DNA of 64,000 nt from Pontibacter vulgaris (GTDB taxonomy: Bacteria > Bacteroidota > Bacteroidia > Cytophagales > Hymenobacteraceae). The translations under genes were made by a program, and so were the position numbers. Shown in pieces: positions 1-64,000 of the stretch (its first letter is position 1; each line of letters opens with the position of its first letter). A model generated the notes under the pieces. The model did not search any database. It was not told the DNA's origin and saw nothing but the letters and a program-made list of their open reading frames with translations. The stretch is from the NCBI RefSeq assembly GCF_022758145.1, contig NZ_JAJVDH010000005.1, forward strand, positions 186,001 to 250,000. Direction: 5' to 3'.

Positions 1-927
1 CTGCTCAACGGGTTTGCTGCCAATGGCTCGTACTATTTTAGCACCGAAGGCGAGCAGCTCATACTTGCTGTTAATAATGGTGGCGCCATCCACAGCAGTA
101 AGTCCGGCAGTGCTGTCAATTTCCTGGCGAAGGGCGGTCTGCCATATACTTTCCCTTTTAGCATCTTCGTGTTGCCTTATCAGGTCTGCCAGCCCCGGAA
201 ATGGCGGAACTACGGGGTAGGAGATAGGATGAACAATAGAACCGGGCCAGGAGGTAGAGCCTTCAGGCACTACAAGCAACGAGCCGCCATGCCCGTGTGC
301 CCGCATCGAAACGGCCATCTGTACAAGTATATTTACTGAATAGTCCCAGGTGCTGGGTGAGGTGAAGCCAAGTAGCGAGGTAAGCAGTTGCGGGCAGTCT
401 GGCAAACTGGCGCTGCCTTCATCCACAATTTTTACCTGGTCGCCTTTAAGTACAGCCACATTGGCAAATTTGCCGAAACCATCACGGCGGCGGTGTTTTA
501 TAACCAGCAATCCCGGCTCCGAAACATCCACTACAAAACAAAAACTTCTTATCTCGCGGGTAGTGCCCCACAAGTATAATTCATCGCCATCATGCCAAAC
601 CCCCAAATGTATACCCGGCCGCTCTACGCCAGGTGCAAGCTTGGTAAGTACTGTTGGGGAAAGCGGGAGTCGCTTCTGAAATAACAAGGGTTGCCCGCTT
701 TGCTCAGGTGGGAGGAAAGCAAGTGAAATTCTTGGGGAGCGGCCTTCTTCGCGCCTGAGGCTGGCCCAGAAGGCGGTATCAATTACAGCTTCAATAATAC
801 GCTTTGGCGGTGCACTTGCCAGCTCCTGCTCGCCTTGCTGATGGGCTGCATTAATATGGCGTGCAAAATGTGCCTCAACGGTTTCTGCCACTGCGCGTGC
901 AGCCTGGTAAGTTGGTTCGCCGATCAT
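1..927 (-). CDS. Partial DAC-like sensor-domain protein (DACNV-like), C-terminus beyond window
   Basis: The reading frame opens with ATG at 927 and stays open for 309 codons to the left edge, so the 3' end is missing. The protein begins MIGEPTYQAARAVAETVEAH. Around residues 215-230 it carries HGHGGSLLVVPEG, which resembles the conserved glycine-rich core of DisA-N (diadenylate cyclase-like) domains, in particular the divergent DACNV sensor class. That assignment is from memory of the motif, and the protein could be an uncharacterised relative. There is no signal peptide or membrane segment in the visible part, so it is probably cytosolic. The oxidoreductase gene upstream on the same strand ends 46 bases before this start, so the two may be co-transcribed. 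Without the C-terminus I cannot say whether an effector domain follows. Confidence 0.72.
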   Translation of the reverse strand, partial: MIGEPTYQAARAVAETVEAHFARHINAAHQQGEQELASAPPKRIIEAVIDTAFWASLRREEGRSPRISLAFLPPEQSGQPLLFQKRLPLSPTVLTKLAPGVERPGIHLGVWHDGDELYLWGTTREIRSFCFVVDVSEPGLLVIKHRRRDGFGKFANVAVLKGDQVKIVDEGSASLPDCPQLLTSLLGFTSPSTWDYSVNILVQMAVSMRAHGHGGSLLVVPEGSTSWPGSIVHPISYPVVPPFPGLADLIRQHEDAKRESIWQTALRQEIDSTAGLTAVDGATIINSKYELLAFGAKIVRAIGSKPVEQ

Positions 928-973
928 GATACTCCTTTTGTCGCGGTAAAAAGCTTTTAGTTTATACTTGTGC

Positions 974-1999
974 TTACTCAACTTTTTTGAACATCTCAGA
1001 AATGATCTCATACGAATGCACCCGGGCAGCATGGTCGTAAATAGTAGAAGTTACCATCAGCTCATCTACCTGCGTCTCATCCAGAAATGCTTGTAACCCT
1101 TTTTTAACTGTTTCGGGGCTGCCTATAAACGAGTAGCGCAGCATCTGGTGCACGGCATATTTCTCTGACCCATCCCATTCCAGGTCGTCGAGGGTAGCAA
1201 CGGGCGGTTGCATTTGTCTGGCTGTACCGCGTACCACGTTCAGGAAAGAAGCATACATGGTGGTGGCAAGTCGGTTGGCTTCTTCGTCGGTATCTGCGGC
1301 AATAACGTTCACGCAGGCCATGGCATAAGGTGCTTTCTGCTTTTCTGATGGCTTAAAGGTGTCGCGGTATACTTTAAGCGCCATTAGCAGACTTGCCGGT
1401 GCAAAGTGGCTGGCAAACGCATACGGAAAGCCAAGTATAGCAGCCAGTTGCGCGCCATACGTGCTGGAGCCTAATAACCACATGGGCACCTGTAGCCCTT
1501 CGCCCGGTACGGCACGAACCCGTGCTGTCGGGTCTGCGGGGGCAAAGTAATGCTGGATTTCCTGCACGTTCTGCGGAAACTCTTCTACGCTGCCATGCAG
1601 GTCGCGGCGCAATGCCATCGATGTAACCTGGTCGGTGCCGGGTGCGCGGCCCAGGCCTAAATCTATCCTCTCCGGATATAAAGACTCCAGCGTGCCAAAT
1701 TGCTCGGCTACTACCAGCGGCGCATGGTTGGGGAGCATAATACCACCAGAGCCTACGCGTATTTTTTTAGTGCCTCCGGCCACGTAGCCAATTAAAACTG
1801 CAGTGGCAGAGCTGGCAATGCCAGCCATGTTGTGGTGTTCGGCCATCCAATAACGTTTCAGGCCCAGGCGCTCGGCATTTTGTGCCAGGTCTAATGTGTT
1901 CTTAAACGAATCAGCAACAGTTTTGCCGGCCAGTATCGGCACCAGGTCCAGCACCGACAACGGAATATCAGACAGTTTTTTAGCAGTAGTTGCCATCAT
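974..1999 (-). CDS. LLM-class flavin-dependent oxidoreductase (luciferase-like monooxygenase)
   Basis: A 341-residue TIM-barrel protein of the bacterial luciferase-like family. These enzymes use reduced FMN, or F420 in other branches, to oxidise small substrates. Family hallmarks are visible: [10 protein letters not shown] near the N-terminus, [10 protein letters not shown] at about 50, [13 protein letters not shown] at about 83, and [14 protein letters not shown] at about 111. This is the usual pattern of the single-subunit MsnO8-like group. The start is either of two adjacent ATG codons, at 1999 or 1996. The substrate cannot be predicted. It lies 46 bp upstream of the partial DAC-like gene and is separated from the gene behind it by a hairpin at 2068-2106. 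Confidence 0.9.
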
Positions 2000-2065
2000 A
2001 AAGTATAAGCTAATTAATTTCCGGATTAGGTTATATACCCAGAAACCGGGTAGGGGTTATATAAA

Positions 2066-2108
2066 ACACGGGATGATCAGAAAGTATAACCTCTGATCAT
2101 CCCGTAGT
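2066..2108 (-). terminator. Hairpin terminator behind the MBL hydrolase gene
   Basis: A perfect inverted repeat of about 14 bases (ACGGGATGATCAGA and its complement) encloses a short loop. The loop contains the AAGTATA heptamer. Read on the minus strand, the stem is followed by GTTTTATAT, so it fits a weak intrinsic terminator for the gene ending at 2141. Confidence 0.7.
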
Positions 2109-2140
2109 AATTTGTTTTGCTGTAAACCTACAGCGCTATT

Positions 2141-2902
2141 TTATTTAGCAGGATACCACTGTCTCAGGCGCACATCAATATTTTTGTTGCCCTCGTTCAC
2201 CTGCTTTTTAAAAGACGCCACATCGCTTAAACCCTCCTGGCCGCGGTAGTGGTAGGGGTAAACTACTTTTGGTCTAAATGCAAGCACCGCGCTGGCAGCC
2301 TGGTTTACATCCATGGTATAAGGCAGGTTCATGGTTACAAAAGCCACATCAATGTTCTTTAAGGCGCGCATTTCAGGTATGTCTTCGGTATCGCCGGAAA
2401 GGTAAATGTTTTTGTTGCCTATGTTCAGGATGTAGCCATTGCCACGGCCTTTCGGGTGGCGCGAATCTGCTGTTTCAGGCAGGTTATACATGGGGATGGC
2501 TGAAATTGAGATACCGGCCTGCTCGGTTTTGCCTCCGTTTTTAACTACAATGGTTTTGCTTTTTATACTTTCCGGAAGCTGATCGGCAACGGCCTGCGGT
2601 ACCACAAAAGTTGCTTTGGAAATATCCAGCGAGTCAAGCGTTTTCTGGTCAAGGTGGTCCTGGTGGATATCGGTGATCAGGATAAGGTCGGGTGCTGCAA
2701 GGCCTTTGTATGCTGCAGCACCGCCATAGGGGTCTACATAAATGGTTTTACCATTCCATTGCAATACCAGCGACCCATGCAAAACAGGCTGTACAGCCAG
2801 GTTGCCTTTATTTGTTTTGATCTGATCCGGAGTGGGGCGCTGCGCTAAAACAGGATAAAAGGCCAGGCTCAGCAGAAGAGCAAATACAGTTTTCAGTTTC
2901 AT
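2141..2902 (-). CDS. Secreted MBL-fold metal-dependent hydrolase
   Basis: A 253-residue protein with a signal peptide (MKLKTVFALLLSLAFYPVLA), so it is likely periplasmic. The metallo-beta-lactamase fold shows in TDIHQDHLD (the HxxxDH metal motif, about residue 78), DSRHPKGRGNGYIL, NIYLSGDTED and VVYPYHYRGQ. It resembles the UPF0173/YtkL-type branch of beta-lactamase superfamily hydrolases. The substrate is unknown. It is a stand-alone gene with a hairpin downstream. The upstream spacer (2903-3023) has no gene and contains one TATACTT heptamer. Confidence 0.85.
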   Translation of the reverse strand: MKLKTVFALLLSLAFYPVLAQRPTPDQIKTNKGNLAVQPVLHGSLVLQWNGKTIYVDPYGGAAAYKGLAAPDLILITDIHQDHLDQKTLDSLDISKATFVVPQAVADQLPESIKSKTIVVKNGGKTEQAGISISAIPMYNLPETADSRHPKGRGNGYILNIGNKNIYLSGDTEDIPEMRALKNIDVAFVTMNLPYTMDVNQAASAVLAFRPKVVYPYHYRGQEGLSDVASFKKQVNEGNKNIDVRLRQWYPAK

Positions 2903-3023
2903 AGTTATAATGTTTTATAGTGAACAGGTAATGCATGCATATGTTCAGCAGCAGGTATATTTATACTTAAACTATAGCTGTAAGCGATGTAAAGTATGGC
3001 GTTCTGGTGCCGGAAAGTATAAA

Positions 3024-3251
3024 CTACGCGTTTTTGCCTGCGAACGTACGGATGTATAGCTCTTCTACTTTCTGGCGGGCCCAGGGCGTTTTACGCAGAA
3101 ACTTCAGGCTGGAATTTATACTTGGGTTGCTGTTAAAACTGTTGATGTTGATCTTATACCCCAGTTCGTCCCAGCCATAATAATCTACAAGCTGCACCAG
3201 AATACGCTCTAAAGTTTTGCCGTGCAGGGGGTTGTTCTTTTGTTCTTCCAT
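3024..3251 (-). CDS. VF530 (DUF2132) family small protein
   Basis: A 75-residue protein beginning [19 protein letters not shown]. The conserved family pattern [39 protein letters not shown] is complete. The family forms a small all-helical domain seen in marine and soil bacteria; VF530 has been proposed to bind DNA, but a role is not settled. An upstream in-frame ATG at 3272 would add seven residues; I prefer 3251 because family alignment starts near PLHGKTLE. It is flanked by same-strand genes, with a 70-base gap to the esterase gene downstream. Confidence 0.85.
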
Positions 3252-3321
3252 GGTAATAATTTTGCACACCAAAGGTACGCAAAACGGGCTACATTTACTG
3301 AAAGTATACCTGTTGGCTTTG

Positions 3322-4308
3322 CTATTCAGAATACTTCCGGAAAAACTCTACCAGATCATCGTTAATTTTCAGATCGGTGCCGTGGCCAATGTTTTGGTAC
3401 GTTCTGAAATCGGCTTGCACACCACTTTTTAAGTATACTTTCTCGACAAACTGCCAGCGTTGCGGCACAAGCTGCCTGCCCATTAACCTGTAAACAATTT
3501 CACGGTCTTCCTGGCTGTAGGCATCGTCAAAAGCTACGGCATCGTTATCGTCTAAAGCACCCATGTACAGTATTTTAGGTAGGTTGCTGAATGCTTTCAT
3601 GTTAACAGGCTTACCTGTTATCTGCTGTAAATCGGCTATACCTAAAGGGTAGTTAAGTGGCTGGCCTTCTATCTCGGAAACAGGTAAAATTGGCATGGCG
3701 TTAATGCCGCCGGAGGCTGTTGCCTGTATAAGTTCCGGGTGAAGTATGGAGAACCTGTTGGCAAATGTGCCGGATGCCGAGAAGCCGGTAATAAAGAATT
3801 TTTCTTTTAGCGGATAGCCCTGTTTTGCCAACTGCTTTCTGGCATCCCCGATCATGGCCAGCAGTTGCAGGTCCAGCCTTTCTATGTCAGATCCCTTGCT
3901 TAAAATTACGTCTCTGTCCAGGGCATGGGTATAGTATTGCCAGTTGGTTTCTGATCTCGGGAAAATGGGAATCAGTAATGGTATCTGTAGTTTTTTGGAA
4001 ACATAGTTTGCTACCCCGCTTTTGCTGGCGGCATACCTGGCTCCCCGTTCATGAAACTCGATGGAATCATTAAGGCCGGAGTTATTCGTTTCTACCATCA
4101 GGTAGTTCTGGCTTTGGCTTTTTGTCCCTTTGGGCAAGTAAACAAGGTATGCAAAGTTAAAGCCGGCTGCAGGTCTGGCTTCAAACTTCATCAGCGTATC
4201 TGTGGCTCGTACTTGTGGCAGTGCAACAACAGCGCTTTCAGTCTTTTTCAGGTTAGAGCTGCAGCCAAAAAGTATGGGAATAACGAGTAAGTATACCAGT
4301 GCTTTCAT
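3322..4308 (-). CDS. Lipoprotein with alpha/beta-hydrolase fold
   Basis: A 328-residue protein with a lipobox ([18 protein letters not shown]), so probably anchored in the outer membrane or facing the periplasm. The nucleophile elbow is GFSASG (about residue 172), followed by [11 protein letters not shown] late HGTDLK motif offers the likely catalytic histidine, giving a serine hydrolase or esterase of the PHB-depolymerase-like type. The substrate is unknown. It starts 12 bases downstream of the small membrane-protein gene ending at 4320, so it may be expressed from the upstream group of cassette-like genes. It contains two overlapping heptamer copies near its 5'-distal half (about 3430). Confidence 0.78.
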
Positions 4309-4319
4309 GCGGGTATGGG

Positions 4320-4709
4320 CTAACTAGGTTTGTTGCTAAGGGCCGGGCTGGTAAAGAAAACGTAGCCAAAAAGTATGGCAAAAATGGCGTAGGCAATGGC
4401 TGCTACCCAGATGTAACTTAGGTTAGGACCACTGAATGCAAATTTAGCCAAAGCTAGCGCGGCCATTACAAAGTGAGCCAGGTTGCCAAGTGCAACGGGT
4501 TTGCTGTAAATACCGCCGATTAAGTTTGCTTTGGCCGTCCAGTTGAGCATGGCAAACCCAAAATATGAGGCTCCCAGAACCTGCAGCAGTATGGCAGAAG
4601 CTTCGTTCATGCCTAAACTGCCGGAAAGCTCCTCCGGGAAAAAAGATAACATAATGCCTGCCGCTCCTAAAGTAACAGCGCTTACAGACATGAGTAGTTT
4701 TGTATTCAT
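4320..4709 (-). CDS. Small four-helix membrane protein, unknown function
   Basis: A 129-residue protein beginning MNTKLLMSVSAVTLGAAGIM. It has about four hydrophobic segments and a short polar C-terminus (SPALSNKPS). Similar small membrane proteins are annotated only as hypothetical. A longer frame starts at 4757, but that start lies inside the attC-like dyad at 4748-4812, so the ATG at 4709 is the better choice. It is the last gene of the first cassette-like group and is followed directly by the esterase gene. Confidence 0.7.
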   Translation of the reverse strand: MNTKLLMSVSAVTLGAAGIMLSFFPEELSGSLGMNEASAILLQVLGASYFGFAMLNWTAKANLIGGIYSKPVALGNLAHFVMAALALAKFAFSGPNLSYIWVAAIAYAIFAILFGYVFFTSPALSNKPS

Positions 4710-4747
4710 TGGGTTAGATTTAGTGTGGGTGTTTATTTGGTAAAAGT

Positions 4748-4812
4748 TTTCGTGCATAGTCTGGGCATGGCGCAGCCTTAGCTATGTCATGCACCTTGTT
4801 GGTAGCCGTTAC
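4748..4812 (-). other. attC-like imperfect dyad (site B)
   Basis: Read on the minus strand it starts with CTACCAACAAGGTGCATGAC and ends with CCCAGACTATGCACGAAAAC. The two arms pair imperfectly (GTGCATgacatagctaAGGC against GTGCATAGTCTGGGC). It is clearly related to the dyad at 20184-20253, sharing the CAACAAGG..CATAG..GGCTGCG..CTATGCACGAAAAC skeleton. The layout (gene, then dyad on the same strand) matches integron attC sites. The outer GTT core at one end is degenerate. Confidence 0.55.
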
Positions 4813-4824
4813 TTTTATGTACAA

Positions 4825-5433
4825 TTATTTAACTATTGGCGATTTTCTCCAGCGAAGTATGGCAAGCATGATAAGACCAAACAGGATCTCAATAGCTGCA
4901 CCCACCATAAGCGTTTTATGGGAAAGTGCATTCATAGTAAATAGCACGTAAGCTGCCAGCCCTAATCCTATGCCTATGGCCCAGTAGAGCTTTGAACCGT
5001 AGAGCGTTGCAAAATGCAAATACCTGCCCCCGATGATGAGGAGCATGCCCTGGAAAAACCATTCTACTTTTTGAAAAGACAGCCCATAGGCCAGCGGTAG
5101 GCACATGATCATAAATGCAGTTCCTTCCATGGCAAGCTTGCCCAAGGGATTACCTGGAGCGTGTGCACCAACTGCTCCCAAAACTTTATTTAGCAGCATG
5201 CTAACAGGATGAATAAAAACGCCCCCAATAAGTAAGGTAAAAACTGCTTTGTTTGGCGACACATAGATGGCTACAAGTGCTGAAACAAGCCAAACCATAC
5301 CAGATACAACCACACCGGGGTAACCATTTTGGTAGGCATCGCGCATATTCCGTTGGGCGTTTTGCAGGTGCTGTAAATCTTCTACAGTGCCTTTTGTAAC
5401 TTGATCAGTGTTTACCAGTGTCATCTTATTCAT
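4825..5433 (-). CDS. Integral membrane protein, DUF7010-like
   Basis: A 202-residue protein starting MNKMTLVNTDQ. A cytosolic helix with QNAQRNMRDAYQNGYPG is followed by about six membrane segments and a basic tail (RWRKSPIVK). The pattern resembles the family called DUF7010; this is a memory-based match and the function is unknown. A longer frame to 5499 would use a TTG inside the dyad at 5493-5550, so I reject that extension. It sits between two attC-like dyads in the same orientation, as an integron cassette gene would. It lacks the AAGTATA heptamer. Confidence 0.68.
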   Translation of the reverse strand: MNKMTLVNTDQVTKGTVEDLQHLQNAQRNMRDAYQNGYPGVVVSGMVWLVSALVAIYVSPNKAVFTLLIGGVFIHPVSMLLNKVLGAVGAHAPGNPLGKLAMEGTAFMIMCLPLAYGLSFQKVEWFFQGMLLIIGGRYLHFATLYGSKLYWAIGIGLGLAAYVLFTMNALSHKTLMVGAAIEILFGLIMLAILRWRKSPIVK

Positions 5434-5492
5434 CAAATTTAGTTTTATGAGAACTCTGAGTAAGCTCCCATTTTTTTGATTTGCTATACTTG

Positions 5493-5550
5493 CTGCCAAC
5501 GGTTGGGCTAGGGCACGTTTTAATGTGCTTTAGGTTTTGTTGTGGTGTGT
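5493..5550 (-). other. attC-like imperfect dyad (site C)
   Basis: The outer ends are CCACAAC and GTTGGCA (minus strand), close to the attC R'' and R' cores. The inner arms pair as CTAAAGCAC against GTGCCCTAG around a TTAAAAC loop. It lies between the stop of the gene at 5560 and the start of the next at 5433, exactly where a cassette recombination site would be. One TATACTT heptamer touches its edge. Confidence 0.58.
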
Positions 5551-5559
5551 TTTTCTTTG

Positions 5560-6018
5560 TTAATTCCAATCATACCAATAATGTCGTCCTAAGCCTAAGT
5601 CGCTAAATAGATATAGGTGTCCTGCCATCAGCAAAGGGAAAATTATTATCGATATACTCTTTTCAGTCCAATTCGTCTTTTTATTTCTTACTATTCCAAC
5701 AACAGTCAGTATATAACTTGGTATAAGACCCATAAACAACATTAAATGTAACCACCCAAGTCCCTGTCTGTCGTGAGTTCCCCCAGAGTAGAGCTTAAGC
5801 CCAACATCGTGGAAAATTATAAGCCCTAAAATTGCCAGAGTAATAAAGATTGGTTTTAAGTCTTTTGTCCCGAATACAATTAATACTGTCGCAATAATCA
5901 AAGCGACTGGTGTAAGCATTATTCCTGTTGGAGCGAAGAAATGCCCAAGTAGAAGGTTTAGTATTATTACCCCTGTTGCTATTGAAATTGATTTTATGTC
6001 TGCCATTTTATCTGCCAT
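5560..6018 (-). CDS. Small membrane protein, unknown function
   Basis: A 152-residue, AT-rich gene beginning MADKMADIKSISIATG; the second methionine (6006) is an equally possible start. About five hydrophobic segments are visible, with conserved-looking HDVGLKLYSGGTHDRQGLGW and GRHYWYDWN motifs. I recognise no family with certainty. The longer frame to 6069 runs into the attC-like dyad at 6031-6084 and is probably artificial. It contains no AAGTATA heptamer, in line with a foreign origin. Confidence 0.65.
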   Translation of the reverse strand: MADKMADIKSISIATGVIILNLLLGHFFAPTGIMLTPVALIIATVLIVFGTKDLKPIFITLAILGLIIFHDVGLKLYSGGTHDRQGLGWLHLMLFMGLIPSYILTVVGIVRNKKTNWTEKSISIIIFPLLMAGHLYLFSDLGLGRHYWYDWN

Positions 6019-6030
6019 TTTAAATGTACC

Positions 6031-6084
6031 ACAACTATAGGATAAACAAAAACATACGTTTATCTGCATTATGTACGGAGTAAG
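6031..6084 (-). other. attC-like imperfect dyad (site E)
   Basis: The perfect stem GATAAAC/GTTTATC encloses AAAAACATAC, with less perfect outer pairing and a GTTGTGG end next to the gene. About 47 bases are closely similar to the dyad at 20834-20890 upstream of a lipoprotein gene, for example ACATACG(T/C)TTATCTGCA(T/C)TATGTACG. Two unrelated genes thus share the same 5' flank, as expected for cassettes. Confidence 0.55.
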
Positions 6085-6354
6085 TTAAGGTTGTTTATGT
6101 AAGTATAAAGTATAGTCTGAGAGCTGATTACAGGCTATACTTATGCAAACATATTAGTAATACAATATACTAAACAGAATTGATATTGCCGCACTCTGTG
6201 GTTATTTAGAAACAATAAAATAAGAGTAGAAGAAAAGCAGTTTTTTTAAGTGTTTAGAAGGTTATTTATTATTGCTTTGCCATTTCGAATTGCACTAAAC
6301 CAATTAAAGTATAAAATCTAAACTTTCAAGTTCAGCTGTGGCGGCACTTTTATC

Positions 6355-6394
6355 CGTTTATAAACGCTTATACACGTTTATAAGCGTTTAATAA
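6355..6394. repeat. Two 20-base direct repeats containing palindromes
   Basis: CGTTTATAAACG (6355-6366) is a perfect 12-base palindrome. The unit CGTTTATAA(A/G)CG(C/T)TTA recurs with a 20-base period at 6375, and the two units also pair with each other (CGCTTATA with TATAAGCG). The two-turn spacing suggests an operator or protein-binding array. The words resemble the stems of the attC-like sites at 6031 and 20834. Confidence 0.55.
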
Positions 6395-6514
6395 CACCTT
6401 TTTTTAAAATTGACTATGGTTGTAATGAGCTGATTATAAGTTTTTAATGAAGTAGTGGTAACTGGTTGCGGATCTTTTGTATACAGATAAACAGCAAATT
6501 TGAATTTTTTAAAG

Positions 6515-6556
6515 TAAAACGCCCTGCCACTTTTCAGTAGCAGGGCGTTTTTGTAA
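6515..6556 (-). terminator. Intrinsic terminator of pgk
   Basis: The stem AAACGCCCTGC/GCAGGGCGTTT has a short loop and T/A tracts on both sides. It sits 18 bases downstream of the pgk stop codon on the minus strand. Confidence 0.85.
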
Positions 6557-6573
6557 GTATAGCTAACTATAGA

Positions 6574-7773
6574 TTAGTAATCGTCGCGCTCGATGGCAGC
6601 TACACCTGGCAGGGTTTTGCCCTCCATATACTCGAGCAGTGCACCACCACCCGTAGATACATACGATACACGGTCGGCGTAGCCAAACTTGTTAACGGCT
6701 GCAGCCGAGTCGCCGCCGCCAATAAGCGAGTAAGCACCAAGGCGGGTTGCATCTACAACGGCATCAGCAATGGCTTCGGTACCAACCGAGAAGTTAGACA
6801 TCTCGAACACACCCATCGGGCCGTTCCAAAGTATAGTTTTAGAGTTACGGATCACATCGGCGTATTGCTCACGGGCTTCAGGCCCAATGTCAAGGCCCAT
6901 CCAAAGAGGTTTAATGTGGTGGCTCAGGCTGATGTCTATATTGGCATCGTTGCTGAATGCATCGGCTACAACCGAGTCTACTGGAATCATCAGGTTAACA
7001 CCTTTTTCGCGGGCCATCGCAATAAGGCGGGCAGCCAGGTCCACTTTATCAGCCTCCAGCAACGAGGCCCCGATTTCGCCCCCATCAGCCTTCACAAAAG
7101 TATAAGACATACCGCCGCCAATGATCAGGTTATCCACCTTGTCCATCAGTCGCTCTATGATCATGATCTTATCAGAAATTTTAGCACCACCCATAATAGC
7201 AGTGTAAGGGCGCTCTACATTATCAAGCACGCGGCGGGCATTATCGAGCTCGGCCTGCATTACATAACCCATTACCTTATCTTTAGGGAAGTAGCGCGCG
7301 ATTACGGCTGTAGAAGCATGCTCGCGGTGCGCGGTGCCGAAGGCATCGTTCACATACACGTCGCCAAGTTGGGCCAGTTTTTCAGCAAAGGCAGCATCGC
7401 CTTTTTCTTCTTCTTTGTAGAAACGCAGGTTCTCAAGCAGCAGGATCTCGCCTGGTTGCAGGTTCCGGGCCAGTTCCAGGGCTTCGTCGCCAATGCAGTC
7501 AGCGGCAAAATGCACGGTAGTGTTAAACTCTTCAGAAAGACGGTTTACCAGGTGCTTCAGCGAGTATTTCTCTTCAGGGCCTGTTTTAGGGCGGCCCAGG
7601 TGCGACATCAAAATAACAGCACCTCCATCCTGAAGGATCTTGTTGATAGTAGGCACGGCCGCACGAATGCGGGTGTCGTCGGTGATGTGGTATTCTGCGT
7701 CCAGAGGTACGTTGAAATCTACACGCACAAGCGCCTTTTTACCGGCAAAATTATACTCGTCTACAGTTCTCAT
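6574..7773 (-). CDS. pgk: Phosphoglycerate kinase
   Basis: A 399-residue enzyme transferring phosphate from 1,3-bisphosphoglycerate to ADP in glycolysis (and the reverse in gluconeogenesis), in the cytosol. Signatures are [14 protein letters not shown] near the N-terminus, SHLGRPK, the hinge region [19 protein letters not shown], and the nucleotide loop [13 protein letters not shown] near the C-terminus. The length is normal. The start is ATG at 7773 ([13 protein letters not shown]); a frame extended to 7839 exists but family proteins begin at MRTVDEYNF. It stands alone with a strong terminator downstream. Confidence 0.97.
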
Positions 7774-7927
7774 GAAGTATGTTATAGTTTGGATTCGGAT
7801 ACTCGTTGTTCGTGTTTCCGCCGATTTTGTTGCTGGCAATTTAGCGGTTGAGCAAATATAGTAAAATGACTATGATTTACGGGAGAATCGGGGAGGAGTT
7901 ATAGTTTGGGGTTAGTTTGTAGGATTA

Positions 7928-7968
7928 CCTCACCCTAACCCTTTCCTAAAAACAGGAGAGGGGATTTG
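7928..7968. repeat. Short extragenic palindrome
   Basis: CCTCACCCTAACCCTTTCCT, a short A-rich loop, then AGGAGAGGGGA form a hairpin. Words of this type are common as dispersed intergenic palindromes in many bacterial genomes. I see only this copy in the window. Confidence 0.4.
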
Positions 7969-8127
7969 GCCATTGGGTATACTTCAAGTATTAGTTCTAT
8001 AGCTGCAGTGGTCCAACCACCCCCAGCCCCTCAGAGCTATGCTCGCTGGTTTCAAACTCGCGTTCTCACTAGTCTAAGAAGGTGAGTTTGGAGGTTCTTC
8101 GCAAACGGTAAGCATCAATTTTAACTT

Positions 8128-8568
8128 CTATGCTTTGATTAAGCTTTCGCCTCGCCGGCTGGGCCTCACTTTTCTCCTTGATGAGAAAGTCTAAAAGGGG
8201 CCCCTGCACCCCTGTAAGCAAAAGAATCAAGACAATTCGTTTATCGAGGGCCCCTACCCCCACTCGCTGAACGCTCAAACATCGAATCGTCTTGGGTGCA
8301 CTTGGAAAAGCTATTGCTTTATAGGTCAAGTATAACACCCCTGTAGTCCCCTCAAGGGAACAGTGGTTTCAGTAGTACTAGCGTTTGCTATCGAAATTGT
8401 ACCCAGTCCTTGGGTTGAGCGCCTTGTGAGATCCGGTGCCCGTTAAGGGCAGCCGCAGCGCAGCGGAGGCAGGAGGGAACACAGCGCGATGCCCGAGGAC
8501 GAGCCCTCGCGGGCTAGGAGCGAGCCAAAGCAACTATAAAACAGTAGGCAAGTAGAGCTCCAAGGATT
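8128..8568 (-). repeat. Dispersed repeat, copy 1 (inverted relative to 63446-63855)
   Basis: The complement of this segment matches 63446-63855 over most of its length: the blocks around GCTTTGGCTCGCTCC, CCCGCGAGGGCTCGTCCTCG, GCGCTCAACCCAAGGACTGG, AAGTGCACCCAAGACGATTC and GCCCAGCCGGCGAGGCGAAA are nearly identical. A central part (about 8340-8400) differs. Two GC-rich hairpins, GCCCGxGAGG../CCTCGGGC and TGCCC..GGGCA, are kept while their loops differ between copies. A small open frame (8069-8338) crosses it, but I do not call it a gene. No transposase is present. Confidence 0.8.
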
Positions 8569-8792
8569 GAAAGTAGCTATGAAAGTATAGCCTGCAAGCC
8601 ACAATCTAAAGCTTCAACGATAGAACATATAAGATTTCTCGACTATCGCTCGAAATGACAGAATACCAATTATCAACAGAAGTATACAGCTAGTCAGCTA
8701 ATAAACTTCATCAACAATAATTGTTACCTACATTAGTTAAAAACCAAAAACAACTCCTAACTTTTAACCCTTAACTTTAACCTCCAATTTGT

Positions 8793-8800
8793 TACCTTTG
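8793..8800 (+). promoter_or_regulatory. Putative Bacteroidota -7 box of the ligase gene
   Basis: TACCTTTG matches the TAnnTTTG consensus of the Bacteroidota housekeeping sigma factor and ends five bases before the ATG at 8806, implying a very short leader. A clear -33 TTTG partner at the ideal spacing is not evident. Confidence 0.5.
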
Positions 8801-8805
8801 CAACA

Positions 8806-11508
8806 ATGAGAGTAGGAATAATTTTCGGTGGACCATCACGTGAGCGCGAGATTTCGTTTGCGGGTGGGCGTACGGTTTACGATAACTTAGACAAAGCGCT
8901 TTTTGAGGCCGTTCCTGTATTTGTGGACAGCCTGGGTAATTTTATACTGCTGGACTGGCAGTTTATTTACAAAGGCACCATCCGGGATTTTTATCCGCCG
9001 GTAGCGGCTTTGCCCGAAACCCAGCACGGACTGCAGATTTACCTGGAGTCGTTGGGCGAGCTAAGCATAGAAGAACAGGACAGGATTATTAACAAAGCCG
9101 GTAAGCGCCTGCAGCCTAACGAGTTTAAGGAGCATTTCGATTTTGCTTTCCTGACACTGCATGGCCCTTATGGCGAAGATGGCAGCATCCAGGGCTTGCT
9201 GGAGTGGTACCACATTCCGTATTCCGGCTCTGGTATACTTCCGTCGGCGATAGGTATAGACAAGGCAGCGCAGAAAGAAATGCTGAAACAGCATGGCTTC
9301 CCGACCCCGGATTACAGAACCATAAGCTATACCGAATGGACAGATAAGCAGAACCGGCCGCAGTTGTTGCAAAACCTGGTAGCTCAACTTGGTTTGCCAC
9401 TCGTGCTAAAGGCGCCGCACCAGGGTTCTTCCATCGGTATTTCCATACTTAAGGATAATGATTTTGCAGCTTTTGAAGCCGGCGTAGACCGCAGCTTCTT
9501 TACCAAAACCATTTACAAGAGCCAGTGGCTGGCGCTTGGCGAAGAGAAGCAGCTGGTGAGCATGAAGCAGTTGGTCGATATTCGCGAAGGGATTGGTATG
9601 CCGGTATTAGTGGATGGCGGCGAGATCATCTATCATCCGGAGCAGCTTTTCAACTACATCAACCATACTTTTAATGCCAGCGCTACCGACAGCATTACGC
9701 TTACCAATGTAGAGCATGAGCAGCAGGTGCTGGTAGAGGCATTTATTAAAGGCCGTGAGTTCTCAAGTATAGTAGTGCAGGACGAAACCGGCAAACCGAT
9801 TGCCCTGCCTCCAACTGAGATCGTGAAAGGCAGCGAAGTATTCGACTATCGTTCTAAATACCTGCCGGGCCTTAGCCGCAAAATAACACCGATAAACCTG
9901 CCAAGCGAAGAGATTCAGCGCATACGCGAAGCCACCAGTAAGTTATTTACTGCTTTTGGTTTCAACGTGTATGCCCGCCTGGATGGCTTTATTACAGATA
10001 GCGGCGAGATATTCCTGAACGACCCGAACACTACCTCAGGTATGTTGCCATCGTCGTTCTTCTTCCACCAGGCTGCTGAAATCGGGCTGAACCCGTCTCA
10101 GTTTCTGACTTATATTATCCGCACCTCAATTGCTGAGCGACTGAAATCCGGAAAGGACACTGTTAAGCTTACCCGGTTGCTGCAGAAGCTGGATGCAAGT
10201 ATAAAAGAAGAGCAGGCTCACCGCCACGATAAAATCCGTGTGGGTGTGATCATGGGTGGCTATTCTTCAGAGCGACATATATCCGTGGAAAGTGGCCGTA
10301 ACATTTACGAAAAGCTTTCTTCCTCAACCAAATATGAGCCGCTGCCAATCTTCCTGACGGGCAGCAACGAAGAGCACCGTTTGTATTCTATTCCGATCAA
10401 CATTATGCTGAAGGATAATGCAGACGATATTAAAGAGAAGGTTTTATACTTTGAGCAGGGCGGCAAACCGCACCCGGTGCTGGAGCAGATTGCAAAAGAG
10501 GCTGAAAGTATAACACGCAAGTATACCGGCCGCAGCCTGCAGGAGCCGCAGCGCATTACCTATTCGCAGCTTAAGAATATGGTGGATGCCGTGTTTATTG
10601 CACTGCACGGTCGTCCGGGCGAAGATGGTGCTTTGCAAACCGAGCTCGAAAAACTTCACATTCCTTACAACGGCTCTGGCATCCGTTCGTCTCAGATCAC
10701 AATAAACAAGTATGAGACAAATGAGATTCTGGCCAAGCACGGCGTACCGGTTGCAAAACACCGCATGGCCTGGAAAGAAGACTGGCAAAAAGACAAAGAA
10801 GCGTTTTTCCAGAGTTTAGAAGCAGAGTTCCCTTACCCGTTTATTGCAAAGCCTGCCGATGATGGCTGTAGCTCTGCCGTGAAAAAGATAAAAAACCGCG
10901 CTGAACTGGATGCCTTTGCGACGCTTATTTTCCGGGAGATGGAGGAGCTGGACACAGAATGTGCCCGTACTTTATCGCTTGGTTTTAAAGAAGAATTCCC
11001 GAACAAGCAGGGCTTCCTGGTAGAAACTCTGATCTCGAGAAACGGTGCCAAACACTTTCTGGAAATTACAGGCGGTTTACTTACCAAGTATGGCCCGGAT
11101 GATAGCGTGAGTTACGAAGTGTTTGAAGCTTCGGAAGCACTGGCTGAAGGCGAAGTTTTATCGTTGGAAGAAAAATTCCTGGCAGGCGAGGGGCAGAATA
11201 TTACACCGGCACGTTATGCCACAGACCCGGAGCGCCGCCAGAAAATATCTGATAAGGTAAAAGAAGACCTCAAGCACGTAGCCAACATCCTGAACATTGA
11301 AGGCTATGCCCGTATAGATGCTTTTGTGCGCGTGCTGGAGAACGATGAGGTAGAAACGATCATCATAGAGGTGAACTCGTTGCCAGGTATGACGCCTGCC
11401 ACCTGTATTTTCCACCAGACGGCTATCAACGGGTACAAACCATATGATTTCATCGATCGCATTCTTACCTATGGTATCAAGCGCAATAAGATGAAAGCGA
11501 CAATATAG
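8806..11508 (+). CDS. Tandem double D-alanine--D-alanine ligase
   Basis: A 900-residue protein containing two complete Ddl/ATP-grasp modules, about residues 1-470 and 474-900; single Ddl enzymes are about 310-370 residues. Module 1 starts RVGIIFGGPSREREISF, module 2 KIRVGVIMGGYSSERHISV. Both have the HGxxGEDGxxQ loop (TLHGPYGEDGSIQ; ALHGRPGEDGALQ) and the YSGSG/YNGSG motif. Module 2 keeps the Mg-binding ending IIEVNSLPGMTP with ARIDAF; module 1 has ARLDGF but FLNDPNTTSGML, so the usual Glu is replaced by Asp and LPGMT is lost. Ddl makes D-Ala-D-Ala for peptidoglycan in the cytosol. I infer that module 2 is the canonical catalyst and module 1 is divergent, perhaps with altered substrate or a regulatory role. 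The PASTA gene follows 140 bases downstream. Confidence 0.9.
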   Translation: MRVGIIFGGPSREREISFAGGRTVYDNLDKALFEAVPVFVDSLGNFILLDWQFIYKGTIRDFYPPVAALPETQHGLQIYLESLGELSIEEQDRIINKAGKRLQPNEFKEHFDFAFLTLHGPYGEDGSIQGLLEWYHIPYSGSGILPSAIGIDKAAQKEMLKQHGFPTPDYRTISYTEWTDKQNRPQLLQNLVAQLGLPLVLKAPHQGSSIGISILKDNDFAAFEAGVDRSFFTKTIYKSQWLALGEEKQLVSMKQLVDIREGIGMPVLVDGGEIIYHPEQLFNYINHTFNASATDSITLTNVEHEQQVLVEAFIKGREFSSIVVQDETGKPIALPPTEIVKGSEVFDYRSKYLPGLSRKITPINLPSEEIQRIREATSKLFTAFGFNVYARLDGFITDSGEIFLNDPNTTSGMLPSSFFFHQAAEIGLNPSQFLTYIIRTSIAERLKSGKDTVKLTRLLQKLDASIKEEQAHRHDKIRVGVIMGGYSSERHISVESGRNIYEKLSSSTKYEPLPIFLTGSNEEHRLYSIPINIMLKDNADDIKEKVLYFEQGGKPHPVLEQIAKEAESITRKYTGRSLQEPQRITYSQLKNMVDAVFIALHGRPGEDGALQTELEKLHIPYNGSGIRSSQITINKYETNEILAKHGVPVAKHRMAWKEDWQKDKEAFFQSLEAEFPYPFIAKPADDGCSSAVKKIKNRAELDAFATLIFREMEELDTECARTLSLGFKEEFPNKQGFLVETLISRNGAKHFLEITGGLLTKYGPDDSVSYEVFEASEALAEGEVLSLEEKFLAGEGQNITPARYATDPERRQKISDKVKEDLKHVANILNIEGYARIDAFVRVLENDEVETIIIEVNSLPGMTPATCIFHQTAINGYKPYDFIDRILTYGIKRNKMKATI

Positions 11509-11650
11509 TCTGAAAGTTAAAATCTATACTTTGTCCTGATTAAAAATTCAACGGTTTAATCAGCAATAATAAAATTATAATTAGTGAATTAAGAAGTTAG
11601 TACTCAGGAAGTTTAAATGTCTTTTGTCTAACATCTATCCTCTGAAAAAT

Positions 11651-12433
11651 ATGTTAAAAGCAAATTCCTTTGTGGATGTACTGAAGCACCTGGTTATTAT
11701 GGCAGCCATTGTGGCGATGCTGGTTGCCGGCTTCTTTTACGTATACCTGCCATCTACCACCAACCACGGCGAGAGCATTTCGGTGCCTAAAATTACCGGT
11801 ATGCAATTGCCTGATGCCGAGGAATACCTGGATGATCAAAACCTGTTATACTTCGTAAACGACTCCAGTTACAGCCCTGACAGAAAGCCTTTTGAGATCC
11901 TGACGCAGGACCCGGCTCCGGGCGCGAAGGTAAAAGAAGGCCGTAAGATCTACGTCAGCGTGAATATGAAAAACCCGCCGATGATCAAGATGCCTAAGCT
12001 GATTGATGGCTCGGTGAAAAATGCAGAGCTTATACTTAAGAGCTACGACCTGAGAAAAGGCCAGATAACGTATGTGCCGGACTTGCAGCAAAACGCTGTA
12101 CTGAAGCAATTTGTGAATGGTCGTGAAATAAAGCCGGGCGAGATGATCCCGAAAGGCTCGGTGGTAGACCTGCATGTAGGCGATGGCCTGGGTAATACTG
12201 AGTTCGAGATTCCGGATGTGGTAGGCATGCCGGTTGATGAAGCTTCTGTATTGCTGGTAGGACAGGGGCTGCAGATCGGGAACATTATTTATGAGCCGGG
12301 AAGCACCGAAGACCCGGGCACCATTGTACGGCAGCGGCCATTTGCCGAGGTCGGTGCAAAAATACGCGTTGGCGAGCTCGTAGACCTGTGGGTTGCCGGC
12401 GAAGAGCCGGTACAGGTACAAGGAATAGAATAA
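11651..12433 (+). CDS. Membrane-anchored protein with three PASTA domains
   Basis: A 260-residue protein: short cytosolic start (MLKANSFVDVLKHL), one membrane segment (about residues 15-37), then three PASTA repeats, beginning at about VPKITGMQLPDAEEYL, KMPKLIDGSVKNAELIL and IPDVVGMPVDEASVLL. PASTA domains bind peptidoglycan fragments or beta-lactams in penicillin-binding proteins and Ser/Thr kinases. Here no kinase or transpeptidase domain is attached, as is common in Bacteroidota. A 27-base longer frame would start at TTG 11624; ATG 11651 is preferred. Its position just behind the double D-Ala-D-Ala ligase suggests a cell-wall role. Confidence 0.88.
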   Translation: MLKANSFVDVLKHLVIMAAIVAMLVAGFFYVYLPSTTNHGESISVPKITGMQLPDAEEYLDDQNLLYFVNDSSYSPDRKPFEILTQDPAPGAKVKEGRKIYVSVNMKNPPMIKMPKLIDGSVKNAELILKSYDLRKGQITYVPDLQQNAVLKQFVNGREIKPGEMIPKGSVVDLHVGDGLGNTEFEIPDVVGMPVDEASVLLVGQGLQIGNIIYEPGSTEDPGTIVRQRPFAEVGAKIRVGELVDLWVAGEEPVQVQGIE

Positions 12434-12434
12434 T

Positions 12435-12472
12435 TTAAGAGCGCCTGCCACTGTGGCAGGCGCTCTTTTGAT
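12435..12472 (+). terminator. Intrinsic terminator after the PASTA gene
   Basis: A strong stem AGAGCGCCTGCC/GGCAGGCGCTCT is followed by TTTTG, immediately behind the stop codon at 12433. Confidence 0.9.
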
Positions 12473-12484
12473 ACCACCAAAACT

Positions 12485-14296
12485 ATGAAACTAAAACTGG
12501 CGCTTACTTTTCTGCTTTCCTGTTATGGTATGGTAGCCATGGCGCAGGCTGTGCTTAGCCCGCTGCAACAAGAGCCGCGCCAGGTTAAAAGTTATACTTC
12601 TAAGCCATTACGGGTAGCAGCCTTATCGCTCCCTTTCTTTGATGATTTTGCCACAACTACCATTTCGCCGGATCCTGCCCGTTGGGTGAATGGTGGGGTA
12701 TATGTAAACAGCCGTTTCGCTATAGAGCCCATCACTAAAAACGTAGCCTCCTTCGATGGGCTAAATGCAGCAGGAAAGCCATATCAGCCAGGTTCGGTAG
12801 GTACAGGAACTTCCGATACGCTTACATCCCAACCTATCGTTTTAAGTACGCTTATACCTTCCGATTCTGTTTATCTTAGCTTTTACTGGCAGGCAGGTGG
12901 CTTAGGCGATGTGCCCGATAAATCCGGTACTAACCCTGTATACTTTCAGCTTGAGTTTAAAGATGCTTCGGGTAACTGGCAGCAAGTATGGCAGCAGCCG
13001 GGTTTAGGCGAAACCACCCAGTTTACGCAGGTTTTTATTGCCATCAAAGACGCCAGGTTTTTGCATGATAGTTTTCAGTTCCGGTTCAGGAGTTTTGGGC
13101 AGCGCGGTGGTTTAGGCGACAACTGGAACCTGGATTATGTGGAACTGGACAGGAACCGCCGCAAAGGGCAAAACACATCCCGGGATATAGCCATTAGCCA
13201 GACGGTAACACCACTGTTAAAAAACTATACTGCCATGCCGCTCCGCCAGTTCCTGGAAAATCCGGCGGCATCGCTTCGCGAGGAAGTAACTGCAACTATA
13301 AATAACCTGGGCGATCTTCCGGGGGCTATCAACTGGCGGGGTTTTATCAGGAGAGCAGACGAAACGGTAGCCGATACTTTCCTGCGTTCGCAAGGTTTGA
13401 TTCCGGCTGTTGCACGTCAGTTTGAGATAAAAGGAACTCCCAGCCTGGCAGCGCTGGCTTTACCCGAAGAGAATTTTGCTTTACTGCATGGCATGGTGCT
13501 GGATACAAAAGAACAGAACCCGCTGCAGCGAGCAAACGACAGCACTTTCCGCAAAACAGAATTCGCTGATTATTATGCCTACGACGATGGCACCGCCGAA
13601 GCAGGCTTTAGTTACATAGCCTCTGGCAACAGCCAGGTAGCGCAACGCTTCGACCTGAACCGCCCGGACCAGGTAAGAGGTTTTCAGGTATACTTCCCGC
13701 GGGTTAGGAACATGATTGAGGGCTCGTCCATTACATTTCGTGTATGGAAAGACGATAACGGCAAGCCCGGCGAAACTTTAGGTGAGCAGAGCTTCCACGT
13801 AAAGTATAGCGACAATCTGAACCAGTTTTATACTATTGAGCTTGCTAAACCTGTGGGTGTGGATGGCAGCTTTTATATTGGCTGGTCGCAGCCGGGTAGT
13901 CTTTTCTTAAATATCGGTTTCGATAGAAATGAGCGTGCCACGGGTCGTCGCTTTTTATGGAGCACCCAGAATGGCTGGGCCGAGGATAAAACAATTGAAG
14001 GCGCTATTATGATGCGGCCCCTGATGGCAGGTATGGCCCTGGGAATTGAGGATGAAGAGCTGGCGAATAAATTGAAAGTATACCCGAACCCTTCGGCAGG
14101 TACGATTGCCATTAACGAGGCTTTTAAAACACTTGATGTTATCGATATTGCCGGGCGCAAAGTATACGGACAAGATTTTTCAGGCATTATAAACAGCCCG
14201 ATCAGTTTAAAGCAACTGGCACCCGGGCTTTATACTTTACGTATTCAAACACAAAACACCATAATCACCAGGAAACTTATACTTACAACACCATGA
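12485..14296 (+). CDS. T9SS-secreted protein with type A sorting domain
   Basis: A 603-residue secreted protein with a signal peptide (MKLKLALTFLLSCYGMVAMA). The body is beta-rich, with SVYLSFYWQAGGLGD and NWNLDYVELDR typical of jelly-roll or MAM-like domains in Bacteroidota surface proteins. The C-terminal ~75 residues form a type A sorting domain: LKVYPNPSAGTIAI, IDIAGRKVYG, LAPGLYTLRIQ and a basic end (ITRKLILTTP). The type IX system exports such proteins and removes the domain at the cell surface. Its function is unknown. The stop overlaps the start of the rhodanese gene (ATGA), so they are translationally coupled. It carries seven heptamer copies. Confidence 0.88.
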   Translation: MKLKLALTFLLSCYGMVAMAQAVLSPLQQEPRQVKSYTSKPLRVAALSLPFFDDFATTTISPDPARWVNGGVYVNSRFAIEPITKNVASFDGLNAAGKPYQPGSVGTGTSDTLTSQPIVLSTLIPSDSVYLSFYWQAGGLGDVPDKSGTNPVYFQLEFKDASGNWQQVWQQPGLGETTQFTQVFIAIKDARFLHDSFQFRFRSFGQRGGLGDNWNLDYVELDRNRRKGQNTSRDIAISQTVTPLLKNYTAMPLRQFLENPAASLREEVTATINNLGDLPGAINWRGFIRRADETVADTFLRSQGLIPAVARQFEIKGTPSLAALALPEENFALLHGMVLDTKEQNPLQRANDSTFRKTEFADYYAYDDGTAEAGFSYIASGNSQVAQRFDLNRPDQVRGFQVYFPRVRNMIEGSSITFRVWKDDNGKPGETLGEQSFHVKYSDNLNQFYTIELAKPVGVDGSFYIGWSQPGSLFLNIGFDRNERATGRRFLWSTQNGWAEDKTIEGAIMMRPLMAGMALGIEDEELANKLKVYPNPSAGTIAINEAFKTLDVIDIAGRKVYGQDFSGIINSPISLKQLAPGLYTLRIQTQNTIITRKLILTTP

Positions 14297-14595
14297 TCAC
14301 AACAGATATTACTGCGGAAGAACTGAAAGAACGTTTAAACAATGGCGAAACGCCGGTTATTATTGACGTACGCGAAGACTGGGAGTACCAGGAAGCCAAT
14401 ATAGGCGGTGCAGAGAATATTCCGTTAGGAACTTTGCCAAACCGCATCGAAGACCTGGAACACCTGAAAGACGCTGAAGTTATTGTACACTGCAAATCTG
14501 GGGCGCGTTCTGCTACAGCAAAGGCTTTCCTGCAGCAGCAAGGCTTTAAACAGGTTCGTAACCTGCTGGGCGGCATTATTGCTTATAAAGGCTAG
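14293..14595 (+). CDS. Single-domain rhodanese-like protein
   Basis: A 100-residue rhodanese: start MITTDITAEELKERL, VIIDVREDWEYQ (the conserved DVRE), active-site loop VIVHCKSGARSATA with the catalytic cysteine, and ending VRNLLGGIIAYKG. It is a cytosolic sulfur-transfer (GlpE-like) protein. The ATGA overlap with the upstream T9SS cargo gene is unusual given the different cellular compartments of the two products. A bidirectional terminator follows. Confidence 0.93.
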   Translation: MITTDITAEELKERLNNGETPVIIDVREDWEYQEANIGGAENIPLGTLPNRIEDLEHLKDAEVIVHCKSGARSATAKAFLQQQGFKQVRNLLGGIIAYKG

Positions 14596-14619
14596 GCTTA
14601 CCAGGTATATATTTAAAAA

Positions 14620-14668
14620 CTGGCCCCTGGTGTTTGATTAATCAAATACCAGGGGCGGTTTGTTTTTT
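14620..14668. terminator. Bidirectional terminator between convergent genes
   Basis: The inverted repeat GCCCCTGGT.TTTGATT / AATCAAA.ACCAGGGGC is nearly perfect and is followed by a T-run (GTTTGTTTTTTAG) on the plus strand. It serves the rhodanese gene and, in the other direction, the M50 protease gene. Confidence 0.85.
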
Positions 14669-14684
14669 AGCTTTTTAAAACCTG

Positions 14685-15977
14685 CTATTCTACAATAAAA
14701 GGCGAAGGGCTGAAGCAAAGTATAAAAATAACGAATGCCAGTATGCCCAACACTTTGCGGCCTGGTGTAAGTGGCGTTTCGTCGGGGCAGGAGGGATGGA
14801 AAATGCCCATCACACGCGAAAGCAATAAGCCAAACAGTAACCAGCCGCTATACCCATCAGCGCCCGGGAATGCAAACGAGATCAATACCTGCACAGCAAG
14901 AACGAATAAGGTCAGGTAGAATGCATAGCTTAATTTAGGCATTGCAGGCTCTAGTACAAACAACAGGTATACCAGATAGGCCGGCCATACCCAGATATAA
15001 CCCTGCCATTCCGGGAAAGTAGTGGCCAGGCTGTACTGCAACATCAATAAAACAATAGCCGCACCAAAGCCATAGCGGTTGTTGTGCAGTAGCTTCCTAA
15101 AAGCCCAAAGCAGGAATGGAATATACACCACCAGCAACTCATCTGACCACACAGGCACGTTAGAAGGCGATATCACTCCTAAACCGGCATACAGGATAAA
15201 GAAAGTATAAAATACCGGTGAAATACGGTTAAAGCGCTTATAGCCAATTAATCCATATAAAACGTGGCCTCCGTCCAGCTGTCCGATGGGTAGCAAATTA
15301 AGCGCCGTAAAGAACAAGGCCAGGTATCCGGCAAATATTAGCGGGTAATGCATCACCTCATACTGGTTAGGTACCAGCGCTGGGTCAGGGGCCACAAATT
15401 GCTCAAAAAAGAGAAACAACAGGTTTTTGCCTAAAGCAAAGCTGCCTTCTGTTTCGAGGTATACATGCTGGGCATAATCCAGCCCATACTGTTTATACTC
15501 CGGGTGAATACTGAAAATATGCTCCGGTTGCGGCAAGTGCGTAAAACCATAAAACAATAATGGCAAAGCCACTACAAAACCAGCAATCGGGCCTGCTATG
15601 CCAATATCGAAAAACTGTTGCCGGGAGTAAATACGGCTTTTTATCCGGATAAAAGCCCCCATGGTGCCAATGCTGGAAGTTATGCCCAGCCAGAGCGGTA
15701 TATAGTAAGGCAATGTAACACGCGTGCGGTATACTTTTGCTGTAAAGTAATGGCCGAACTCATGCACCGTTAGCACACCCAGAAAGGGAATAGAGAAGTA
15801 TAAACCAGCCACTAGTTCGTCCCAGCTAAGCGTACCTCCCCAGTCAAAACCATCCCGGGACAGGAAAAACAGTTTACCCGTTATCCATTCGGCTCCGGCT
15901 ATGGTGGTGGTGGCAAGCGTAACTATAAACAGCAACAGGTGCAGGCCATACCTGCGTTGCTGTTTAGTTAACCACAT
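14685..15977 (-). CDS. Site-2-protease family (M50) integral membrane peptidase
   Basis: A 430-residue polytopic membrane protein. The zinc motif HEFGH lies at residues 72-76 (LGVLTVHEFGHYFTAK), and the second active-site element is NLLPIGQLDGGHVLYGL, with the aspartate as third metal ligand. These proteases cut transmembrane substrates, often anti-sigma factors. There is no PDZ domain; the C-terminal third is an extra set of hydrophobic helices. The 5' end overlaps the HAD gene upstream by 14 bases, so the two are likely co-transcribed. Its substrate is not evident, although an RskA-type anti-sigma factor is encoded at 56553. Confidence 0.9.
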   Translation of the reverse strand: MWLTKQQRRYGLHLLLFIVTLATTTIAGAEWITGKLFFLSRDGFDWGGTLSWDELVAGLYFSIPFLGVLTVHEFGHYFTAKVYRTRVTLPYYIPLWLGITSSIGTMGAFIRIKSRIYSRQQFFDIGIAGPIAGFVVALPLLFYGFTHLPQPEHIFSIHPEYKQYGLDYAQHVYLETEGSFALGKNLLFLFFEQFVAPDPALVPNQYEVMHYPLIFAGYLALFFTALNLLPIGQLDGGHVLYGLIGYKRFNRISPVFYTFFILYAGLGVISPSNVPVWSDELLVVYIPFLLWAFRKLLHNNRYGFGAAIVLLMLQYSLATTFPEWQGYIWVWPAYLVYLLFVLEPAMPKLSYAFYLTLFVLAVQVLISFAFPGADGYSGWLLFGLLLSRVMGIFHPSCPDETPLTPGRKVLGILAFVIFILCFSPSPFIVE

Positions 15978-16596
15978 CCTTAAAAACCTGGTTTATAGTT
16001 AGCGGCGGTGCCAGATGCAGCGCCTGAAGACCTACTTTACGGGCGCTTTCGATGTGCTGTATGCTGTCGTCTATAAAAAGTGTTTCTTCCTTGTTCAGGC
16101 CGTTCTGGTCTATTATCTGCTCAAAAACGATGGCGTCAGGCTTACGCTGGCCAATAAGGTGCGAATAGTAGCTTTGCTCGAACAGCGAATCGAGGCTTGG
16201 AATGGTAAAGCTGTGGGCCACTATCTCATTAAACTTTTTAAGATGGATAGCATTGGTATTGCTTAACAGGAAAATACGATACTTTTTGCCAAGCTCCAGC
16301 AGCAAATCTATACGCTCTTGTGGTATGTCCAGTAGCATGGCATTCCAGGCGGCATCTATCTCTTCGTCGGTTGCCTCTAAATTATATTCGCTGCGCAGGC
16401 TGTCGCGGAATTCCTGGCAGGTGCTGTTGCCTGTTTCATACAGGTCGAATAAACGGGACTGTGCTTTTTGGGTAAACTCCATGGCACTGCCTGATTTACT
16501 ATACTTTAGCAGCTCGGTTATACTTTTGTTGTAGTCTATGTTAATGATCACTCCGCCTAAATCGAAGATGATATTTTTGACGCTTTCTAAATTCAC
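15964..16596 (-). CDS. HAD-superfamily phosphatase, YihX-like
   Basis: A 210-residue cytosolic hydrolase: motif I IIFDLGGVIINIDY (nucleophile Asp; the second Asp is replaced by Gly, as in YihX-type sugar phosphatases), motif II LLSNTNAIH, motif III lysine in QRKPDAIVF, motif IV LFIDDSIQHIESAR. The four-helix cap with LYETGNSTCQEFRDSL is of class IA. It may dephosphorylate sugar phosphates. It overlaps the M50 protease gene by 14 bases. Confidence 0.9.
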   Translation of the reverse strand: MNLESVKNIIFDLGGVIINIDYNKSITELLKYSKSGSAMEFTQKAQSRLFDLYETGNSTCQEFRDSLRSEYNLEATDEEIDAAWNAMLLDIPQERIDLLLELGKKYRIFLLSNTNAIHLKKFNEIVAHSFTIPSLDSLFEQSYYSHLIGQRKPDAIVFEQIIDQNGLNKEETLFIDDSIQHIESARKVGLQALHLAPPLTINQVFKDVVN

Positions 16597-16695
16597 GGAA
16601 AAAATTTTCGTTTACTATTTGAAATATTCGATACAAATATGTAGAATTGCACTCCCAAATCAAAGAAAGCACCTTTTTAGCGATCTTCGAGGGAC

Positions 16696-16769
16696 GGGCC
16701 TATAGCTCATTCGGTTAGAGCAACTGACTCATAATCAGTAGGTGCCTGGTTCGATTCCAGGTGGGCCCA
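16696..16769 (+). tRNA. tRNA with CAU anticodon (Met most likely, Ile2 possible)
   Basis: The cloverleaf is readable: acceptor GGGCCTA/TGGGCCC, D-arm with AGCTCATTCGGTTAGAGC, anticodon stem ACTGA/TCAGT with loop CTCATAA (anticodon CAT), T-arm CCTGG TTCGATT CCAGG, discriminator A. The CCA end is not encoded. A CAT anticodon is used by elongator tRNA-Met, initiator tRNA and lysidine-modified tRNA-Ile; the A-T pair at the acceptor base and paired position 1 exclude a typical initiator. Confidence 0.93.
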
Positions 16770-16777
16770 CATACTAA

Positions 16778-16818
16778 TAAGCCACTTACGAGTAAAATCG
16801 GTAAGTGGCTTTTTTTGT
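16778..16818 (+). terminator. Intrinsic terminator of the tRNA gene
   Basis: The stem AGCCACTTAC/GTAAGTGGCT is followed by TTTTTTTG, eight bases downstream of the tRNA. Confidence 0.88.
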
Positions 16819-17060
16819 TTTCAGTCAACTCGTACACAGCTACTCATATTCGGTTCTATGTCAAGAGTAGTATGCCTGTATTTACTGAATGGTCTTTATT
16901 ACCGGCTTTCTTATGATTTTTAATGCTCAAATATATATAGCTGCTAAGTTAAATAATGTATACTGGAAGTATTCAAGAAAATAAATAAATGAATATAAAG
17001 TTATAACTTGTGCTTTAGAAATATAAATCAACAACTTAACAGCTCAGTAATTTAATTTAG

Positions 17061-17882
17061 ATGAAGGGATTACTGCTATTTACGTTAATATTAGTACTGG
17101 TGGCATGCGAGAAGAGCGAAGATTCAGTACCCTATACTTCTGCTTGTGTAGTTTCTACAACGCTGACTGAAAATTATTCCTTAGACGGTATGACCATTGA
17201 GTTAAAGTACGTCCGTGATGAAACAACGGGTAGGCTAATTGAAATACAAAGGTTTGAGGATAATACAAATTATGGAAATCATAAATATACGTATGACGAT
17301 AAAGGGAACATTATTCAAAGAGACTTCTATATTTCCACTGGCGATTTACAAGCCAGACAGACTTACGAGTATGATTCTAATAACCAACTTACCTATTCCC
17401 TTAGTTCTTATGTTCCAGATATCTCAAATGGAAAACTTATAGAATCAACTAGCTATACTTATGAATATGCTTCTCCAACCCAATTAAAGAAAATTACTAT
17501 CCATGGTTTTAGAATTTCTACCAATCAAAACTATACTATCACGACTATCACGTTTGACTACAAGAATGGGCAGATTTATAAAATACATGTGTATAATAAT
17601 GAGAACCAGTTACGCTTATCATATATAATTGAGTATGATGACAAAAATAATAAACTAGTAGCAGATACTGCTTACCGCAAAACCTTATTTCCTCCTGAAA
17701 GCTTACCCTTAAAGCATAACATTAAGAAGATATTGGTTGACTATTTAATTAACGGAGGTGAAACTACATGGGGTCATACATCAACGTTTACTTATAACAA
17801 AGAAGGTTACCCTATACAGGAAATTCGTACTCTTCTGGATGGATATCACTATACTCTGAATTATACCTATCGGTGTAAATAA
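17061..17882 (+). CDS. AT-rich hypothetical lipoprotein with YD/RHS-like repeats
   Basis: A 273-residue protein with lipobox LVLVACEKSEDS. Repeated motifs such as HKYTYDDKGNIIQRD, YEYDSNNQLTYSLS, IIEYDDKNNKL and STFTYNKEGYPI recall degenerate YD (RHS-like) beta repeats, as in many Bacteroidota lipoproteins of unknown function. The gene is visibly richer in A and T than the core genes around it, and lies between the tRNA and the cassette-like array, so acquisition by transfer is plausible. It has two heptamer copies. Confidence 0.72.
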   Translation: MKGLLLFTLILVLVACEKSEDSVPYTSACVVSTTLTENYSLDGMTIELKYVRDETTGRLIEIQRFEDNTNYGNHKYTYDDKGNIIQRDFYISTGDLQARQTYEYDSNNQLTYSLSSYVPDISNGKLIESTSYTYEYASPTQLKKITIHGFRISTNQNYTITTITFDYKNGQIYKIHVYNNENQLRLSYIIEYDDKNNKLVADTAYRKTLFPPESLPLKHNIKKILVDYLINGGETTWGHTSTFTYNKEGYPIQEIRTLLDGYHYTLNYTYRCK

Positions 17883-18039
17883 TAATTAAAAGACAATATA
17901 TAAATAATAGCCCTGGATGACACCTTGATAAGAGTTTATGTAATATTCAAAATAACTTAGTCACCAATATATATATTATAGCAGAATTAACATTAGACTC
18001 TTGTCTGTCTGTACATTGTTGAGAATAGGATTGATCACT

Positions 18040-18129
18040 TCACATCTTCTTTGTACCCTTGAGAGTCTGTCCGTTACTGGTAACGGTGAAAGCAACTGCG
18101 AAGAAAGAGGTTAGTAGAAGTTTTTTCAT
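18040..18129 (-). pseudogene. Orphan signal peptide, remnant of a truncated secreted protein
   Basis: A 29-codon frame reads MKKLLLTSFFAVAFTVTSNG followed by QTLKGTKKM and a stop. The first 20 residues are a typical Bacteroidota signal peptide ending in NGQ, as seen at the start of outer-membrane beta-barrel proteins, but the mature part is missing. It lies just downstream of the last attC-like dyad (18162-18283). It could also be a real secreted micropeptide. Confidence 0.45.
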
Positions 18130-18161
18130 CTATAAAAGGTGGTTTAATATTTTAAATTACT

Positions 18162-18283
18162 GATAACGGTTTACGTACCGGCGATAGAGGGGCTTTTGCC
18201 AATATCTACATAACTGCCCATTGGAATTATAATGTTGAGTTTATAACTGTCAGCCCCACTATTGCCAGTACGATGTTAGCGGT
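18162..18283 (-). other. attC-like large dyad (site G)
   Basis: Two 21-base arms (18174-18194 and 18252-18272) pair at 18 positions around a 57-base centre. The outer ends on the minus strand are CGCTAAC and GTTATCAG, the positions of the attC R'' and R' core sites. Size (about 120 bases) and layout resemble the long attC sites of chromosomal integrons. The outer 35 bases are related to the site at 19013-19071 (CCGAAC(C/T)GCTAACAT). Confidence 0.65.
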
Positions 18284-18315
18284 TCGGACATTATCTCTGG
18301 TACCATTTGCTTTCG

Positions 18316-18969
18316 TCATTTAATTGTCGTGTCAAAATCAACATGCCTGTAAAGCAAAACAATGGCCAGTACTGCATGCCATAACTGATGCCCGTATTGT
18401 GAGGCACGCTCCATAATTCCAAGACCAGGCGTCGGACTGTTTTCGTATACCAATAAAGCCTTTGGGACTGCGAATACAACCATTACTAGCAGCATTAATA
18501 TAGTCGTTATTGAATAATATCTAAACCAGTTTTTAAAATAGACAGCTCCAAGTATAAGACTAACCAAGACGAATGGGTTTATTGCCAGAATTCCGTGCAT
18601 CGTGTCGGTAAATGTTGGTTCAATTCCGCGCATGTGCATCGGGAAGTAGTTCCACAATATCAAGCTGTTTACCGCATTTCCAAATATCATTACAGACAAT
18701 GCCCGGAGAATACGCTTACCGTTGGATAGTAACCAAATGCCTAAAGCGAAAGCTATAAAAAGTAAGCTGGAAATTGTAAAAAGGGTAACCACTAATTTAC
18801 TGGTTGGGGCGCCTATCGCAAACAATTCACTCACAGTTTGCTCGTTAAAACTATAGCCCTTGTAAAGAATGCCGGCAATTATGTCCGTGAGGGGATAAAG
18901 AAAGGCCCCTAAAATCCCACAAGTCAATAAAAGATTTATAGTTTTCTTATGAGCATTTACTGTATCCAT
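18316..18969 (-). CDS. DUF998 family membrane protein
   Basis: A 217-residue protein starting MDTVNAHKKTINLLLTCGIL. Six or so membrane segments are visible, with family landmarks PLTDIIAGILYKGYSFNEQT, FPMHMRGIEPTFTDTMHG and a late YGHQLWHAVLAIVLL. DUF998 proteins are of unknown function. A longer frame to 19053 crosses the attC-like site F and is rejected; MKSLKKVIH at 18996 is an alternative start. The gene is AT-rich and lies between attC-like sites F and G. Confidence 0.78.
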   Translation of the reverse strand: MDTVNAHKKTINLLLTCGILGAFLYPLTDIIAGILYKGYSFNEQTVSELFAIGAPTSKLVVTLFTISSLLFIAFALGIWLLSNGKRILRALSVMIFGNAVNSLILWNYFPMHMRGIEPTFTDTMHGILAINPFVLVSLILGAVYFKNWFRYYSITTILMLLVMVVFAVPKALLVYENSPTPGLGIMERASQYGHQLWHAVLAIVLLYRHVDFDTTIK

Positions 18970-19012
18970 ATGAATTACTTTTTTCAAAGACTTCATAAGT
19001 ATTGAATATACA

Positions 19013-19071
19013 TTAAAGTGACTCCAAACGCATGTTAGCAGTTCGGGCTTCATCTCTCGAACTTCACTTTT
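19013..19071 (-). other. Partial attC-like site (site F)
   Basis: On the minus strand, directly behind the RsgA stop: AAAGTGA, AGTTCG, a loop, CGAACT, GCTAACATGCG, and TCACTTT closing the outer stem. The block GAGAGATGAAGCCCGAACTG plus GCTAACAT matches the R'' end of site G. I do not find a matching second half with a GTTRRRY core, so it may be a truncated or fused site. Confidence 0.45.
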
Positions 19072-20128
19072 TCCTTTTGATGCCTTTTTTGTAATTCTTA
19101 ACCATTTTTCCGAATTCCTTATCTTTTTTCCGTCTTTCTACAACCGAAGATTCAAAATGAGCTTTCTCTCGTCCTAACTTCAGGTAATTTTCATAGGAAG
19201 CCCGGTCTATTTCTCCCTTTGCAACGGCTTCAATAACAGAACAGCCTACCTCATTCGTGTGCGTACAATCTTTGAACTTACAACTCTGAGAAAGCCTGAT
19301 AATCTTATCAAATGTAATTTCTAATCCGCTGGTTGAGTCGGCAATACCTACTTCTCTCATTCCTGGATTATCAATTAAAATTCCACCATTTTCAAGAAGA
19401 GTTAATTCTCTATGGCTTGTAACATGTTTCCCTTTATTTGTGCTCTGGCTGATGGTATCTGTTCGCATTATAGATTTGCCAGAAAGATTATTTAATAGAG
19501 TGGATTTTCCAACACCTGAAGAACCAAGTAGGCAATATGTTTTACCTTTTTCAATAACCGCTTTTAGTTTGTCGTACCCATCTTGAGATTCGTTACTTAT
19601 AGCAATAATCGGAACATTATTAATCCGAGCTTTTATTTTCTCTACTATCTCCAAAGTCCGATGTTCATCAATTAAATCAATCTTAGTGAGCACTATAATG
19701 GGACTAACCTTTGATGAATTACAAATTGTCAGGTATCTTTCAAGCCTATTAATATTGAAATCCCTGTCAGCGGCTTGCACCAACAATGCATAATCAATAT
19801 TTGTTGCTATTATTTGTATCTCTCCGGATTTACCAATGTCCTGTCTAGAAATAACAGAGGACCTCGGAAATATGCTGTGAATAATGGAAAAATCTGAATC
19901 ATGAATTGTTATTGCAACCCAATCGCCAACTGCTGGAAAATCTTCACGACTTTTTGATGAAAATCGTAAATTCCCTGTTATCTCGGCTTCAAACTCTCCT
20001 TTCTCAGTCTTTACAATATATCTTTCCTTATGTTCTGATATAACTCTTCCAACCTCAAACTTTTTAAGGTTATTCTCAATCCTGAATTTTTCAAGTTTAT
20101 CATTATATCCTAAATCTTCTAATGTCAT
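19064..20128 (-). CDS. rsgA: RsgA-type circularly permuted GTPase (ribosome small-subunit biogenesis), paralogue
   Basis: A 354-residue YjeQ/RsgA-type GTPase. An N-terminal OB-fold (about 26-85, FEVGRVISEHKERYIVKTEK) is followed by a circularly permuted G domain: G4 TKIDL (148-152), P-loop GSSGVGKST (202-210), G3 DNPGM (253-257). The zinc-knuckle CKFKDCTHTNEVGC lies at about 287. The C-terminus is lysine-rich (KNYKKGIKRKK). RsgA helps maturation of the 30S subunit. The N-terminal MTLEDLGYNDKLEKF extension is typical of the accessory version found beside the housekeeping gene in some Bacteroidota and Firmicutes. It is AT-rich, has no heptamer, and sits between attC-like sites A and F, so it is likely a mobile extra copy. 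Confidence 0.9.
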   Translation of the reverse strand: MTLEDLGYNDKLEKFRIENNLKKFEVGRVISEHKERYIVKTEKGEFEAEITGNLRFSSKSREDFPAVGDWVAITIHDSDFSIIHSIFPRSSVISRQDIGKSGEIQIIATNIDYALLVQAADRDFNINRLERYLTICNSSKVSPIIVLTKIDLIDEHRTLEIVEKIKARINNVPIIAISNESQDGYDKLKAVIEKGKTYCLLGSSGVGKSTLLNNLSGKSIMRTDTISQSTNKGKHVTSHRELTLLENGGILIDNPGMREVGIADSTSGLEITFDKIIRLSQSCKFKDCTHTNEVGCSVIEAVAKGEIDRASYENYLKLGREKAHFESSVVERRKKDKEFGKMVKNYKKGIKRKK

Positions 20129-20183
20129 TTCATTATAGAATTGATTGGCTTATTCAATACTCATAGTCTTTTTTAGCCTCACC

Positions 20184-20253
20184 TCTAACGTTTCGTGCAT
20201 AGTATGGGCAAGGCATAGCCGCAGCCTGAACTATGAACCTTGTTGGCGTTTTT
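20184..20253 (-). other. attC-like imperfect dyad (site A)
   Basis: On the minus strand it starts CGCCAAC and ends GTTAGAG, close to the attC R'' (RYYYAAC) and R' (GTTRRRY) cores. The arms pair imperfectly (GGTTCATAGTTCAGGCTGCG against GGGCAAGGCATAGCC.. and CATAG..CTATG). It lies between the lipoprotein gene (20272) and the RsgA gene start (20128) and shares its skeleton with site B at 4748. Confidence 0.65.
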
Positions 20254-20271
20254 AGTTTTACCCCTTCTTTA

Positions 20272-20823
20272 CTACAAGCTATCTAAAACAGCCTGTGATT
20301 CCACATAACCTGGAGGTAGTGGCCACAAGACATCTTTGGTTGTTGCAAAGCGTCTGTTAGAAGTTTTGACCAATTGCTGCCCTTCCACAATTTCAACTAA
20401 CTCCATGAGCATTTTCTGTACTTCAATCGGAAAGTCCATACCTTTAGTTCTTACTTCTTTGCCATTGTTTTTCAAACTCATTGAGTAATAGGCTCCATCT
20501 TCATACTCTTGGTAAAAAGTATCTAACGCTTTAATGTTCATAGAGTCAACAAGTAGAAAAATCTGCCTTAGGCTCTGAGAGTCAAGTTTCGCTTTATAGT
20601 TCTCTTTAATTTCTCTATTGTCTCTCAAGCGAAGATAAGTAGTGCCGTCTTTATGTATTTCCACTTCCTTGCTGTCATCTGTGCTCCAGCCCGACTCTAT
20701 CGAAAAGACAAATTCTTCAAAGTGCTTTATTTGATGCTCTTTTTCCTTTACATGTGCTCTTTCTTCTGTTCCATTACAGGAAAACAGGAAAAAAAGGAAA
20801 ACTACATGTAAGGGCTTTTTCAT
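20272..20823 (-). CDS. Hypothetical lipoprotein
   Basis: A 183-residue protein with lipobox LFSCNGTEE after MKKPLHVVFLFF. The mature part has no family I recognise; it is acidic near the N-terminus, with KDGTTYLRLRDNREIKENYK and YEDGAYYSMSLKNNGKEV suggesting a small beta-rich domain. It lies between attC-like sites D (upstream) and A (downstream), all in the same orientation. AT-rich, no heptamer. Confidence 0.7.
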   Translation of the reverse strand: MKKPLHVVFLFFLFSCNGTEERAHVKEKEHQIKHFEEFVFSIESGWSTDDSKEVEIHKDGTTYLRLRDNREIKENYKAKLDSQSLRQIFLLVDSMNIKALDTFYQEYEDGAYYSMSLKNNGKEVRTKGMDFPIEVQKMLMELVEIVEGQQLVKTSNRRFATTKDVLWPLPPGYVESQAVLDSL

Positions 20824-20833
20824 AATTATCTAT

Positions 20834-20890
20834 TGACGCCAACTATTGTATAAACGAAAACATACGCTTATCTGCACTATGTACGTAACT
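20834..20890 (-). other. attC-like imperfect dyad (site D)
   Basis: Core-like ends GTTGGCG (next to the lipoprotein gene) and GTTACG; arms ATAAACG..CGCTTAT enclose AAAACATA. About 47 bases are closely similar to site E at 6031-6084, although the neighbouring genes are unrelated. Confidence 0.55.
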
Positions 20891-21267
20891 ATTTCAATCC
20901 ATTTTATGGCAGATTATATAGCAGGATCTGGTAAAGTTTGTAGCATTTTGGATGAGCGTATACTTAAGCTAATGTAAGCTTTTGCTGCAGATTATCTAGT
21001 GGGCTGACGGTTTTATTCAAGACAAGGGTATAATGATAGAAAAGATCACTGATAAAATATATATCCTTCTCTTTTCGTAGCCATGTTATTACACACATAA
21101 ACTATGGAAAACAGCAAAACCTGTATTTTCTCACCCATTTGCTTCCGGCTAACTGTAGTGTACCCATAATAGCGCGAAACGAAATAATTGTATAATTTTA
21201 AAGACTCTATACTACGGTTCAAATCGCGAGTTTTAGGGTGTACTTATTATAACTTATAATCATTCAA
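20891..21267. other. AT-rich spacer upstream of the glycosidase gene
   Basis: About 380 bases with no credible gene on either strand. It has one TATACTT heptamer (about 20960). It presumably holds the promoter of the gene at 21268, but I cannot place a convincing TAnnTTTG box. Confidence 0.5.
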
Positions 21268-23994
21268 ATGAAGCATATCTCTCTCCGGTCAAGTATACTT
21301 TTTTCGTTATTAGTTATGGGAGCCTGTCAGTCACAAAAACCGGCTGCTGATACAAGTATAGCTGCTGAAGTAAGCAGTAAAAAAGCCATGTACCAATCTC
21401 CGGCTTATAGTATTTACCCCGATAGTGTGGTGCAGGGTGAGTATGTGGCAAAAGTGCTTTCGTCTACCGAACTTACCTCTGATTACCAAAGCCCGGTAAA
21501 TGCTACCATGAGCCCGAAGGTTGTATTTAAGTTTGCCATAAACGGTCGCGACAACGAAATGGTACCCGGAGCCGACCACTACTTTAACTGTATCGCCGAT
21601 AATGGTAATTGTATTACGCCTGTGATCACGTTTGGTAAGCAGCTGAAAGATGATGCTGAAATTGCAAGCGATGTATACCTGACCCCAAATACTAAAATGA
21701 AGATCCGCCTGGACATGCGCCCGGTGCTGGAAGCCTTTAAAAAGAGCGGGGTTTATACTACGCCAACCGGCGACAAGATCTATAAAGAAGATTTTAAGGG
21801 TGTGTTTATAGCTGGCGGCACCGACCCTTTGAGCTGGGATTTTGACAACCTGGGCGGTAAAAAAGAAATGCAGCTTCAGGACCCGGACGGCGATGGAATT
21901 TACGAGATAACCTTGCTGATGAACGAGAACCGCGAGGAGAAGATGACGGCTCAGCAATGGAAAATGACCCTCAATGCCAACGCTTTTCCGCAGTACCAGT
22001 CTGATTACCCGATAGCCGACGCATTGTATAACCTGGCGCTCGAAGAAATGATAATTGCCGTAGAGCCTGACAGCACTTTCAGAACAGGTAAGGAATGGGC
22101 CGGCGTCTGGACCCGCGATATCAGCTACAGCATTATACTTAGCATGGCGCAGCTTCAGCCAAAAGTATCGATGTATAGTTTGATGCGCAAAGTAAAAGAC
22201 GGCCGCATTGTGCAGGATACCGGAACGGGCGGCGCATACCCGATCTCGACGGACCGCATGATCTGGGCCGTGGCAGCCTGGGAAGTATACAAAGTGACCG
22301 GCGACGAGAAATGGCTGCGCGATACCTATGCCATCATCAAAAAATCTATAGCAGACGACCAGAAAAACGCTTTTGACCCGGAAACTGGCCTGATGCGTGG
22401 CGAGTCGTCGTTTCTGGACTGGCGTGAGCAGTCCTACCCGCGCTGGATGCAGCCTGCCGATATCTACGCCTCAGAAAACCTGGGTACAAACGCAGCGCAT
22501 TACCAGGCCAATATGGTAGCCGCTCAAATGGCCGAGTTGCTAAAGGATACTGAAGCCGTAGCTGGTTTTAGAAAGACTGCCGAAAGTATAAAACAAGGTA
22601 TAAATAAGCACTTGTGGCAGGAGGAGAAGGGCTACTATGGCCAGTATCTGTATGGTCGTAACTATAAGATTCTGTCACCGAGAGCGGAAGCGTTAGGAGA
22701 GGCCTTGTCTGTTATTTATGGGGTAGCCGATGAAGCACGCAGCAAAACTATAGTTGCCCACACACCGGTTACGGATTTCGGTATACCAAATATCTATCCT
22801 TATATTCCGGGCATTCCGCCGTACCATAACAATGCCGTTTGGCCGTTTGTGCAATCATACTGGGCACTGGCTGCTGCCAAAGCAGGCAACGACAAGTCGC
22901 TGACCGAAAGTATAACTGCTATTTACCGCCCTGCTGCTTTATTCCTGACTAATAAAGAGAATTTTGTAGCTATCAGCGGCGATTATGCAGGCACGCAGGT
23001 AAACTCCAGCAACATGCTGTGGAGCCTTGCCGGTAGCCTGAGCATGGTGTACAAAGTATACTTCGGGATGGATTTTAAAGCCGACGGTATAGAACTGAAA
23101 CCGTTTGTACCGAAAGCTTTTGCTGGTAACAGAAAACTGACCAACTATACTTACCGAAATGCTGTGCTGAACTTTGAAATGAGCGGTTACGGCAACCAGG
23201 TAAAAAGTATAACTATGGATGGCAAGCCAATGGAAAAGCCATTTATACCAGCTAACCTGGCGGGCAACCATACCATTAAAATTGAACTGGCTAACAACGA
23301 AGCAGGAGGTGAGATAAACCATACCGTGGATTATACTTCGCCTGAGACACCAAAAGTGACTTATACTTCAGGCAAACTAACCTGGCCATCTGTAGAGGGG
23401 GCGGTTACTTATCAGGTTATCAAAAACGGACAGGCACAGGAGAAAACACAGAACAATAGCTTAGCTGTAACCGAAGGCGCTTATGCCGAATATGTAGTGT
23501 TGGCCGAAGACAAAAATGGTGTTACCTCGTTTGCCAGCGAGCCTATAGTTGTAGTGGCCGGCAAGTATAAAATGCAATACGAACTGGAGAAATCGCTGCC
23601 TAAAGCCAACCTGCCTTACCGCGACTTTTCAGGTACCGGTTTCGTGGAGATCAGCAAACAGAAGAACAAGGAAGTGAAAGTAAGTATAACCGTACCGGAA
23701 GATGGTGTATATGCGATTGATTTCCGCTACGCCAATGGCAACGGCCCGATAAACACCAGCAATAAAGCTTCTATCCGTACGCTGAAATATAATGGTAAAT
23801 TTGCAGGTACTGTTGTGCTGCCGCAGCGTGGCAACGACGAGTGGAGCAACTGGGGCTTTACCAATGCCGTGCAGGTGCCGTTAACCAAAGGCAAACATAC
23901 TATTTCTGTGGTTTTTGAACCGCATAACGAGAACATGAACGGCGACGTGAACCAGGCGATGTTAGACTACATGCGTCTGGTAAAGATCAAATAA
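21268..23994 (+). CDS. Lipoprotein (alpha/alpha)6-barrel glycoside hydrolase with C-terminal CBM-like domain
   Basis: A 908-residue lipoprotein (SLLVMGACQSQKPA). The N-terminal domain is beta-rich (to about residue 230, with WDFDNLGG and DPDGDGIYEITL). The middle (about 250-630) is a six-hairpin barrel: EWAGVWTRDISYSI, GGAYPISTDRMIWAVAAWEV, ESSFLDWREQSYPRWMQ and NSSNMLWSLAGSLSMVYKVY are typical catalytic-cleft strings. The C-terminal ~130 residues (FSGTGFVEI, GVYAIDFRYANGNG, KHTISVVFEPH, DYMRLVK) resemble CBM6/CBM35 sugar-binding domains. It is probably surface- or periplasm-exposed and acts on an oligosaccharide. I cannot give a GH family. The gene is dense in heptamers (about 13 in 2.7 kb) and so looks native. 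Confidence 0.8.
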   Translation: MKHISLRSSILFSLLVMGACQSQKPAADTSIAAEVSSKKAMYQSPAYSIYPDSVVQGEYVAKVLSSTELTSDYQSPVNATMSPKVVFKFAINGRDNEMVPGADHYFNCIADNGNCITPVITFGKQLKDDAEIASDVYLTPNTKMKIRLDMRPVLEAFKKSGVYTTPTGDKIYKEDFKGVFIAGGTDPLSWDFDNLGGKKEMQLQDPDGDGIYEITLLMNENREEKMTAQQWKMTLNANAFPQYQSDYPIADALYNLALEEMIIAVEPDSTFRTGKEWAGVWTRDISYSIILSMAQLQPKVSMYSLMRKVKDGRIVQDTGTGGAYPISTDRMIWAVAAWEVYKVTGDEKWLRDTYAIIKKSIADDQKNAFDPETGLMRGESSFLDWREQSYPRWMQPADIYASENLGTNAAHYQANMVAAQMAELLKDTEAVAGFRKTAESIKQGINKHLWQEEKGYYGQYLYGRNYKILSPRAEALGEALSVIYGVADEARSKTIVAHTPVTDFGIPNIYPYIPGIPPYHNNAVWPFVQSYWALAAAKAGNDKSLTESITAIYRPAALFLTNKENFVAISGDYAGTQVNSSNMLWSLAGSLSMVYKVYFGMDFKADGIELKPFVPKAFAGNRKLTNYTYRNAVLNFEMSGYGNQVKSITMDGKPMEKPFIPANLAGNHTIKIELANNEAGGEINHTVDYTSPETPKVTYTSGKLTWPSVEGAVTYQVIKNGQAQEKTQNNSLAVTEGAYAEYVVLAEDKNGVTSFASEPIVVVAGKYKMQYELEKSLPKANLPYRDFSGTGFVEISKQKNKEVKVSITVPEDGVYAIDFRYANGNGPINTSNKASIRTLKYNGKFAGTVVLPQRGNDEWSNWGFTNAVQVPLTKGKHTISVVFEPHNENMNGDVNQAMLDYMRLVKIK

Positions 23995-24260
23995 ATATAA
24001 AGCTGATTTAAGTATAAAGTCCTCCTGTTGGCTTAAGTACTGGCAGGAGGATTTTGTGATTTTTCAGGTTTGATCAGTAGGCAGCTGTTTTCATATAGCT
24101 GCAAAAGCATCTTTATGTATTTACACGATGTAACAAAGTATAAACGTGCTCATCCAGCCAGGGCCAAAGTATAGCCTGGTAAGGGTGAATTAAGTAAGTT
24201 AAGGTTGAAACAGGAAGCGGGGAGAGTGAGTGGCAATAGCGAGCGTGGCAGCGGTGTGGG
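23995..24260. other. Spacer with hairpin-like TCCTCC inverted word
   Basis: A weak stem (AGTCCTCCTG TTGGC .. CTGGCAGGAGGATT) at about 24017-24053 may terminate the glycosidase transcript. The rest contains three AAGTATA copies and no gene. Confidence 0.5.
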
Positions 24261-24656
24261 TTAGCTTTTAAATTGGGCAAGCCACTTAAGTGCACTATTC
24301 TTATCAGTGAACATTTGAGTTGGGTTTTTAGGCTTATTAACCCGTATAAAAAAGTTAGCAGACATTTTTAGCATCGGCGACCCAATTAGAATGGCACTGG
24401 CAATTACAAGATCATTTCCTTCATTTGCCAGGTAATCGCGACCTTCCTTTGTTGATTGCTTTACTCTTGTGATATCAAATAATACAGGATATGACTTATT
24501 CTCGCTATACTCAATACGTTGTTTAACACAAATTTTAGCAGTCTCCAGATCTACCAGCTCTATGTCTTTATAAATACAGTACAAAATTCCATCTATAACA
24601 CAGAGGTTAAGATAGTCGGTAGACGTGATGCTGGAATTTTTTTCGGAGTTAGTCAT
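24261..24656 (-). CDS. STAS/SpoIIAA-like small protein (DUF7793-like)
   Basis: A 131-residue soluble protein. TSTDYLNLCVIDGILYCIY, ELVDLETAKICVKQRIEYSE, PVLFDITRVKQSTKEGRDYL, and LIGSPMLKMSANFFIRVNKP, FTDKNSALKWLAQF match the alternating beta/alpha pattern of SpoIIAA/STAS-like domains seen in Bacteroidota next to signalling genes. I see no conserved phospho-serine in the usual place. It is divergent from, and only 70 bases from, the fusion enzyme gene, so the two may share a control region. Confidence 0.6.
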   Translation of the reverse strand: MTNSEKNSSITSTDYLNLCVIDGILYCIYKDIELVDLETAKICVKQRIEYSENKSYPVLFDITRVKQSTKEGRDYLANEGNDLVIASAILIGSPMLKMSANFFIRVNKPKNPTQMFTDKNSALKWLAQFKS

Positions 24657-24726
24657 TCAAGATTTAAACAATTTTCATGGCGTGCTTGTTATGCACCCAT
24701 TACAAATGCAATTATAGGTAAAATAC

Positions 24727-27165
24727 GTGGCAAAAATAAGACACAACAATATCATTGATACGGTAGATTCTGTTCTTAGCGTTTCCAAAAAGAAGGGAAT
24801 TATTCATTTACATGCAGAAGATCAGGAGCTTAGTGGCCAGCATCTTACTTTAAACAGCAAAAAAGTTTTACACTTTGGCACCTGCGGCTACCTTGCTTTA
24901 GAGCATCATGCTGCAGTAAAACGTGGTGCAATAGATGCCATAGAGCGCTTTGGTACCCAATTCCCGATGTCGCGTACTTACATTTCTAACCCGCTTTACA
25001 GCGAGCTGGAAGGCCTGATTAAGCAGATGTATAATGTGCCGGCCGTTATCTCCAAGAATTGTACTTTAGCTCACCTGACAACTATACCAAGTATAATCCG
25101 CCAGTCTGACCTGATAATATTAGACCACCAGGTGCATGCCAGCGTGCAGGAGGCCGTTAAAAAACTGCTGAGCCAGGGCGTAACTGTCGAGATGATTCGC
25201 CATAATAACCTGGAAATGCTGGAAGACCGCATCAAGAAGCAAAGAAGCAAGTTTGATCGGATCTGGTATATGGCAGATAGTGTGTACTCTATGTATGGCG
25301 ATTTTGCTCCTATCAAGGATATGATTGCGCTGGCAGAAAAATATGAGCAGCTATACCTGTACGTGGATGATGCCCACGGCATGAGCTGGGCAGGCAAGCA
25401 CGGGACCGGCTATGCTATGAGCCAGATGCCTGATGGCCTTTACCGCAAAATGATACTGACAGCTAACCTGGGCAAGGCATTTGGGGCATGTGGTGGTTTG
25501 TCACTGTTCCCGAACGAGGAATGGTATAACAAGGTAAATAACTTTGGCGGTCCGCTTACATTTTCTGTGCAGATAGAGCCTGCAACATTGGGCGCAGCAA
25601 TCGCCTCTGCTAAAATACACCTCAGCAACGAGATCTATACTTACCAGGAAGAACTCCAAAAAAAGATCTCATACTTTAACAAGTTGTTGAAGCAAACCGA
25701 TTTACCTTTGGTGCACGAGTGCGAAAGCCCGATCTTTTACATCGGGACGGGCACCATGGATATGGGTAACCACCTGGTGCAGGCGCTGCTTAACGATGGC
25801 GTATACGTGAATCTGGCCACATTTCCGGCAGTGCCAGCCAAGAATATCGGCGTCAGAATTACTATCTCGCTGAGCAATTCTTATGAGGATATTGAAGAGC
25901 TCGTACGCAAACTCGATATTCATTTTAAAGAAGCCCTTATTGCCACAAACCAAACGCACGAAAACATCAGGAAAGCTTTTAAAATGCCCGCGTTAGAAAT
26001 GGTTATAGCTTCGACTAAAACTGTTGCCAGCACTGACCTGACTGTAAAGCGTTATACTTCTATTACTGAGCTAGATGCTGCTTACTGGAACAAATACCTG
26101 GGTAACCGTGGCATGTTCGATTGGAACGGCCTGAAGTTCCTGGAAGAATCTTTTAAAGATAATCCGGAGAAAGAAAGCAACTGGGGCTTCAGGTATTATA
26201 CAGTTCAGGATGCTGAAGGCAAACTGGTACTGATGACCTTTGCTATCGTAAGTCTTCTGAAAGAGGATATGTTCTCGCAGGCGTCTATTTCGAAAGCAAT
26301 TGAGAAAGAGCGTGAATCAAATCCTTATTATCTGACATCGACTGGTATTTTAATGGGCAGCCTGTTTACAGAAGGTAACCATTTATACTTAGACAGAGAA
26401 AGCCCATACTGGAAAGAGGCGCTGAAAGCACTGCTGGCTGAGCTCTACAAAGATCAGGAAACCGAAAATGCAAGCAGCATCATGATCCGTGACCTGGACG
26501 CCAACGACCCGGAATTGAATGAGTTTATGGTGGAGCAGGATTTCGTAAAGCTGGACCTGCCGGAGTCTTGTGTAGTTGAAAACCTGGACTGGATAACAGA
26601 AGATGAATACAGGCAAACGCTGACCAAGAAGGGCAGGGAAAACTTTGTGCAGAAGATAAAGCGATATGAGCATTACTATGATGTACAAGTAAAGAACCGC
26701 CTCTCAGCCGAAGAATTACAATATGCTGTTTCGTTGTTTAAGAATGTTAAAAGCAACAACTTTGCAATCAATAACTTCCTTTATCCCGATAAGCTCTTTA
26801 GCCTGCTAAACGAGAACAATGCCTGGGAATTTGTTGTGCTTTATTTAAAGGAGGAACACTCCCTGAACAGGAAGCCGGTATCGGTTGCCTTTTGCCACAA
26901 GAACGCCAGCAATGTGTACAACTTCATGTTAATAGGTATGGATTATGAGTACCTGCTGGAGTACAACGTATACAGGCAAACCCTTTACCAGGTAATTAAA
27001 AGAGGCCATGCCCTGGGCAGTAAAAAGATAAACTTCGGCATTTCTGCCACTATGGAGAAGAAAAAGGTAGGCGCCACACCATATCCTAAAGTTGGTTATT
27101 ACCAGGCAAAAGACAACTTCGCTATGGAAATGATGGGAGCTACCTTTGCAATTGAAAGAGAATAA
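24727..27165 (+). CDS. Fusion of AONS/serine-palmitoyltransferase-like PLP enzyme with GNAT-like acyltransferase
   Basis: An 812-residue cytosolic protein. Residues about 35-405 are an alpha-oxoamine synthase: HFGTCGYLALEHH, STxTYISNPLYSELE region, YVDDAHGMSWAG (Asp for the pyridine nitrogen), and the PLP lysine K250 in ANLGKAFGACGG. The family condenses an amino acid with an acyl-CoA, as in sphingolipid or biotin synthesis. Residues about 430-812 carry two GNAT/FemAB-like folds (NWGFRYYTVQDAEGKLVLM; SVAFCHKNASNVYNFMLIG). NCBI-type annotations name such proteins bifunctional aminotransferase/N-acetyltransferase. I infer synthesis of an acylated amino-ketone lipid. The histidine kinase gene starts 36 bases downstream, and a STAS-like gene is divergent, suggesting a regulated module. 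Confidence 0.85.
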   Translation: MAKIRHNNIIDTVDSVLSVSKKKGIIHLHAEDQELSGQHLTLNSKKVLHFGTCGYLALEHHAAVKRGAIDAIERFGTQFPMSRTYISNPLYSELEGLIKQMYNVPAVISKNCTLAHLTTIPSIIRQSDLIILDHQVHASVQEAVKKLLSQGVTVEMIRHNNLEMLEDRIKKQRSKFDRIWYMADSVYSMYGDFAPIKDMIALAEKYEQLYLYVDDAHGMSWAGKHGTGYAMSQMPDGLYRKMILTANLGKAFGACGGLSLFPNEEWYNKVNNFGGPLTFSVQIEPATLGAAIASAKIHLSNEIYTYQEELQKKISYFNKLLKQTDLPLVHECESPIFYIGTGTMDMGNHLVQALLNDGVYVNLATFPAVPAKNIGVRITISLSNSYEDIEELVRKLDIHFKEALIATNQTHENIRKAFKMPALEMVIASTKTVASTDLTVKRYTSITELDAAYWNKYLGNRGMFDWNGLKFLEESFKDNPEKESNWGFRYYTVQDAEGKLVLMTFAIVSLLKEDMFSQASISKAIEKERESNPYYLTSTGILMGSLFTEGNHLYLDRESPYWKEALKALLAELYKDQETENASSIMIRDLDANDPELNEFMVEQDFVKLDLPESCVVENLDWITEDEYRQTLTKKGRENFVQKIKRYEHYYDVQVKNRLSAEELQYAVSLFKNVKSNNFAINNFLYPDKLFSLLNENNAWEFVVLYLKEEHSLNRKPVSVAFCHKNASNVYNFMLIGMDYEYLLEYNVYRQTLYQVIKRGHALGSKKINFGISATMEKKKVGATPYPKVGYYQAKDNFAMEMMGATFAIERE

Positions 27166-27200
27166 TGGCGTTTGCCATTTAAGAGTATAAAGAGTACCAC

Positions 27201-28892
27201 GTGAAAGTTCTAAAAGACAGACTTGAAGATATAATTACACTGATCGCGGAAGTGGCCAATGGTAATTTCGATTACCAGTTGGAGGTCTCTGAAACCGGCG
27301 ATGAGTTAGATGCAGTAATAGAGGGTGTTAACATGCTGGGGCAGGAGCTGAAAAACTCCACTGTCTCGCGCGATTTTATGCAGAGCATTTACCAGGGTGT
27401 AGTGGATATGCTCCTGGTTCTGAATACTGATTTCACTGTGCGAAGCTCAAATGAGGCCTTCGAGGAGATAACCGGTTATAGAGAAGCCGATATTGTTGGC
27501 TTACATATTTCAGAACTTTTCCGGCTCACCAATAACCCTGATTTTGAGAAGGTGCTGGCTGATTTTGAGGAAAAAGGCAAATGCCTGAATGCAGAGTTAA
27601 TACTGGATGCAAACCAGAATGCTGCTATTTCTACTTCGTGCTCTTTCTCTTATCTCAAAAATAACCAACAGGAAAGAGATGGTATCCTGATTGTTGCCAA
27701 AGATATAACAGAGCAGAAACGAAAAGAGAAGGAATTGAAAGAAGCTAAGGAAAAAGCAGAAGCAGCCAACGAAGCAAAAAGCAGTTTCCTTTCCAGCATG
27801 AGCCACGAGATACGGACGCCCCTGAACGGGATCATGGGTTTTACAAATCTGTTGATGGATACTACCATGAACCAAACGCAGGCGCAGTATGTCAACCTGA
27901 TCAAAACATCCGGCTCTACGCTAACCAGGCTCCTGAACGATATACTTGACCTGCACCGCATAGAGCAGGACCGTATTGCCATAGAAGCTATCCCTTTCGA
28001 TTTGCGCGAATCTATAGCCTCGCACCTGGAACCTTATAAATACCTGGCAGATGGTAAAAATATTTCCTTTGCTTATACTTTTGATGCTGCTATACCCCGC
28101 GTAGTAATCAGCGACCCAACGCGTATAAATCAGGTACTTATAAACCTGGTAAGCAATGCCATTAAATTTACAGAAACAGGAAGTATAAAGGTACATGGCG
28201 AGCTCATAGCCATAAACGAAACTGATAAGTCTGCGGAATTGCGGTTTAGCATTACCGATACCGGAATCGGAATACCGAAAGAAAAGCAGGAAATTATCTT
28301 TGATTCTTTCACACAATCCGATCAGTCTACGTCGCGCAAGTATGGCGGATTTGGGCTGGGGCTGGCCATCTGTAAAAAGCTTGTAAACCTGATGCAGGGC
28401 GAAATAGGCATTTTAAGCCCGCTGCCGGGGCAGCAGAACGGAGCCACTTTCTGGTTTACAACCAAGCTACATTTCCTCGATAACGAGGCGGTGGAGCCGG
28501 ATGTTGATGATTTTGATATCAATTTCCAGCTGCATGATGATGTACAGGTACTGGTTGTAGATGATAATGCCATTAATGTGCTGCTGATGCAGGATGTACT
28601 TGAAAACTACGGGGCAAAGGTAACAACGGCACATAATGGAGAAGAGGCAATTAAATTAGCGCTGGCCCAGCCATTCGATATTATTTTTATGGATATTCAG
28701 ATGCCCGAAATGGATGGTCTGGAAGCGGCAAGCAGGCTCAGGAGAGCAAACTTTGTAAGTCCGATTATTGCCTTCTCAGCCAATGCTTATAAAGATGATA
28801 TCGCAAAAAGTATAAAAGCAGGCATGGATGACCATTTGTGCAAGCCTTTTACAAACAAAGACCTGGTAGCGTTACTTAAAAAATGGTTGTAG
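27201..28892 (+). CDS. Hybrid histidine kinase without membrane segment (HAMP-like, PAS, HisKA, HATPase, REC)
   Basis: A 563-residue cytosolic hybrid kinase with GTG start. Residues 1-55 resemble a HAMP segment ([15 protein letters not shown].. [15 protein letters not shown]), 60-170 a PAS domain ([18 protein letters not shown]), then a coiled-coil lysine-rich linker. The phospho-acceptor is H202 ([12 protein letters not shown]). The ATPase shows [26 protein letters not shown] and FGLGLAI; the receiver domain phospho-acceptor is D498 ([13 protein letters not shown]), with KPF at the end. No transmembrane helix is seen, so it senses a cytosolic cue, perhaps linked to the upstream lipid-type enzyme. 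A bidirectional terminator follows. Confidence 0.92.
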
Positions 28893-28991
28893 CTGGCGTG
28901 TTCTCAGTTGCCCATAGCGGCTAAAGTAATAAGTTTTCTTGAGCGGCAAAGTATAAAATAAGTGCCGGGTTGTTAATCAGGGCAAGTAAAA

Positions 28992-29033
28992 AAAAACCGT
29001 ATCCGGCCCAGGCCGGATACGGTTTTTTTATAT
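28992..29033. terminator. Bidirectional terminator between kinase and CsbD genes
   Basis: A strong stem AAACCGTATCCGGCC/GGCCGGATACGGTTT has A and T runs on both sides, placed between two convergent genes. Confidence 0.9.
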
Positions 29034-29046
29034 GGTTTAAATTGAT

Positions 29047-29238
29047 CTATAAGGAATCAATCCATTGTTTTAGTTCATGTTTGGCTTTGCCGGTTTTCTG
29101 CTGAAGCTTGCCCAGCCACTCGTCCTGCTTACCTTCATCGTAAGTAAGGTCATCATCGGTCATGTCGCCGTACTGTTGCTTTATTTTTCCTTTGAGCTCG
29201 TTCCAGTTACCTCTTGCTCTATATTCTGCTTCGTTCAT
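29047..29238 (-). CDS. CsbD family stress protein
   Basis: A 63-residue protein with the CsbD pattern: NWNELKGKIKQQYGDMTDDD, EGKQDEWLGKLQQKTGK and a helical, highly charged makeup. CsbD proteins are general-stress proteins of unknown mechanism in many bacteria. The minus-strand leader (29239-29280) carries one heptamer copy. Confidence 0.9.
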   Translation of the reverse strand: MNEAEYRARGNWNELKGKIKQQYGDMTDDDLTYDEGKQDEWLGKLQQKTGKAKHELKQWIDSL

Positions 29239-29316
29239 AGCTTTTATATTAAATTTATACTTGATCTATAAAAGTATTTACGGGTACGGGGCTGTATCGT
29301 TTGCAAGCAGCATAAA

Positions 29317-29352
29317 AACGAAAGCCTCTTCATTTTGAAGAGGCTTTCTGAC
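29317..29352 (-). terminator. Terminator of the TonB-dependent receptor gene
   Basis: The stem GAAAGCCTCTTC/GAAGAGGCTTTC has a short TTTT loop. It lies 25 bases downstream of the receptor stop codon (minus strand). The flanking sequence on the other side is A-rich (ACATAAAAACG), consistent with a T-run on the transcript. Confidence 0.8.
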
Positions 29353-29375
29353 AGGTAGGTAGTAGTAGTTGTATC

Positions 29376-31886
29376 TTAGCCAACGCCGTTGCCGTCGCCT
29401 TGCTTGGTATCGTCGTTGCGGATTGATTTTTTACGCTTAGGCGGTTTCTGCTGATCCAGCTTGCCGAAGTTATAGTTGAAAGTTACACGCAGGCCGCGGT
29501 TATAGTTATTAATGCGGATATGCTGCTCGTATGCTCTTGGGTTTGTAGGAGTTTTAGGCGCTACCACATCGTTTTTCATGCGCATATTCTCACGGAACGG
29601 GTTGTCCAGACCGATGCTGATGCCACCTTTCTTATCAAATAGATCCTTTTTAATAGCCAGGTTGTGGTAAGAGAAGGAGTTAAACTTACCCAGCAACTGT
29701 ACGCGGCGTGAGTTGAAACCACCATTAAATTGTGCAGAGAAGCCCTTGCCAAAAGTATAAGACGAGTTAGTGTTGATGTTATACATCCAGCCGCTGTTGC
29801 TGTTATAAGCACTGTTCAGGTCTACAAAGTATACGTTTGCGCTACCACCAACAGTCCAGGCATTGGTCGGCTTGGTATTTCCGAAAAGGCTCATGCCGTA
29901 AGTTTTGTTTCGGGCAATGTTCTGGAACGATAAGGTAGTTACATCTTTGCCGTCTATGTTTTCTATATAAGCGATTGGCTCAATGGCGTTATCTGTCTGG
30001 CGCATGTAAAGCGTAGCGTTGATAGAGGTTGTTTTAAAGAACGTGCTGTAACCTAACTCATACAGGTTTGTGAGCTCGGCATCCAGGTTCGGGTTACCTT
30101 GCACATATGTATTGGACGTTTGCTCCTGGCGGTACGGGTTCAGGAAAAACAACGATGGGCGCTGGATACGCTGGGTAAAGTTTGCCTTAAAAGTATGCTT
30201 GTTCTTCAGGTTGTAAGATAAAGCCAGGCTTGGGATAAAGTTATCGTAGCTGGTTGTGTAATCAGTGTCTTCGCCTTGCAGGTCGGCGTTGATATCTGTA
30301 TACTCATAGCGGCCGCCAAACTTCACGTTCAGCATTTTCTTTAAGGTAAAGCCGTAGGTCAGGTAAGTGGCGTAAACGTCCTGCTCATAAAAGAAAGCGT
30401 TTGTTTCCACATCCGTAGACGGCAGGTTTTTATACTTCGCGTCGCTGTCTACATCGCGCAGAATGTTCTTTGCCCCGATCTCCAGTGTTGTTTTGTTATC
30501 GAAAGGGTGTGTATAATCTACCTGGAAGGTTAGCTCTTTGTTGCTGCCGTCGTTTGTATTACGCTTCAGCAGGTAAGGAGCTTCTCCGTCGTTATAATAA
30601 TCCTGGTTAATCTCGTTATCGGTGTTGGTTACAGAGTATAAAGAAAGCAGTGCTAACTCCTGGCCTTGTTTTTTAAAGTAGTGTGTAAAATCAAGGTTAT
30701 AGTCTGTACCGATGCGCAGGTTATAATTTCTGATCTTGTTATTGAAGTCGTAAACTTCTTCTCCACCTACTGTAGAAGAGGCTTCCTGATCGTTGCGCAT
30801 GCGGAAGGTACCACCGTTTGTGCGTATACCACCGGATAAACTGTTTTTAGGCGTAATATCATATTCAAACCCAAGCTGACCATTCATAAAGCGGCCGTTT
30901 ATGCGGGTATCGCCACTCTGGAAACTGTAAGAGTCATCGTCAGTAGTAGTAAGGTCGCCGGGAGCAAGCATGGTGTTGGTCATGTTACCTTTGTTATAGA
31001 ACATGTGGCCACCAAAATTACTGTTGATGCCCAGTTTGCCACGGCGCACGTTCAGGCTGGCGTTACCATTGCTGGAGCGTGTACCGCCAGTAAGCGAAAC
31101 TGAACCGGTAACACCCTGTAGGCCTCCATCGCGCTTGGTAATAATGTTGATAATACCGGCTGTACCTTCAGCATCATACTTCGCAGATGGGCTGGTAATT
31201 ACTTCCACAGATTTGATCTGGTCGGCTGGGATCTGCTTCAGGGCGTCGGCTATACTTCCGGCCATAATAGCAGAAGGCTTGTTGTTGATAAGCACGCGCA
31301 CATTAGAGCTACCGCGCAGTTGCACGTTGCCATCCGTATCCAGCGACAGCGAAGGTACTTTCTGTAATACATCTGCAGCGTTTCCTCCGGCGTTAGTAAT
31401 GTCTTTCTCAGCGTTGTAAACAGTGCGGTCTATTTTCTCCTCCACCAGCGGTTTTTCGCCGGTTACAACTACTTCGGTAAGTTTTTTGGCATCAGAAGCA
31501 ATACTGATAGCGCCAACATTCACTTCATCATTATCAGATGAGATAGTAACGTCTTCTACCATTTTTTGCTGATAGCCCAGGAAGCTTACCTGCAGTTTAT
31601 ACTTACCGGCAGCTACTTTGGCAATCGAGAAACGCCCTTTCTCATCGGCCATAGTGCCATCTATCGGTTTGCCTGCTGCGTTTACAAGCGCAATGGTGGC
31701 AAACTCTACCGGCTTTTTGGTGTCGGCATCGAGCACGGTGCCGCTGATTCTGGCGTTGCCCTTAGGCGCTGTGGTGCCAGGCATGCCGGCCTGTTGTTGT
31801 GGGCGCGCCTGCTGCGCACCGGGTGCCTGGGCAAACACTGCAGTAGTGCTTAAGCCAAGCAGGATCACTAGTAATTTTTTCTTCAT
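29376..31886 (-). CDS. TonB-dependent receptor with carboxypeptidase-like N-domain
   Basis: A 836-residue outer-membrane protein: signal peptide (MKKKLLVILLGLSTTAVFAQ), Gln/Pro-rich linker, CarboxypepD-regulatory-like domain (ARISGTVLDADTKKPVEFAT), then a plug (VVTGEKPLVEEKIDRTVY, VLQKVPSLSLDTDGNVQLRG, SVEVITSPSAKYDAEGTAGI) and a beta-barrel of the outer-membrane beta-barrel family kind. It ends with a charged C-terminus (RKKSIRNDDTKQ). The substrate is unknown; no SusD partner is adjacent. The ATG at 31886 is chosen over a longer frame that starts at 32141 because a signal peptide follows it directly. Confidence 0.92.
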   Translation of the reverse strand: MKKKLLVILLGLSTTAVFAQAPGAQQARPQQQAGMPGTTAPKGNARISGTVLDADTKKPVEFATIALVNAAGKPIDGTMADEKGRFSIAKVAAGKYKLQVSFLGYQQKMVEDVTISSDNDEVNVGAISIASDAKKLTEVVVTGEKPLVEEKIDRTVYNAEKDITNAGGNAADVLQKVPSLSLDTDGNVQLRGSSNVRVLINNKPSAIMAGSIADALKQIPADQIKSVEVITSPSAKYDAEGTAGIINIITKRDGGLQGVTGSVSLTGGTRSSNGNASLNVRRGKLGINSNFGGHMFYNKGNMTNTMLAPGDLTTTDDDSYSFQSGDTRINGRFMNGQLGFEYDITPKNSLSGGIRTNGGTFRMRNDQEASSTVGGEEVYDFNNKIRNYNLRIGTDYNLDFTHYFKKQGQELALLSLYSVTNTDNEINQDYYNDGEAPYLLKRNTNDGSNKELTFQVDYTHPFDNKTTLEIGAKNILRDVDSDAKYKNLPSTDVETNAFFYEQDVYATYLTYGFTLKKMLNVKFGGRYEYTDINADLQGEDTDYTTSYDNFIPSLALSYNLKNKHTFKANFTQRIQRPSLFFLNPYRQEQTSNTYVQGNPNLDAELTNLYELGYSTFFKTTSINATLYMRQTDNAIEPIAYIENIDGKDVTTLSFQNIARNKTYGMSLFGNTKPTNAWTVGGSANVYFVDLNSAYNSNSGWMYNINTNSSYTFGKGFSAQFNGGFNSRRVQLLGKFNSFSYHNLAIKKDLFDKKGGISIGLDNPFRENMRMKNDVVAPKTPTNPRAYEQHIRINNYNRGLRVTFNYNFGKLDQQKPPKRKKSIRNDDTKQGDGNGVG

Positions 31887-32338
31887 AGTTTTGGTAGCAT
31901 AGTTTATCGGGTATTCCGATCGTATTTTATTAGTCATTTTATTAAAGCTTTGGCAAATCTTTATGCTTGAGTATACAAAGTAAAGTCGCATTTTCGAGCT
32001 AATAAAACAGATTATACCAAAACATAGCATTTCTATATGAATAGGCCGATGAAACCGATGAGCAGTTGGTAGGTGTATTAAGGGGATTGATCGGAAACTT
32101 TGCGATAGCAGCCCGCAGAAGTATAAATTAAGTAGCTGCATTAAGTTTAGGCTTACCTGTCAGCTCTGTTTAGCTCTCGTTTCAGGAGGCGTTTAAACCG
32201 GAATTTGGAAGCGGGGGTTCAGTATGAATGAAAATTTAGAATATAAAAAAATCAGGTTGGGGGATTTCGTGTTTTATACTTGCCGGATATGATTTTGCAC
32301 TGTGATTTATACTTTATACTTTCGCAAAAAAGACGGAT
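31887..32338. other. Divergent promoter region between receptor and OsmC genes
   Basis: A 450-base, AT-rich spacer with no gene. It holds four heptamers, two in tandem next to the OsmC start (32308-32322, TTTATACTTTATACTTTCG). A possible -7 box overlaps that tandem (TACTTTCG, one mismatch from TAnnTTTG). Confidence 0.5.
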
Positions 32339-32752
32339 ATGGAGGTTAACTTAACACGCTTAAACCAGGATTTTCATTTTGCAGCAACCGGAGCATCAGG
32401 AGTTGCTGTGCACATGGATGCCAACCCCGAAATTGGCGGACACAACCAGGGTGCCCGCCCTATGGAGATGCTGCTGATGGGCCTTGGGGGCTGCAGTGCC
32501 ATAGATGTTATACTTATACTTAAAAAGCAGCGCCAGGAAATCGGCTCATTCGACATAAAAGTTACAGCCGACCGTGAGAAAGTAGAAGAGCACACTGAGT
32601 TCCGTAACATTAATGTGCATTTTATACTTGGTGGCAACCTGAACGAAGAAAAAGTGCGCAGAGCCATTGAGCTATCGCTGGAGAAATACTGTTCCGTAGC
32701 AATGGCACTTTACAAGACCTCCACAATTACCTATACTTTAGAGTTGGTTTAG
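32339..32752 (+). CDS. OsmC family peroxiredoxin-like protein
   Basis: A 137-residue OsmC/Ohr-fold protein. Conserved elements are GARPMEMLLMGLGGCSAIDV with the first active cysteine (C60 region), KVTADREKVEEH, and SLEKYCSVAMAL with the second cysteine. OsmC proteins reduce organic hydroperoxides. It ends one base before the stop of the convergent gene at 32754, leaving no room for a separate terminator. Confidence 0.93.
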   Translation: MEVNLTRLNQDFHFAATGASGVAVHMDANPEIGGHNQGARPMEMLLMGLGGCSAIDVILILKKQRQEIGSFDIKVTADREKVEEHTEFRNINVHFILGGNLNEEKVRRAIELSLEKYCSVAMALYKTSTITYTLELV

Positions 32753-32753
32753 G

Positions 32754-33473
32754 TCAGGTACTCAGGCTGGCTACATACTTAACCAACGAGCGTTTGGCTA
32801 TGGGTAGCAGCGAGTTTTCGAGCGGTACCGGCACCCTGGAAACAATTGCAAACGTTGCAGGATTAGGTAACTCACTCCGTTCTCGCACCAACTGTATTTT
32901 CAGGCTTTCGTGGGTATGGGCTAACCCGCGGCGCACAGTTTGCAGGTGTATAGTGCTGATGCCCCTGTACTTGTCGTAGGTGTTTTCGAAAATGGTGATC
33001 TGGTACACATAAACCTGTACCTCTTTACCCGGGAAAGCCTCCAGGAATAGATACCCTTCGTTATGATACATGGGCGTAATACCCACGGGGCTTATCTCTA
33101 GATGGCGCTCCACAAAATCATACAACTCTTTTCCCGATTCTACTGCTTCACCAAATAAGGGAGCAGCATACTGTATGATCTCCTCTATCTGCTGCATGGT
33201 TTCATCGTCTTCCACAATTTTCTGGTACACCAGCTCCAGCTTTTCAAAATCTGCGCGGCTGATGCGTTGCGGAAAAGACTCGTAAACCAATTGCTTATGC
33301 TCTTTTACCTGCAACAGATTGCGGTAATGCATAATAAGGTCGGAAAATACGGGGTATAGGCGCTGGTGTCCAAATTCAGTTCTGGCAGACTTCAGGTAAG
33401 CCAGCAGCATATATTTCTTATACTCAAAATCAATAAGCCCTTCGGTAAGCCAGTTGATGGGTAGGGTGTTCAT
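32754..33473 (-). CDS. Conserved hypothetical protein, unknown fold
   Basis: A 239-residue soluble protein beginning MNTLPINWLTEGLIDFEYKK. It contains helical segments (SDLIMHYRNLLQVKEHKQLV, EDDETMQQIEEIIQ), then a beta-rich part with YHNEGYLFLEAFPGKEVQVY and a terminal RTRVPVPLENS-like string (RVPVPLENSLLPIAKRSLVK). I recognise no family or function. ATG at 33473 is preferred to a TTG at 33482. It shares a one-base gap with the OsmC gene. Confidence 0.7.
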   Translation of the reverse strand: MNTLPINWLTEGLIDFEYKKYMLLAYLKSARTEFGHQRLYPVFSDLIMHYRNLLQVKEHKQLVYESFPQRISRADFEKLELVYQKIVEDDETMQQIEEIIQYAAPLFGEAVESGKELYDFVERHLEISPVGITPMYHNEGYLFLEAFPGKEVQVYVYQITIFENTYDKYRGISTIHLQTVRRGLAHTHESLKIQLVRERSELPNPATFAIVSRVPVPLENSLLPIAKRSLVKYVASLST

Positions 33474-33606
33474 AGCCTTCAACTTTTAAGGTTTATACTT
33501 GCTGTATTTAACGCAGGAAATGGGGGAGAAGGTTAGAAGGATAGGAGTTAAGCGTTAGAATACTGCTGCCTTGGAAGCGTCTTTCCTACTTATGACTGCC
33601 CAAAAA

Positions 33607-33649
33607 AAGAAAAGCCTTCCTGCTATACTTGCAGGAAGGCTTTTTTACT
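33607..33649 (-). terminator. Terminator of the S1/P1 nuclease gene
   Basis: The stem AAAGCCTTCCTGC/GCAGGAAGGCTTT has the heptamer TATACTT in its loop and a T-run on the plus side and A-run on the other. It lies 16 bases from the nuclease stop codon. Confidence 0.85.
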
Positions 33650-33664
33650 TATAGGATTTTATAC

Positions 33665-34459
33665 TTACCCGTAGATCTCGTTCAGCAGGCCGGCCAGGTG
33701 AATACCACCTTTCAGCAGTTGCTGGTTCAGAGTATCCAGGTGGTCGTAGTTGTAACGGTAACCTAGTTTCTCTTCCGGCTTTAGTTCGCTGTATAGTTTG
33801 TTGCTGATCAGGTACGACTCGTACAGCCACTGGCTGATCGGCTGTTTTTGCCACTCTTTGCGCTGTGCTTTGGTAGTGTGGTTAAGGGCAGTGCTGTACT
33901 CTGTGTAGCTTAGGTCCTGAGATTCGATCAGGTCGCTGTCCCACAGGCGGTGCAGGTTGGTAGGCTCTCCAAACCAGAACAGTTTTACACGGTTACCACC
34001 TAGGTCTTCCGGGCGGCCTGTATGCATTGGCTGATGAATATCACCTACCATGTGTATTACCAGGCGCAGGTACATCTGTGCTTTATCTTTCGGCAGATCT
34101 TTTTTCTTCAGCTCCGATACCAGCATGTTCAGTTTCGTGTGCACGTTGGTAGCAGTGTCCTGCATCAGGCTTTTCGTGAACTCATCCTGGTTCAATCCTT
34201 CCTTAAAGTTGATGTAGTGCCACGTATCCAGGTATTTGTAGCTTGGTTCAGATTTAATAAAATCGGCCCAGTTGCTGGCCATTGCCAGAGATTCTGTGCC
34301 CAAAACTTTCTTTATCTGTTTTTTTGCTTTGCAGCTCAGGTTACGTTCTGCAATTTCGCCTACTACGCGGTGTCCCAGCATACCCCAGGCCATAGACTGA
34401 AGCGGCAGGTACAGGAACAAGCCCACCAGCAATAATTTTTTAAGCGCGTTAAATGCCAT
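33665..34459 (-). CDS. Secreted S1/P1-family zinc nuclease
   Basis: A 264-residue protein with a signal peptide cleaved after residue 24 (LPLQSMA), exposing W25 as the zinc-binding N-terminal residue (WGMLGHRVVGEIAE). Other ligands lie in YLDTWHYIN, HMVGDIHQPMHTG and NLHRLWDSDLIE. The length is close to the family norm of about 265-290. It probably cuts single-stranded DNA and RNA in the periplasm or outside the cell. A longer frame reaches 34654, but the ATG at 34459 gives the signal peptide. Confidence 0.93.
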   Translation of the reverse strand: MAFNALKKLLLVGLFLYLPLQSMAWGMLGHRVVGEIAERNLSCKAKKQIKKVLGTESLAMASNWADFIKSEPSYKYLDTWHYINFKEGLNQDEFTKSLMQDTATNVHTKLNMLVSELKKKDLPKDKAQMYLRLVIHMVGDIHQPMHTGRPEDLGGNRVKLFWFGEPTNLHRLWDSDLIESQDLSYTEYSTALNHTTKAQRKEWQKQPISQWLYESYLISNKLYSELKPEEKLGYRYNYDHLDTLNQQLLKGGIHLAGLLNEIYG

Positions 34460-34593
34460 TGATGTAAAACTATAGGTTAGAGTAATTCGGCAGCAAAGGT
34501 CTGAAAAATCTGCAGAATCACGACACCTCTTGTTAAGAATTGTTCGGCTGTAGTATAGGCGCTTTTTTAAACTGGCTGTAGGTATGCTTTTTT

Positions 34594-34650
34594 CTGTTTG
34601 CCCCTTATACTTGCTGGTGAAAATACGCAGCAAGTATAAGGGGCAAACAG
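34594..34650. repeat. 23-base perfect inverted repeat carrying paired TATACTT/AAGTATA words
   Basis: The arms 34594-34616 and 34628-34650 (CTGTTTGCCCCTTATACTTG and on) are exact complements, with an 11-base loop. Each arm carries one heptamer, on opposite strands. It lies downstream of the membrane-protein gene ending at 34675. On the minus strand it lacks a T-run (it is followed by AAAAAAGC), so it is not a standard intrinsic terminator. It could be a bidirectional structure or a transcript-end stabiliser. Confidence 0.75.
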
Positions 34651-34674
34651 TCAAAACTCTAAAAAGCTTTTGAA

Positions 34675-35922
34675 CTAGTTAAAGCTGAAGAGCACCGGGA
34701 AAAGAAACACTACCACCAAAATCCAGATAACATATACAGGCAGGTAAGCGGCAATGGCTCTGCCTAATTCCGAAAGATCTGCTTTTCTTGTAAGGGACTG
34801 AAAGAGGGAGCGGGTTACCAGCAGCAGGTTGAAGAGGATCAGGATGTTGCTGCCCAGCACTGCCAGCCTGTTTGGTGTAATGCCCCATTCTGCGATCCGG
34901 AACATAATAGCAGATAAGGCAATACAGTTTACGATAGCGGTAACTATAGCAAGCAGAAACAGGACCCATCTGCCTGCCTTATCCTGCTGCTTACCAGAGC
35001 TATCGGCAATAGAGAAAAAGATGAGCGCCATTACTCCAATCAGCAGCACATTAAATAATATCAGGAAATCCCTGTCGGTATATGGGTCTTTTCCCGAGAA
35101 GGGGATAGCCAGCAAATACGCGGTTAGCATGATAAGAACCAGAGGGCTGAATATTTTAGCAATTACCGGCGATACCTTGTTTACCAGTTGCGGATTGGTT
35201 TGTGTAAGGTAGGTGGCAACTATAGGTATAGCTGCAAGCCCGAACACACCAACATATTCTGCATAAAACTGCTCTATCTGCAAGCCAATTATTGCAAAAA
35301 GTCCTATGGTAATTCCGGTCAGGATCGCACCGGCTATAACCAGCAGTGCGGTCATTACCAGTAGGTCGCCGTTAAAACGGAGGTAGCCCAGCCGCCTGTT
35401 ATAGTTGTTAAGTTCATTGCCAGTATAGGCTACTCCCAGCATCGCCCAGAGCAGCACAGGCAAATGTAAACAGGCCAGCACCAGTGTATCGCTCTCGTTA
35501 GTGTTGCCGGGCAGTAGATTTATGTACAGCAGGCTGATGATGGTAACCCCACCCAGCAGGGCTAATCTGTTTTTCGCCAAATTGTTCTTCCAGGCAAAAT
35601 AAGCTGTCAGCAGCGGGAACACGATAAAGCCAATATTTCTTGGGTAAAAGAACTCTTCGCTGATAGGTAAGAATGCCGGAAGTTTAGCAATAGTGCCAGC
35701 CAGCAATGAGGCTATCAGCACGAGCAACAAATCTTTGCCGGTGCCCCAGGAAATCTCATCACCTTCGTAGTTCAACCTTTCGTTCCAGAAATCTGCCAAC
35801 AGGGTACCTTTCAATTCCGGGTAAATAGTTCTGAACTCCTGTATAAAAGGCGTTTTGTTATTTCTGTATAGCCTTTCGAGTTGACCCGGGTCGTTTAAGT
35901 GCGTAAGTATTTCGTTTTTCAT
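34675..35922 (-). CDS. Polytopic membrane protein, DUF4153-like
   Basis: A 415-residue protein: a soluble N-terminal ~70 residues (ILTHLNDPGQLERLYRNNK), then about eleven membrane segments. The phrase RIAEWGITPNRLAVLGSNIL in a late loop is characteristic of DUF4153 proteins of Bacteroidota. Function is unknown. It is the last gene of the run 35990-38350, separated by 67 bases from its neighbour. Confidence 0.72.
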   Translation of the reverse strand: MKNEILTHLNDPGQLERLYRNNKTPFIQEFRTIYPELKGTLLADFWNERLNYEGDEISWGTGKDLLLVLIASLLAGTIAKLPAFLPISEEFFYPRNIGFIVFPLLTAYFAWKNNLAKNRLALLGGVTIISLLYINLLPGNTNESDTLVLACLHLPVLLWAMLGVAYTGNELNNYNRRLGYLRFNGDLLVMTALLVIAGAILTGITIGLFAIIGLQIEQFYAEYVGVFGLAAIPIVATYLTQTNPQLVNKVSPVIAKIFSPLVLIMLTAYLLAIPFSGKDPYTDRDFLILFNVLLIGVMALIFFSIADSSGKQQDKAGRWVLFLLAIVTAIVNCIALSAIMFRIAEWGITPNRLAVLGSNILILFNLLLVTRSLFQSLTRKADLSELGRAIAAYLPVYVIWILVVVFLFPVLFSFN

Positions 35923-35989
35923 GGTTGATTGATTAAAACCGAAGAAATTATAGTTTGCTGAAGCCGTTTTATTCCGCTGTTCTGGATAC

Positions 35990-36262
35990 TTATAGTTTAT
36001 CGATCATATCCCCGAGGTCGCTGACGCCTAAGGTGAACATAAAAATGACAATGCCTAAGATAAGCTTTACCACAATTGGAATCTGGAAACCTAGTTTTTG
36101 CCTGAACCAGGCAGTTGCAGGAGGAAGATAAACCAGGGAAAGAAGCAGGTAAACGATGCCCGGAACAGGGTGTACCAATACAATATTCAGTACACCCACA
36201 ACCAGCACAAGTATACCAAACACCCAGCTAATAATTTGCAGTGGCATAACGTAGTTTCTCAT
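35990..36262 (-). CDS. Small three-helix membrane protein (paralogue of 36618-36947)
   Basis: A 90-residue membrane protein. IISWVFGILVLVVGVLNIVL, LLLSLVYLPPATAWFRQKLG, and VKLILGIVIFMFTLGVSDLG align along their length with the 109-residue protein at 36618 (IISWLFGILFFAIGVVNTFW; LSLVYFLPVNDILKRITG; VKILLGMFILWAAMGVGEL). The two appear to be an old duplication. Function unknown. Confidence 0.78.
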   Translation of the reverse strand: MRNYVMPLQIISWVFGILVLVVGVLNIVLVHPVPGIVYLLLSLVYLPPATAWFRQKLGFQIPIVVKLILGIVIFMFTLGVSDLGDMIDKL

Positions 36263-36273
36263 GGTGTTAGAGC

Positions 36274-36564
36274 TTAACTACCAGCGAACGGAGTACCAAA
36301 AATACCTACGGCAAGCTCAGCCCAAATGAGGAAGAGCGCTACCAGAATGAATGCAATGAGGCCGATGCGGTAATCCATGTTCCGTACCTTTCTGATCACA
36401 AGTTCAATTACAAGGCCGGTGCCAAGTAGCAGTATACCCATCACCACAAAATCGCCAACGCCCCAGTTTACTTCATTTGTAAATTGCATGGCTATCAACG
36501 GAATAGAAAGTAGAAATGCTACTCCGGCCACAATGCCAACTAGTCTTTTGTTTTGCGCAATCAT
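36274..36564 (-). CDS. Small membrane protein, unknown function
   Basis: A 96-residue protein beginning MIAQNKRLVGIVAGVAFLLS, with three membrane segments (including VGDFVVMGILLLGTGLVIEL and IALIAFILVALFLIWAELAV). It is 12 bases upstream of the gene at 36262, clearly in the same operon. No family recognised. Confidence 0.75.
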   Translation of the reverse strand: MIAQNKRLVGIVAGVAFLLSIPLIAMQFTNEVNWGVGDFVVMGILLLGTGLVIELVIRKVRNMDYRIGLIAFILVALFLIWAELAVGIFGTPFAGS

Positions 36565-36617
36565 AATGTTCTGTTTTTATAGTTTATAATAAGTTAATAG
36601 TTCCTGATCCTGAGGTA

Positions 36618-36947
36618 TTAGATGGAATTCATCATGAGCTCGATCTTGTCAAATAATTCGCCTACACCCATGGCTGCCCAAAGTATAAACATGCCCAGCA
36701 GGATCTTTACTACCCAGAATTTAGGGATGGAGAAGCCGGTAATTCTCTTCAGTATGTCATTTACCGGGAGGAAATAAACCAGGGAGAGGAGGATGATGAA
36801 AATTCCAAAACCGGTGTCGTTTCCCCAGAAGGTATTGACCACTCCTATGGCAAAAAAGAGGATGCCAAATAGCCAGCTGATGATAGTTAAAGCTGTTGAT
36901 CCGTCGTTAATGGCAATGTCTTCCTGAAGTTCTCTTCTGTTGTTCAT
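36618..36947 (-). CDS. Small membrane protein (paralogue of 35990-36262)
   Basis: A 109-residue protein starting MNNRRELQEDIAINDGSTAL, a soluble N-terminal tail absent from the paralogue, then three membrane segments matching it. It ends ELFDKIELMMNSI. Function unknown; 53 bases separate it from the next gene. Confidence 0.78.
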   Translation of the reverse strand: MNNRRELQEDIAINDGSTALTIISWLFGILFFAIGVVNTFWGNDTGFGIFIILLSLVYFLPVNDILKRITGFSIPKFWVVKILLGMFILWAAMGVGELFDKIELMMNSI

Positions 36948-36987
36948 AATGTTTGCTATAAATGGTTTAATGATGAGATAAGTATGA

Positions 36988-37323
36988 TTAGTCCCACATG
37001 GTGCCGGCCAGGCCTAACACCGTACCAAGCCACAACCCGATGAGGTATACTGCCAGGCTTGCGACATTTGCTAATGCTGTTTTCCAGCCGCCCTGGTAGC
37101 GCAGGGTATCCATATAATAATAGAATGCACCACCGGCAGCACCAGCTACCGGCACTATAACAAGGGGGCGAATAAACCAGAATTTTGCCCAGGCTGGGTC
37201 TGGCTCACCTACGAAGAACAGGAAAGTGGCTATAAGTACAAATGCAATTATTGCCCCCTGCAAAGCACGTGTGCCAAGCGATATGGGGTGTAACGGTTGC
37301 TGAAATTCAGATTGCTCATTCAT
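36988..37323 (-). CDS. Small membrane protein, unknown function
   Basis: A 111-residue protein with LGTRALQGAIIAFVLIATFL, PLVIVPVAGAAGGAFYYYMD and ASLAVYLIGLWLGTVLGLAG, i.e. three membrane helices with a charged connecting loop. No family recognised. It is in the same run as its neighbours, with gaps of about 40 and 87 bases. Confidence 0.75.
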   Translation of the reverse strand: MNEQSEFQQPLHPISLGTRALQGAIIAFVLIATFLFFVGEPDPAWAKFWFIRPLVIVPVAGAAGGAFYYYMDTLRYQGGWKTALANVASLAVYLIGLWLGTVLGLAGTMWD

Positions 37324-37410
37324 GATATTAATGTTTTAAAGGTATCTGCTATTGTAGCTTTTGCTTGTTTGTAAAGTACTTTGAAAAGCAAAGTGTAAGC
37401 ACAAAAAAAA

Positions 37411-37719
37411 TTAGCTAATGTTCCGGTTGTTCAAAATCAGTTGTTCCAGCGCATCCAAGTGGCTTTTAAAAGCTTCGCGCCCGGTGTTGGTGGCATGGTA
37501 AGTGGTCTGGGGCTTTCGGCCAACAAACTGCTTTTCCACGCGCAGGTAGTCAGCTTCTTCGAGTGCACGCAAGTGGCTGGCAAGGTTACCGTCAGTTAGC
37601 TGCAAGGTATCTTTCAGGGTATTAAAGTCCACCTTGTCTTCCACCATCAGCACCGACATAATGCCAAGCCGCGCCCTGCTCTCGAAGGCTTTGTTTATAT
37701 TTTCAAGATACGTCTTCAC
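37411..37719 (-). CDS. Winged-helix transcriptional regulator (HTH_34/MarR-like)
   Basis: A 102-residue DNA-binding protein: SRARLGIMSVLMVEDKVDFN, LKDTLQLTDGNLASHLRALE (recognition helix), and the wing YLRVEKQFVGRKPQTTYHAT. Proteins of this class control their own operon in many Bacteroidota. The gene lies seven bases downstream of the membrane-protein gene at 37727 and upstream of four small membrane proteins, so it is a candidate sensor-linked repressor. Confidence 0.88.
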   Translation of the reverse strand: MKTYLENINKAFESRARLGIMSVLMVEDKVDFNTLKDTLQLTDGNLASHLRALEEADYLRVEKQFVGRKPQTTYHATNTGREAFKSHLDALEQLILNNRNIS

Positions 37720-37726
37720 AGGCCTG

Positions 37727-38350
37727 CTAGCGTTCGTATTTAAAGTACATCATGGTACCATACACAATGTGCAGCGCCCCAAATCCAATCGTCCACGCTA
37801 ATAATCCATAGCCAATAAAGAAACTGGCAATCAAACCAAGTATAAGCTCGCAAAAGCCAAGGTAACGGATATCGCTCAGGGTATATTTGCTACCGTTTAT
37901 CAGGGCCAGGCCATAAAAAACCAGCATAGCAGGCGCGATCAGGTAAATAATGCCATGGTAAAGCAGCACTACACAGAACACAGCCCCTACAGCCAGCGGA
38001 ATAAACAGGTTCAGCAACAGGCGCTGAGACTTGCTGTCCCAGATGCGGTGGTTGTTTTGCTTAGCGGTGCGCACTGTAAAGTACAGGGCAGATAATAAGG
38101 CAACCACAAGTACAGCAATGGCCAAAACCAGCAGGAACATAATATTCTCCTGAGACAGGCTAAAACTATAGTTATCGCGGTAGCCGATGTTGTTGCTGCT
38201 CAGGTACCATTTTGCAACGGCAGCACCGGCAAGCGCCGTAAGTCCGGCTGCTATACCTGAAAGTCCGCTAAGCGAAATAAACCGCGAAGAGCGATCCATG
38301 ATGTTTCGGATCTCGTGCAGGGCGGCTAACTGGTCTTGCTGTTGGTTCAT
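37727..38350 (-). CDS. Four- to five-helix membrane protein, first gene of the small membrane operon
   Basis: A 207-residue protein starting MNQQQDQLAALHEIRNIMDRSSRFI, a soluble helix, then membrane segments (LSGIAAGLTALAGAAVAKWY; MFLLVLAIAVLVVALLSALY; and others). It is known to me only as a conserved neighbour of HTH_34-type regulators in Bacteroidota. It heads the run; the promoter is presumably in 38351-38501, where two heptamers (38429-38442) and an AT-rich stretch occur. Confidence 0.78.
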   Translation of the reverse strand: MNQQQDQLAALHEIRNIMDRSSRFISLSGLSGIAAGLTALAGAAVAKWYLSSNNIGYRDNYSFSLSQENIMFLLVLAIAVLVVALLSALYFTVRTAKQNNHRIWDSKSQRLLLNLFIPLAVGAVFCVVLLYHGIIYLIAPAMLVFYGLALINGSKYTLSDIRYLGFCELILGLIASFFIGYGLLAWTIGFGALHIVYGTMMYFKYER

Positions 38351-38501
38351 AGTAAAGTACTTTGAGTTTCAAAGTTAATAATGCTTTACGTAAAGTCAAG
38401 TGCAATGGATAAAATATTTTAAAAGTCTATACTTTATACTTTTGATCAATAACCCAATAGCTCTACTATAGTTAGTATACTGGAAACCTAGCTTAAGATT
38501 T

Positions 38502-39284
38502 ATGACCAATACATACTATAAAAACAAAACCGTTTTAATTACCGGAGGCGCACAGGGCATAGGCTTAGGTATGGCACAGGCATTCGCCCGCGAAGGTGCT
38601 AATGTAGTAATAACCGATGCGGATAAAGAAGCGGGCAACGAAGCAGTAGAAAGGTTGCAGAAGGAAAAGCTGAAAGTTGAGTTTATACCTTGCGATATCA
38701 GCCAGGAGCATGAAGTTGTTGCCTTGCTGGCAAAGGTAGGTGAGAAGTATAAACAACTGGATGTGCTGGTGAATAACGCAGGTATTGCTGATCCTTTTAT
38801 GGGAGATCTGGAGGAGATGCTGATGTCGGAGTTTGACAGGATACTGGCTGTAAACCTTCGTGGGCCGGTACTTTGTACCAAGTACGCACTACCCTTATTG
38901 AGAAAAGCTACCCACCCGGCTATACTCAACATCAGCAGTACCAGGGCTTTTATGTCGGAGCCAAATACGTTCGCTTACTCTGCTTCAAAAGGTGGCCTGC
39001 AAGCGCTCACACATTCATTGGCTATAAGCCTGGCTGAAGACAGGATCAGGGTAAATGCCATTGCGCCAGGCTGGATAGAGACAGGAGAGTGGCAGAAAAA
39101 AAGCGACAAGTATAAACCCCAACATACCAAAGAGGATAAGGAGCAGCACCCGGTAGGCAGGGTAGGTACACCGGAAGATATCGCAGAGGCTGCCCTCTTT
39201 TTATGCTCCGACAAGGCAGGTTTCATCACGGGCCAAAGTATAACTATAGACGGCGGCATAACCGTGAAGATGATCTATGTGTAA
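38502..39284 (+). CDS. Short-chain dehydrogenase/reductase
   Basis: A 260-residue classical SDR: TGGAQGIGLGMAQAFA cofactor loop (residues 15-30), NNAGI near 92, active-site serine in NISSTRAF and the YSASKGG tyrosine-lysine pair, ending GQSITIDGGITVKMIYV. It is an NAD(P)H-dependent oxidoreductase of unknown substrate. It stands alone. Confidence 0.93.
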   Translation: MTNTYYKNKTVLITGGAQGIGLGMAQAFAREGANVVITDADKEAGNEAVERLQKEKLKVEFIPCDISQEHEVVALLAKVGEKYKQLDVLVNNAGIADPFMGDLEEMLMSEFDRILAVNLRGPVLCTKYALPLLRKATHPAILNISSTRAFMSEPNTFAYSASKGGLQALTHSLAISLAEDRIRVNAIAPGWIETGEWQKKSDKYKPQHTKEDKEQHPVGRVGTPEDIAEAALFLCSDKAGFITGQSITIDGGITVKMIYV

Positions 39285-39370
39285 TTCGAAATCTGCCAAT
39301 CAAATTTAACTCCTTCTTAACCTTTCTGAGGGGCAACACGGTAAACAGTAAAAACCAACGCTAACAAATT

Positions 39371-40027
39371 ATGGCTGATCTGCTGCAAAACCCTGTACTA
39401 TACTACGTAACCGATCCTATGTGTGCCTGGTGCTATGGTTTTACACCTGTTGTGAGGCGGTTATGGGCGTTATGGCGCGGTCGCCTTACTATACATGTCG
39501 TTGTGGGTGGGCTAAACCCTTATGCCGAAGAACCGCTTCATCGCGAAGAAAAGGAACGCCTGGCCGTAAGCTGGCACCGTGTGCAGGAGCGAACCTTCCA
39601 GCCGTTTGATTATCGCTTTTTTCTGCAGAAAGATTATGTATATAATACCGAGCCTGCCTGCCGGGCTTTGCTGTGCGCGCGCCACCTGCGGCCCATGCTT
39701 ACCCTGGAAATATTGCGTGCGCTGCATTCTGCTTTTTATGCCGATGGTCAGGATATTACAGATACACAGGTTTTAGTAAATATCATGCGCTTGTTCGGTA
39801 TTCAGGAAGGTTTGTTTCTTACCTTATTCGAGTCGGAGGAAATGATGCGGCAAACAGAAGAAGAATTCAGGTTCGCCCAACAGCTTGGAGCTACAAATTT
39901 CCCGAGCACCTTCTGGCAGGGAAATAACGGGCCTATACTTTTAACCAAAGGCTATTGCGACCTGCTGGAGCTGGAAGACAGACTACTGGAACAAATGCAA
40001 CATAGCAATTACGGAGCTCCGTCCTGA
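39371..40027 (+). CDS. DsbA family thioredoxin-fold protein
   Basis: A 218-residue protein with the redox motif CAWC in YYVTDPMCAWCYGFTPVV and a helical insert (AVSWHRVQERTFQPFDYRFF). It has no signal peptide, so it is cytosolic and likely a FrnE-like oxidoreductase or isomerase and not a true periplasmic DsbA. It starts 86 bases behind the SDR gene on the same strand. Confidence 0.9.
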   Translation: MADLLQNPVLYYVTDPMCAWCYGFTPVVRRLWALWRGRLTIHVVVGGLNPYAEEPLHREEKERLAVSWHRVQERTFQPFDYRFFLQKDYVYNTEPACRALLCARHLRPMLTLEILRALHSAFYADGQDITDTQVLVNIMRLFGIQEGLFLTLFESEEMMRQTEEEFRFAQQLGATNFPSTFWQGNNGPILLTKGYCDLLELEDRLLEQMQHSNYGAPS

Positions 40028-40145
40028 TTTTGATTAATACTTCCTGAATATAATGTTTTTAGCGCTTGTAAATATAGATTTTCAACAATATTCATAACTT
40101 TAGGTGTCTGAAACGGATTTAAAAGTGCAGCACAGCTAAAGAACC

Positions 40146-40505
40146 ATGAGAAGCAAGCCTACAACCAACCAGGTAGACGAGTATTTAGATCATCTTCCGC
40201 CAGAAAAACAAGTTCTGGCGCAGGAGATCAGGCGTATAATTCATGAGGCAGTGGCTCACCTTGAAGAGTGCGTGCGTTGGGATTATCCTTGTTATTTCTT
40301 TTATGGCCCGGTATGCTATTTTGCAGCCTCGCGTAGTGGTATGCATTTCGGCTTCTTCAGAGGAAAAGAACTTTCTGACCCGGCAAAGCGACTGGTAAGC
40401 CGAAACGGGCAAATGCCCCACATCAAAGTAAGATCACTGGAAGATATCGATGAGTTATACTTTGGCGATCTTATCCGGGAGGCCGTGCACCTGAACCAGA
40501 ACTAA
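40146..40505 (+). CDS. DUF1801 domain protein
   Basis: A 119-residue soluble protein with the DUF1801 pattern: VDEYLDHLPPEKQVLAQEIR, CVRWDYPCYFFYGPVCYFAA, MHFGFFRGKEL and HIKVRSLEDI. The family (YdhG/YjbR-like fold) has unknown function. The 3' end overlaps the convergent CDF gene by 35 bases. Confidence 0.9.
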   Translation: MRSKPTTNQVDEYLDHLPPEKQVLAQEIRRIIHEAVAHLEECVRWDYPCYFFYGPVCYFAASRSGMHFGFFRGKELSDPAKRLVSRNGQMPHIKVRSLEDIDELYFGDLIREAVHLNQN

Positions 40506-41409
40506 CCGGCTCCTCCTCCAGGGCGCACTGCTGGCCCGGAGCTTCCAGCTCGATGGTAACATGCGTTATTTCCAGTTTAGCCATCTCATCGCGTACCTGT
40601 TGCTTTAATTTTTCGGATTCCTGCAAGGGCAAAAGCGCATCTACCACGGCGTGCAGGGTAAGTACGTGGTGTGTGCCGTCTAAGGTCCAGAGGTGGAGGT
40701 CGTGCGCAGACCGGATGCCGGGAATTTTCTCAACTTGTTTTTGTACATCGGCTAATTTCAGGTCAGAAGGTATACCTTGTAATAATATGTTCAGGCTGAG
40801 GCGCAGGTTCCGGATAACATTATAAACCACAAAGCAGGTAATCAGCAACGAAAGTATAGGGTCGATAATAGGCAGATCGAAAAAGTAAAGTATAACACCA
40901 CCGGCCAGTACAGCTACCCAGCCCAATACATCCTCCAGCAGGTGCAGTTGCGCCACCCGTTCATTTAGCGAGGAGCCTTTGCCAAGCCGTAGGGCCGCAG
41001 CGCCATTCACCAGCACGCCTAAAAGTGCAAACCCAATCATACCTGTGGCATTTACAGGCTCCGGTTGCAACAACCTTGGTATTACTGCTGCCAGCACAAA
41101 CCCTGATCCTACTAAAAGTATAACTGCATTAATAACCGCACCCAGCAACGAAAAACGCCTATAACCATACGAGAAATTCTGATCGCGGCCCCGTTGGGAG
41201 AGGTGGGCAAAGTACCAGGCAAGACCCAGTGCCAGCGAATCGCCTAAATCATGTAAAGCATCCGAAAGTATAGCCAGGCTGTTTATCCAGAGCCCGCCAA
41301 ATATTTCGATCAGTGTAAAGCCAAGGTTAAGGAAAAAAGCAACTTTAATATTGCTGCTGCCATGGTGGTGATGGGTGTGCCCGTGGTGGTGGGAATGCGC
41401 GTGTGCCAT
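40471..41409 (-). CDS. Cation diffusion facilitator (zinc/cadmium-type exporter)
   Basis: A 312-residue CDF transporter. It opens with a histidine-rich tail (MAHAHSHHHGHTHHHHGSS), a common metal-buffering element. Membrane segment 2 carries ALHDLGDSLALGLAW, the HxxxD metal site, and segment 5 has VLGWVAVLAGGVILYFF; the cytosolic C-terminal domain (IPGIRSAHDLHLWTLDGTHH) is typical of CzcD/ZitB. It exports Zn, Co or Cd with proton antiport. Its last 35 bases overlap the DUF1801 gene on the other strand. Confidence 0.95.
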   Translation of the reverse strand: MAHAHSHHHGHTHHHHGSSNIKVAFFLNLGFTLIEIFGGLWINSLAILSDALHDLGDSLALGLAWYFAHLSQRGRDQNFSYGYRRFSLLGAVINAVILLVGSGFVLAAVIPRLLQPEPVNATGMIGFALLGVLVNGAAALRLGKGSSLNERVAQLHLLEDVLGWVAVLAGGVILYFFDLPIIDPILSLLITCFVVYNVIRNLRLSLNILLQGIPSDLKLADVQKQVEKIPGIRSAHDLHLWTLDGTHHVLTLHAVVDALLPLQESEKLKQQVRDEMAKLEITHVTIELEAPGQQCALEEEPVSSGSGARPPG

Positions 41410-41486
41410 ACTTTTTTAACGCAGTACTTTTATGTTTGGATACTATGGCCAGGACCCTGGTTTAGGTCTGTTTGCAATTTGCTTCG

Positions 41487-41494
41487 TACTTTTG
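41487..41494 (+). promoter_or_regulatory. Putative TAnnTTTG box of the two-component operon
   Basis: TACTTTTG matches the TAnnTTTG consensus, 55 bases before the response regulator start. No ideally placed -33 TTTG is evident. Confidence 0.4.
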
Positions 41495-41549
41495 TAAACA
41501 GTGTAAATGATCGCCTGTTCTGTAACAGCAAAATTAATAGCTTATACTT

Positions 41550-42233
41550 ATGAAGATACTGCTGGTAGAAGATGAGCCCAAAGTGGCTGCTTTCATTAAA
41601 AAAGGGCTGGAAGAGCAGTCTTTTGAAGTAGACCAGGCCTACGACGGACTTTTTGGCGTTAAGCTGGCCCTGCAGAACGAGTATGACCTTATTATACTGG
41701 ATATTATACTACCGCACATGAGCGGGCTGGATGTTTGCCGCGAAATCCGGAAACACAACACCACCGTGTCTATACTGATGCTAACAGCCCTGGGTACCAC
41801 CGACGATAAAATTACCGGGCTTGATGCCGGCGCCGATGATTACCTGACCAAACCTTTCGAGTTTAAAGAACTGCTGGCACGTATGCGAGCCTTAACCAGG
41901 CGCACAAACGATAGCGGAAGCGGCGAAAAACTAACCATAGCCGACCTTGAAATGGATGTGGTAAAGAAAACCGTAACCCGTAGCGGCAAACCCATAAACC
42001 TGACAGCCCGCGAATTTGCTTTACTACATTACCTGCTGCGCAACCGCGAGCGCGTTGTATCCAGGGTAGATATTACGGAGCAGGTATGGGAAACCTCTTT
42101 TGATACAGGTAGCAATGTGATAGATGTTTACATCAATTTCCTACGAAAGAAGATCGATAAAGACCATCCATCCAAACTGATACACACGCTGGTAGGCATG
42201 GGGTACGTACTAAAAGAACAGGCCGAGGTATGA
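41550..42233 (+). CDS. OmpR/PhoB-type response regulator
   Basis: A 227-residue regulator: receiver domain (1-120) with acidic VEDEP, phospho-acceptor D51 in LIILDIILPHMSG and KPF at 104 region, then a winged-helix effector (VKKTVTRSGKPINLTAREFA, VWETSFDTGSNVIDVYINFL). The sensor kinase gene overlaps by four bases (ATGA). The heptamer TATACTTATG lies right at the start region. Confidence 0.97.
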   Translation: MKILLVEDEPKVAAFIKKGLEEQSFEVDQAYDGLFGVKLALQNEYDLIILDIILPHMSGLDVCREIRKHNTTVSILMLTALGTTDDKITGLDAGADDYLTKPFEFKELLARMRALTRRTNDSGSGEKLTIADLEMDVVKKTVTRSGKPINLTAREFALLHYLLRNRERVVSRVDITEQVWETSFDTGSNVIDVYINFLRKKIDKDHPSKLIHTLVGMGYVLKEQAEV

Positions 42234-43621
42234 AAATAAGGACCAGACTTACGCTGCAGTTTGCCGGTATCTTTGCCCTGATTCTGGTGCTGTTCTCGCT
42301 TGTGATCTATTATTTTACTTCTATTTACAGGCAGGAAGATTTTTATGACCGCATTTTAAAACGGGCACAAGTGGTAGCGCATTATATACTGGATGCCGAT
42401 GTAGCAGATGCCCGCACCAAACGTCTGAACCAGATCCGCTATTATCAGGTGCTGCCTTACGAAGTAGTAAATATCTATGATAGTACAGGTAAGATGATTT
42501 TTTCGGAAGGAAGCGGCAAACTGGAAGTTGATGATGCACTTTTGGACAAAATACGGCAGCAAAAAGAAGTGCATTTCGAGCAGGACGTGCGGCAGATTGT
42601 AGGTATACTTTATACCGATAACCAGGGAGAATTTGTGGTGCTGGCCTCTTCTATAGACGCTTATAGTTTAAAAAAGCTGGAACACCTGAAAGTTATACTT
42701 ATAGTTGGTTTCCTGGGATCTATAATTGTGGTGCTGGCTGCCGGAGCGGTTTTTGCTAAAGAAGCCCTGCGCCCGATAACCAAAGTGGTAAGCGAGGTAG
42801 AAAAAATAAGCGCCTCCGACCTGCACATGCGCCTGAGTAACGCCGACGGCAAAGATGAGCTTTCGTACCTGGCACAGATTTTTAACAAAATGCTGGAACG
42901 GCTTGAACTGGCATTTGAAATGCAGAGCACTTTTGTGTCTAATGCCTCGCATGAGTTGCGCACGCCGCTTACCACCATGATGGGCGAGCTGGAAGTAGCT
43001 TTGATGAAAACCCGCACTCCCGAAGAATACCAGCGGGTACTTAACTCAACCCTGGAAGATGCCCGCCTGTTAACTGAGCTTTCCAACGGTTTGCTGCAAA
43101 TTGCTCAGGCAAGTATAGATTCATCCAAAATACAACAAGTATACCTGCGCTTCGATGAACTGGTATGGATGGCCCGCGACCAGGTAGTAAAGCGTCAGCC
43201 CGGCGCTCATATCGATATAGATTTTGCCGATTTTCCGGAAGATGAGGACAGGCTGGTAGTGAAAGGAAATGAAGCACTGTTGCTGGTAGCTATGGTAAAC
43301 GTGATCGAGAATGCCATTAAATTTTCGCCAACCGGTAAAAGTGCTACGGTACGCATTGTGCTTGGTAAAAACGATATCATGCTGGTGGTTAAAGACCGGG
43401 GCTTAGGTATAGCCGAAGAAGATCTGAAGCATGTTTTCGTACCTTTTTTCAGGGCGGAGAATGTGCGCAGTATTACTGGCCACGGCATAGGCCTGCCCTT
43501 AACTGAGCGTATACTTAAACTGCACCGTGGCTCCATAGCAGTGCATTCGCAGATAAACCAGGGTACCGAAGTTACCCTCACATTACCACAAGCTTACAGT
43601 TTTATACCTGCACGCCCTTAA
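42230..43621 (+). CDS. Sensor histidine kinase (two membrane segments, HAMP, HisKA, HATPase)
   Basis: A 463-residue kinase: membrane segment 1 at 10-30, a periplasmic domain to about 150, membrane segment 2 (VILIVGFLGSIIVVLAAGAV), HAMP (about 175-225), H241 in FVSNASHELRTPL, and an ATPase domain ending FRAENVRSITGHGIGLPLTE. It pairs with the upstream response regulator through a four-base overlap. The stimulus is unknown; the next genes encode a bicarbonate-type transporter and a carbonic anhydrase, but a link is speculative. Confidence 0.95.
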   Translation: MKIRTRLTLQFAGIFALILVLFSLVIYYFTSIYRQEDFYDRILKRAQVVAHYILDADVADARTKRLNQIRYYQVLPYEVVNIYDSTGKMIFSEGSGKLEVDDALLDKIRQQKEVHFEQDVRQIVGILYTDNQGEFVVLASSIDAYSLKKLEHLKVILIVGFLGSIIVVLAAGAVFAKEALRPITKVVSEVEKISASDLHMRLSNADGKDELSYLAQIFNKMLERLELAFEMQSTFVSNASHELRTPLTTMMGELEVALMKTRTPEEYQRVLNSTLEDARLLTELSNGLLQIAQASIDSSKIQQVYLRFDELVWMARDQVVKRQPGAHIDIDFADFPEDEDRLVVKGNEALLLVAMVNVIENAIKFSPTGKSATVRIVLGKNDIMLVVKDRGLGIAEEDLKHVFVPFFRAENVRSITGHGIGLPLTERILKLHRGSIAVHSQINQGTEVTLTLPQAYSFIPARP

Positions 43622-43671
43622 TTTTAATCTCTTTTTAATCTCGTTTTAATTCCAACTTAATATGGCCGCTA

Positions 43672-43679
43672 TACTTTTG
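43672..43679 (+). promoter_or_regulatory. Putative TAnnTTTG box of the SulP gene
   Basis: TACTTTTG, overlapping the heptamer TATACTT, fits the -7 consensus and lies about 85 bases upstream of the SulP start. Confidence 0.4.
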
Positions 43680-43766
43680 TTGGCATAAGGTGAGAACTCT
43701 GGTTTTTGTCCCTGCTCTGATAGTATAATAGGGCAGGGCGGAGGCCGGAATTAATAAGATTAAAAT

Positions 43767-45338
43767 ATGAGATCGGATACAAATACATCTACAAAATTTG
43801 CCAGCCTGGCTAAAGATATACCGGCAGGCCTGGTTGTTTTCCTGGTAGCTTTGCCGCTTTGTCTTGGTATATCACTGGCATCGGGGGCGCCGCTTTTTGC
43901 AGGTATAATTACCGGTATAATCGGAGGTGTGGTGGTGTCGTGGCTAAGTGGCTCGCAGCTGAGTGTAAGCGGCCCTGCAGCCGGACTGACTGTTATAGTA
44001 CTTAATGGTATCGAGACCCTGCAAACTTATGAGGCTTTTTTGCTGGCAGTTGTGCTGGCAGGTATACTTCAGGTTGTGCTGGGCTTTTTAAAAGCTGGTG
44101 TTATCGGTTTATACTTTCCGTCGTCGGTAATTCGGGGTATGCTGGCTGCCATTGGCCTTATACTTATACTGAAGCAGATTCCGCACTTTTTAGGTGCCGA
44201 TGATGATTTCTTCGGAGAAATGAATTTCTTTCAGCCTGACGGACGCACTACATTTTCAGAAATTGGACATGCATTCTCAGCTATAAACCTGGGCGCATTC
44301 CTGATTGGTTTGGTATCGCTGGTTATACTTATGCTATGGGATACTCCTGCCTTTAAGCGCATTAAGCTGTTTAAATTTGTGCCTGGCGCTTTAATTGTTG
44401 TGCTTGTATCGGTTGCCATTAATGCATTGTTCATTAATTTTTACCCTGCACTTGCCGTTGCAAATACGCATCTAGTTAACCTTCCGCTTATTTCAGGCAT
44501 ACAGGACCTGGGCAACGAGTTGCGCTTACCTGATTTTAGTGCTTTAACCAACCCGTCGTTGTATGTGGTGGCATTTACTATTGCCATAGTGGCCAGCCTG
44601 GAAACATTGCTGAGTGTAGAGGCAGTAGATAAACTGGACCCGCATAAGCGCCGCACGCCAACTAACCGCGAACTGAAAGCACAAGGTGTGGGTAATATCT
44701 TAAGCGGCCTGGTAGGTGGTTTGCCCATGACGGCAGTAATTGTACGTAGTACAGCTAACATTGCCGCAGGCGGCGAAACTAAGGTCTCAAGTTTTGTGCA
44801 TGGCGTGTTTTTACTCTTATCGGTAGTATTGCTGGCTGGCTTCCTGAACCAGGTGCCGCTATCGGCGCTGGCTGCAGTGTTACTTATGGTAGGTTTTAAG
44901 CTTACAAAACCGGCCTTATACAAAGCGCAGATAAAACTTGGATCGGAGCAGTTTATTCCGTTTATAGTTACCATCATAGCTATACTTTTCACCGACTTGC
45001 TTGTTGGTATATGTGTGGGTCTGGCAATCGGGGTATTCTATATTCTGAAGGCTAACTATAAATCGCCATACTTCTACCATAAAGAGGAGCAGAAAGATAA
45101 AGATGTTATCCGTATTAAATTAAGTGAGCACGTTTCGTTCCTGAACAAAGCCAGTATCATACTTACTCTGGAACATTTGCCTGGTAACAGCCACGTAATT
45201 ATTGATGGCGAGAACTCAGAGTTTATTGACTACGATGTGCTGGAGGCGATACAGGAATTTAAGCAAACTGCCCATGAGCGAAATATTATGGTAGAGGTAA
45301 AAAATGTGCCCGAAGTAGTAGCTTTGGGAATGCATTAA
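43767..45338 (+). CDS. SulP family anion transporter with STAS domain
   Basis: A 523-residue transporter with about 12 membrane segments: DIPAGLVVFLVALPLCLGIS, GLVGGLPMTAVIVRSTANIAAGG, and a C-terminal STAS domain (about 455-520, HVIIDGENSEFIDYDVLEAI). SulP proteins carry sulfate or bicarbonate. The adjacent carbonic anhydrase gene (57 bases downstream) favours bicarbonate (BicA-like) as substrate, an inference from context. Confidence 0.94.
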   Translation: MRSDTNTSTKFASLAKDIPAGLVVFLVALPLCLGISLASGAPLFAGIITGIIGGVVVSWLSGSQLSVSGPAAGLTVIVLNGIETLQTYEAFLLAVVLAGILQVVLGFLKAGVIGLYFPSSVIRGMLAAIGLILILKQIPHFLGADDDFFGEMNFFQPDGRTTFSEIGHAFSAINLGAFLIGLVSLVILMLWDTPAFKRIKLFKFVPGALIVVLVSVAINALFINFYPALAVANTHLVNLPLISGIQDLGNELRLPDFSALTNPSLYVVAFTIAIVASLETLLSVEAVDKLDPHKRRTPTNRELKAQGVGNILSGLVGGLPMTAVIVRSTANIAAGGETKVSSFVHGVFLLLSVVLLAGFLNQVPLSALAAVLLMVGFKLTKPALYKAQIKLGSEQFIPFIVTIIAILFTDLLVGICVGLAIGVFYILKANYKSPYFYHKEEQKDKDVIRIKLSEHVSFLNKASIILTLEHLPGNSHVIIDGENSEFIDYDVLEAIQEFKQTAHERNIMVEVKNVPEVVALGMH

Positions 45339-45394
45339 CATCATTCAAAAATAGTAAATCAATTAAAATTTAATAAACCGAAGTATAATCATAT

Positions 45395-46045
45395 ATGGAA
45401 AAAATATTTGAGAACAATCAGAAATGGGTTGCAGAGAAGCTAGCCCAGGATAGTGAGTACTTTGTTAAAATGGCTCAAGGACAACAGCCACGTTACCTGT
45501 TTATCGGTTGCGCAGACAGCCGTGTGCCTGCAGGTGAAATTACTGGCACAGGACCAGGCGAATTATTTGTGCACCGTAACATTGCTAACATGGTGGTTCA
45601 TACAGACATGAACATGCTATCGGTGTTACAGTATGCGGTGGAAGTACTGAAGGTTAAAGATATTATAGTTTGCGGGCACTATGGCTGCGGCGGTGTGGCT
45701 GCGGCTGCCAGTAACAAACAGTTTGGCCTGATAGACAACTGGCTTCGTAACATCAAAGATGTAATTCGCTTGCACGAAGATGAGATTTTGAGTGTCTCTG
45801 ATGAAGATGCACGCCTGCGCCGCCTGGTAGAACTGAACGTGATTGAGCAGGTGCACAATCTTTCTAAAACATCTATCATCCAGAATGCCATGTTATCTGA
45901 TAACCCTCCTAAGTTGCATGGCTTAGTATATGATATTAAAGAAGGCTTACTGCGCGACCTGAAAGTGAACATTGATACTTTTAAGCGTTACGAGCGCATA
46001 TATAACACTGTGCAGGAAACAACTGATGAGGTTGCCTCCTCTTAG
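45395..46045 (+). CDS. Beta-class carbonic anhydrase
   Basis: A 216-residue enzyme with zinc ligands C39, H95 and C98 (CADSRVP; CGHYGCGG) and the D41-R43 dyad. It interconverts CO2 and bicarbonate. It lies 57 bases downstream of the SulP gene, forming a transporter/anhydrase pair; a terminator follows. Confidence 0.96.
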   Translation: MEKIFENNQKWVAEKLAQDSEYFVKMAQGQQPRYLFIGCADSRVPAGEITGTGPGELFVHRNIANMVVHTDMNMLSVLQYAVEVLKVKDIIVCGHYGCGGVAAAASNKQFGLIDNWLRNIKDVIRLHEDEILSVSDEDARLRRLVELNVIEQVHNLSKTSIIQNAMLSDNPPKLHGLVYDIKEGLLRDLKVNIDTFKRYERIYNTVQETTDEVASS

Positions 46046-46159
46046 TGCATAGTCTGAAATTGTTATTTCAGTTAGTGACCTGGTCTGATGTGGAGCAGAT
46101 CGGGTAAGTATAAAGTTTACAGCTGTGATTAATTTGGTTGTTCGAGTTAAAAGTAAACA

Positions 46160-46194
46160 CAGAAAAGCCCCGGTTTTTGGCCGGGGCTTTTTTT
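46160..46194 (+). terminator. Terminator of the carbonic anhydrase gene
   Basis: The stem AAAGCCCCGG/CCGGGGCTTT has a T-rich loop and is followed by TTTTTTT. It also serves the convergent barrel gene (ends 46228). Confidence 0.85.
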
Positions 46195-46227
46195 ATTGTT
46201 TTCAGTCTTGATTTATACTGTTTTCTG

Positions 46228-46842
46228 TTAGTTAAACAGGTAGCTAAGCATAAGTGAGATGGTTGAATTACGGCGCTGGCGTCCTGCAAACGGGCCTTCA
46301 TCATCTATCTTTTTAAGACCTCCGGCATAACGGGCCTCAATGCCGAAGCCATTGCCGGCACGGTAACCAATATCTCCTACATAAGCAAAATCAACACCGT
46401 ACGGATGGTCTGTAATGTCTGTTTCTACGGTAGTGGTAGTATTGCCATTGGCAGAAGTAATTTCGCTTACACGGCGTGCCTTGGCAATAAAGCTAACCTG
46501 TGGGCCAAGATCAAAGAAAAGGCCGCCAGCCGATACGTGCAGCAATACCGGCACATCTACATAATTCAGCCTGAATTTATCTTCTGTTTTAATACCGCTT
46601 GATGAAGTGGCCTCAAGTTGTGCACCTTTTGAAGTATACAGTGCTTCTACCTGCACGCCCACTAAATCAGTAATATGTTGCTGCAGCATCAGGCCTGCTG
46701 TGTAGCCCAACCTGTAGTCATAATTTTTGGCATCGTTGCCTTTAAAGTTGTTGTAAGTGGCACCAGCCTTAATACCAAGCTGCTGCGCAAAGCCAGCAGT
46801 TGCAAATAGGGTAAATGTTAAGAGTAGGATCGTTTTTTTCAT
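46228..46842 (-). CDS. Porin-family outer-membrane beta-barrel protein
   Basis: A 204-residue protein with signal peptide (MKKTILLLTFTLFATAGFAQ), beginning QLGIKAGATYNNFKG and ending NSTISLMLSYLFN, with repeated LGxxxG-type strand patterns. It is typical of Bacteroidota OMP_b-brl/PorT-like 8-stranded barrels of unknown role. The ATG at 46842 gives the signal peptide; the longer frame to 46953 is rejected. Confidence 0.88.
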   Translation of the reverse strand: MKKTILLLTFTLFATAGFAQQLGIKAGATYNNFKGNDAKNYDYRLGYTAGLMLQQHITDLVGVQVEALYTSKGAQLEATSSSGIKTEDKFRLNYVDVPVLLHVSAGGLFFDLGPQVSFIAKARRVSEITSANGNTTTTVETDITDHPYGVDFAYVGDIGYRAGNGFGIEARYAGGLKKIDDEGPFAGRQRRNSTISLMLSYLFN

Positions 46843-47039
46843 TTCCAAAGGTAAAAAAGTAATTACAGAGGTGGCAAATTTATAGTCTGAAAAGGCAATA
46901 ATTAATACATTTTTAAAGCATAAACATATTTTAAAGATGGCATTATAACACAATCGCCCGGCAAAAATTACCAGGCGATTGTGTAAGTTATAATATGTTA
47001 TTGCTTACCGCTATCAGTTATAACTAATAGCTGCTAAGT

Positions 47040-47897
47040 TTACCATTCGTAGTCTCTTCTGGATGAAGAACCATAAGAATAAGGAGGGCCGCTATAGGTG
47101 CTGCCTGAATAAGACGAAGAACTGCCGTAACGGTTATAATCGCTGTCATGTCTTCTATCTTCCATTTCGTCCATTCTTCTGCGGCGTTCGGCTTCTTCAT
47201 CACCAAACCATGATCTTACTTCGTCGCCGGCACGGTCAAAGAAACCGCGGTCTCTGTCTCTGTCGTAGTCTGATGAATAGCGGCTGCCTGAGCTATAGCC
47301 ACTTCCATAGTTAGAAGTGCCATAGTTAGTGCTGCCATAACCCGTGCGGTCGCGGTCATAAGAAGAGCCTGTGCTGCCATAGCCTGTGCTACCATAAGTA
47401 GAACCTCTGTAGCTGCCAGGCGAGCTGCTGTAACCTGAGCCATAGCTTCTGTAAGATGATCTTCTGTTATCATCGTCGTCATCTGTCATTCTGTCCCAGG
47501 CATTTGAAACGCGGTCTTTGGTGCGCTCCCAGGCATTTTCAATACGGTTGCCTGCATTGTCCCAGCTGTCGCGGGTTCTGCCTGAACTGCCCCAGCCACC
47601 GCTATGACGTGAGCCATAATCGGAGCTACCGTAACGTGAGTTATAGTCTGTGTCGCCGTAGTTAGATGTACCACGACCGTAGGAAGAAGTGCCACCGTAA
47701 CCAGACGATGCCATACTATCGCGTCCAGAGCCAAAATCACCGGTTCTGTTGCCGTAGTTCTGGCTGCCGTGGGCAGTTCTGGTACGGCCGCTTGTTAAGT
47801 CAAATTCATCTGAATAATAGTTTCGGGCTGAGCCCCTGCTTTCCGATCGTTGATTTTCATTGAATGGGTTGTAACCCGAGTTCTCATAGCTTCTCAT
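47040..47897 (-). CDS. Low-complexity Ser/Gly/Tyr/Arg-rich protein with SWFGDEEAERRRR motif
   Basis: A 285-residue protein composed largely of S, G, Y, R and D, including repeated YGS/GYGST/SSYGR words (about residues 55-215). Two short ordered-looking segments interrupt it: IENAWERTKDRVSNAWDRMT (about 118-137) and FFDRAGDEVRSWFGDEEAER (about 230-250). The SWFGDEEAERRRR string occurs in bacterial stress proteins that also carry BON domains, but no BON domain is present here. It resembles an RGG/prion-like disordered protein. Function unknown. It has no heptamers, probably because its codons are constrained. Confidence 0.75.
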   Translation of the reverse strand: MRSYENSGYNPFNENQRSESRGSARNYYSDEFDLTSGRTRTAHGSQNYGNRTGDFGSGRDSMASSGYGGTSSYGRGTSNYGDTDYNSRYGSSDYGSRHSGGWGSSGRTRDSWDNAGNRIENAWERTKDRVSNAWDRMTDDDDDNRRSSYRSYGSGYSSSPGSYRGSTYGSTGYGSTGSSYDRDRTGYGSTNYGTSNYGSGYSSGSRYSSDYDRDRDRGFFDRAGDEVRSWFGDEEAERRRRMDEMEDRRHDSDYNRYGSSSSYSGSTYSGPPYSYGSSSRRDYEW

Positions 47898-48404
47898 AGG
47901 TCTTTATAGTTTAGTAATACATAATTTGGCACCCAAAGTGCTGCTTTTTTTACGGCATGTTCAGCAGGAGGTTATCAATTTGGTTACTCTTGCTAGTTGA
48001 AGTTGTGGTGTTTAAATCAGAAAATCCGGATTGAAAAGCGTTCTGGTGTGGAACAATAAAGTGTTTGTTTTAAGTGTACCTGTTAAATGAAAGATAAATT
48101 GTATACTTACTATTGCCTTTAATCTCTTGATTTGGCATTTTAGTCAGAGTAATATTGCAAGTAAATGCCTTTAAGGAGGAATATGTGGATTTTATTTATA
48201 ACTTTTTTGGTGTAGTGTTTTTGTAGAAAATATAACTTTTTTTCTGAAGTTGTTTTATAAATGCTTTTATGTGAGTAATTTAGCAGCGCGTTAGCGGAGT
48301 TTATTTGCTGAAATTTAAGTTGAGTAGTTTTTGAATTAAATTTAATTAAGCTCTGTTGGTGTATTTTTCCAGATAACGATTACAATTTTTAGCCAAACTA
48401 TAGT
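47898..48404. other. AT-rich noncoding spacer
   Basis: A 507-base spacer between divergent genes. There is no gene or repeat I can support; one TATACTT heptamer occurs (about 48113). Promoters of both flanking genes must lie here but are not evident. Confidence 0.55.
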
Positions 48405-48806
48405 ATGAATTTGAAAACAATGCTGGCCTCTGTGGTAGCCGTATTAATGCTAACGGCCTGTGAGGATCTTTTTGAGGATGGAAGCCTGCAACCTGATGGC
48501 TCAAACCCAAGCGTAACTATTAATGCACCAACCGGTAACCAGTCGCTTACCCGCACCCAGGGCCTGCGCGTTAATATTACTGCTGTAGACAAAGATAAGG
48601 TGAAGGATATGGAGTTTACCGTACGCGGTACAACCAGTGAAAAAGACCTTTTTACCTTTAAAAAGTTTCCGGAAAAGAATGTGATCGAGTTTGATACGCT
48701 GGTATCATTAGGTACTGTAACACCAGGTAGCTATATACTAACAGTTAAGGCTACCGACAAGCGTACTAATGTGACTTCGCAGGATGTTAACTTTACGGTG
48801 AAGTAA
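48405..48806 (+). CDS. Small lipoprotein with Ig-like fold
   Basis: A 133-residue lipoprotein (VAVLMLTACEDLFEDGS). After a linker, one domain (about 33-133) with NPSVTINAPTGNQSLTRTQG, VKDMEFTVRG, GTVTPGSYILTVKATDKRTN is an Ig-like or cadherin-like beta-sandwich of the DUF4625-type seen in Bacteroidota. Probably on the outer-membrane surface; role unknown. Confidence 0.83.
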   Translation: MNLKTMLASVVAVLMLTACEDLFEDGSLQPDGSNPSVTINAPTGNQSLTRTQGLRVNITAVDKDKVKDMEFTVRGTTSEKDLFTFKKFPEKNVIEFDTLVSLGTVTPGSYILTVKATDKRTNVTSQDVNFTVK

Positions 48807-48835
48807 GTATAGAATAGAACTTTACACAAGTATAA

Positions 48836-48874
48836 GCTAAGCGGGCAAGTATAAATTTATACTTGCCCGCTTTC
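48836..48874. terminator. Bidirectional terminator built from paired heptamers
   Basis: The perfect inverted repeat AGCGGGCAAGTATAA/TTATACTTGCCCGCT has AAGTATA on one arm and TATACTT on the other, followed by TTTCTTTTT. It separates the convergent lipoprotein and topB genes. Confidence 0.88.
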
Positions 48875-48877
48875 TTT

Positions 48878-51328
48878 TTAATCAAACTGGTACACGATCT
48901 GGCCTTGTTCGTTTATAATCAGGGCAGCATCGAAGGTGTTACCTGTTTTAGCTGAAGTAAAGCCTTTTATCTTCGGCGTTTTGCCTTTTAATAGTAGCGT
49001 GGCTATCTGCTTTTCGGAAATCTGTTTTCCGCCCATTTCAAACGGAACTTTAAACTCGCAACCTTCCCGGAAACGGCTGCAACCGTAGGCTGTTTTACCT
49101 TTGAGCAAAGGCCCCTGTTTGCAACGCGGGCACTGCGCAAACGGGTCGGCGGCCGGTGCTTTCTCAGCTTTTTCAAACACAAGTTGGGCGCTGGCATCTA
49201 ACTTAAGCACTGCATCAAAACTTTCGCCGGTTTCCGTTTTAAATCCTTTTATAGTTGGTGTTTTGCCCTTGCTTAGCAATGCCGTAACCTGTTTTTCTGT
49301 AAGGTCTTTGCCTTGTTGGGTAATGGGAAGCAAAAAACGGCAACCTTCACTGTAGCGGCTGCAACCAAAAGCTTTAGAGCCTTTTAATATACGGCCCTGC
49401 TTGCAGGCCGGGCAGGAACCAAGGCCTTGTGCAGGCGTGGCAGCTTTTGCCATTTCCGTTTTTGCAGCCTTAGGTGCGGCTTTGCTTTTGGCTGCCGGCT
49501 GTTCCTGTTGCTGCGGCTCCATGGTAACTACAGACCGATCATACTTTACTTCCTGCACCAGGCTCTCCACAAAGGCCTGCAACTCCTGTAAAAATGCTTC
49601 GGCTTTAAACTCGCCGCCTTCTATCTGCCGCAGCTTGCGTTCCCACTGCCCGGTCATCTCGGCAGATTTAAGGGTCTGGTTTTTAATTACGCCAATCAGG
49701 TCGATGCCCATTTGGGTAGGCACGATCTTCTTTTTGTCTTTTCGGATGTACTGGCGCTTGTATAAGGTTTCGATAATGGCAGCGCGGGTAGAGGGCCGTC
49801 CAATGCCGTTTTCTTTCAGGGCATCCTTCAGTTCTTCATCCTCCACCTGTTTACCGGCAGTTTCCATGGCGCGCAGCAGGGTAGCTTCGGTATACTCTTT
49901 CGGAGGGTTGGTCATTTTTTTATCGAGAAGCGGCTGGTGCGGGCCATGTTCTCCTTTATCGAAATGCGGCAGTACACCAGCAGTTTCTTCTTCCTCTTTG
50001 TTTTCGCCTTCCTTGCCTGTGGGTTCCGGTTTTATGTCCTCAGCGCCATAGATCACACGCCAGCCGGGCTCCAGTATCTGTTTGCCCCTTACTCTGAAAG
50101 TATAACCCGCTGATTCGCCTATTACTGTTGTATTACTTACTATACAATCCGGGTAAAAAGCGGCGATAAAGCGGCGGGTAATAATATCGTATACATCACC
50201 CTCGCGGCCATATAAACCTCCGGCAGCTGCACCAGTAGGTATAATAGCGTGGTGGTCGGTTACCTTGTTGTTGTTAAATACTTTTTTGGTTTTGCGGATC
50301 TTGCTTTGCAGCAATGGCGCTACTTCCTGGTTATAGTTGCTCAGGCCCTGTAGTATACCTGGTATCTTGGGGTAAATATCATCCGGAAGGAAAACGGTAT
50401 CAACACGCGGATAGGAAACCACTTTTTTCTCGTACAGGCTCTGCACGGTCTTCAGGGTTTCGTCGGCCGACATGCTTAATTTGTTGTTGCACTCAATTTG
50501 CAGCGAGGTCAGGTCGAATAAGTAACGTGGCGATTCAGAACCTTTTTTTGTCTCAACATCAGTAATTGTGAGCTCTTCCTGCCGGATGGCCTCCATTATT
50601 TTTTGAGCCTCTTCCTCTTTCTGAAAACGGCCGTTGGTGCTGGAGAAAGTAGTGTCGCGGTAAATGGTTTTAAGCTCCCAGAATGGTTGCGGCACAAAGT
50701 TGGCAATTTCGTGGTGGCGGTTCACGATCATGGCCAGTGTTGGCGTTTGCACTCTGCCTATCGACAACGTCTGGCGGCTGCCCTGCGCATACTTCAGTGT
50801 AAACAATCGGGTAGCATTCAGGCCCAGAAGCCAATCGCCAATAGCACGGCTTTTACCCGCCTGGTAAAGCGAATCAAATTCAGAGCCTTCGCGCAGTTTG
50901 GCAAAACCCTGACGTATGGCTTCTTCTGTCAGCGAAGATATCCAGAGGCGTTTAAAAGGTTTTCTATACTTGGCTTCTGTTAAAACCCAGCGCTGAATCA
51001 CTTCTCCTTCCTGCCCGGCATCACCACAGTTTATTACTTCCTCTGCATTATCGAGCAGTTGCTGAATGATACGGAACTGCTTTTGTACGCCGCTGTCTTT
51101 CATTAGCTTAATGCCATAGCGCTCGGGTAACATTGGTAGGTCGTGCAGGTTCCAGCGTTTCCACTCAGGGCGGTAATCGTCGGGCTCGCGCAAGGTACAG
51201 AAGTGCCCGAAGGTCCAGGTTACCTGGTAGCCGTTGCCTTCGTAATAGCCGTCCTTTTTAGATTTGGCACCAATTACCATCGCTATCTCACGGGCTACAC
51301 TTGGTTTTTCAGCAATACAAACTTTCAA
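48878..51328 (-). CDS. topB: DNA topoisomerase III (type IA) with two zinc-finger-like C-terminal repeats
   Basis: An 816-residue type IA topoisomerase: Toprim IAEKPSVAREIAMVIGAKSK, GDAGQEGEVIQRW, active tyrosine in VVSYPRVDTVFLPDD, the family's VPTQMGIDLIG-like loop. The C-terminus has two repeats (FGCSRYSEGCRFLLP and YGCSRFREGCEFKVP) with CPACKQG/CPRCKQG, i.e. topo zinc-ribbon-like modules followed by LLSKGKTPTIKGF and LLLKGKTPKIKGF. It unlinks single-stranded or precatenated DNA. Its length is greater than E. coli TopB because of these repeats. Confidence 0.95.
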   Translation of the reverse strand: MKVCIAEKPSVAREIAMVIGAKSKKDGYYEGNGYQVTWTFGHFCTLREPDDYRPEWKRWNLHDLPMLPERYGIKLMKDSGVQKQFRIIQQLLDNAEEVINCGDAGQEGEVIQRWVLTEAKYRKPFKRLWISSLTEEAIRQGFAKLREGSEFDSLYQAGKSRAIGDWLLGLNATRLFTLKYAQGSRQTLSIGRVQTPTLAMIVNRHHEIANFVPQPFWELKTIYRDTTFSSTNGRFQKEEEAQKIMEAIRQEELTITDVETKKGSESPRYLFDLTSLQIECNNKLSMSADETLKTVQSLYEKKVVSYPRVDTVFLPDDIYPKIPGILQGLSNYNQEVAPLLQSKIRKTKKVFNNNKVTDHHAIIPTGAAAGGLYGREGDVYDIITRRFIAAFYPDCIVSNTTVIGESAGYTFRVRGKQILEPGWRVIYGAEDIKPEPTGKEGENKEEEETAGVLPHFDKGEHGPHQPLLDKKMTNPPKEYTEATLLRAMETAGKQVEDEELKDALKENGIGRPSTRAAIIETLYKRQYIRKDKKKIVPTQMGIDLIGVIKNQTLKSAEMTGQWERKLRQIEGGEFKAEAFLQELQAFVESLVQEVKYDRSVVTMEPQQQEQPAAKSKAAPKAAKTEMAKAATPAQGLGSCPACKQGRILKGSKAFGCSRYSEGCRFLLPITQQGKDLTEKQVTALLSKGKTPTIKGFKTETGESFDAVLKLDASAQLVFEKAEKAPAADPFAQCPRCKQGPLLKGKTAYGCSRFREGCEFKVPFEMGGKQISEKQIATLLLKGKTPKIKGFTSAKTGNTFDAALIINEQGQIVYQFD

Positions 51329-51771
51329 GCTTTTCGGGGTTTTAGAATTCCAACAGAACTCAAATTTACGGCTTTTGTACCTTAAATCCGAACCCTGAAA
51401 TACCTGTTTTAGGCGGCCTAACTGATCAATATATATATTCCGAATATTATGGTTTATACTTTGTAAAAGCCATGCGAGTATTTACTCAACCAGCCAGTTT
51501 ATACTTTCAGTTTTCCCTTTTAATGTTAGATAAAGTATAAGTATAGTATAAGAGTTGTGTCGTAGTAAATTGTATTTAAATAATATTTAGTAGCCATTTT
51601 AAAATTTGTTTAAGAAAAAATGAATACTGCTATATTAAATTAAATAGCTCTTTTTAAGCGGTATATATAGTTTTTAAAGATCTCTGATAAAATGGTGATG
51701 CAAATTGCGTACAACCAATTTTTTGTACTTGAGTTAGTATACTATAGAATAGTAATTGTTGAGTTTATGAT
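51329..51771. other. AT-rich spacer with clustered heptamers
   Basis: A 440-base spacer between divergent genes with no gene. It has four heptamer copies, including a staggered run AAAGTATAAGTATAGTATAA (51534-51552). Confidence 0.55.
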
Positions 51772-52593
51772 ATGCAAACGTTATACAAACCCCGATTTAT
51801 ACTTAAGGCCTTGTTTATGGCTGTGTTCCTGTTAAGTCTGCAGGCCTGCGAAGAATTTGAATACAGCCCTTATGAGGTGCGCCTCGATAAGGATGAAAAG
51901 AATATAAACCAGCGCAACATCGGGAAAATACAGGCGCTGCCACTTTCCCCCACTGATACACTCCGTTTTATTTTAACTGCCGATTCGCAGGGTTTTTATG
52001 AAGAAAATTCTGAATTAGTGCAGCAAATAAATAAAAATGAAAAAGCTGCTTTCCTGTTGCTTGGTGGCGATGTAACTGACTTTGGTCTGGCAAAGGAATT
52101 TAAACTGGTGCACGACGACCTGAAGCGGTTGAAGATGCCTTATGTGGCTGTAGTTGGTAACCATGATGTTGTCAATAACGGCAAAGAGGTTTTTCAGGCC
52201 ATGTATGGCAAATTCGATATCAGCTTTACGGTTGGTCGTAATAAATTTATACTGTTAAACACCAATTACCTGGAGTTTGCTAAAACCGTGCCTGACCTGG
52301 ATTGGCTGGAGAATGAGTTAAAAGCCTCTGCTGATTTTGATAATGTATTTGTGTTATCGCACATCCCGCCAAAAAATACGGAGTTCGGGCGCGAAAAAGC
52401 AGTGCGCTACATACAATTAATGAGCCAGTATAATGTGCGTTTTTCGTTGCACGGCCATAACCACAGCTTCGATTATTATTTTCCTTTTGATGGCAAAGTG
52501 CCCTACCTGGAGTCTGGTGCTACCGAGAAAAAGGAATATGTGGTGTTTACTGTAATCGGCCAGAATGTGACGTTTAAGCGTGTTAAGTTTTAG
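51772..52593 (+). CDS. Lipoprotein metallophosphoesterase
   Basis: A 273-residue lipoprotein (VFLLSLQACEEFEYSP). The calcineurin-like phosphoesterase motifs are GDVTDFG, VVGNHDVVNNG and LHGHNHSFDYYFPF; the first metal motif is ILTADSQG, with Asp followed by Ser in place of the usual DxH pattern. It hydrolyses a phosphoester in the periplasm; the substrate is unknown. The next gene starts 12 bases downstream. Confidence 0.88.
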   Translation: MQTLYKPRFILKALFMAVFLLSLQACEEFEYSPYEVRLDKDEKNINQRNIGKIQALPLSPTDTLRFILTADSQGFYEENSELVQQINKNEKAAFLLLGGDVTDFGLAKEFKLVHDDLKRLKMPYVAVVGNHDVVNNGKEVFQAMYGKFDISFTVGRNKFILLNTNYLEFAKTVPDLDWLENELKASADFDNVFVLSHIPPKNTEFGREKAVRYIQLMSQYNVRFSLHGHNHSFDYYFPFDGKVPYLESGATEKKEYVVFTVIGQNVTFKRVKF

Positions 52594-52604
52594 CGTATCA
52601 AAAG

Positions 52605-53219
52605 ATGAACATAAGAATATTATTGATCCTGGTAAGTATGCTGGGGATCTCTTACAATAGCCTGGGGCAGTGGTCAGGTGATAGCGCTACCGCTCCCATA
52701 AAACGCAAGTGGTATGCGCCCGATGGGGTAACGCTGCAGTTTGCCGGTAACATAGGTATGTTTGCCGGAGGCGCCAGTTATAGCTTTATACACGATAAAA
52801 TAAATACAGAACTGCTTTATGGCATTGTGCCGAAATTTGATGCCCAGGAAGTACTGCACCTGTTAACTATAAAAGGAGTTTACAAACCATTCAGGAAAGT
52901 GCAGATAGATGAGAAGTATAGTATAACTCCATTGCGGGTTGGGTTGGGGCTTAGCTATTATTTCAGAGACCAGGTTTCTACCTCCTGGGACAGCTCTTAC
53001 CCTACAAAAGACTATTATTGGTGGACCAGCAGCCTGCGTATAACAGGTGCCGCCGGAGCTTCTTTAAACCGAAGTATAAATAACAGCAAGATCAAAGAAG
53101 TCAGCCTTTACAGCGAAATCGGTACGTATGACCTTATCGTAACATCGGCATTTAAAGACCCAACACTTGGCCCATGGGATATAATGAGTTTTTCTGTTGG
53201 CACCCGGTTAGGTTTTTAG
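52605..53219 (+). CDS. Secreted hypothetical outer-membrane-type protein
   Basis: A 204-residue protein with signal peptide (MNIRILLILVSMLGISYNSLGQ). Alternating aromatic strands (VTLQFAGNIGMFAGGASYSF, PLRVGLGLSYYFRDQ, IMSFSVGTRLGF) and a C-terminal aromatic residue suggest a small beta-barrel. It follows the phosphoesterase by 12 bases in one operon. Function unknown. Confidence 0.78.
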   Translation: MNIRILLILVSMLGISYNSLGQWSGDSATAPIKRKWYAPDGVTLQFAGNIGMFAGGASYSFIHDKINTELLYGIVPKFDAQEVLHLLTIKGVYKPFRKVQIDEKYSITPLRVGLGLSYYFRDQVSTSWDSSYPTKDYYWWTSSLRITGAAGASLNRSINNSKIKEVSLYSEIGTYDLIVTSAFKDPTLGPWDIMSFSVGTRLGF

Positions 53220-53263
53220 CAAAACCTGGTTATACTTTGCAATCCATTAAATGATGTAAGCCT

Positions 53264-53482
53264 ATGCCAACAGGGAAGTATATCGTTATTATCGGGGTAG
53301 TTATAGTTGTAATTGGCCTGGTGGTTTGGCTGGCAGGCGACAAGCTTAGCTGGTTTGGCCACCTGCCCGGCGATATCAGGGTAGAGCGTAAGAACATGCG
53401 GTTTTATGCGCCCATTACAAGTATGTTGCTGCTAAGTATACTTTTTTCGCTATTGCTCTGGGTGTTCCGGCGGTTTTTTTAG
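53264..53482 (+). CDS. DUF2905 family small membrane protein
   Basis: A 72-residue protein with GKYIVIIGVVIVVIGLVVWL and a second membrane segment; the LSWFGHLPGDIRVERKNMRF motif between them is characteristic of DUF2905. Role unknown. Confidence 0.9.
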   Translation: MPTGKYIVIIGVVIVVIGLVVWLAGDKLSWFGHLPGDIRVERKNMRFYAPITSMLLLSILFSLLLWVFRRFF

Positions 53483-53627
53483 CTACGTTTGTACGTTGCG
53501 GTATTGGCTATACTTTAGTTAATTTGCTCCTGCTTTAGCCACTAAACTTATTCCCAAGAAAATCAGGCTGCACAAAAATGTTAGTGCTGGTTTCCTGCTG
53601 CTGAGGCTTGTCATTTGATCTGTCTGC

Positions 53628-54392
53628 ATGTTCTTTATACTTTCAAAACTACTTCAGCTTTTCCTGATGCCGCTCGTGTGGGTTCTGGCGTTGTTGTTAT
53701 TGGCTATTTTTATTAAGCGACCTTCCCTGAAACGAACCTTCCTGCTGGCTGCTACAGGTTTGTTGCTCTTGTTTTCGAATCCTTTCCTGGAAAATGAAGC
53801 CATGCGCGCCTGGGAAATAGGAGCAGTGCCGATGAACCAGGTAAAAAATTACGATGCCGCTATTATACTTACCGGCGTTACCCGATACCGGGAAGATATA
53901 CCTGACCGCGTGCATACCAGCAAAGGAGCAGACCGTTTTCTGCACCCGCTGCAACTTTACAGGCTAGGCAAGATCAAAAAGTTTATAATTACCGGTGGCG
54001 ATGGAAAAGTGCTGGGCAAAGGTATACCCGAGGCAGAGCAGATAGAAAAAGTATTGCTGATGGCAGGCGTACCCGAAGAAGCAATTTACACAGAAGGCAA
54101 CAGCCGCAATACCCGCGAAAATGCCTTAAACACAGCAGCTTTCCTGAAACAGCACCCGGAACTGAAGAAATTACTGCTGGTAACATCTGCTTTCCACATG
54201 CGCCGTTCCGAAGGCTGTTTCCGCAAAGCCGGCGTACAGGCAGATACCTTCAGCGCCGATTTTTACGGAAAAGAAAGAGCTTTTACACCCGACGAAATTA
54301 TTATACCAAGTGCTGATGCTTTCGAAGGCTGGCATTTGCTCATACATGAAATAACCGGCTACATCGTGTATAAGCTGATGGGGTATTGCTAG
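53628..54392 (+). CDS. YdcF/ElyC-like DUF218 protein
   Basis: A 254-residue protein with two N-terminal membrane helices, then the DUF218 domain: AAIILTGVTRYREDIPDRVH, KKFIITGGDG, EGNSRNTRENALNTAAFL and LLVTSAFHMRRSEGCFRKAG. ElyC is linked to envelope integrity in E. coli. ATG at 53628 begins MFFILSKLLQLFLMPLVWVL. Confidence 0.9.
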   Translation: MFFILSKLLQLFLMPLVWVLALLLLAIFIKRPSLKRTFLLAATGLLLLFSNPFLENEAMRAWEIGAVPMNQVKNYDAAIILTGVTRYREDIPDRVHTSKGADRFLHPLQLYRLGKIKKFIITGGDGKVLGKGIPEAEQIEKVLLMAGVPEEAIYTEGNSRNTRENALNTAAFLKQHPELKKLLLVTSAFHMRRSEGCFRKAGVQADTFSADFYGKERAFTPDEIIIPSADAFEGWHLLIHEITGYIVYKLMGYC

Positions 54393-54447
54393 GCCACTGC
54401 ACAAGTGAATTTATACTTTTGTATTCAGCGATCCAGCATACTTTTAC

Positions 54448-55812
54448 TTATCCAATCCAGATACTTTTCTGGTTTACAAACTCCCGGATTCCGATATAGG
54501 AAAGCTCACGGCCATAACCCGATTTCTTGATGCCGCCAAAAGGCATCTCGGGCGATGAAGCTACCATAGCATTTACAAACACAGCACCCGATTCTATCTG
54601 CCGGGCCAGTTTTAAGCCACGTTCTTTATCGTTCGTCCAGATGGAGCCAGCCAGGCCGTAACGGTGGTCGTTGGCAATACGAATAGCTTCCTGCTCATCT
54701 TTTGCAATGATTACGCTGGCTACGGGGCCAAACATTTCGTCATCGTAAGCGGGTGTGCCGGGCTTTACATCTTTCAGGATCATGGGCTTAAAGTAGGCAG
54801 TGTCTTTGCCTTCGCGGCCACCGTCTAAAACTATGGTTGCGCCTTTGGCTATACTTTCCTGAACCTGCTTTTCCAGTTCCTCTGCCAGGTCCTTGCGTGC
54901 CATCGGGCCGTAATCGCAATCTTCTTCCAGGGGGTTACCGGTGCGCAGGGCGGCCATTTTTTCTTTCATCCTATCCAGGAAAGCATCGGCTATACTTTCA
55001 ACTATAATAAAACGCTTGGCAGCAATGCAGCTTTGCCCGGTGTTTACCATCCTGGATCGCACTGCAAAAGTAGCGGCTTCTTCCAGGTCGGCATCGTGGA
55101 GCACAATAAAAGGATCACTGCCACCTAATTCCAGTACCGTTTTTTTGATCTGTTGCCCTGATTTTTCTGCTACTTTAGAGCCCGCCGCTTCGCTGCCTGT
55201 CAGGGTTACGGCTTTTACAATATCGTTTTCAATAATCGCATCAACTTCTTTTGACCCAACCAGCAGCGATTGAAATACATTTTCCGGGAAACCGGCATTA
55301 CGGATGATCTCCTCTATAGCCAAAGCGCATTGTGGCACATTGGAGGCGTGTTTAAGTATACCCACATTGCCAGCCATCAGAGCAGGGGCTACAAACCGGA
55401 AAACCTGCCAGAACGGGAAGTTCCAGGGCATAACGGCAAGTATAACTCCAAGTGGTTCGTACGCGATTAGGCTGCGCGATGCTTTGGTTTCCACTTCTTC
55501 GTCTTTCAGAAATTCGGCTGCGTGCTGCGCGTAATAATGGCAGGCTGTGGCACACTTTTTTACTTCGGCAATAGCATCTTTCAGGGGCTTGCCCATTTCC
55601 AGCGTAATAATGCGGCCATACTTTTCGGCTTGCGCTTCCAGCATTTCGGCGCAGCGCTGCATATATTTCGCCCGATCTTCAAAACTGGTGTTTCGCCAGC
55701 TTCGGAATGCTTCGTTGGCAGCTTTTAATTTTTGAGAAACCTCTTCAGAAGTATGCGCCTGGAAGGTTTTTACCACTTCGCCGGTTGCCGGATTTATAGA
55801 TTGTATTGCCAT
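54448..55812 (-). CDS. NAD(P)-dependent succinate-semialdehyde dehydrogenase-like aldehyde dehydrogenase
   Basis: A 454-residue ALDH of the Sad/YneI type: MAIQSINPATGEVVKTFQAH, PWNFPFWQVFRF, catalytic Glu in TVLELGGSDPFIVL and catalytic Cys in NTGQSCIAAKRFI, ending PFGGIKKSGYGRELS. It oxidises succinate semialdehyde or a related aldehyde to the acid. The length is the family norm. It stands alone. Confidence 0.94.
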   Translation of the reverse strand: MAIQSINPATGEVVKTFQAHTSEEVSQKLKAANEAFRSWRNTSFEDRAKYMQRCAEMLEAQAEKYGRIITLEMGKPLKDAIAEVKKCATACHYYAQHAAEFLKDEEVETKASRSLIAYEPLGVILAVMPWNFPFWQVFRFVAPALMAGNVGILKHASNVPQCALAIEEIIRNAGFPENVFQSLLVGSKEVDAIIENDIVKAVTLTGSEAAGSKVAEKSGQQIKKTVLELGGSDPFIVLHDADLEEAATFAVRSRMVNTGQSCIAAKRFIIVESIADAFLDRMKEKMAALRTGNPLEEDCDYGPMARKDLAEELEKQVQESIAKGATIVLDGGREGKDTAYFKPMILKDVKPGTPAYDDEMFGPVASVIIAKDEQEAIRIANDHRYGLAGSIWTNDKERGLKLARQIESGAVFVNAMVASSPEMPFGGIKKSGYGRELSYIGIREFVNQKSIWIG

Positions 55813-56005
55813 CGTTTTATGTCAGGAATGTGAAGTAAATATACGCAGTGTCTGCAAAAATCTGTTTACGGCTATTGTGTAACTGCCGCACCAAAACTTA
55901 TCCAAAACATTTTTAATCAAAACAAGTTTAGCCTAAAGTTTTCCAAGTTAATTTTAATGTTAATATTGTACTCTTAAATAAGCTTAGGCCAGAACGCATA
56001 CACTT

Positions 56006-56560
56006 TTGTCGAACGAGCATACACATACTATAACGGAAGAAGAACTGGTAGCGCGCCTGCGTGCCAGAGATGCAGCTGCTGTATCGTTGTTGTATGATAT
56101 GTACAGTAGTACGTTGTATGGTGTGGTGTTGCAGATTGTAAAAGTAGAAGCAGTGGCAGAAGATGTGTTGCAGGAAGCTTTTGTGAAGATATGGAATTCG
56201 TTTCAGAGTTATGATGAATCTAAGGGCCGTTTGTTTACCTGGATGATCAACATCTGCAGAAACTTAGCTATTGATAAAATCCGGTCGAAACACCACCGCG
56301 TAAGTGAAGCAACACGTGATTTACCTACCGGCTACCGACCCGAATTTGCTTCAGATGCTTTTAAACCGGAGCACATAGGTGTACGGGAACTGACGGAGCA
56401 GCTTAACCCTGAGCAAAAGCAGATTATCGACCTGATGTACTTTGAAGGCCTTACCCAAAGTGAGATTGCCGATGAGTTTAACATCCCGCTCGGTACTGTA
56501 AAAACAAGAGCAAGAAGTGCCATTAAATTATTAGGAAAACTATTTAAAGGTCGTGCATAA
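56006..56560 (+). CDS. ECF-type RNA polymerase sigma factor
   Basis: A 184-residue sigma-70 family factor. Region 2: RDAAAVSLLYDMYSSTLYGV and FTWMINICRNLAIDKIRSK; region 4: LNPEQKQIIDLMYFEGLTQS, EIADEFNIPLGTVKTRARSA. It starts at TTG (56006), as no upstream ATG is in frame. The anti-sigma gene overlaps its end by eight bases. It resembles SigK-type ECF factors. Confidence 0.94.
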   Translation: MSNEHTHTITEEELVARLRARDAAAVSLLYDMYSSTLYGVVLQIVKVEAVAEDVLQEAFVKIWNSFQSYDESKGRLFTWMINICRNLAIDKIRSKHHRVSEATRDLPTGYRPEFASDAFKPEHIGVRELTEQLNPEQKQIIDLMYFEGLTQSEIADEFNIPLGTVKTRARSAIKLLGKLFKGRA

Positions 56561-57410
56561 CGAAGATTATATAGCGTCAGGAATTCTGGAACTCTATGCT
56601 GCCGGCGGATTAACCGAAGCCGAGCAGCAGGAGGTGGAACGTGTGGCTGCATCGTCGCCGGAAGTGCGTGCTGCCCTGGACGAGGCCTGCGCGACCATGG
56701 AAGCTTATGCTGCCCAGTACGCCGTACAGCCAAACCCAGCGCTGAAAACCAGGATACTGGAAACAATAGCTGCCCAAAATGATGCACAGAACCTGCACGA
56801 AGAACAAAGTACAGCTGAAACTGAGTTTACGACTCCTGTGGTACCTATGTATGCAGGTGCTGAAGAGAAGGAAACATCAGCTTATAAATGGATGTTTGCG
56901 GCAAGTATAGTTTTGTTTTTAGTATCGGGTTTGCTGAGCTACAATTTTTATAACAAGTGGCAGCAGGCAGAAAGCAGGCTGGCACTGGCACTGGCATCGG
57001 AGCAGCAAATGGCACAGAACTATAACACGGCTTCGCTTAAAATGGAGCAGCAGGAGCAGTTGCTGACTATTATGCGCAACCCTAACTACAAACCTGTACA
57101 TTTACAGGGCGTTGAGGCCCACCCTGATGCCAACGTAATGGTATACTGGAACCCTACGCAACAACAAGTATACCTGGATATACTGCAGTTACCTGCACCA
57201 CCAGCCGGCAAACAGTACCAACTCTGGGCTTTGGATAACGGCAAACCAATAGATGCCGGCATGCTGACAATGGAAGAAGGCAAAGCTACATTACAGCAAA
57301 TGAAAGCCATACAATCTGCACAGGCGTTTGCTATTACCCTGGAGCCTACCGGTGGAAGTATAAACCCAACCCTGGAGCAGCTATTTGTAATGGGTGAAAT
57401 AAAATCCTAA
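56553..57410 (+). CDS. RskA-type anti-sigma factor
   Basis: A 285-residue membrane protein with GTG start: N-terminal anti-sigma domain (IASGILELYAAGGLTEAEQQ), one membrane segment at about 112-130 (WMFAASIVLFLVSGLLSYNF), coiled-coil, and a periplasmic RskA domain (GVEAHPDANVMVYWNPTQQQ; GKQYQLWALDNGKPIDAGML). It should sequester the sigma factor until proteolysis. The 8-base overlap gives stoichiometric expression. The M50 protease at 14685 is a candidate protease, by family knowledge only. Confidence 0.93.
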   Translation: MHNEDYIASGILELYAAGGLTEAEQQEVERVAASSPEVRAALDEACATMEAYAAQYAVQPNPALKTRILETIAAQNDAQNLHEEQSTAETEFTTPVVPMYAGAEEKETSAYKWMFAASIVLFLVSGLLSYNFYNKWQQAESRLALALASEQQMAQNYNTASLKMEQQEQLLTIMRNPNYKPVHLQGVEAHPDANVMVYWNPTQQQVYLDILQLPAPPAGKQYQLWALDNGKPIDAGMLTMEEGKATLQQMKAIQSAQAFAITLEPTGGSINPTLEQLFVMGEIKS

Positions 57411-57557
57411 AATTTCAGGTATACAGTCAATTTTCTCAGATTCTGAGCTTTGATATCAGCTTTTAATCGCTATCTTGCCCAAAAGCTGCTCAACATAACA
57501 GTTCTCGGTAAGTGAAATAGGATTGTGCATAAACAACTTTAACCTGAAGCGTTTTAA

Positions 57558-58286
57558 TTGGAAGCATCCACAAGTGATATCGCCATTTTACTTTTCGCGC
57601 ATGCCCCTGCCGAGGAAATAAAGTATAAATCGTTTGTTGAGGAACAGGAACGTATAAACTTTAAGATAGCCAAAGCCTTACTCAAACAAACTGCCCGGGT
57701 AGCTGCAGCTTCGGGCTTGCCGGTAGTAACTATACTTTCAGATCAGCAGCAGGGCAATACTTTTGGCGAACGCTTAGCAAATGCTTTTCTTGCCGTGTTC
57801 GAGGCAGGGTATCAGCGGGTTATCTGCATTGGGAGCGATTGCCCCACACTCAGGGTTTCTAATCTTCAACGCGCGAACGAGGAATTGAATGAGCACAATA
57901 TAGTGCTGGGGCCTGCTACTGATGGTGGCGTTTACCTGATCGGGTTGCATATTAACAGCTTTGAACCGGAATCTTTTTCTATGCTTAGCTGGCAGAGCGC
58001 CAATGTGCTGCAGGAGCTGACCATTTATTCTTACAGGTTACATTCCTGCATGGATTGCATCAGTTTATTACAAGTAAAAAGTGATGTAGACTGCAGCGAA
58101 GACTTTAAGAAAGCGCTGAACAGATTGCCTGCACGCAGTCGCCTGAAACGTAAACTGCTCACTATACTTCTGAACGAATATACATTCCGTACTTTCCCTA
58201 AATCCATACTAAGGCCGTTTGAGCATTACCTGCAGGAGGTGTTGCTGCGTGCCCCGCCTTTGTTTTTCCTGTTTGAGCTTTTGTAA
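57558..58286 (+). CDS. DUF2064 glycosyltransferase-like protein, first copy
   Basis: A 242-residue protein starting at TTG 57558 (MEASTSDIAILLFAHAPAEE). VICIGSDCPTLRVSNL and IVLGPATDGGVYLIGL are the core strings of DUF2064/TIGR04282-type nucleotidyl- or glycosyltransferase-like proteins of arsenosugar clusters. The C-terminal 50 residues (RLKRKLLTILLNEY) differ from the second copy at 60353. It follows the anti-sigma gene by 147 bases and precedes the peroxidase-like gene. Confidence 0.8.
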   Translation: MEASTSDIAILLFAHAPAEEIKYKSFVEEQERINFKIAKALLKQTARVAAASGLPVVTILSDQQQGNTFGERLANAFLAVFEAGYQRVICIGSDCPTLRVSNLQRANEELNEHNIVLGPATDGGVYLIGLHINSFEPESFSMLSWQSANVLQELTIYSYRLHSCMDCISLLQVKSDVDCSEDFKKALNRLPARSRLKRKLLTILLNEYTFRTFPKSILRPFEHYLQEVLLRAPPLFFLFELL

Positions 58287-58423
58287 ACCTATCGCTTCGG
58301 CTGCTGTTATACTTATCTGGCAGCTTATACTTTTATTTTATACTTTAAGGTAGCAGTAAGTATGGCCGCAATCCGGCATTGCTTCCTGTTCGTACCTGTT
58401 TTATACTTTTTCAATTCTCCTTT

Positions 58424-58762
58424 ATGGAAAAATCATCCTACTACAACCCGGCCGATCTCTCTAAATTTGGTAATATAACTGAATTACAACCTGAACTGGG
58501 CAAGAAATTCTTTGATTACTATGGCGAGGTTTTCAAGGAAGGCGCCCTTACAGAACGCGAAAAAGCATTGATTGCCCTGGCGGTGTCGCATGCCGTGCAG
58601 TGCCCTTACTGCATTGATGCCTATACTTCGGATTGTTTGCAGAAAGGCGCCAACGAAAACCAGATGATGGAGGCCGTGCATGTGGCTGCGGCAATAAAAG
58701 GCGGCGCAGCGTTGGTGCATGGCGTGCAGATGATGAATAAGATTAAGGAGCTTACCATGTAA
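58424..58762 (+). CDS. Arsenosugar biosynthesis-associated AhpD-like protein
   Basis: A 112-residue AhpD-fold protein: YYNPADLSKFGNITELQPEL, GALTEREKALIALAVSHAVQ, CPYC (CxxC redox pair) and GGAALVHGVQMMNKIKEL. This exact style is annotated beside ArsS in many genomes. The longer frame from 58379 is rejected; ATG 58424 starts MEKSSYYNPAD. ArsS begins two bases after its stop. Confidence 0.9.
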   Translation: MEKSSYYNPADLSKFGNITELQPELGKKFFDYYGEVFKEGALTEREKALIALAVSHAVQCPYCIDAYTSDCLQKGANENQMMEAVHVAAAIKGGAALVHGVQMMNKIKELTM

Positions 58763-58764
58763 CT

Positions 58765-59832
58765 ATGGCCGCTTCTGTTAAATCTTTACAGGGGTTGCAG
58801 CATCAGTTTGGCAACCCGGCTTACCAGTTGGAGGTGTTACAGCAACCCATACAAAATGGCACACATTTCCCCGATTTTGCGGAAAAGCTGCTGGCGCATG
58901 GTCTTTACCCACTCAAGCCAACCGGAACAACTATACTGCAGGTAAACCTGGGCAAAATGTGTAACCAGGTATGCAGGCATTGCCACGTAGATGCCGGCCC
59001 CGACCGAAAGGAAATGATGTCGCGCGAAACAATGCAGCTATGTCTGGATGCGCTGTTATTGGCTCCGCAGATTACAACGATAGATATTACAGGTGGTGCG
59101 CCCGAAATGAACCAGCACTTCCGGTGGTTTGTGGAAGAACTTTCTAAACTCAATCGGCAGGTAATTGTGCGCTGCAACCTAACCATTATACTTGCCAATA
59201 AAAAGTACCACGACCTGCCGCAGTTTTTTAAAACACACAATGCGCAGGTAGTTTCGTCTTTGCCATACTTTTCGGCCTCGCGCACCGATGCGCAGCGTGG
59301 CGAAGGTGTATTTGAAAAATCAGTAAAAGCGCTGCAAATGCTGAACAAAGCAGGCTATGGCATGGCGGGAACCGGCCTGACGCTGGATCTGGTCTACAAC
59401 CCTTCGGGTGCTTTTTTGCCGGGTAGCCAGAAATCTTTGGAGGGCGAGTTTAAGCGCAGGTTGCGGAGCAGCTATGGCATTGAGTTTAATAACCTTTACT
59501 GCATCACAAACCTGCCCATAAGCCGCTACCTGGATTACCTGGTTGAGAGTGGCAATTTTGAAAGTTATATGGAAAAACTGGTAACAGCTTTTAACCCTGC
59601 CGCAGCTGCCAATGCAATGTGCCGGAACACCATTTCGGTTGGTTGGGATGGCTATTTGTACGACTGCGACTTTAACCAGATGCTGGCGTTAAATGTAGAG
59701 CATTCTGTATCGCAGCACATCCGTGATTTTGACCTGACAAGTTTAGACAATCGCTCAATCGTTTTAAACCAGCATTGCTATGGCTGTACAGCCGGGTCCG
59801 GGTCCAGTTGCGGCGGCGAAACCTTAAAATAA
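58765..59832 (+). CDS. arsS: Radical SAM enzyme ArsS (arsenosugar biosynthesis)
   Basis: A 355-residue radical SAM protein: the CX3CX2C cluster motif in CNQVCRHCHVDAGPDRKE, TTIDITGGAPEMNQHFRWFV, and a C-terminal cysteine-rich end (CYGCTAGSGSSCGGETLK) including CRNTISVGWDGYLYDCDFN. ArsS builds 5'-deoxyadenosine-linked dimethylarsinoyl intermediates. The methyltransferase ArsM usually found next to it is not in this window. Confidence 0.93.
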   Translation: MAASVKSLQGLQHQFGNPAYQLEVLQQPIQNGTHFPDFAEKLLAHGLYPLKPTGTTILQVNLGKMCNQVCRHCHVDAGPDRKEMMSRETMQLCLDALLLAPQITTIDITGGAPEMNQHFRWFVEELSKLNRQVIVRCNLTIILANKKYHDLPQFFKTHNAQVVSSLPYFSASRTDAQRGEGVFEKSVKALQMLNKAGYGMAGTGLTLDLVYNPSGAFLPGSQKSLEGEFKRRLRSSYGIEFNNLYCITNLPISRYLDYLVESGNFESYMEKLVTAFNPAAAANAMCRNTISVGWDGYLYDCDFNQMLALNVEHSVSQHIRDFDLTSLDNRSIVLNQHCYGCTAGSGSSCGGETLK

Positions 59833-59850
59833 GTAACCTTTATACTTTAC

Positions 59851-60360
59851 ATGCATCTATTTTTATACTTTATCTTCACCCTGCTTATGCTTTCGCAGCA
59901 GGCCTGCGGGCAAACTACAGATAAGGCGTATAAACTGATGCTGGAAGGGCTGTATAAAAATACTGTGCCAAGTATAAGTGCAGTAAACGTATACAAACAA
60001 CTGCAGCAGAAAGAGCCGGTTGTACTGCTGGATACGCGTACTTACGCAGAGTATAAAGTAAGCCATTTGCCTGGCTCGCAGTTCGTAGATTATGATTCCT
60101 TTAATGTGGGTAAACTGGAGCGTATACCTAAAAATGCGCGGGTTATAGTTTACTGTTCGGTAGGTTACCGCAGCGAGCGGGTAGGAGAGCAGCTGCGCGC
60201 GGCAGGCTACAGGCAGGTTTATAATTTGTATGGCGGCATCTTTGAATGGGTGAACCAGTCTTATCCCGTATACAACAGCAGTGGCCTTACAAATAAAGTA
60301 CATGCCTATTCAAAAGTATGGGGCATGTGGCTGCAGGAAGGAGAAAAAGTATATGACTGA
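59851..60360 (+). CDS. Lipoprotein with rhodanese domain
   Basis: A 169-residue protein with lipobox LSQQACGQT. The rhodanese domain (about 40-145) has VVLLDTRTYAEYKVSHLPGS and catalytic loop VIVYCSVGYRSERVGEQL with the active cysteine. It ends with LQEGEKVYD. It is likely periplasmic or outer-membrane-anchored. Its stop overlaps the start of the next gene by eight bases. Confidence 0.9.
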   Translation: MHLFLYFIFTLLMLSQQACGQTTDKAYKLMLEGLYKNTVPSISAVNVYKQLQQKEPVVLLDTRTYAEYKVSHLPGSQFVDYDSFNVGKLERIPKNARVIVYCSVGYRSERVGEQLRAAGYRQVYNLYGGIFEWVNQSYPVYNSSGLTNKVHAYSKVWGMWLQEGEKVYD

Positions 60361-60967
60361 CAAGCGCTTGCTATTGTTGTTTGTGCGCAACCCGGAATTA
60401 GGCAAAGTTAAAACCAGGCTTGCTGCCACCGTTGGCCCCGAAACTGCTCTTGAAATTTACCTGCACCTGCTGCAGCATACCCGTTCTGTTACCGAAAAGC
60501 TTTCTGTAGATAAAGCGGTATACTACTCTGATAAAGTGGAACTGCAGGACATGTGGCCTGATAAAGTATACCAGAAAAAGCTGCAACCGGCCGGTGATCT
60601 GGGTGAGAAAATGGCAGCTGCTTTCGAAAAAGCTTTTACCGAAGGTTATACTTCAGTGGTCATAATCGGGAGCGATTGCCAGCAACTGACACAGGAAATT
60701 ATAGAGCGCGCTTTTGAAGAACTGAAATCACATGCTGTAGTAATTGGCCCTGCACTGGACGGAGGTTATTACCTCTTGGGCATGAACAGATTATACCCTG
60801 AACTTTTCAGAAATAAACATTGGAGCACCAAGCAGGTTTTTCCGGAAACAATTGAAGATCTGCAGCGGCTGCATGTAAACTATACTTTATTGCCGCACCT
60901 TTCCGATGTGGATTATCTGGAAGATCTAGAAAACCCTGAAGAGTGGTTGAACCAGGATAACCATTGA
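60353..60967 (+). CDS. TIGR04282-type arsenosugar glycosyltransferase-like protein, second copy
   Basis: A 204-residue protein starting MTDKRLLLLFVRNPELGKVK (the KVKTRLA motif is complete, unlike the first copy). VVIIGSDCQQLTQEIIERAF and VVIGPALDGGYYLLGMNRLY match DUF2064. It overlaps the rhodanese gene by eight bases, so the whole run 58424-60967 is tightly spaced and likely one operon. Confidence 0.9.
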   Translation: MTDKRLLLLFVRNPELGKVKTRLAATVGPETALEIYLHLLQHTRSVTEKLSVDKAVYYSDKVELQDMWPDKVYQKKLQPAGDLGEKMAAAFEKAFTEGYTSVVIIGSDCQQLTQEIIERAFEELKSHAVVIGPALDGGYYLLGMNRLYPELFRNKHWSTKQVFPETIEDLQRLHVNYTLLPHLSDVDYLEDLENPEEWLNQDNH

Positions 60968-60985
60968 AGGCACAAGTATAAAAGT

Positions 60986-62152
60986 TTACTCTACCAGTAC
61001 ATGCTCCCTTTCGCCGCGCTCAAAACCATACACATCTTCCCTGAACTGCACCCGCATGTTATCATCAACCCAGGCAGTCTGGTAAGCAATAAGTAAAGGC
61101 ATGGATTTTTTTACCCTGATGTAATGATCCGGAATACCATCAGTCTTAAATTTTGCGATCATTTTATCTGAATAACCAGACCTGTGTTTTAGGAGGTAAT
61201 CAGCAAGCGCCATAGGTTGCTCCAGACGTATGCAGCCATGGCTGAAAGAGCGGTTATCATACTTAAACAGATCTTTATCCGGGGTATCATGCAGGTATTG
61301 GTTTACATTTGTTTTGAAAAGGAATTTAATTCTTCCGAGCTCATTTATACTTCCGGGCCGCTGCACAATTTTATAGTTAAAGGTATCTTCTGTTACTTTC
61401 TTCCAGTTAACGCGCCAGGGGTTGGTTCTTACAAAACCAGTTGGTGAGGGCTGGAAAAGCTGCATGCGTTTCTTGTATAAATAGCCGGGGTTACGCTTTA
61501 AAATAGGTAATATTTCTTTGGCTGCTATAGAGCGGGGTATATTCCAGGATGGGTTAAAAACCACGGTAGTCATTTCGCTTTTTACTACCCGCGTCTGATG
61601 ATCCTTTTTGCCCACAATTACACGCATTTTTAGCACGGTCTTGTTGCTGTCAATTACCTGCAAAGTATAATCCGGAATATTTACAAGAAGGTAGGGTTGC
61701 TTCAGGTTGTGGGTAGCTGCTATCCAGTCGTCGTAACTGCACTTCAATTGCTCAAGGCGCTGTTCGGGTGTTATATTGAGAGCTGCAATAGTTTTCGGTC
61801 CGATAATTCCGTCGGCCTTTAAAGCATGCCGCTCCTGGAACCGGCGCACAGCCCGCGTTATTTCGTTTGTAAAAGCTGGTTGTTGGGTGGCATTGTCTAA
61901 ACTAAGGTCGCCGGTTTGCAACAGATTCTCCTGCAACGGAAGAATATACCGGCTGGTATCGCCGGATTGCAGTTTCAGGTTTACAGGAAAAGTGTGCCAG
62001 TTATTCGTATCTACAAGTCGCTGATAAAGAAACAATGCCTGTTGCATGCGCTCTTTCTGAGCAATATAAACAGAAACTTTCCCGGCCACATCCTGCGCCT
62101 GTACAGCCGGAATTACCGGCAGCAACCATAAAAGCATTAAAATGCGATACAT
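60986..62152 (-). CDS. Secreted L,D-transpeptidase (YcbB-like, short form)
   Basis: A 388-residue protein starting MYRILMLLWLLPVIPAVQAQ (signal peptide). A peptidoglycan-binding domain (NEITRAVRRFQERHALKADG, IIGPKTIAALN) precedes the YkuD catalytic domain with SHGCIRLEQP (catalytic Cys and His). E. coli YcbB is about 615 residues; here the extra N-terminal domain is absent. It forms 3-3 peptidoglycan cross-links in the periplasm. Confidence 0.93.
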   Translation of the reverse strand: MYRILMLLWLLPVIPAVQAQDVAGKVSVYIAQKERMQQALFLYQRLVDTNNWHTFPVNLKLQSGDTSRYILPLQENLLQTGDLSLDNATQQPAFTNEITRAVRRFQERHALKADGIIGPKTIAALNITPEQRLEQLKCSYDDWIAATHNLKQPYLLVNIPDYTLQVIDSNKTVLKMRVIVGKKDHQTRVVKSEMTTVVFNPSWNIPRSIAAKEILPILKRNPGYLYKKRMQLFQPSPTGFVRTNPWRVNWKKVTEDTFNYKIVQRPGSINELGRIKFLFKTNVNQYLHDTPDKDLFKYDNRSFSHGCIRLEQPMALADYLLKHRSGYSDKMIAKFKTDGIPDHYIRVKKSMPLLIAYQTAWVDDNMRVQFREDVYGFERGEREHVLVE

Positions 62153-62669
62153 AGCAGAGAGTGTAAACAACAGTTTCTTTTACTACGCAAAATATGGACG
62201 CATGACGGGGCTTACAGCAAGCCAAACCTCTTAAACTAAAACAAAACCTGCAGCTGCTAAGTTTGCCTTCTTAAGAAAAGGGGTAAGCTTGATTTTTGCT
62301 GTAGCTTTATAAGTATAAATTAGCAGGAAGATTGAGCTACTTAGGGTCTAGTTTTGCATAAAGTATGTAGGTTACTGTTCGTACTTTAAGTTATATTGGA
62401 AGTATACTTTCGGGCTGCTCTGGCCTGAACAAGAATGCAGAAGCCAATTGCCAAAACGTTAAAAGCTACACATAGGTAAGCGGATTCTTTAATCGAAATT
62501 GAGTCCTGAAAAGCTGCAGGAAAGCGAGCTGACTGGAGCAGGTTGATTACAAAAAGAAACGAACAATGCAACCGAACCCAAAGTATACAAAGCTAACCTG
62601 ATTGCTATTAAAACAAGTATATGCCTACCGGCAACCAGAATATAAAATAATTGATAAGCAAAAAGCTAC
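62153..62669. other. Noncoding spacer
   Basis: About 515 bases between divergent genes. Five heptamer copies occur, including a perfect AAGTATACTT palindrome at about 62401. No gene is supported; a 61-codon frame at 62386-62571 has no family character. Confidence 0.55.
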
Positions 62670-63350
62670 ATGGCTGCAACTATAGATAAAGCTACCCTCC
62701 GTTTTTTAACCGACCTGAAGCAGAACAATAACCGCGAATGGTTTAATGAAAATAAAAAGCAGTACGACGCTGCCCGCAAAAACTACATCGCTTTCCTGGA
62801 TGAGATGCTGAAACAGATGCAGGACTTTGAACCAGTTGCTTACGGGCAGCAAGGCAAAGACCTGGTATTCCGCATTTACCGCGATGTGCGTTTCTCCAAC
62901 GACAAGCGCCCTTATAAAGACCATTTTGGAGCTTATATAGCGGAAGGAGGCCGGAAATCTATACTTCCGGGCTACTACCTGCACCTGGCCAGCGGCAATA
63001 ACTCTTTTGTAGCCGGCGGGCTTTGGATGCCACCAGCCGATCAACTAAAAGCCGTACGCCAGGAAATTGATTACAGCCTTGATGAGTTTGAAAGTATACT
63101 TCAGAAGCCGGAGTTTAAAACCAGGTTTGGAAATATATCAGGGGAACAGCTTAAAACCACACCCAAAGGCTATGAAAAGGATAACCCTGCCATAGCATAC
63201 CTGCGCCACAAAAGCTGGAATGCCATTATGCCTATAGATGATAAATTGGTGTTAAGCCCTGATTTTATGAATGTAGTGTTGGATTCTTTCAAAGCTGTAA
63301 AACCATTAAATGATTTCCTGATGGCACCGTTACGGGATATTGGAGAGTAA
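62670..63350 (+). CDS. DUF2461 family protein
   Basis: A 226-residue soluble protein: NNNREWFNENKKQYDAARKN, KDLVFRIYRDVRFSNDKRPY, KDHFGAYIAEGGRKS, YYLHLASGNNSFVAGGLWMP, and GYEKDNPAIAYLRHKSWNAI make the full DUF2461 pattern (TIGR02453-like). Role unknown; cytosolic. It stands alone with no visible terminator. Confidence 0.92.
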   Translation: MAATIDKATLRFLTDLKQNNNREWFNENKKQYDAARKNYIAFLDEMLKQMQDFEPVAYGQQGKDLVFRIYRDVRFSNDKRPYKDHFGAYIAEGGRKSILPGYYLHLASGNNSFVAGGLWMPPADQLKAVRQEIDYSLDEFESILQKPEFKTRFGNISGEQLKTTPKGYEKDNPAIAYLRHKSWNAIMPIDDKLVLSPDFMNVVLDSFKAVKPLNDFLMAPLRDIGE

Positions 63351-64000
63351 CTCGGATATTGTTTCGACACTAGGAGAAATCTGGTATAGTTTCATAGCTG
63401 AGGTTTATACTGGCTTTAATTAAGCTATACTTCCATAGTTATCTCTAATCCTGGGAGCTTTACTTGCCTGCTGTTTTATAGTTGCTTTGGCTCGCTCCAA
63501 GCCCGCGAGGGCTCGTCCTCGGGCATCGCGCTGTCTATTGAAGCTGCTCCTCGCCCCGCTGCGGGCTGCCCTTGCGGGCACCGCAACAATAGAAGGCGCT
63601 CAACCCAAGGACTGGAAAGGACACTTCTTCGCAGGCGGTTATGCAACAGGAACTACAAAGCAATAGCTTTTCGAAGTGCACCCAAGACGATTCGATGTTT
63701 GAGCGTTCAACGAGTGGGGGGAGGGGCCCTCGATAAACGAATTGTCTTGATTCTTTTGCTTACAGGGGTGCAGGGGCCCCTTTTAGACTTTCTCATCAAA
63801 GAGAAAAGTGAGGCCCAGCCGGCGAGGCGAAAAGCCTGATCAAAGCCTAGAAGATAAATGTTAAACAGAATATTTACAAAGAACAGTTGAGCTCCCCGCC
63901 TTGGATAAGGAGGGGTTGGGGGTGGTTGGACTACGGCAACTATAAGCAAGACACTCGCAGGAGCTGTGTATACTGCAAGGTCTCTGTTTTAGCTGATTTA
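63351..64000. other. Noncoding right end with repeat copy 2
   Basis: The stretch contains one heptamer, the dispersed repeat copy 2 (63446-63855) and a GGGGTTGGGGGTGGTTGGAC word (63914-63933) that recurs, in complement, at 8011-8030. A 640-base tract with no gene. Confidence 0.6.
63446..63855 (+). repeat. Dispersed repeat, copy 2 (inverted relative to 8128-8568)
   Basis: It is the reverse-oriented counterpart of copy 1. Matching blocks run from ATCCTGGGAGCTTTACTTGC on the left to GATCAAAGCCTAGAAG on the right, with one divergent block in the centre. The stem TGCCC..GGGCA and the CCCGCGAGGG hairpin are retained. Confidence 0.8.

What the first reader, a model, noticed from the sequence alone, without database searches (positions are those of the whole stretch)
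1..64000. Heptamer AAGTATA/TATACTT is very strongly over-represented across coding and noncoding DNA
Seen: a hand count gives about 185 copies on both strands combined (likely accurate to a few per cent), roughly one per 345 bases, against about 10 expected from base composition. The sister word AAGTATG/CATACTT was met only about 30 times in the same reading. It occurs in genes in several frames (AGT-ATA = Ser-Ile, ATA-CTT = Ile-Leu, AAG-TAT-A = Lys-Tyr, TAT-ACT-T = Tyr-Thr), often using the rare codon ATA, so it is selected at the DNA level. Both orientations occur in similar abundance. Known precedents with this pattern are DNA-uptake words in Neisseria/Pasteurellaceae and architecture-imparting words. 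I know of no description in this group. The resemblance to the -7 promoter box (TATACTTTTG) does not explain copies inside genes on both strands.
Basis: partly seen in the sequence, partly recalled or inferred. Interest (0 to 1): 0.85.

Follow-up and report, generated by a model that had tools for sequence, protein, structure and literature searches.

The report
Dialect DNA words saturating Pontibacter chromosomes
Bacteria of the genus Pontibacter carry thousands of copies of a seven-letter DNA word whose spelling differs between branches of the genus, a pattern like the 'own-DNA' tags that some bacteria use when taking up DNA, but here with no sign of the pilus motor that serves such tags elsewhere.

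Summary
AAGTATA occurs 187 times in the window (12.4 expected) and 10,614 times in the 4.19-Mb genome (reversed control 499). The organism is a Pontibacter. Of 50 genomes of the genus, 20 are rich in AAGTATA, 12 in AGGTATA, 4 in AACTATA, 3 in both AAGTATA and AACTATA; two have weaker relatives (ATATATAA, GGTATAA); in 9 no word was seen in the part examined. All spellings share TATA and follow the ComEC tree. In five of six well-sampled word-rich genomes 43-49% of coding places where the protein permits the word hold it (sixth: 34%; three poorer species together 20%), against 2-10% in three word-less species and 4-8% on plasmids of word-rich species. Codon shuffling removes 84% of coding copies. 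Where the window's genome has AAGTATA and an AGGTATA-species protein permits that spelling, 52 of 64 aligned instances hold it. An integrase-bearing island is word-poor; no strand polarity in 464 kb. Best explanation: a self-DNA exchange word with dialects, accumulated by molecular drive. Two features of known uptake words (pilus motor, hairpin pairs) were not met, uptake is untested, and the reader protein is unknown.

The parts
1..64000 (.). 187 copies of the heptamer AAGTATA (90 on +, 97 on -), mean spacing 340 b, median 234 b, spacing CV 1.07
3431..3440 (.). overlapping dyad AAGTATACTT; others at 21291-21300, 23054-23063, 53434-53443, 62400-62409, 63092-63101
   Evidence: six pairs at offset 3; 21 dyads in 464 kb
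6101..6114 (+). head-to-tail pair of words at 7-base spacing
   Evidence: same-strand spacings 7 (15 pairs) and 14 (10 pairs) stand out by eye in 464 kb, no null computed
32308..32321 (-). head-to-tail pair at 7-base spacing on the - strand; another at 38428-38441
5560..6069 (-). ORF without any word although 8 places would permit it; no Pfam family at E 1e-5
24727..27165 (+). 812-aa aminotransferase-like ORF (my reading of the translation; not scanned against a library) used as locus marker to name relatives and to compare sites

Best explanation
AAGTATA is the local dialect of a self-DNA recognition word that works like the DNA uptake sequences of Neisseriaceae and Pasteurellaceae. A sequence-specific reader, not yet identified, favours incoming or recombining DNA that carries the word. 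Homologous replacement then copies word-bearing alleles into the chromosome, so words pile up wherever proteins and codon use tolerate them (molecular drive). Shown here: over-representation, high occupancy of permitted places, dialects by clade, in-place switching, conservation beyond protein need, depletion on sampled plasmids and an island, absence of strand polarity in 464 kb. Inferred: that the driving step is DNA uptake or transformation, and that one reader exists. Because no type IV pilus motor was found, the uptake route would have to be a different one, perhaps involving proteins outside the known uptake families, as reported for transformation in Riemerella.
For: Dialects: AAGTATA 4,114-11,818 copies in 20 genomes; AGGTATA 5,748-9,303 in the 9 of 12 counted genome-wide, the other 3 called from loci; AACTATA 12,524-13,168 in 4; three mixed genomes whose two words are interspersed at random in the one locus tested per genome. 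In the ComEC tree of 49 genomes the 11 AGG rows are one side of a 99* branch, the AAC and mixed rows together one side of a 100* branch, and the seven states need 9 changes against 26.0 shuffled. In all three dialects position 7 tolerates G (4.7, 13.5, 6.9-fold), T is the rarest eighth base (2.9, 1.6, 2.8-fold) and changes within TAT reach at most 4.0-fold, against 26.7, 37.0 and 40.2-fold for the full words. Occupancy of permitted coding places: 0.436, 0.426 (AAG), 0.432, 0.433 (AGG), 0.489, 0.338 (AAC) against 0.02-0.10 in three word-less species. Plasmids of three AAG species: 26/312, 8/174, 10/228 against 43/219 in 20-kb chromosome samples of the same species; plasmid identity by 100% match of 20 kb and equal record length. 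Integrase island G000:C5:145-171 kb: 10 of 86 (my sum, limits chosen after seeing the table; integrase). In-place switch: 52/64 and 18/20 aligned instances. Words at identical amino acids among AGG species: 86 of 97 pair-sites kept against 0.37-0.44 background.
Against: PF00437 secretion/pilus ATPase: matches in 50 of 50 genomes, but only as fragments of at most 66 of 370 positions, 3 barely over the cut-off, so the known uptake motor was not found. ComEC and DprA are in 50 of 50, word-less species included, so competence genes do not track the word. Three word-bearing genomes have an interrupted comEC (G009, G018, G022) and two of them an interrupted dprA (G009, G022). No hairpin-spaced inverted pairs stood out in 464 kb, unlike DUS. 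No transformation of a Pontibacter turned up in the papers searched (one paper holds both terms, once each, not read). Plasmids and islands may simply be too young. Word-less species still show 1.3- to 4.0-fold AAGTATA over the reversed word (my ratios).
Confidence: 0.5

Rival explanations
1. The words are binding sites of an abundant chromosomal protein (nucleoid, segregation or repair) and are kept by direct selection; dialects follow changes in that protein's DNA-binding surface.
For: Strong conservation of sites, spread close to random beyond 100 b (pair correlation 0.93-1.18), dialects with a shared core, clade structure.
Against: Ten thousand individually selected sites that change letters in place would be costly (inference). 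No strand polarity (254/270 in negative-skew and 333/359 in mostly positive-skew DNA, summed), so not an orienting (KOPS-like) word. Dipeptide use shifts with the dialect. In nine genomes no word was seen.
Confidence: 0.25
2. A methylation-linked repair process makes the word, as proposed for the HIP palindromes of cyanobacteria.
For: HIPs are also highly iterated, are replaced by alternates in some species and sit near one per kb (PMC4390886, abstract and section 18 part 1).
Against: The word is not a palindrome. One methylase family tested, PF01555, is present in 31 of 50 genomes and in 0 of the 4 pure AACTATA genomes and several AAG and AGG ones. Plasmids in the same cells are poor in the word. 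Other methylase families were not tested.
Confidence: 0.1
3. Chi-like recombination hotspot read by AddAB/RecBCD.
For: Species-specific short words linked to recombination are known (recalled).
Against: Chi words are recalled to be biased to one replication strand; here orientation is equal in DNA of both skews, and the density is far higher than I recall for Chi.
Confidence: 0.05
4. Promoter -7 boxes, codon bias or amino-acid composition.
For: The word resembles part of the Bacteroidota -7 box (recalled). Density in the 200 b before starts is 4-8/kb, above the 0.7-1.8/kb found on the stop side beyond 125 b.
Against: Codon shuffle 139.6 against 868; the densest place is the first 25 b after stops (12.1/kb); most copies are in ORFs; the same kind of places are written with a different word in each dialect.
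Confidence: 0.02

Closest known systems
DNA uptake sequence (DUS) dialects of Neisseriaceae
   Same: Thousands of copies in genes and gaps; clade-bound dialects with an invariant core; a genome with two dialects; overlapping dyads; family members without a word; similar top density (PMC3630211, sections 6 and 11)
   Different: Pontibacter has a 7-8 b word instead of a 10-mer; no pilus motor found; inverted pairs do not stand out; uptake untested; phylum Bacteroidota
Uptake signal sequence (USS) of Pasteurellaceae
   Same: Short asymmetric word spread over coding and non-coding DNA (recalled)
   Different: Word unrelated; the USS receptor is predicted to be a type IV minor pilin (PMC12616744, search listing only), and no pilus motor was found here
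HIP1 and alternate HIPs of cyanobacteria
   Same: Highly iterated word, replaced by alternates in some genomes (PMC4390886, abstract)
   Different: HIPs are palindromic and tied to cognate methylases (same abstract); here asymmetric, and the one methylase family tested does not track it
Own-DNA preference of Riemerella columbina (Bacteroidota)
   Same: A Bacteroidota species that prefers its own DNA in a competition experiment (PMC7965970, section 16)
   Different: The frequent k-mers listed there are A-rich; no dialect word was shown

Membership tests
DUS/USS uptake words | over-represented short word on both strands in genes and gaps | tested here: met
DUS/USS uptake words | dialects that follow phylogeny with an invariant core | tested here: met
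DUS/USS uptake words | poor in foreign or mobile DNA (feature recalled; PMC7371117 seen in listing only) | tested here: met
   three plasmids, two of them sampled in part; one island; one plasmid stretch (L166) is as rich as the chromosome
DUS/USS uptake words | inverted pairs forming terminator hairpins | tested here: not met
   no preferred inverted spacing up to 60 b apart from the offset-3 dyad, although words crowd just after stop codons
DUS/USS uptake words | type IV pilus machinery that takes up the DNA | tested here: not met
   PF00437 only as fragments of at most 66 of 370 positions in 50 of 50 genomes; other pilus families not searched
DUS/USS uptake words | word raises DNA uptake or transformation | not testable with these tools
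   needs an experiment
HIP | palindrome | tested here: not met
   AAGTATA is asymmetric; only 42 of 1,216 copies in 464 kb lie in the dyad AAGTATACTT (21 dyads)
HIP | cognate methylase co-occurs | tested here: inconclusive
   PF01555 does not track it; other methylase families not tested
Chi / KOPS | strand polarity with replication | tested here: not met
   464 kb on two contigs of opposite skew; whole-chromosome polarity not tested

The most novel reading that the evidence does not exclude
Pontibacter runs a type IV-pilus-independent, sequence-specific DNA exchange system with an unknown reader. At least three strong dialects, and perhaps five, have each rewritten a third to a half of the permissible coding places in word-rich species and have left marks on protein dipeptides, making the genus a natural series for watching a genome-wide recognition code change.
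Probability: 0.42. Interest if true: 0.93.

Novelty: new variant of a known kind. Interest (0 to 1): 0.86.

Why it matters
No uptake-type dialect word in Bacteroidota turned up in my searches. If it is not uptake, ten thousand coordinated, switchable sites per chromosome would need another cause, which would be stranger still. It also matters for practice: codon use, dipeptide statistics and gene-origin tests in these genomes are shaped by the word.

Tried and rejected
Promoter boxes as the whole cause: densest place is after stops, most copies in ORFs. Terminator hairpins: no preferred inverted spacing except the overlapping dyad. Chi or KOPS polarity: none in 464 kb. Competence genes as correlates: ComEC 50/50, DprA 50/50, and DUF5689 (a domain of one transformation-essential protein in Riemerella, PMC8459023 section 19) 22/50, found and missing in both word-rich and word-less genomes. 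Methylase family PF01555: 31/50, no relation seen. Markov-5 null: uninformative because sub-words carry the signal. Block import as the source of mixed dialects: not supported in one locus per genome (runs test P 0.13, 0.50, 0.50). The unique-column cross-dialect test on 22-kb loci had only 21 columns (4 of 13 AAG columns held AGG in the other dialect, 2 held AAG); the larger ortholog test was used for the main claim, and its instances come from several species and are not independent. Word keeping between AAG species (68-77% DNA identity) was 0 to 67% on 1 to 20 words a pair, with several zeros.

Outside the genus AAGTATA is at most about 2.5-fold over the reversed word in 150 genomes of five other genera of the family, 1.8-fold in 22 other genomes of the order and about 1.5-fold in 295 other genomes of the phylum sample, a few of them already in the earlier sets. 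AGGTATA was looked at outside the genus only in the 22 (at most about 2.4-fold), and AACTATA not at all.

Full report
Observation. The count is right: 90 + 97 = 187 copies of AAGTATA/TATACTT in 64 kb, 15 times the base-composition expectation, first of all 7-mers. AAGTATG, -C and -T occur 33, 7 and 11 times. In the whole genome (4.19 Mb, 36 contigs) there are 5200 + 5414 copies against 246 + 253 for the reversed word. Flanks add little: A is preferred just before the word (0.389) and T is avoided just after it (0.062) in 1,216 copies. So the unit is about AAGTATA[A/G/C].

Not codons. In 384 ORFs found in 464 kb of this genome (window included) the word occurs 868 times; shuffling synonymous codons within genes gives 139.6 (125-162 over 20 shuffles). 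All three frames in both orientations are raised over the shuffle. Of six dipeptides checked, Lys-Tyr is written AAG-TAT 261 of 406 times (75.2 expected if codons were independent), Ile-Leu ATA-CTT 351 of 900 (61.3), Ser-Ile AGT-ATA 182 of 626 (33.8), Tyr-Thr TAT-ACT 221 of 467 (67.4), Leu-Tyr TTA-TAC 105 of 512 (38.0). Val-Tyr GTA-TAT is below expectation (38 of 363, 80.6), which fits the avoided T after the word. ATA is 35% of Ile codons. Density is 5.32/kb outside ORFs against 2.15/kb inside. In 25-base bins it is 12.1, 6.6, 7.8, 3.9, 3.4, 0.7, 0.8, 1.1/kb downstream of stops and 4.0-8.2/kb in the 200 b upstream of starts. Spacing is near random beyond 100 b (pair correlation 0.93-1.18). 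Orientation is even in DNA of negative skew (254/270) and of mostly positive skew (333/359; sums).

Which organism, and dialects. Of 18 named loci with a relative of a window gene, 17 are Pontibacter and one is Botryobacter ruber; handles were tied to names by equal contig length. Genome-wide counts in the genus were near background in some species, and their DNA showed other words: AGGTATA, then AACTATA. Of 50 genomes of the genus, 20 are AAGTATA genomes (4,114-11,818 copies), 12 AGGTATA (9 counted genome-wide, 5,748-9,303; 3 called from loci), 4 AACTATA (12,524-13,168). Three are mixed: G027 7,552 AAG + 8,118 AAC, G033 9,116 + 6,094, G074 5,110 + 11,674. G060 has TATATAA 9 times and ATATATAA 19 times over expectation in about 79 kb, and G142 GGTATAA ten times in 40 kb. 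In 9 genomes no word was seen: samples of about 20-60 kb were read for G002, G007, G025, G026, G028, G034 and G151; G024 rests on the counts of the three words alone, and G140 on two (AGGTATA was not counted there). These nine still show 1.3- to 4.0-fold AAGTATA over the reversed word (my ratios), and G002 3.9-fold AGGTATA.

Shape of the word. Octamer enrichments are 26.7 (AAGTATAA), 37.0 (AGGTATAG) and 40.2-fold (AACTATAG) in their own dialects and 1.0-1.4-fold in the pooled DNA of four word-less species. All three tolerate G at position 7 (4.7, 13.5, 6.9-fold) and have T as rarest eighth base (2.9, 1.6, 2.8). Changes within TAT (positions 4-6) reach at most 4.0-fold (AACTACAG in AAC species). 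Positions 1-3 differ: AAG species tolerate C at 3 (6.9) and G at 2 (4.9); AGG species tolerate other first bases (3.3-5.0) but not A at 2 (1.3); AAC species tolerate G at 2 (7.5), T at 1 (4.2) and G at 3 (4.0). The window's genome is broad: 3,531 AACTATA and 2,035 AGGTATA copies, occupancies 0.231 and 0.152.

Phylogeny. On a ComEC tree of 49 of the 50 genomes (G009's interrupted copy dropped) the 11 AGG rows are one side of a 99* branch, the AAC and mixed genomes together one side of a 100* branch, AAG needs 4 changes, and the seven states together 9 against a shuffled mean of 26.0. It is a quick tree from a single protein.

Taxonomic limit. The 150 genomes of five other genera of the family reach at most about 2.5-fold over the reversed word, 22 genomes of the order 1.8-fold, and 295 other genomes of the phylum sample about 1.5-fold. 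Unrelated words elsewhere are not excluded.

Occupancy. I asked of every ORF window whether its amino acids could be written with the word at that place. Occupied fractions: G000 850/1948 = 0.436 and G013 0.426 (AAG); G010 263/609 = 0.432 and G003 0.433 (AGG); G031 425/869 = 0.489 and G018 0.338 (AAC); one 20-kb sample each of G020, G001 and G021, poorer AAG species, together 43/219 = 0.196. Three word-less species: 0.02-0.10 for the three words. In some frames 68-84% of permitted places are taken. Of 173 G000 ORFs with at least 5 permitted places, 12 have none or nearly none; Pfam was run on 10 of the 12: an ATP synthase alpha/beta subunit, an ATP-grasp CoA ligase, a DEAD helicase, an FtsX/MacB permease, a GmrSD nuclease, a phage integrase, and 4 without a family. 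The island G000:C5:145-171 kb, with the integrase and the nuclease, has 10 of 86 permitted places occupied (my sum, limits chosen after seeing it).

Plasmids. Three AAG species with two-contig assemblies have a second replicon that matches plasmid records of P. actiniarum, P. akesuensis and P. kalidii over the tested 20 kb at 100%, with equal lengths. Sampled plasmid DNA holds 40 words in 100 of 204 kb, 15 in 80 of 116 kb and 20 in all 73.8 kb, or 0.40, 0.19 and 0.27/kb against 0.82, 1.27 and 1.74/kb genome-wide (sizes rounded). Occupancy is 26/312, 8/174 and 10/228. One 20-kb piece of the P. actiniarum plasmid is as rich as the chromosome (20 words) and carries metabolic genes among others. 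A process that acts on all DNA of the cell would have to explain the depletion; recent arrival of plasmids would also do.

Conservation and in-place change. Between AGG species at 83-87% DNA identity, words are kept in 62-91% of aligned copies against 28-41% for other 7-mers. At identical amino acids, 86 of 97 word pair-sites are kept against 0.37-0.44 (seven of 28 possible pairs, sharing sites). Between AAG species the loci are more diverged (68-77%) and few: 0 to 67% kept on 1 to 20 words a pair, background 7-18%. In 325 reciprocal best pairs between sampled G000 ORFs and ORFs of other sampled species, an AAGTATA of G000 lies opposite AGGTATA in 52 and AAGTATA in 14 of 439 alignments to AGG species. 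Where the AGG protein permits AGGTATA the figure is 52 of 64, against 199 of 575 where G000 lacks the word. For AAC species AACTATA is opposite 18 and AAGTATA 17 of 199; where permitted, 18 of 20 against 163 of 338. Sites therefore can change spelling in place.

Effect on proteins. Dipeptides written by the local word are raised over independence: Thr-Ile 1.42, Tyr-Ser 1.35, Ile-Val 1.18 and Asn-Tyr 1.44 in AAC genomes (1.14-1.17, 1.00-1.14, 0.93-1.00 and 0.99-1.30 elsewhere); Lys-Tyr 1.20 in AAG genomes (0.87-0.97 elsewhere); Tyr-Thr 1.42-1.43 in AAG and AGG, both of which write it, against 1.04 and 1.14. The AGG pairs Arg-Tyr and Ile-Pro show no such rise over word-less species, and Gly-Ile a small one (1.28 against 1.08-1.19).

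Mechanism. The features fit a word under molecular drive through preferential exchange of own DNA, as for DUS: clade dialects, an invariant core, a two-dialect state, overlapping dyads, word-less relatives and comparable density are described in Neisseriaceae (PMC3630211, abstract and sections 6 and 11 read). Two features of that family are not met: the pilus/secretion ATPase family PF00437 was found only as fragments in 50 of 50 genomes, and inverted pairs do not stand out. Bacteroidota can transform with unfamiliar parts: a Riemerella screen found ComEC, DprA, ComF, RecA and four proteins without homology to known uptake machinery (PMC8459023, abstract and sections 19-20 read), and R. columbina prefers its own DNA in competition (PMC7965970, passages and section 16 read), though no dialect word was shown there; that paper also lists possible pilus- or Cts-like homologs in Flavobacterium. 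ComEC and DprA are in all 50 Pontibacter genomes, word-less ones included, so they neither support nor refute. The rival of a selected chromosomal binding site cannot be excluded by sequence. A HIP-like methylation model is weakened by plasmid depletion and, which tested one methylase family only.

Literature. AAGTATA as a text term gave 82 papers, of which the 20 listed look unrelated by title. Pontibacter with uptake sequence gave 0; Bacteroidetes with uptake sequence, over-representation and competence 0; Pontibacter with natural transformation 1 paper, on LexA, not read; uptake signal with Bacteroidetes, natural competence, genome and motif 0. Searches (6 papers; 8 of 21 listed) show no such description by title or start of abstract; a survey of abundant oligonucleotides in bacteria (PMC2843746) is among them and was not read. 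The library lacks most subscription journals.

Noticed in passing
G000:C5:145242-170888 (L052/L053): Word-poor genomic island of lower GC (0.39-0.40) with a phage-type integrase near its end and a GmrSD-type restriction nuclease.
   Followed up: partly
L163 (G022), L158 (G009), L126 (G018): comEC is interrupted in three word-bearing genomes (two frames), and dprA also in G022 and G009; G022 has the lowest word density of its nine-genome clade, G009 the second highest of the nine AGG genomes counted. Assembly error not excluded.
   Followed up: partly
L068, L147, L183, L184 (G060); L069-L070 (G142): Two further spellings around a TATA core, ATATATAA and GGTATAA, at lower enrichment.
   Followed up: partly
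L071-L072 (G061, another genus of the family): TTAAAAA/TTTAAAA-type and TCCGGAA/ATCCGGA words are 5-9 fold over base composition in 40 kb; not examined.
   Followed up: no
G000, 464 kb sampled: Same-strand word pairs at 7 and 14 bases (15 and 10 pairs; 42 bases 9 pairs) and dyads AAGTATACTT (21; 42 of 174 AAGTATAC copies) stand out by eye; no null computed.
   Followed up: partly
L205:20000-40000 (P. actiniarum plasmid): One plasmid stretch is as word-rich as the chromosome (20 in 20 kb, L166) and carries metabolic genes, as if taken from a chromosome.
   Followed up: partly
window 12485-14296: 603-aa secreted-looking protein with a C-terminal tail that resembles a type IX sorting domain (read from the translation; not scanned).
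   Followed up: no
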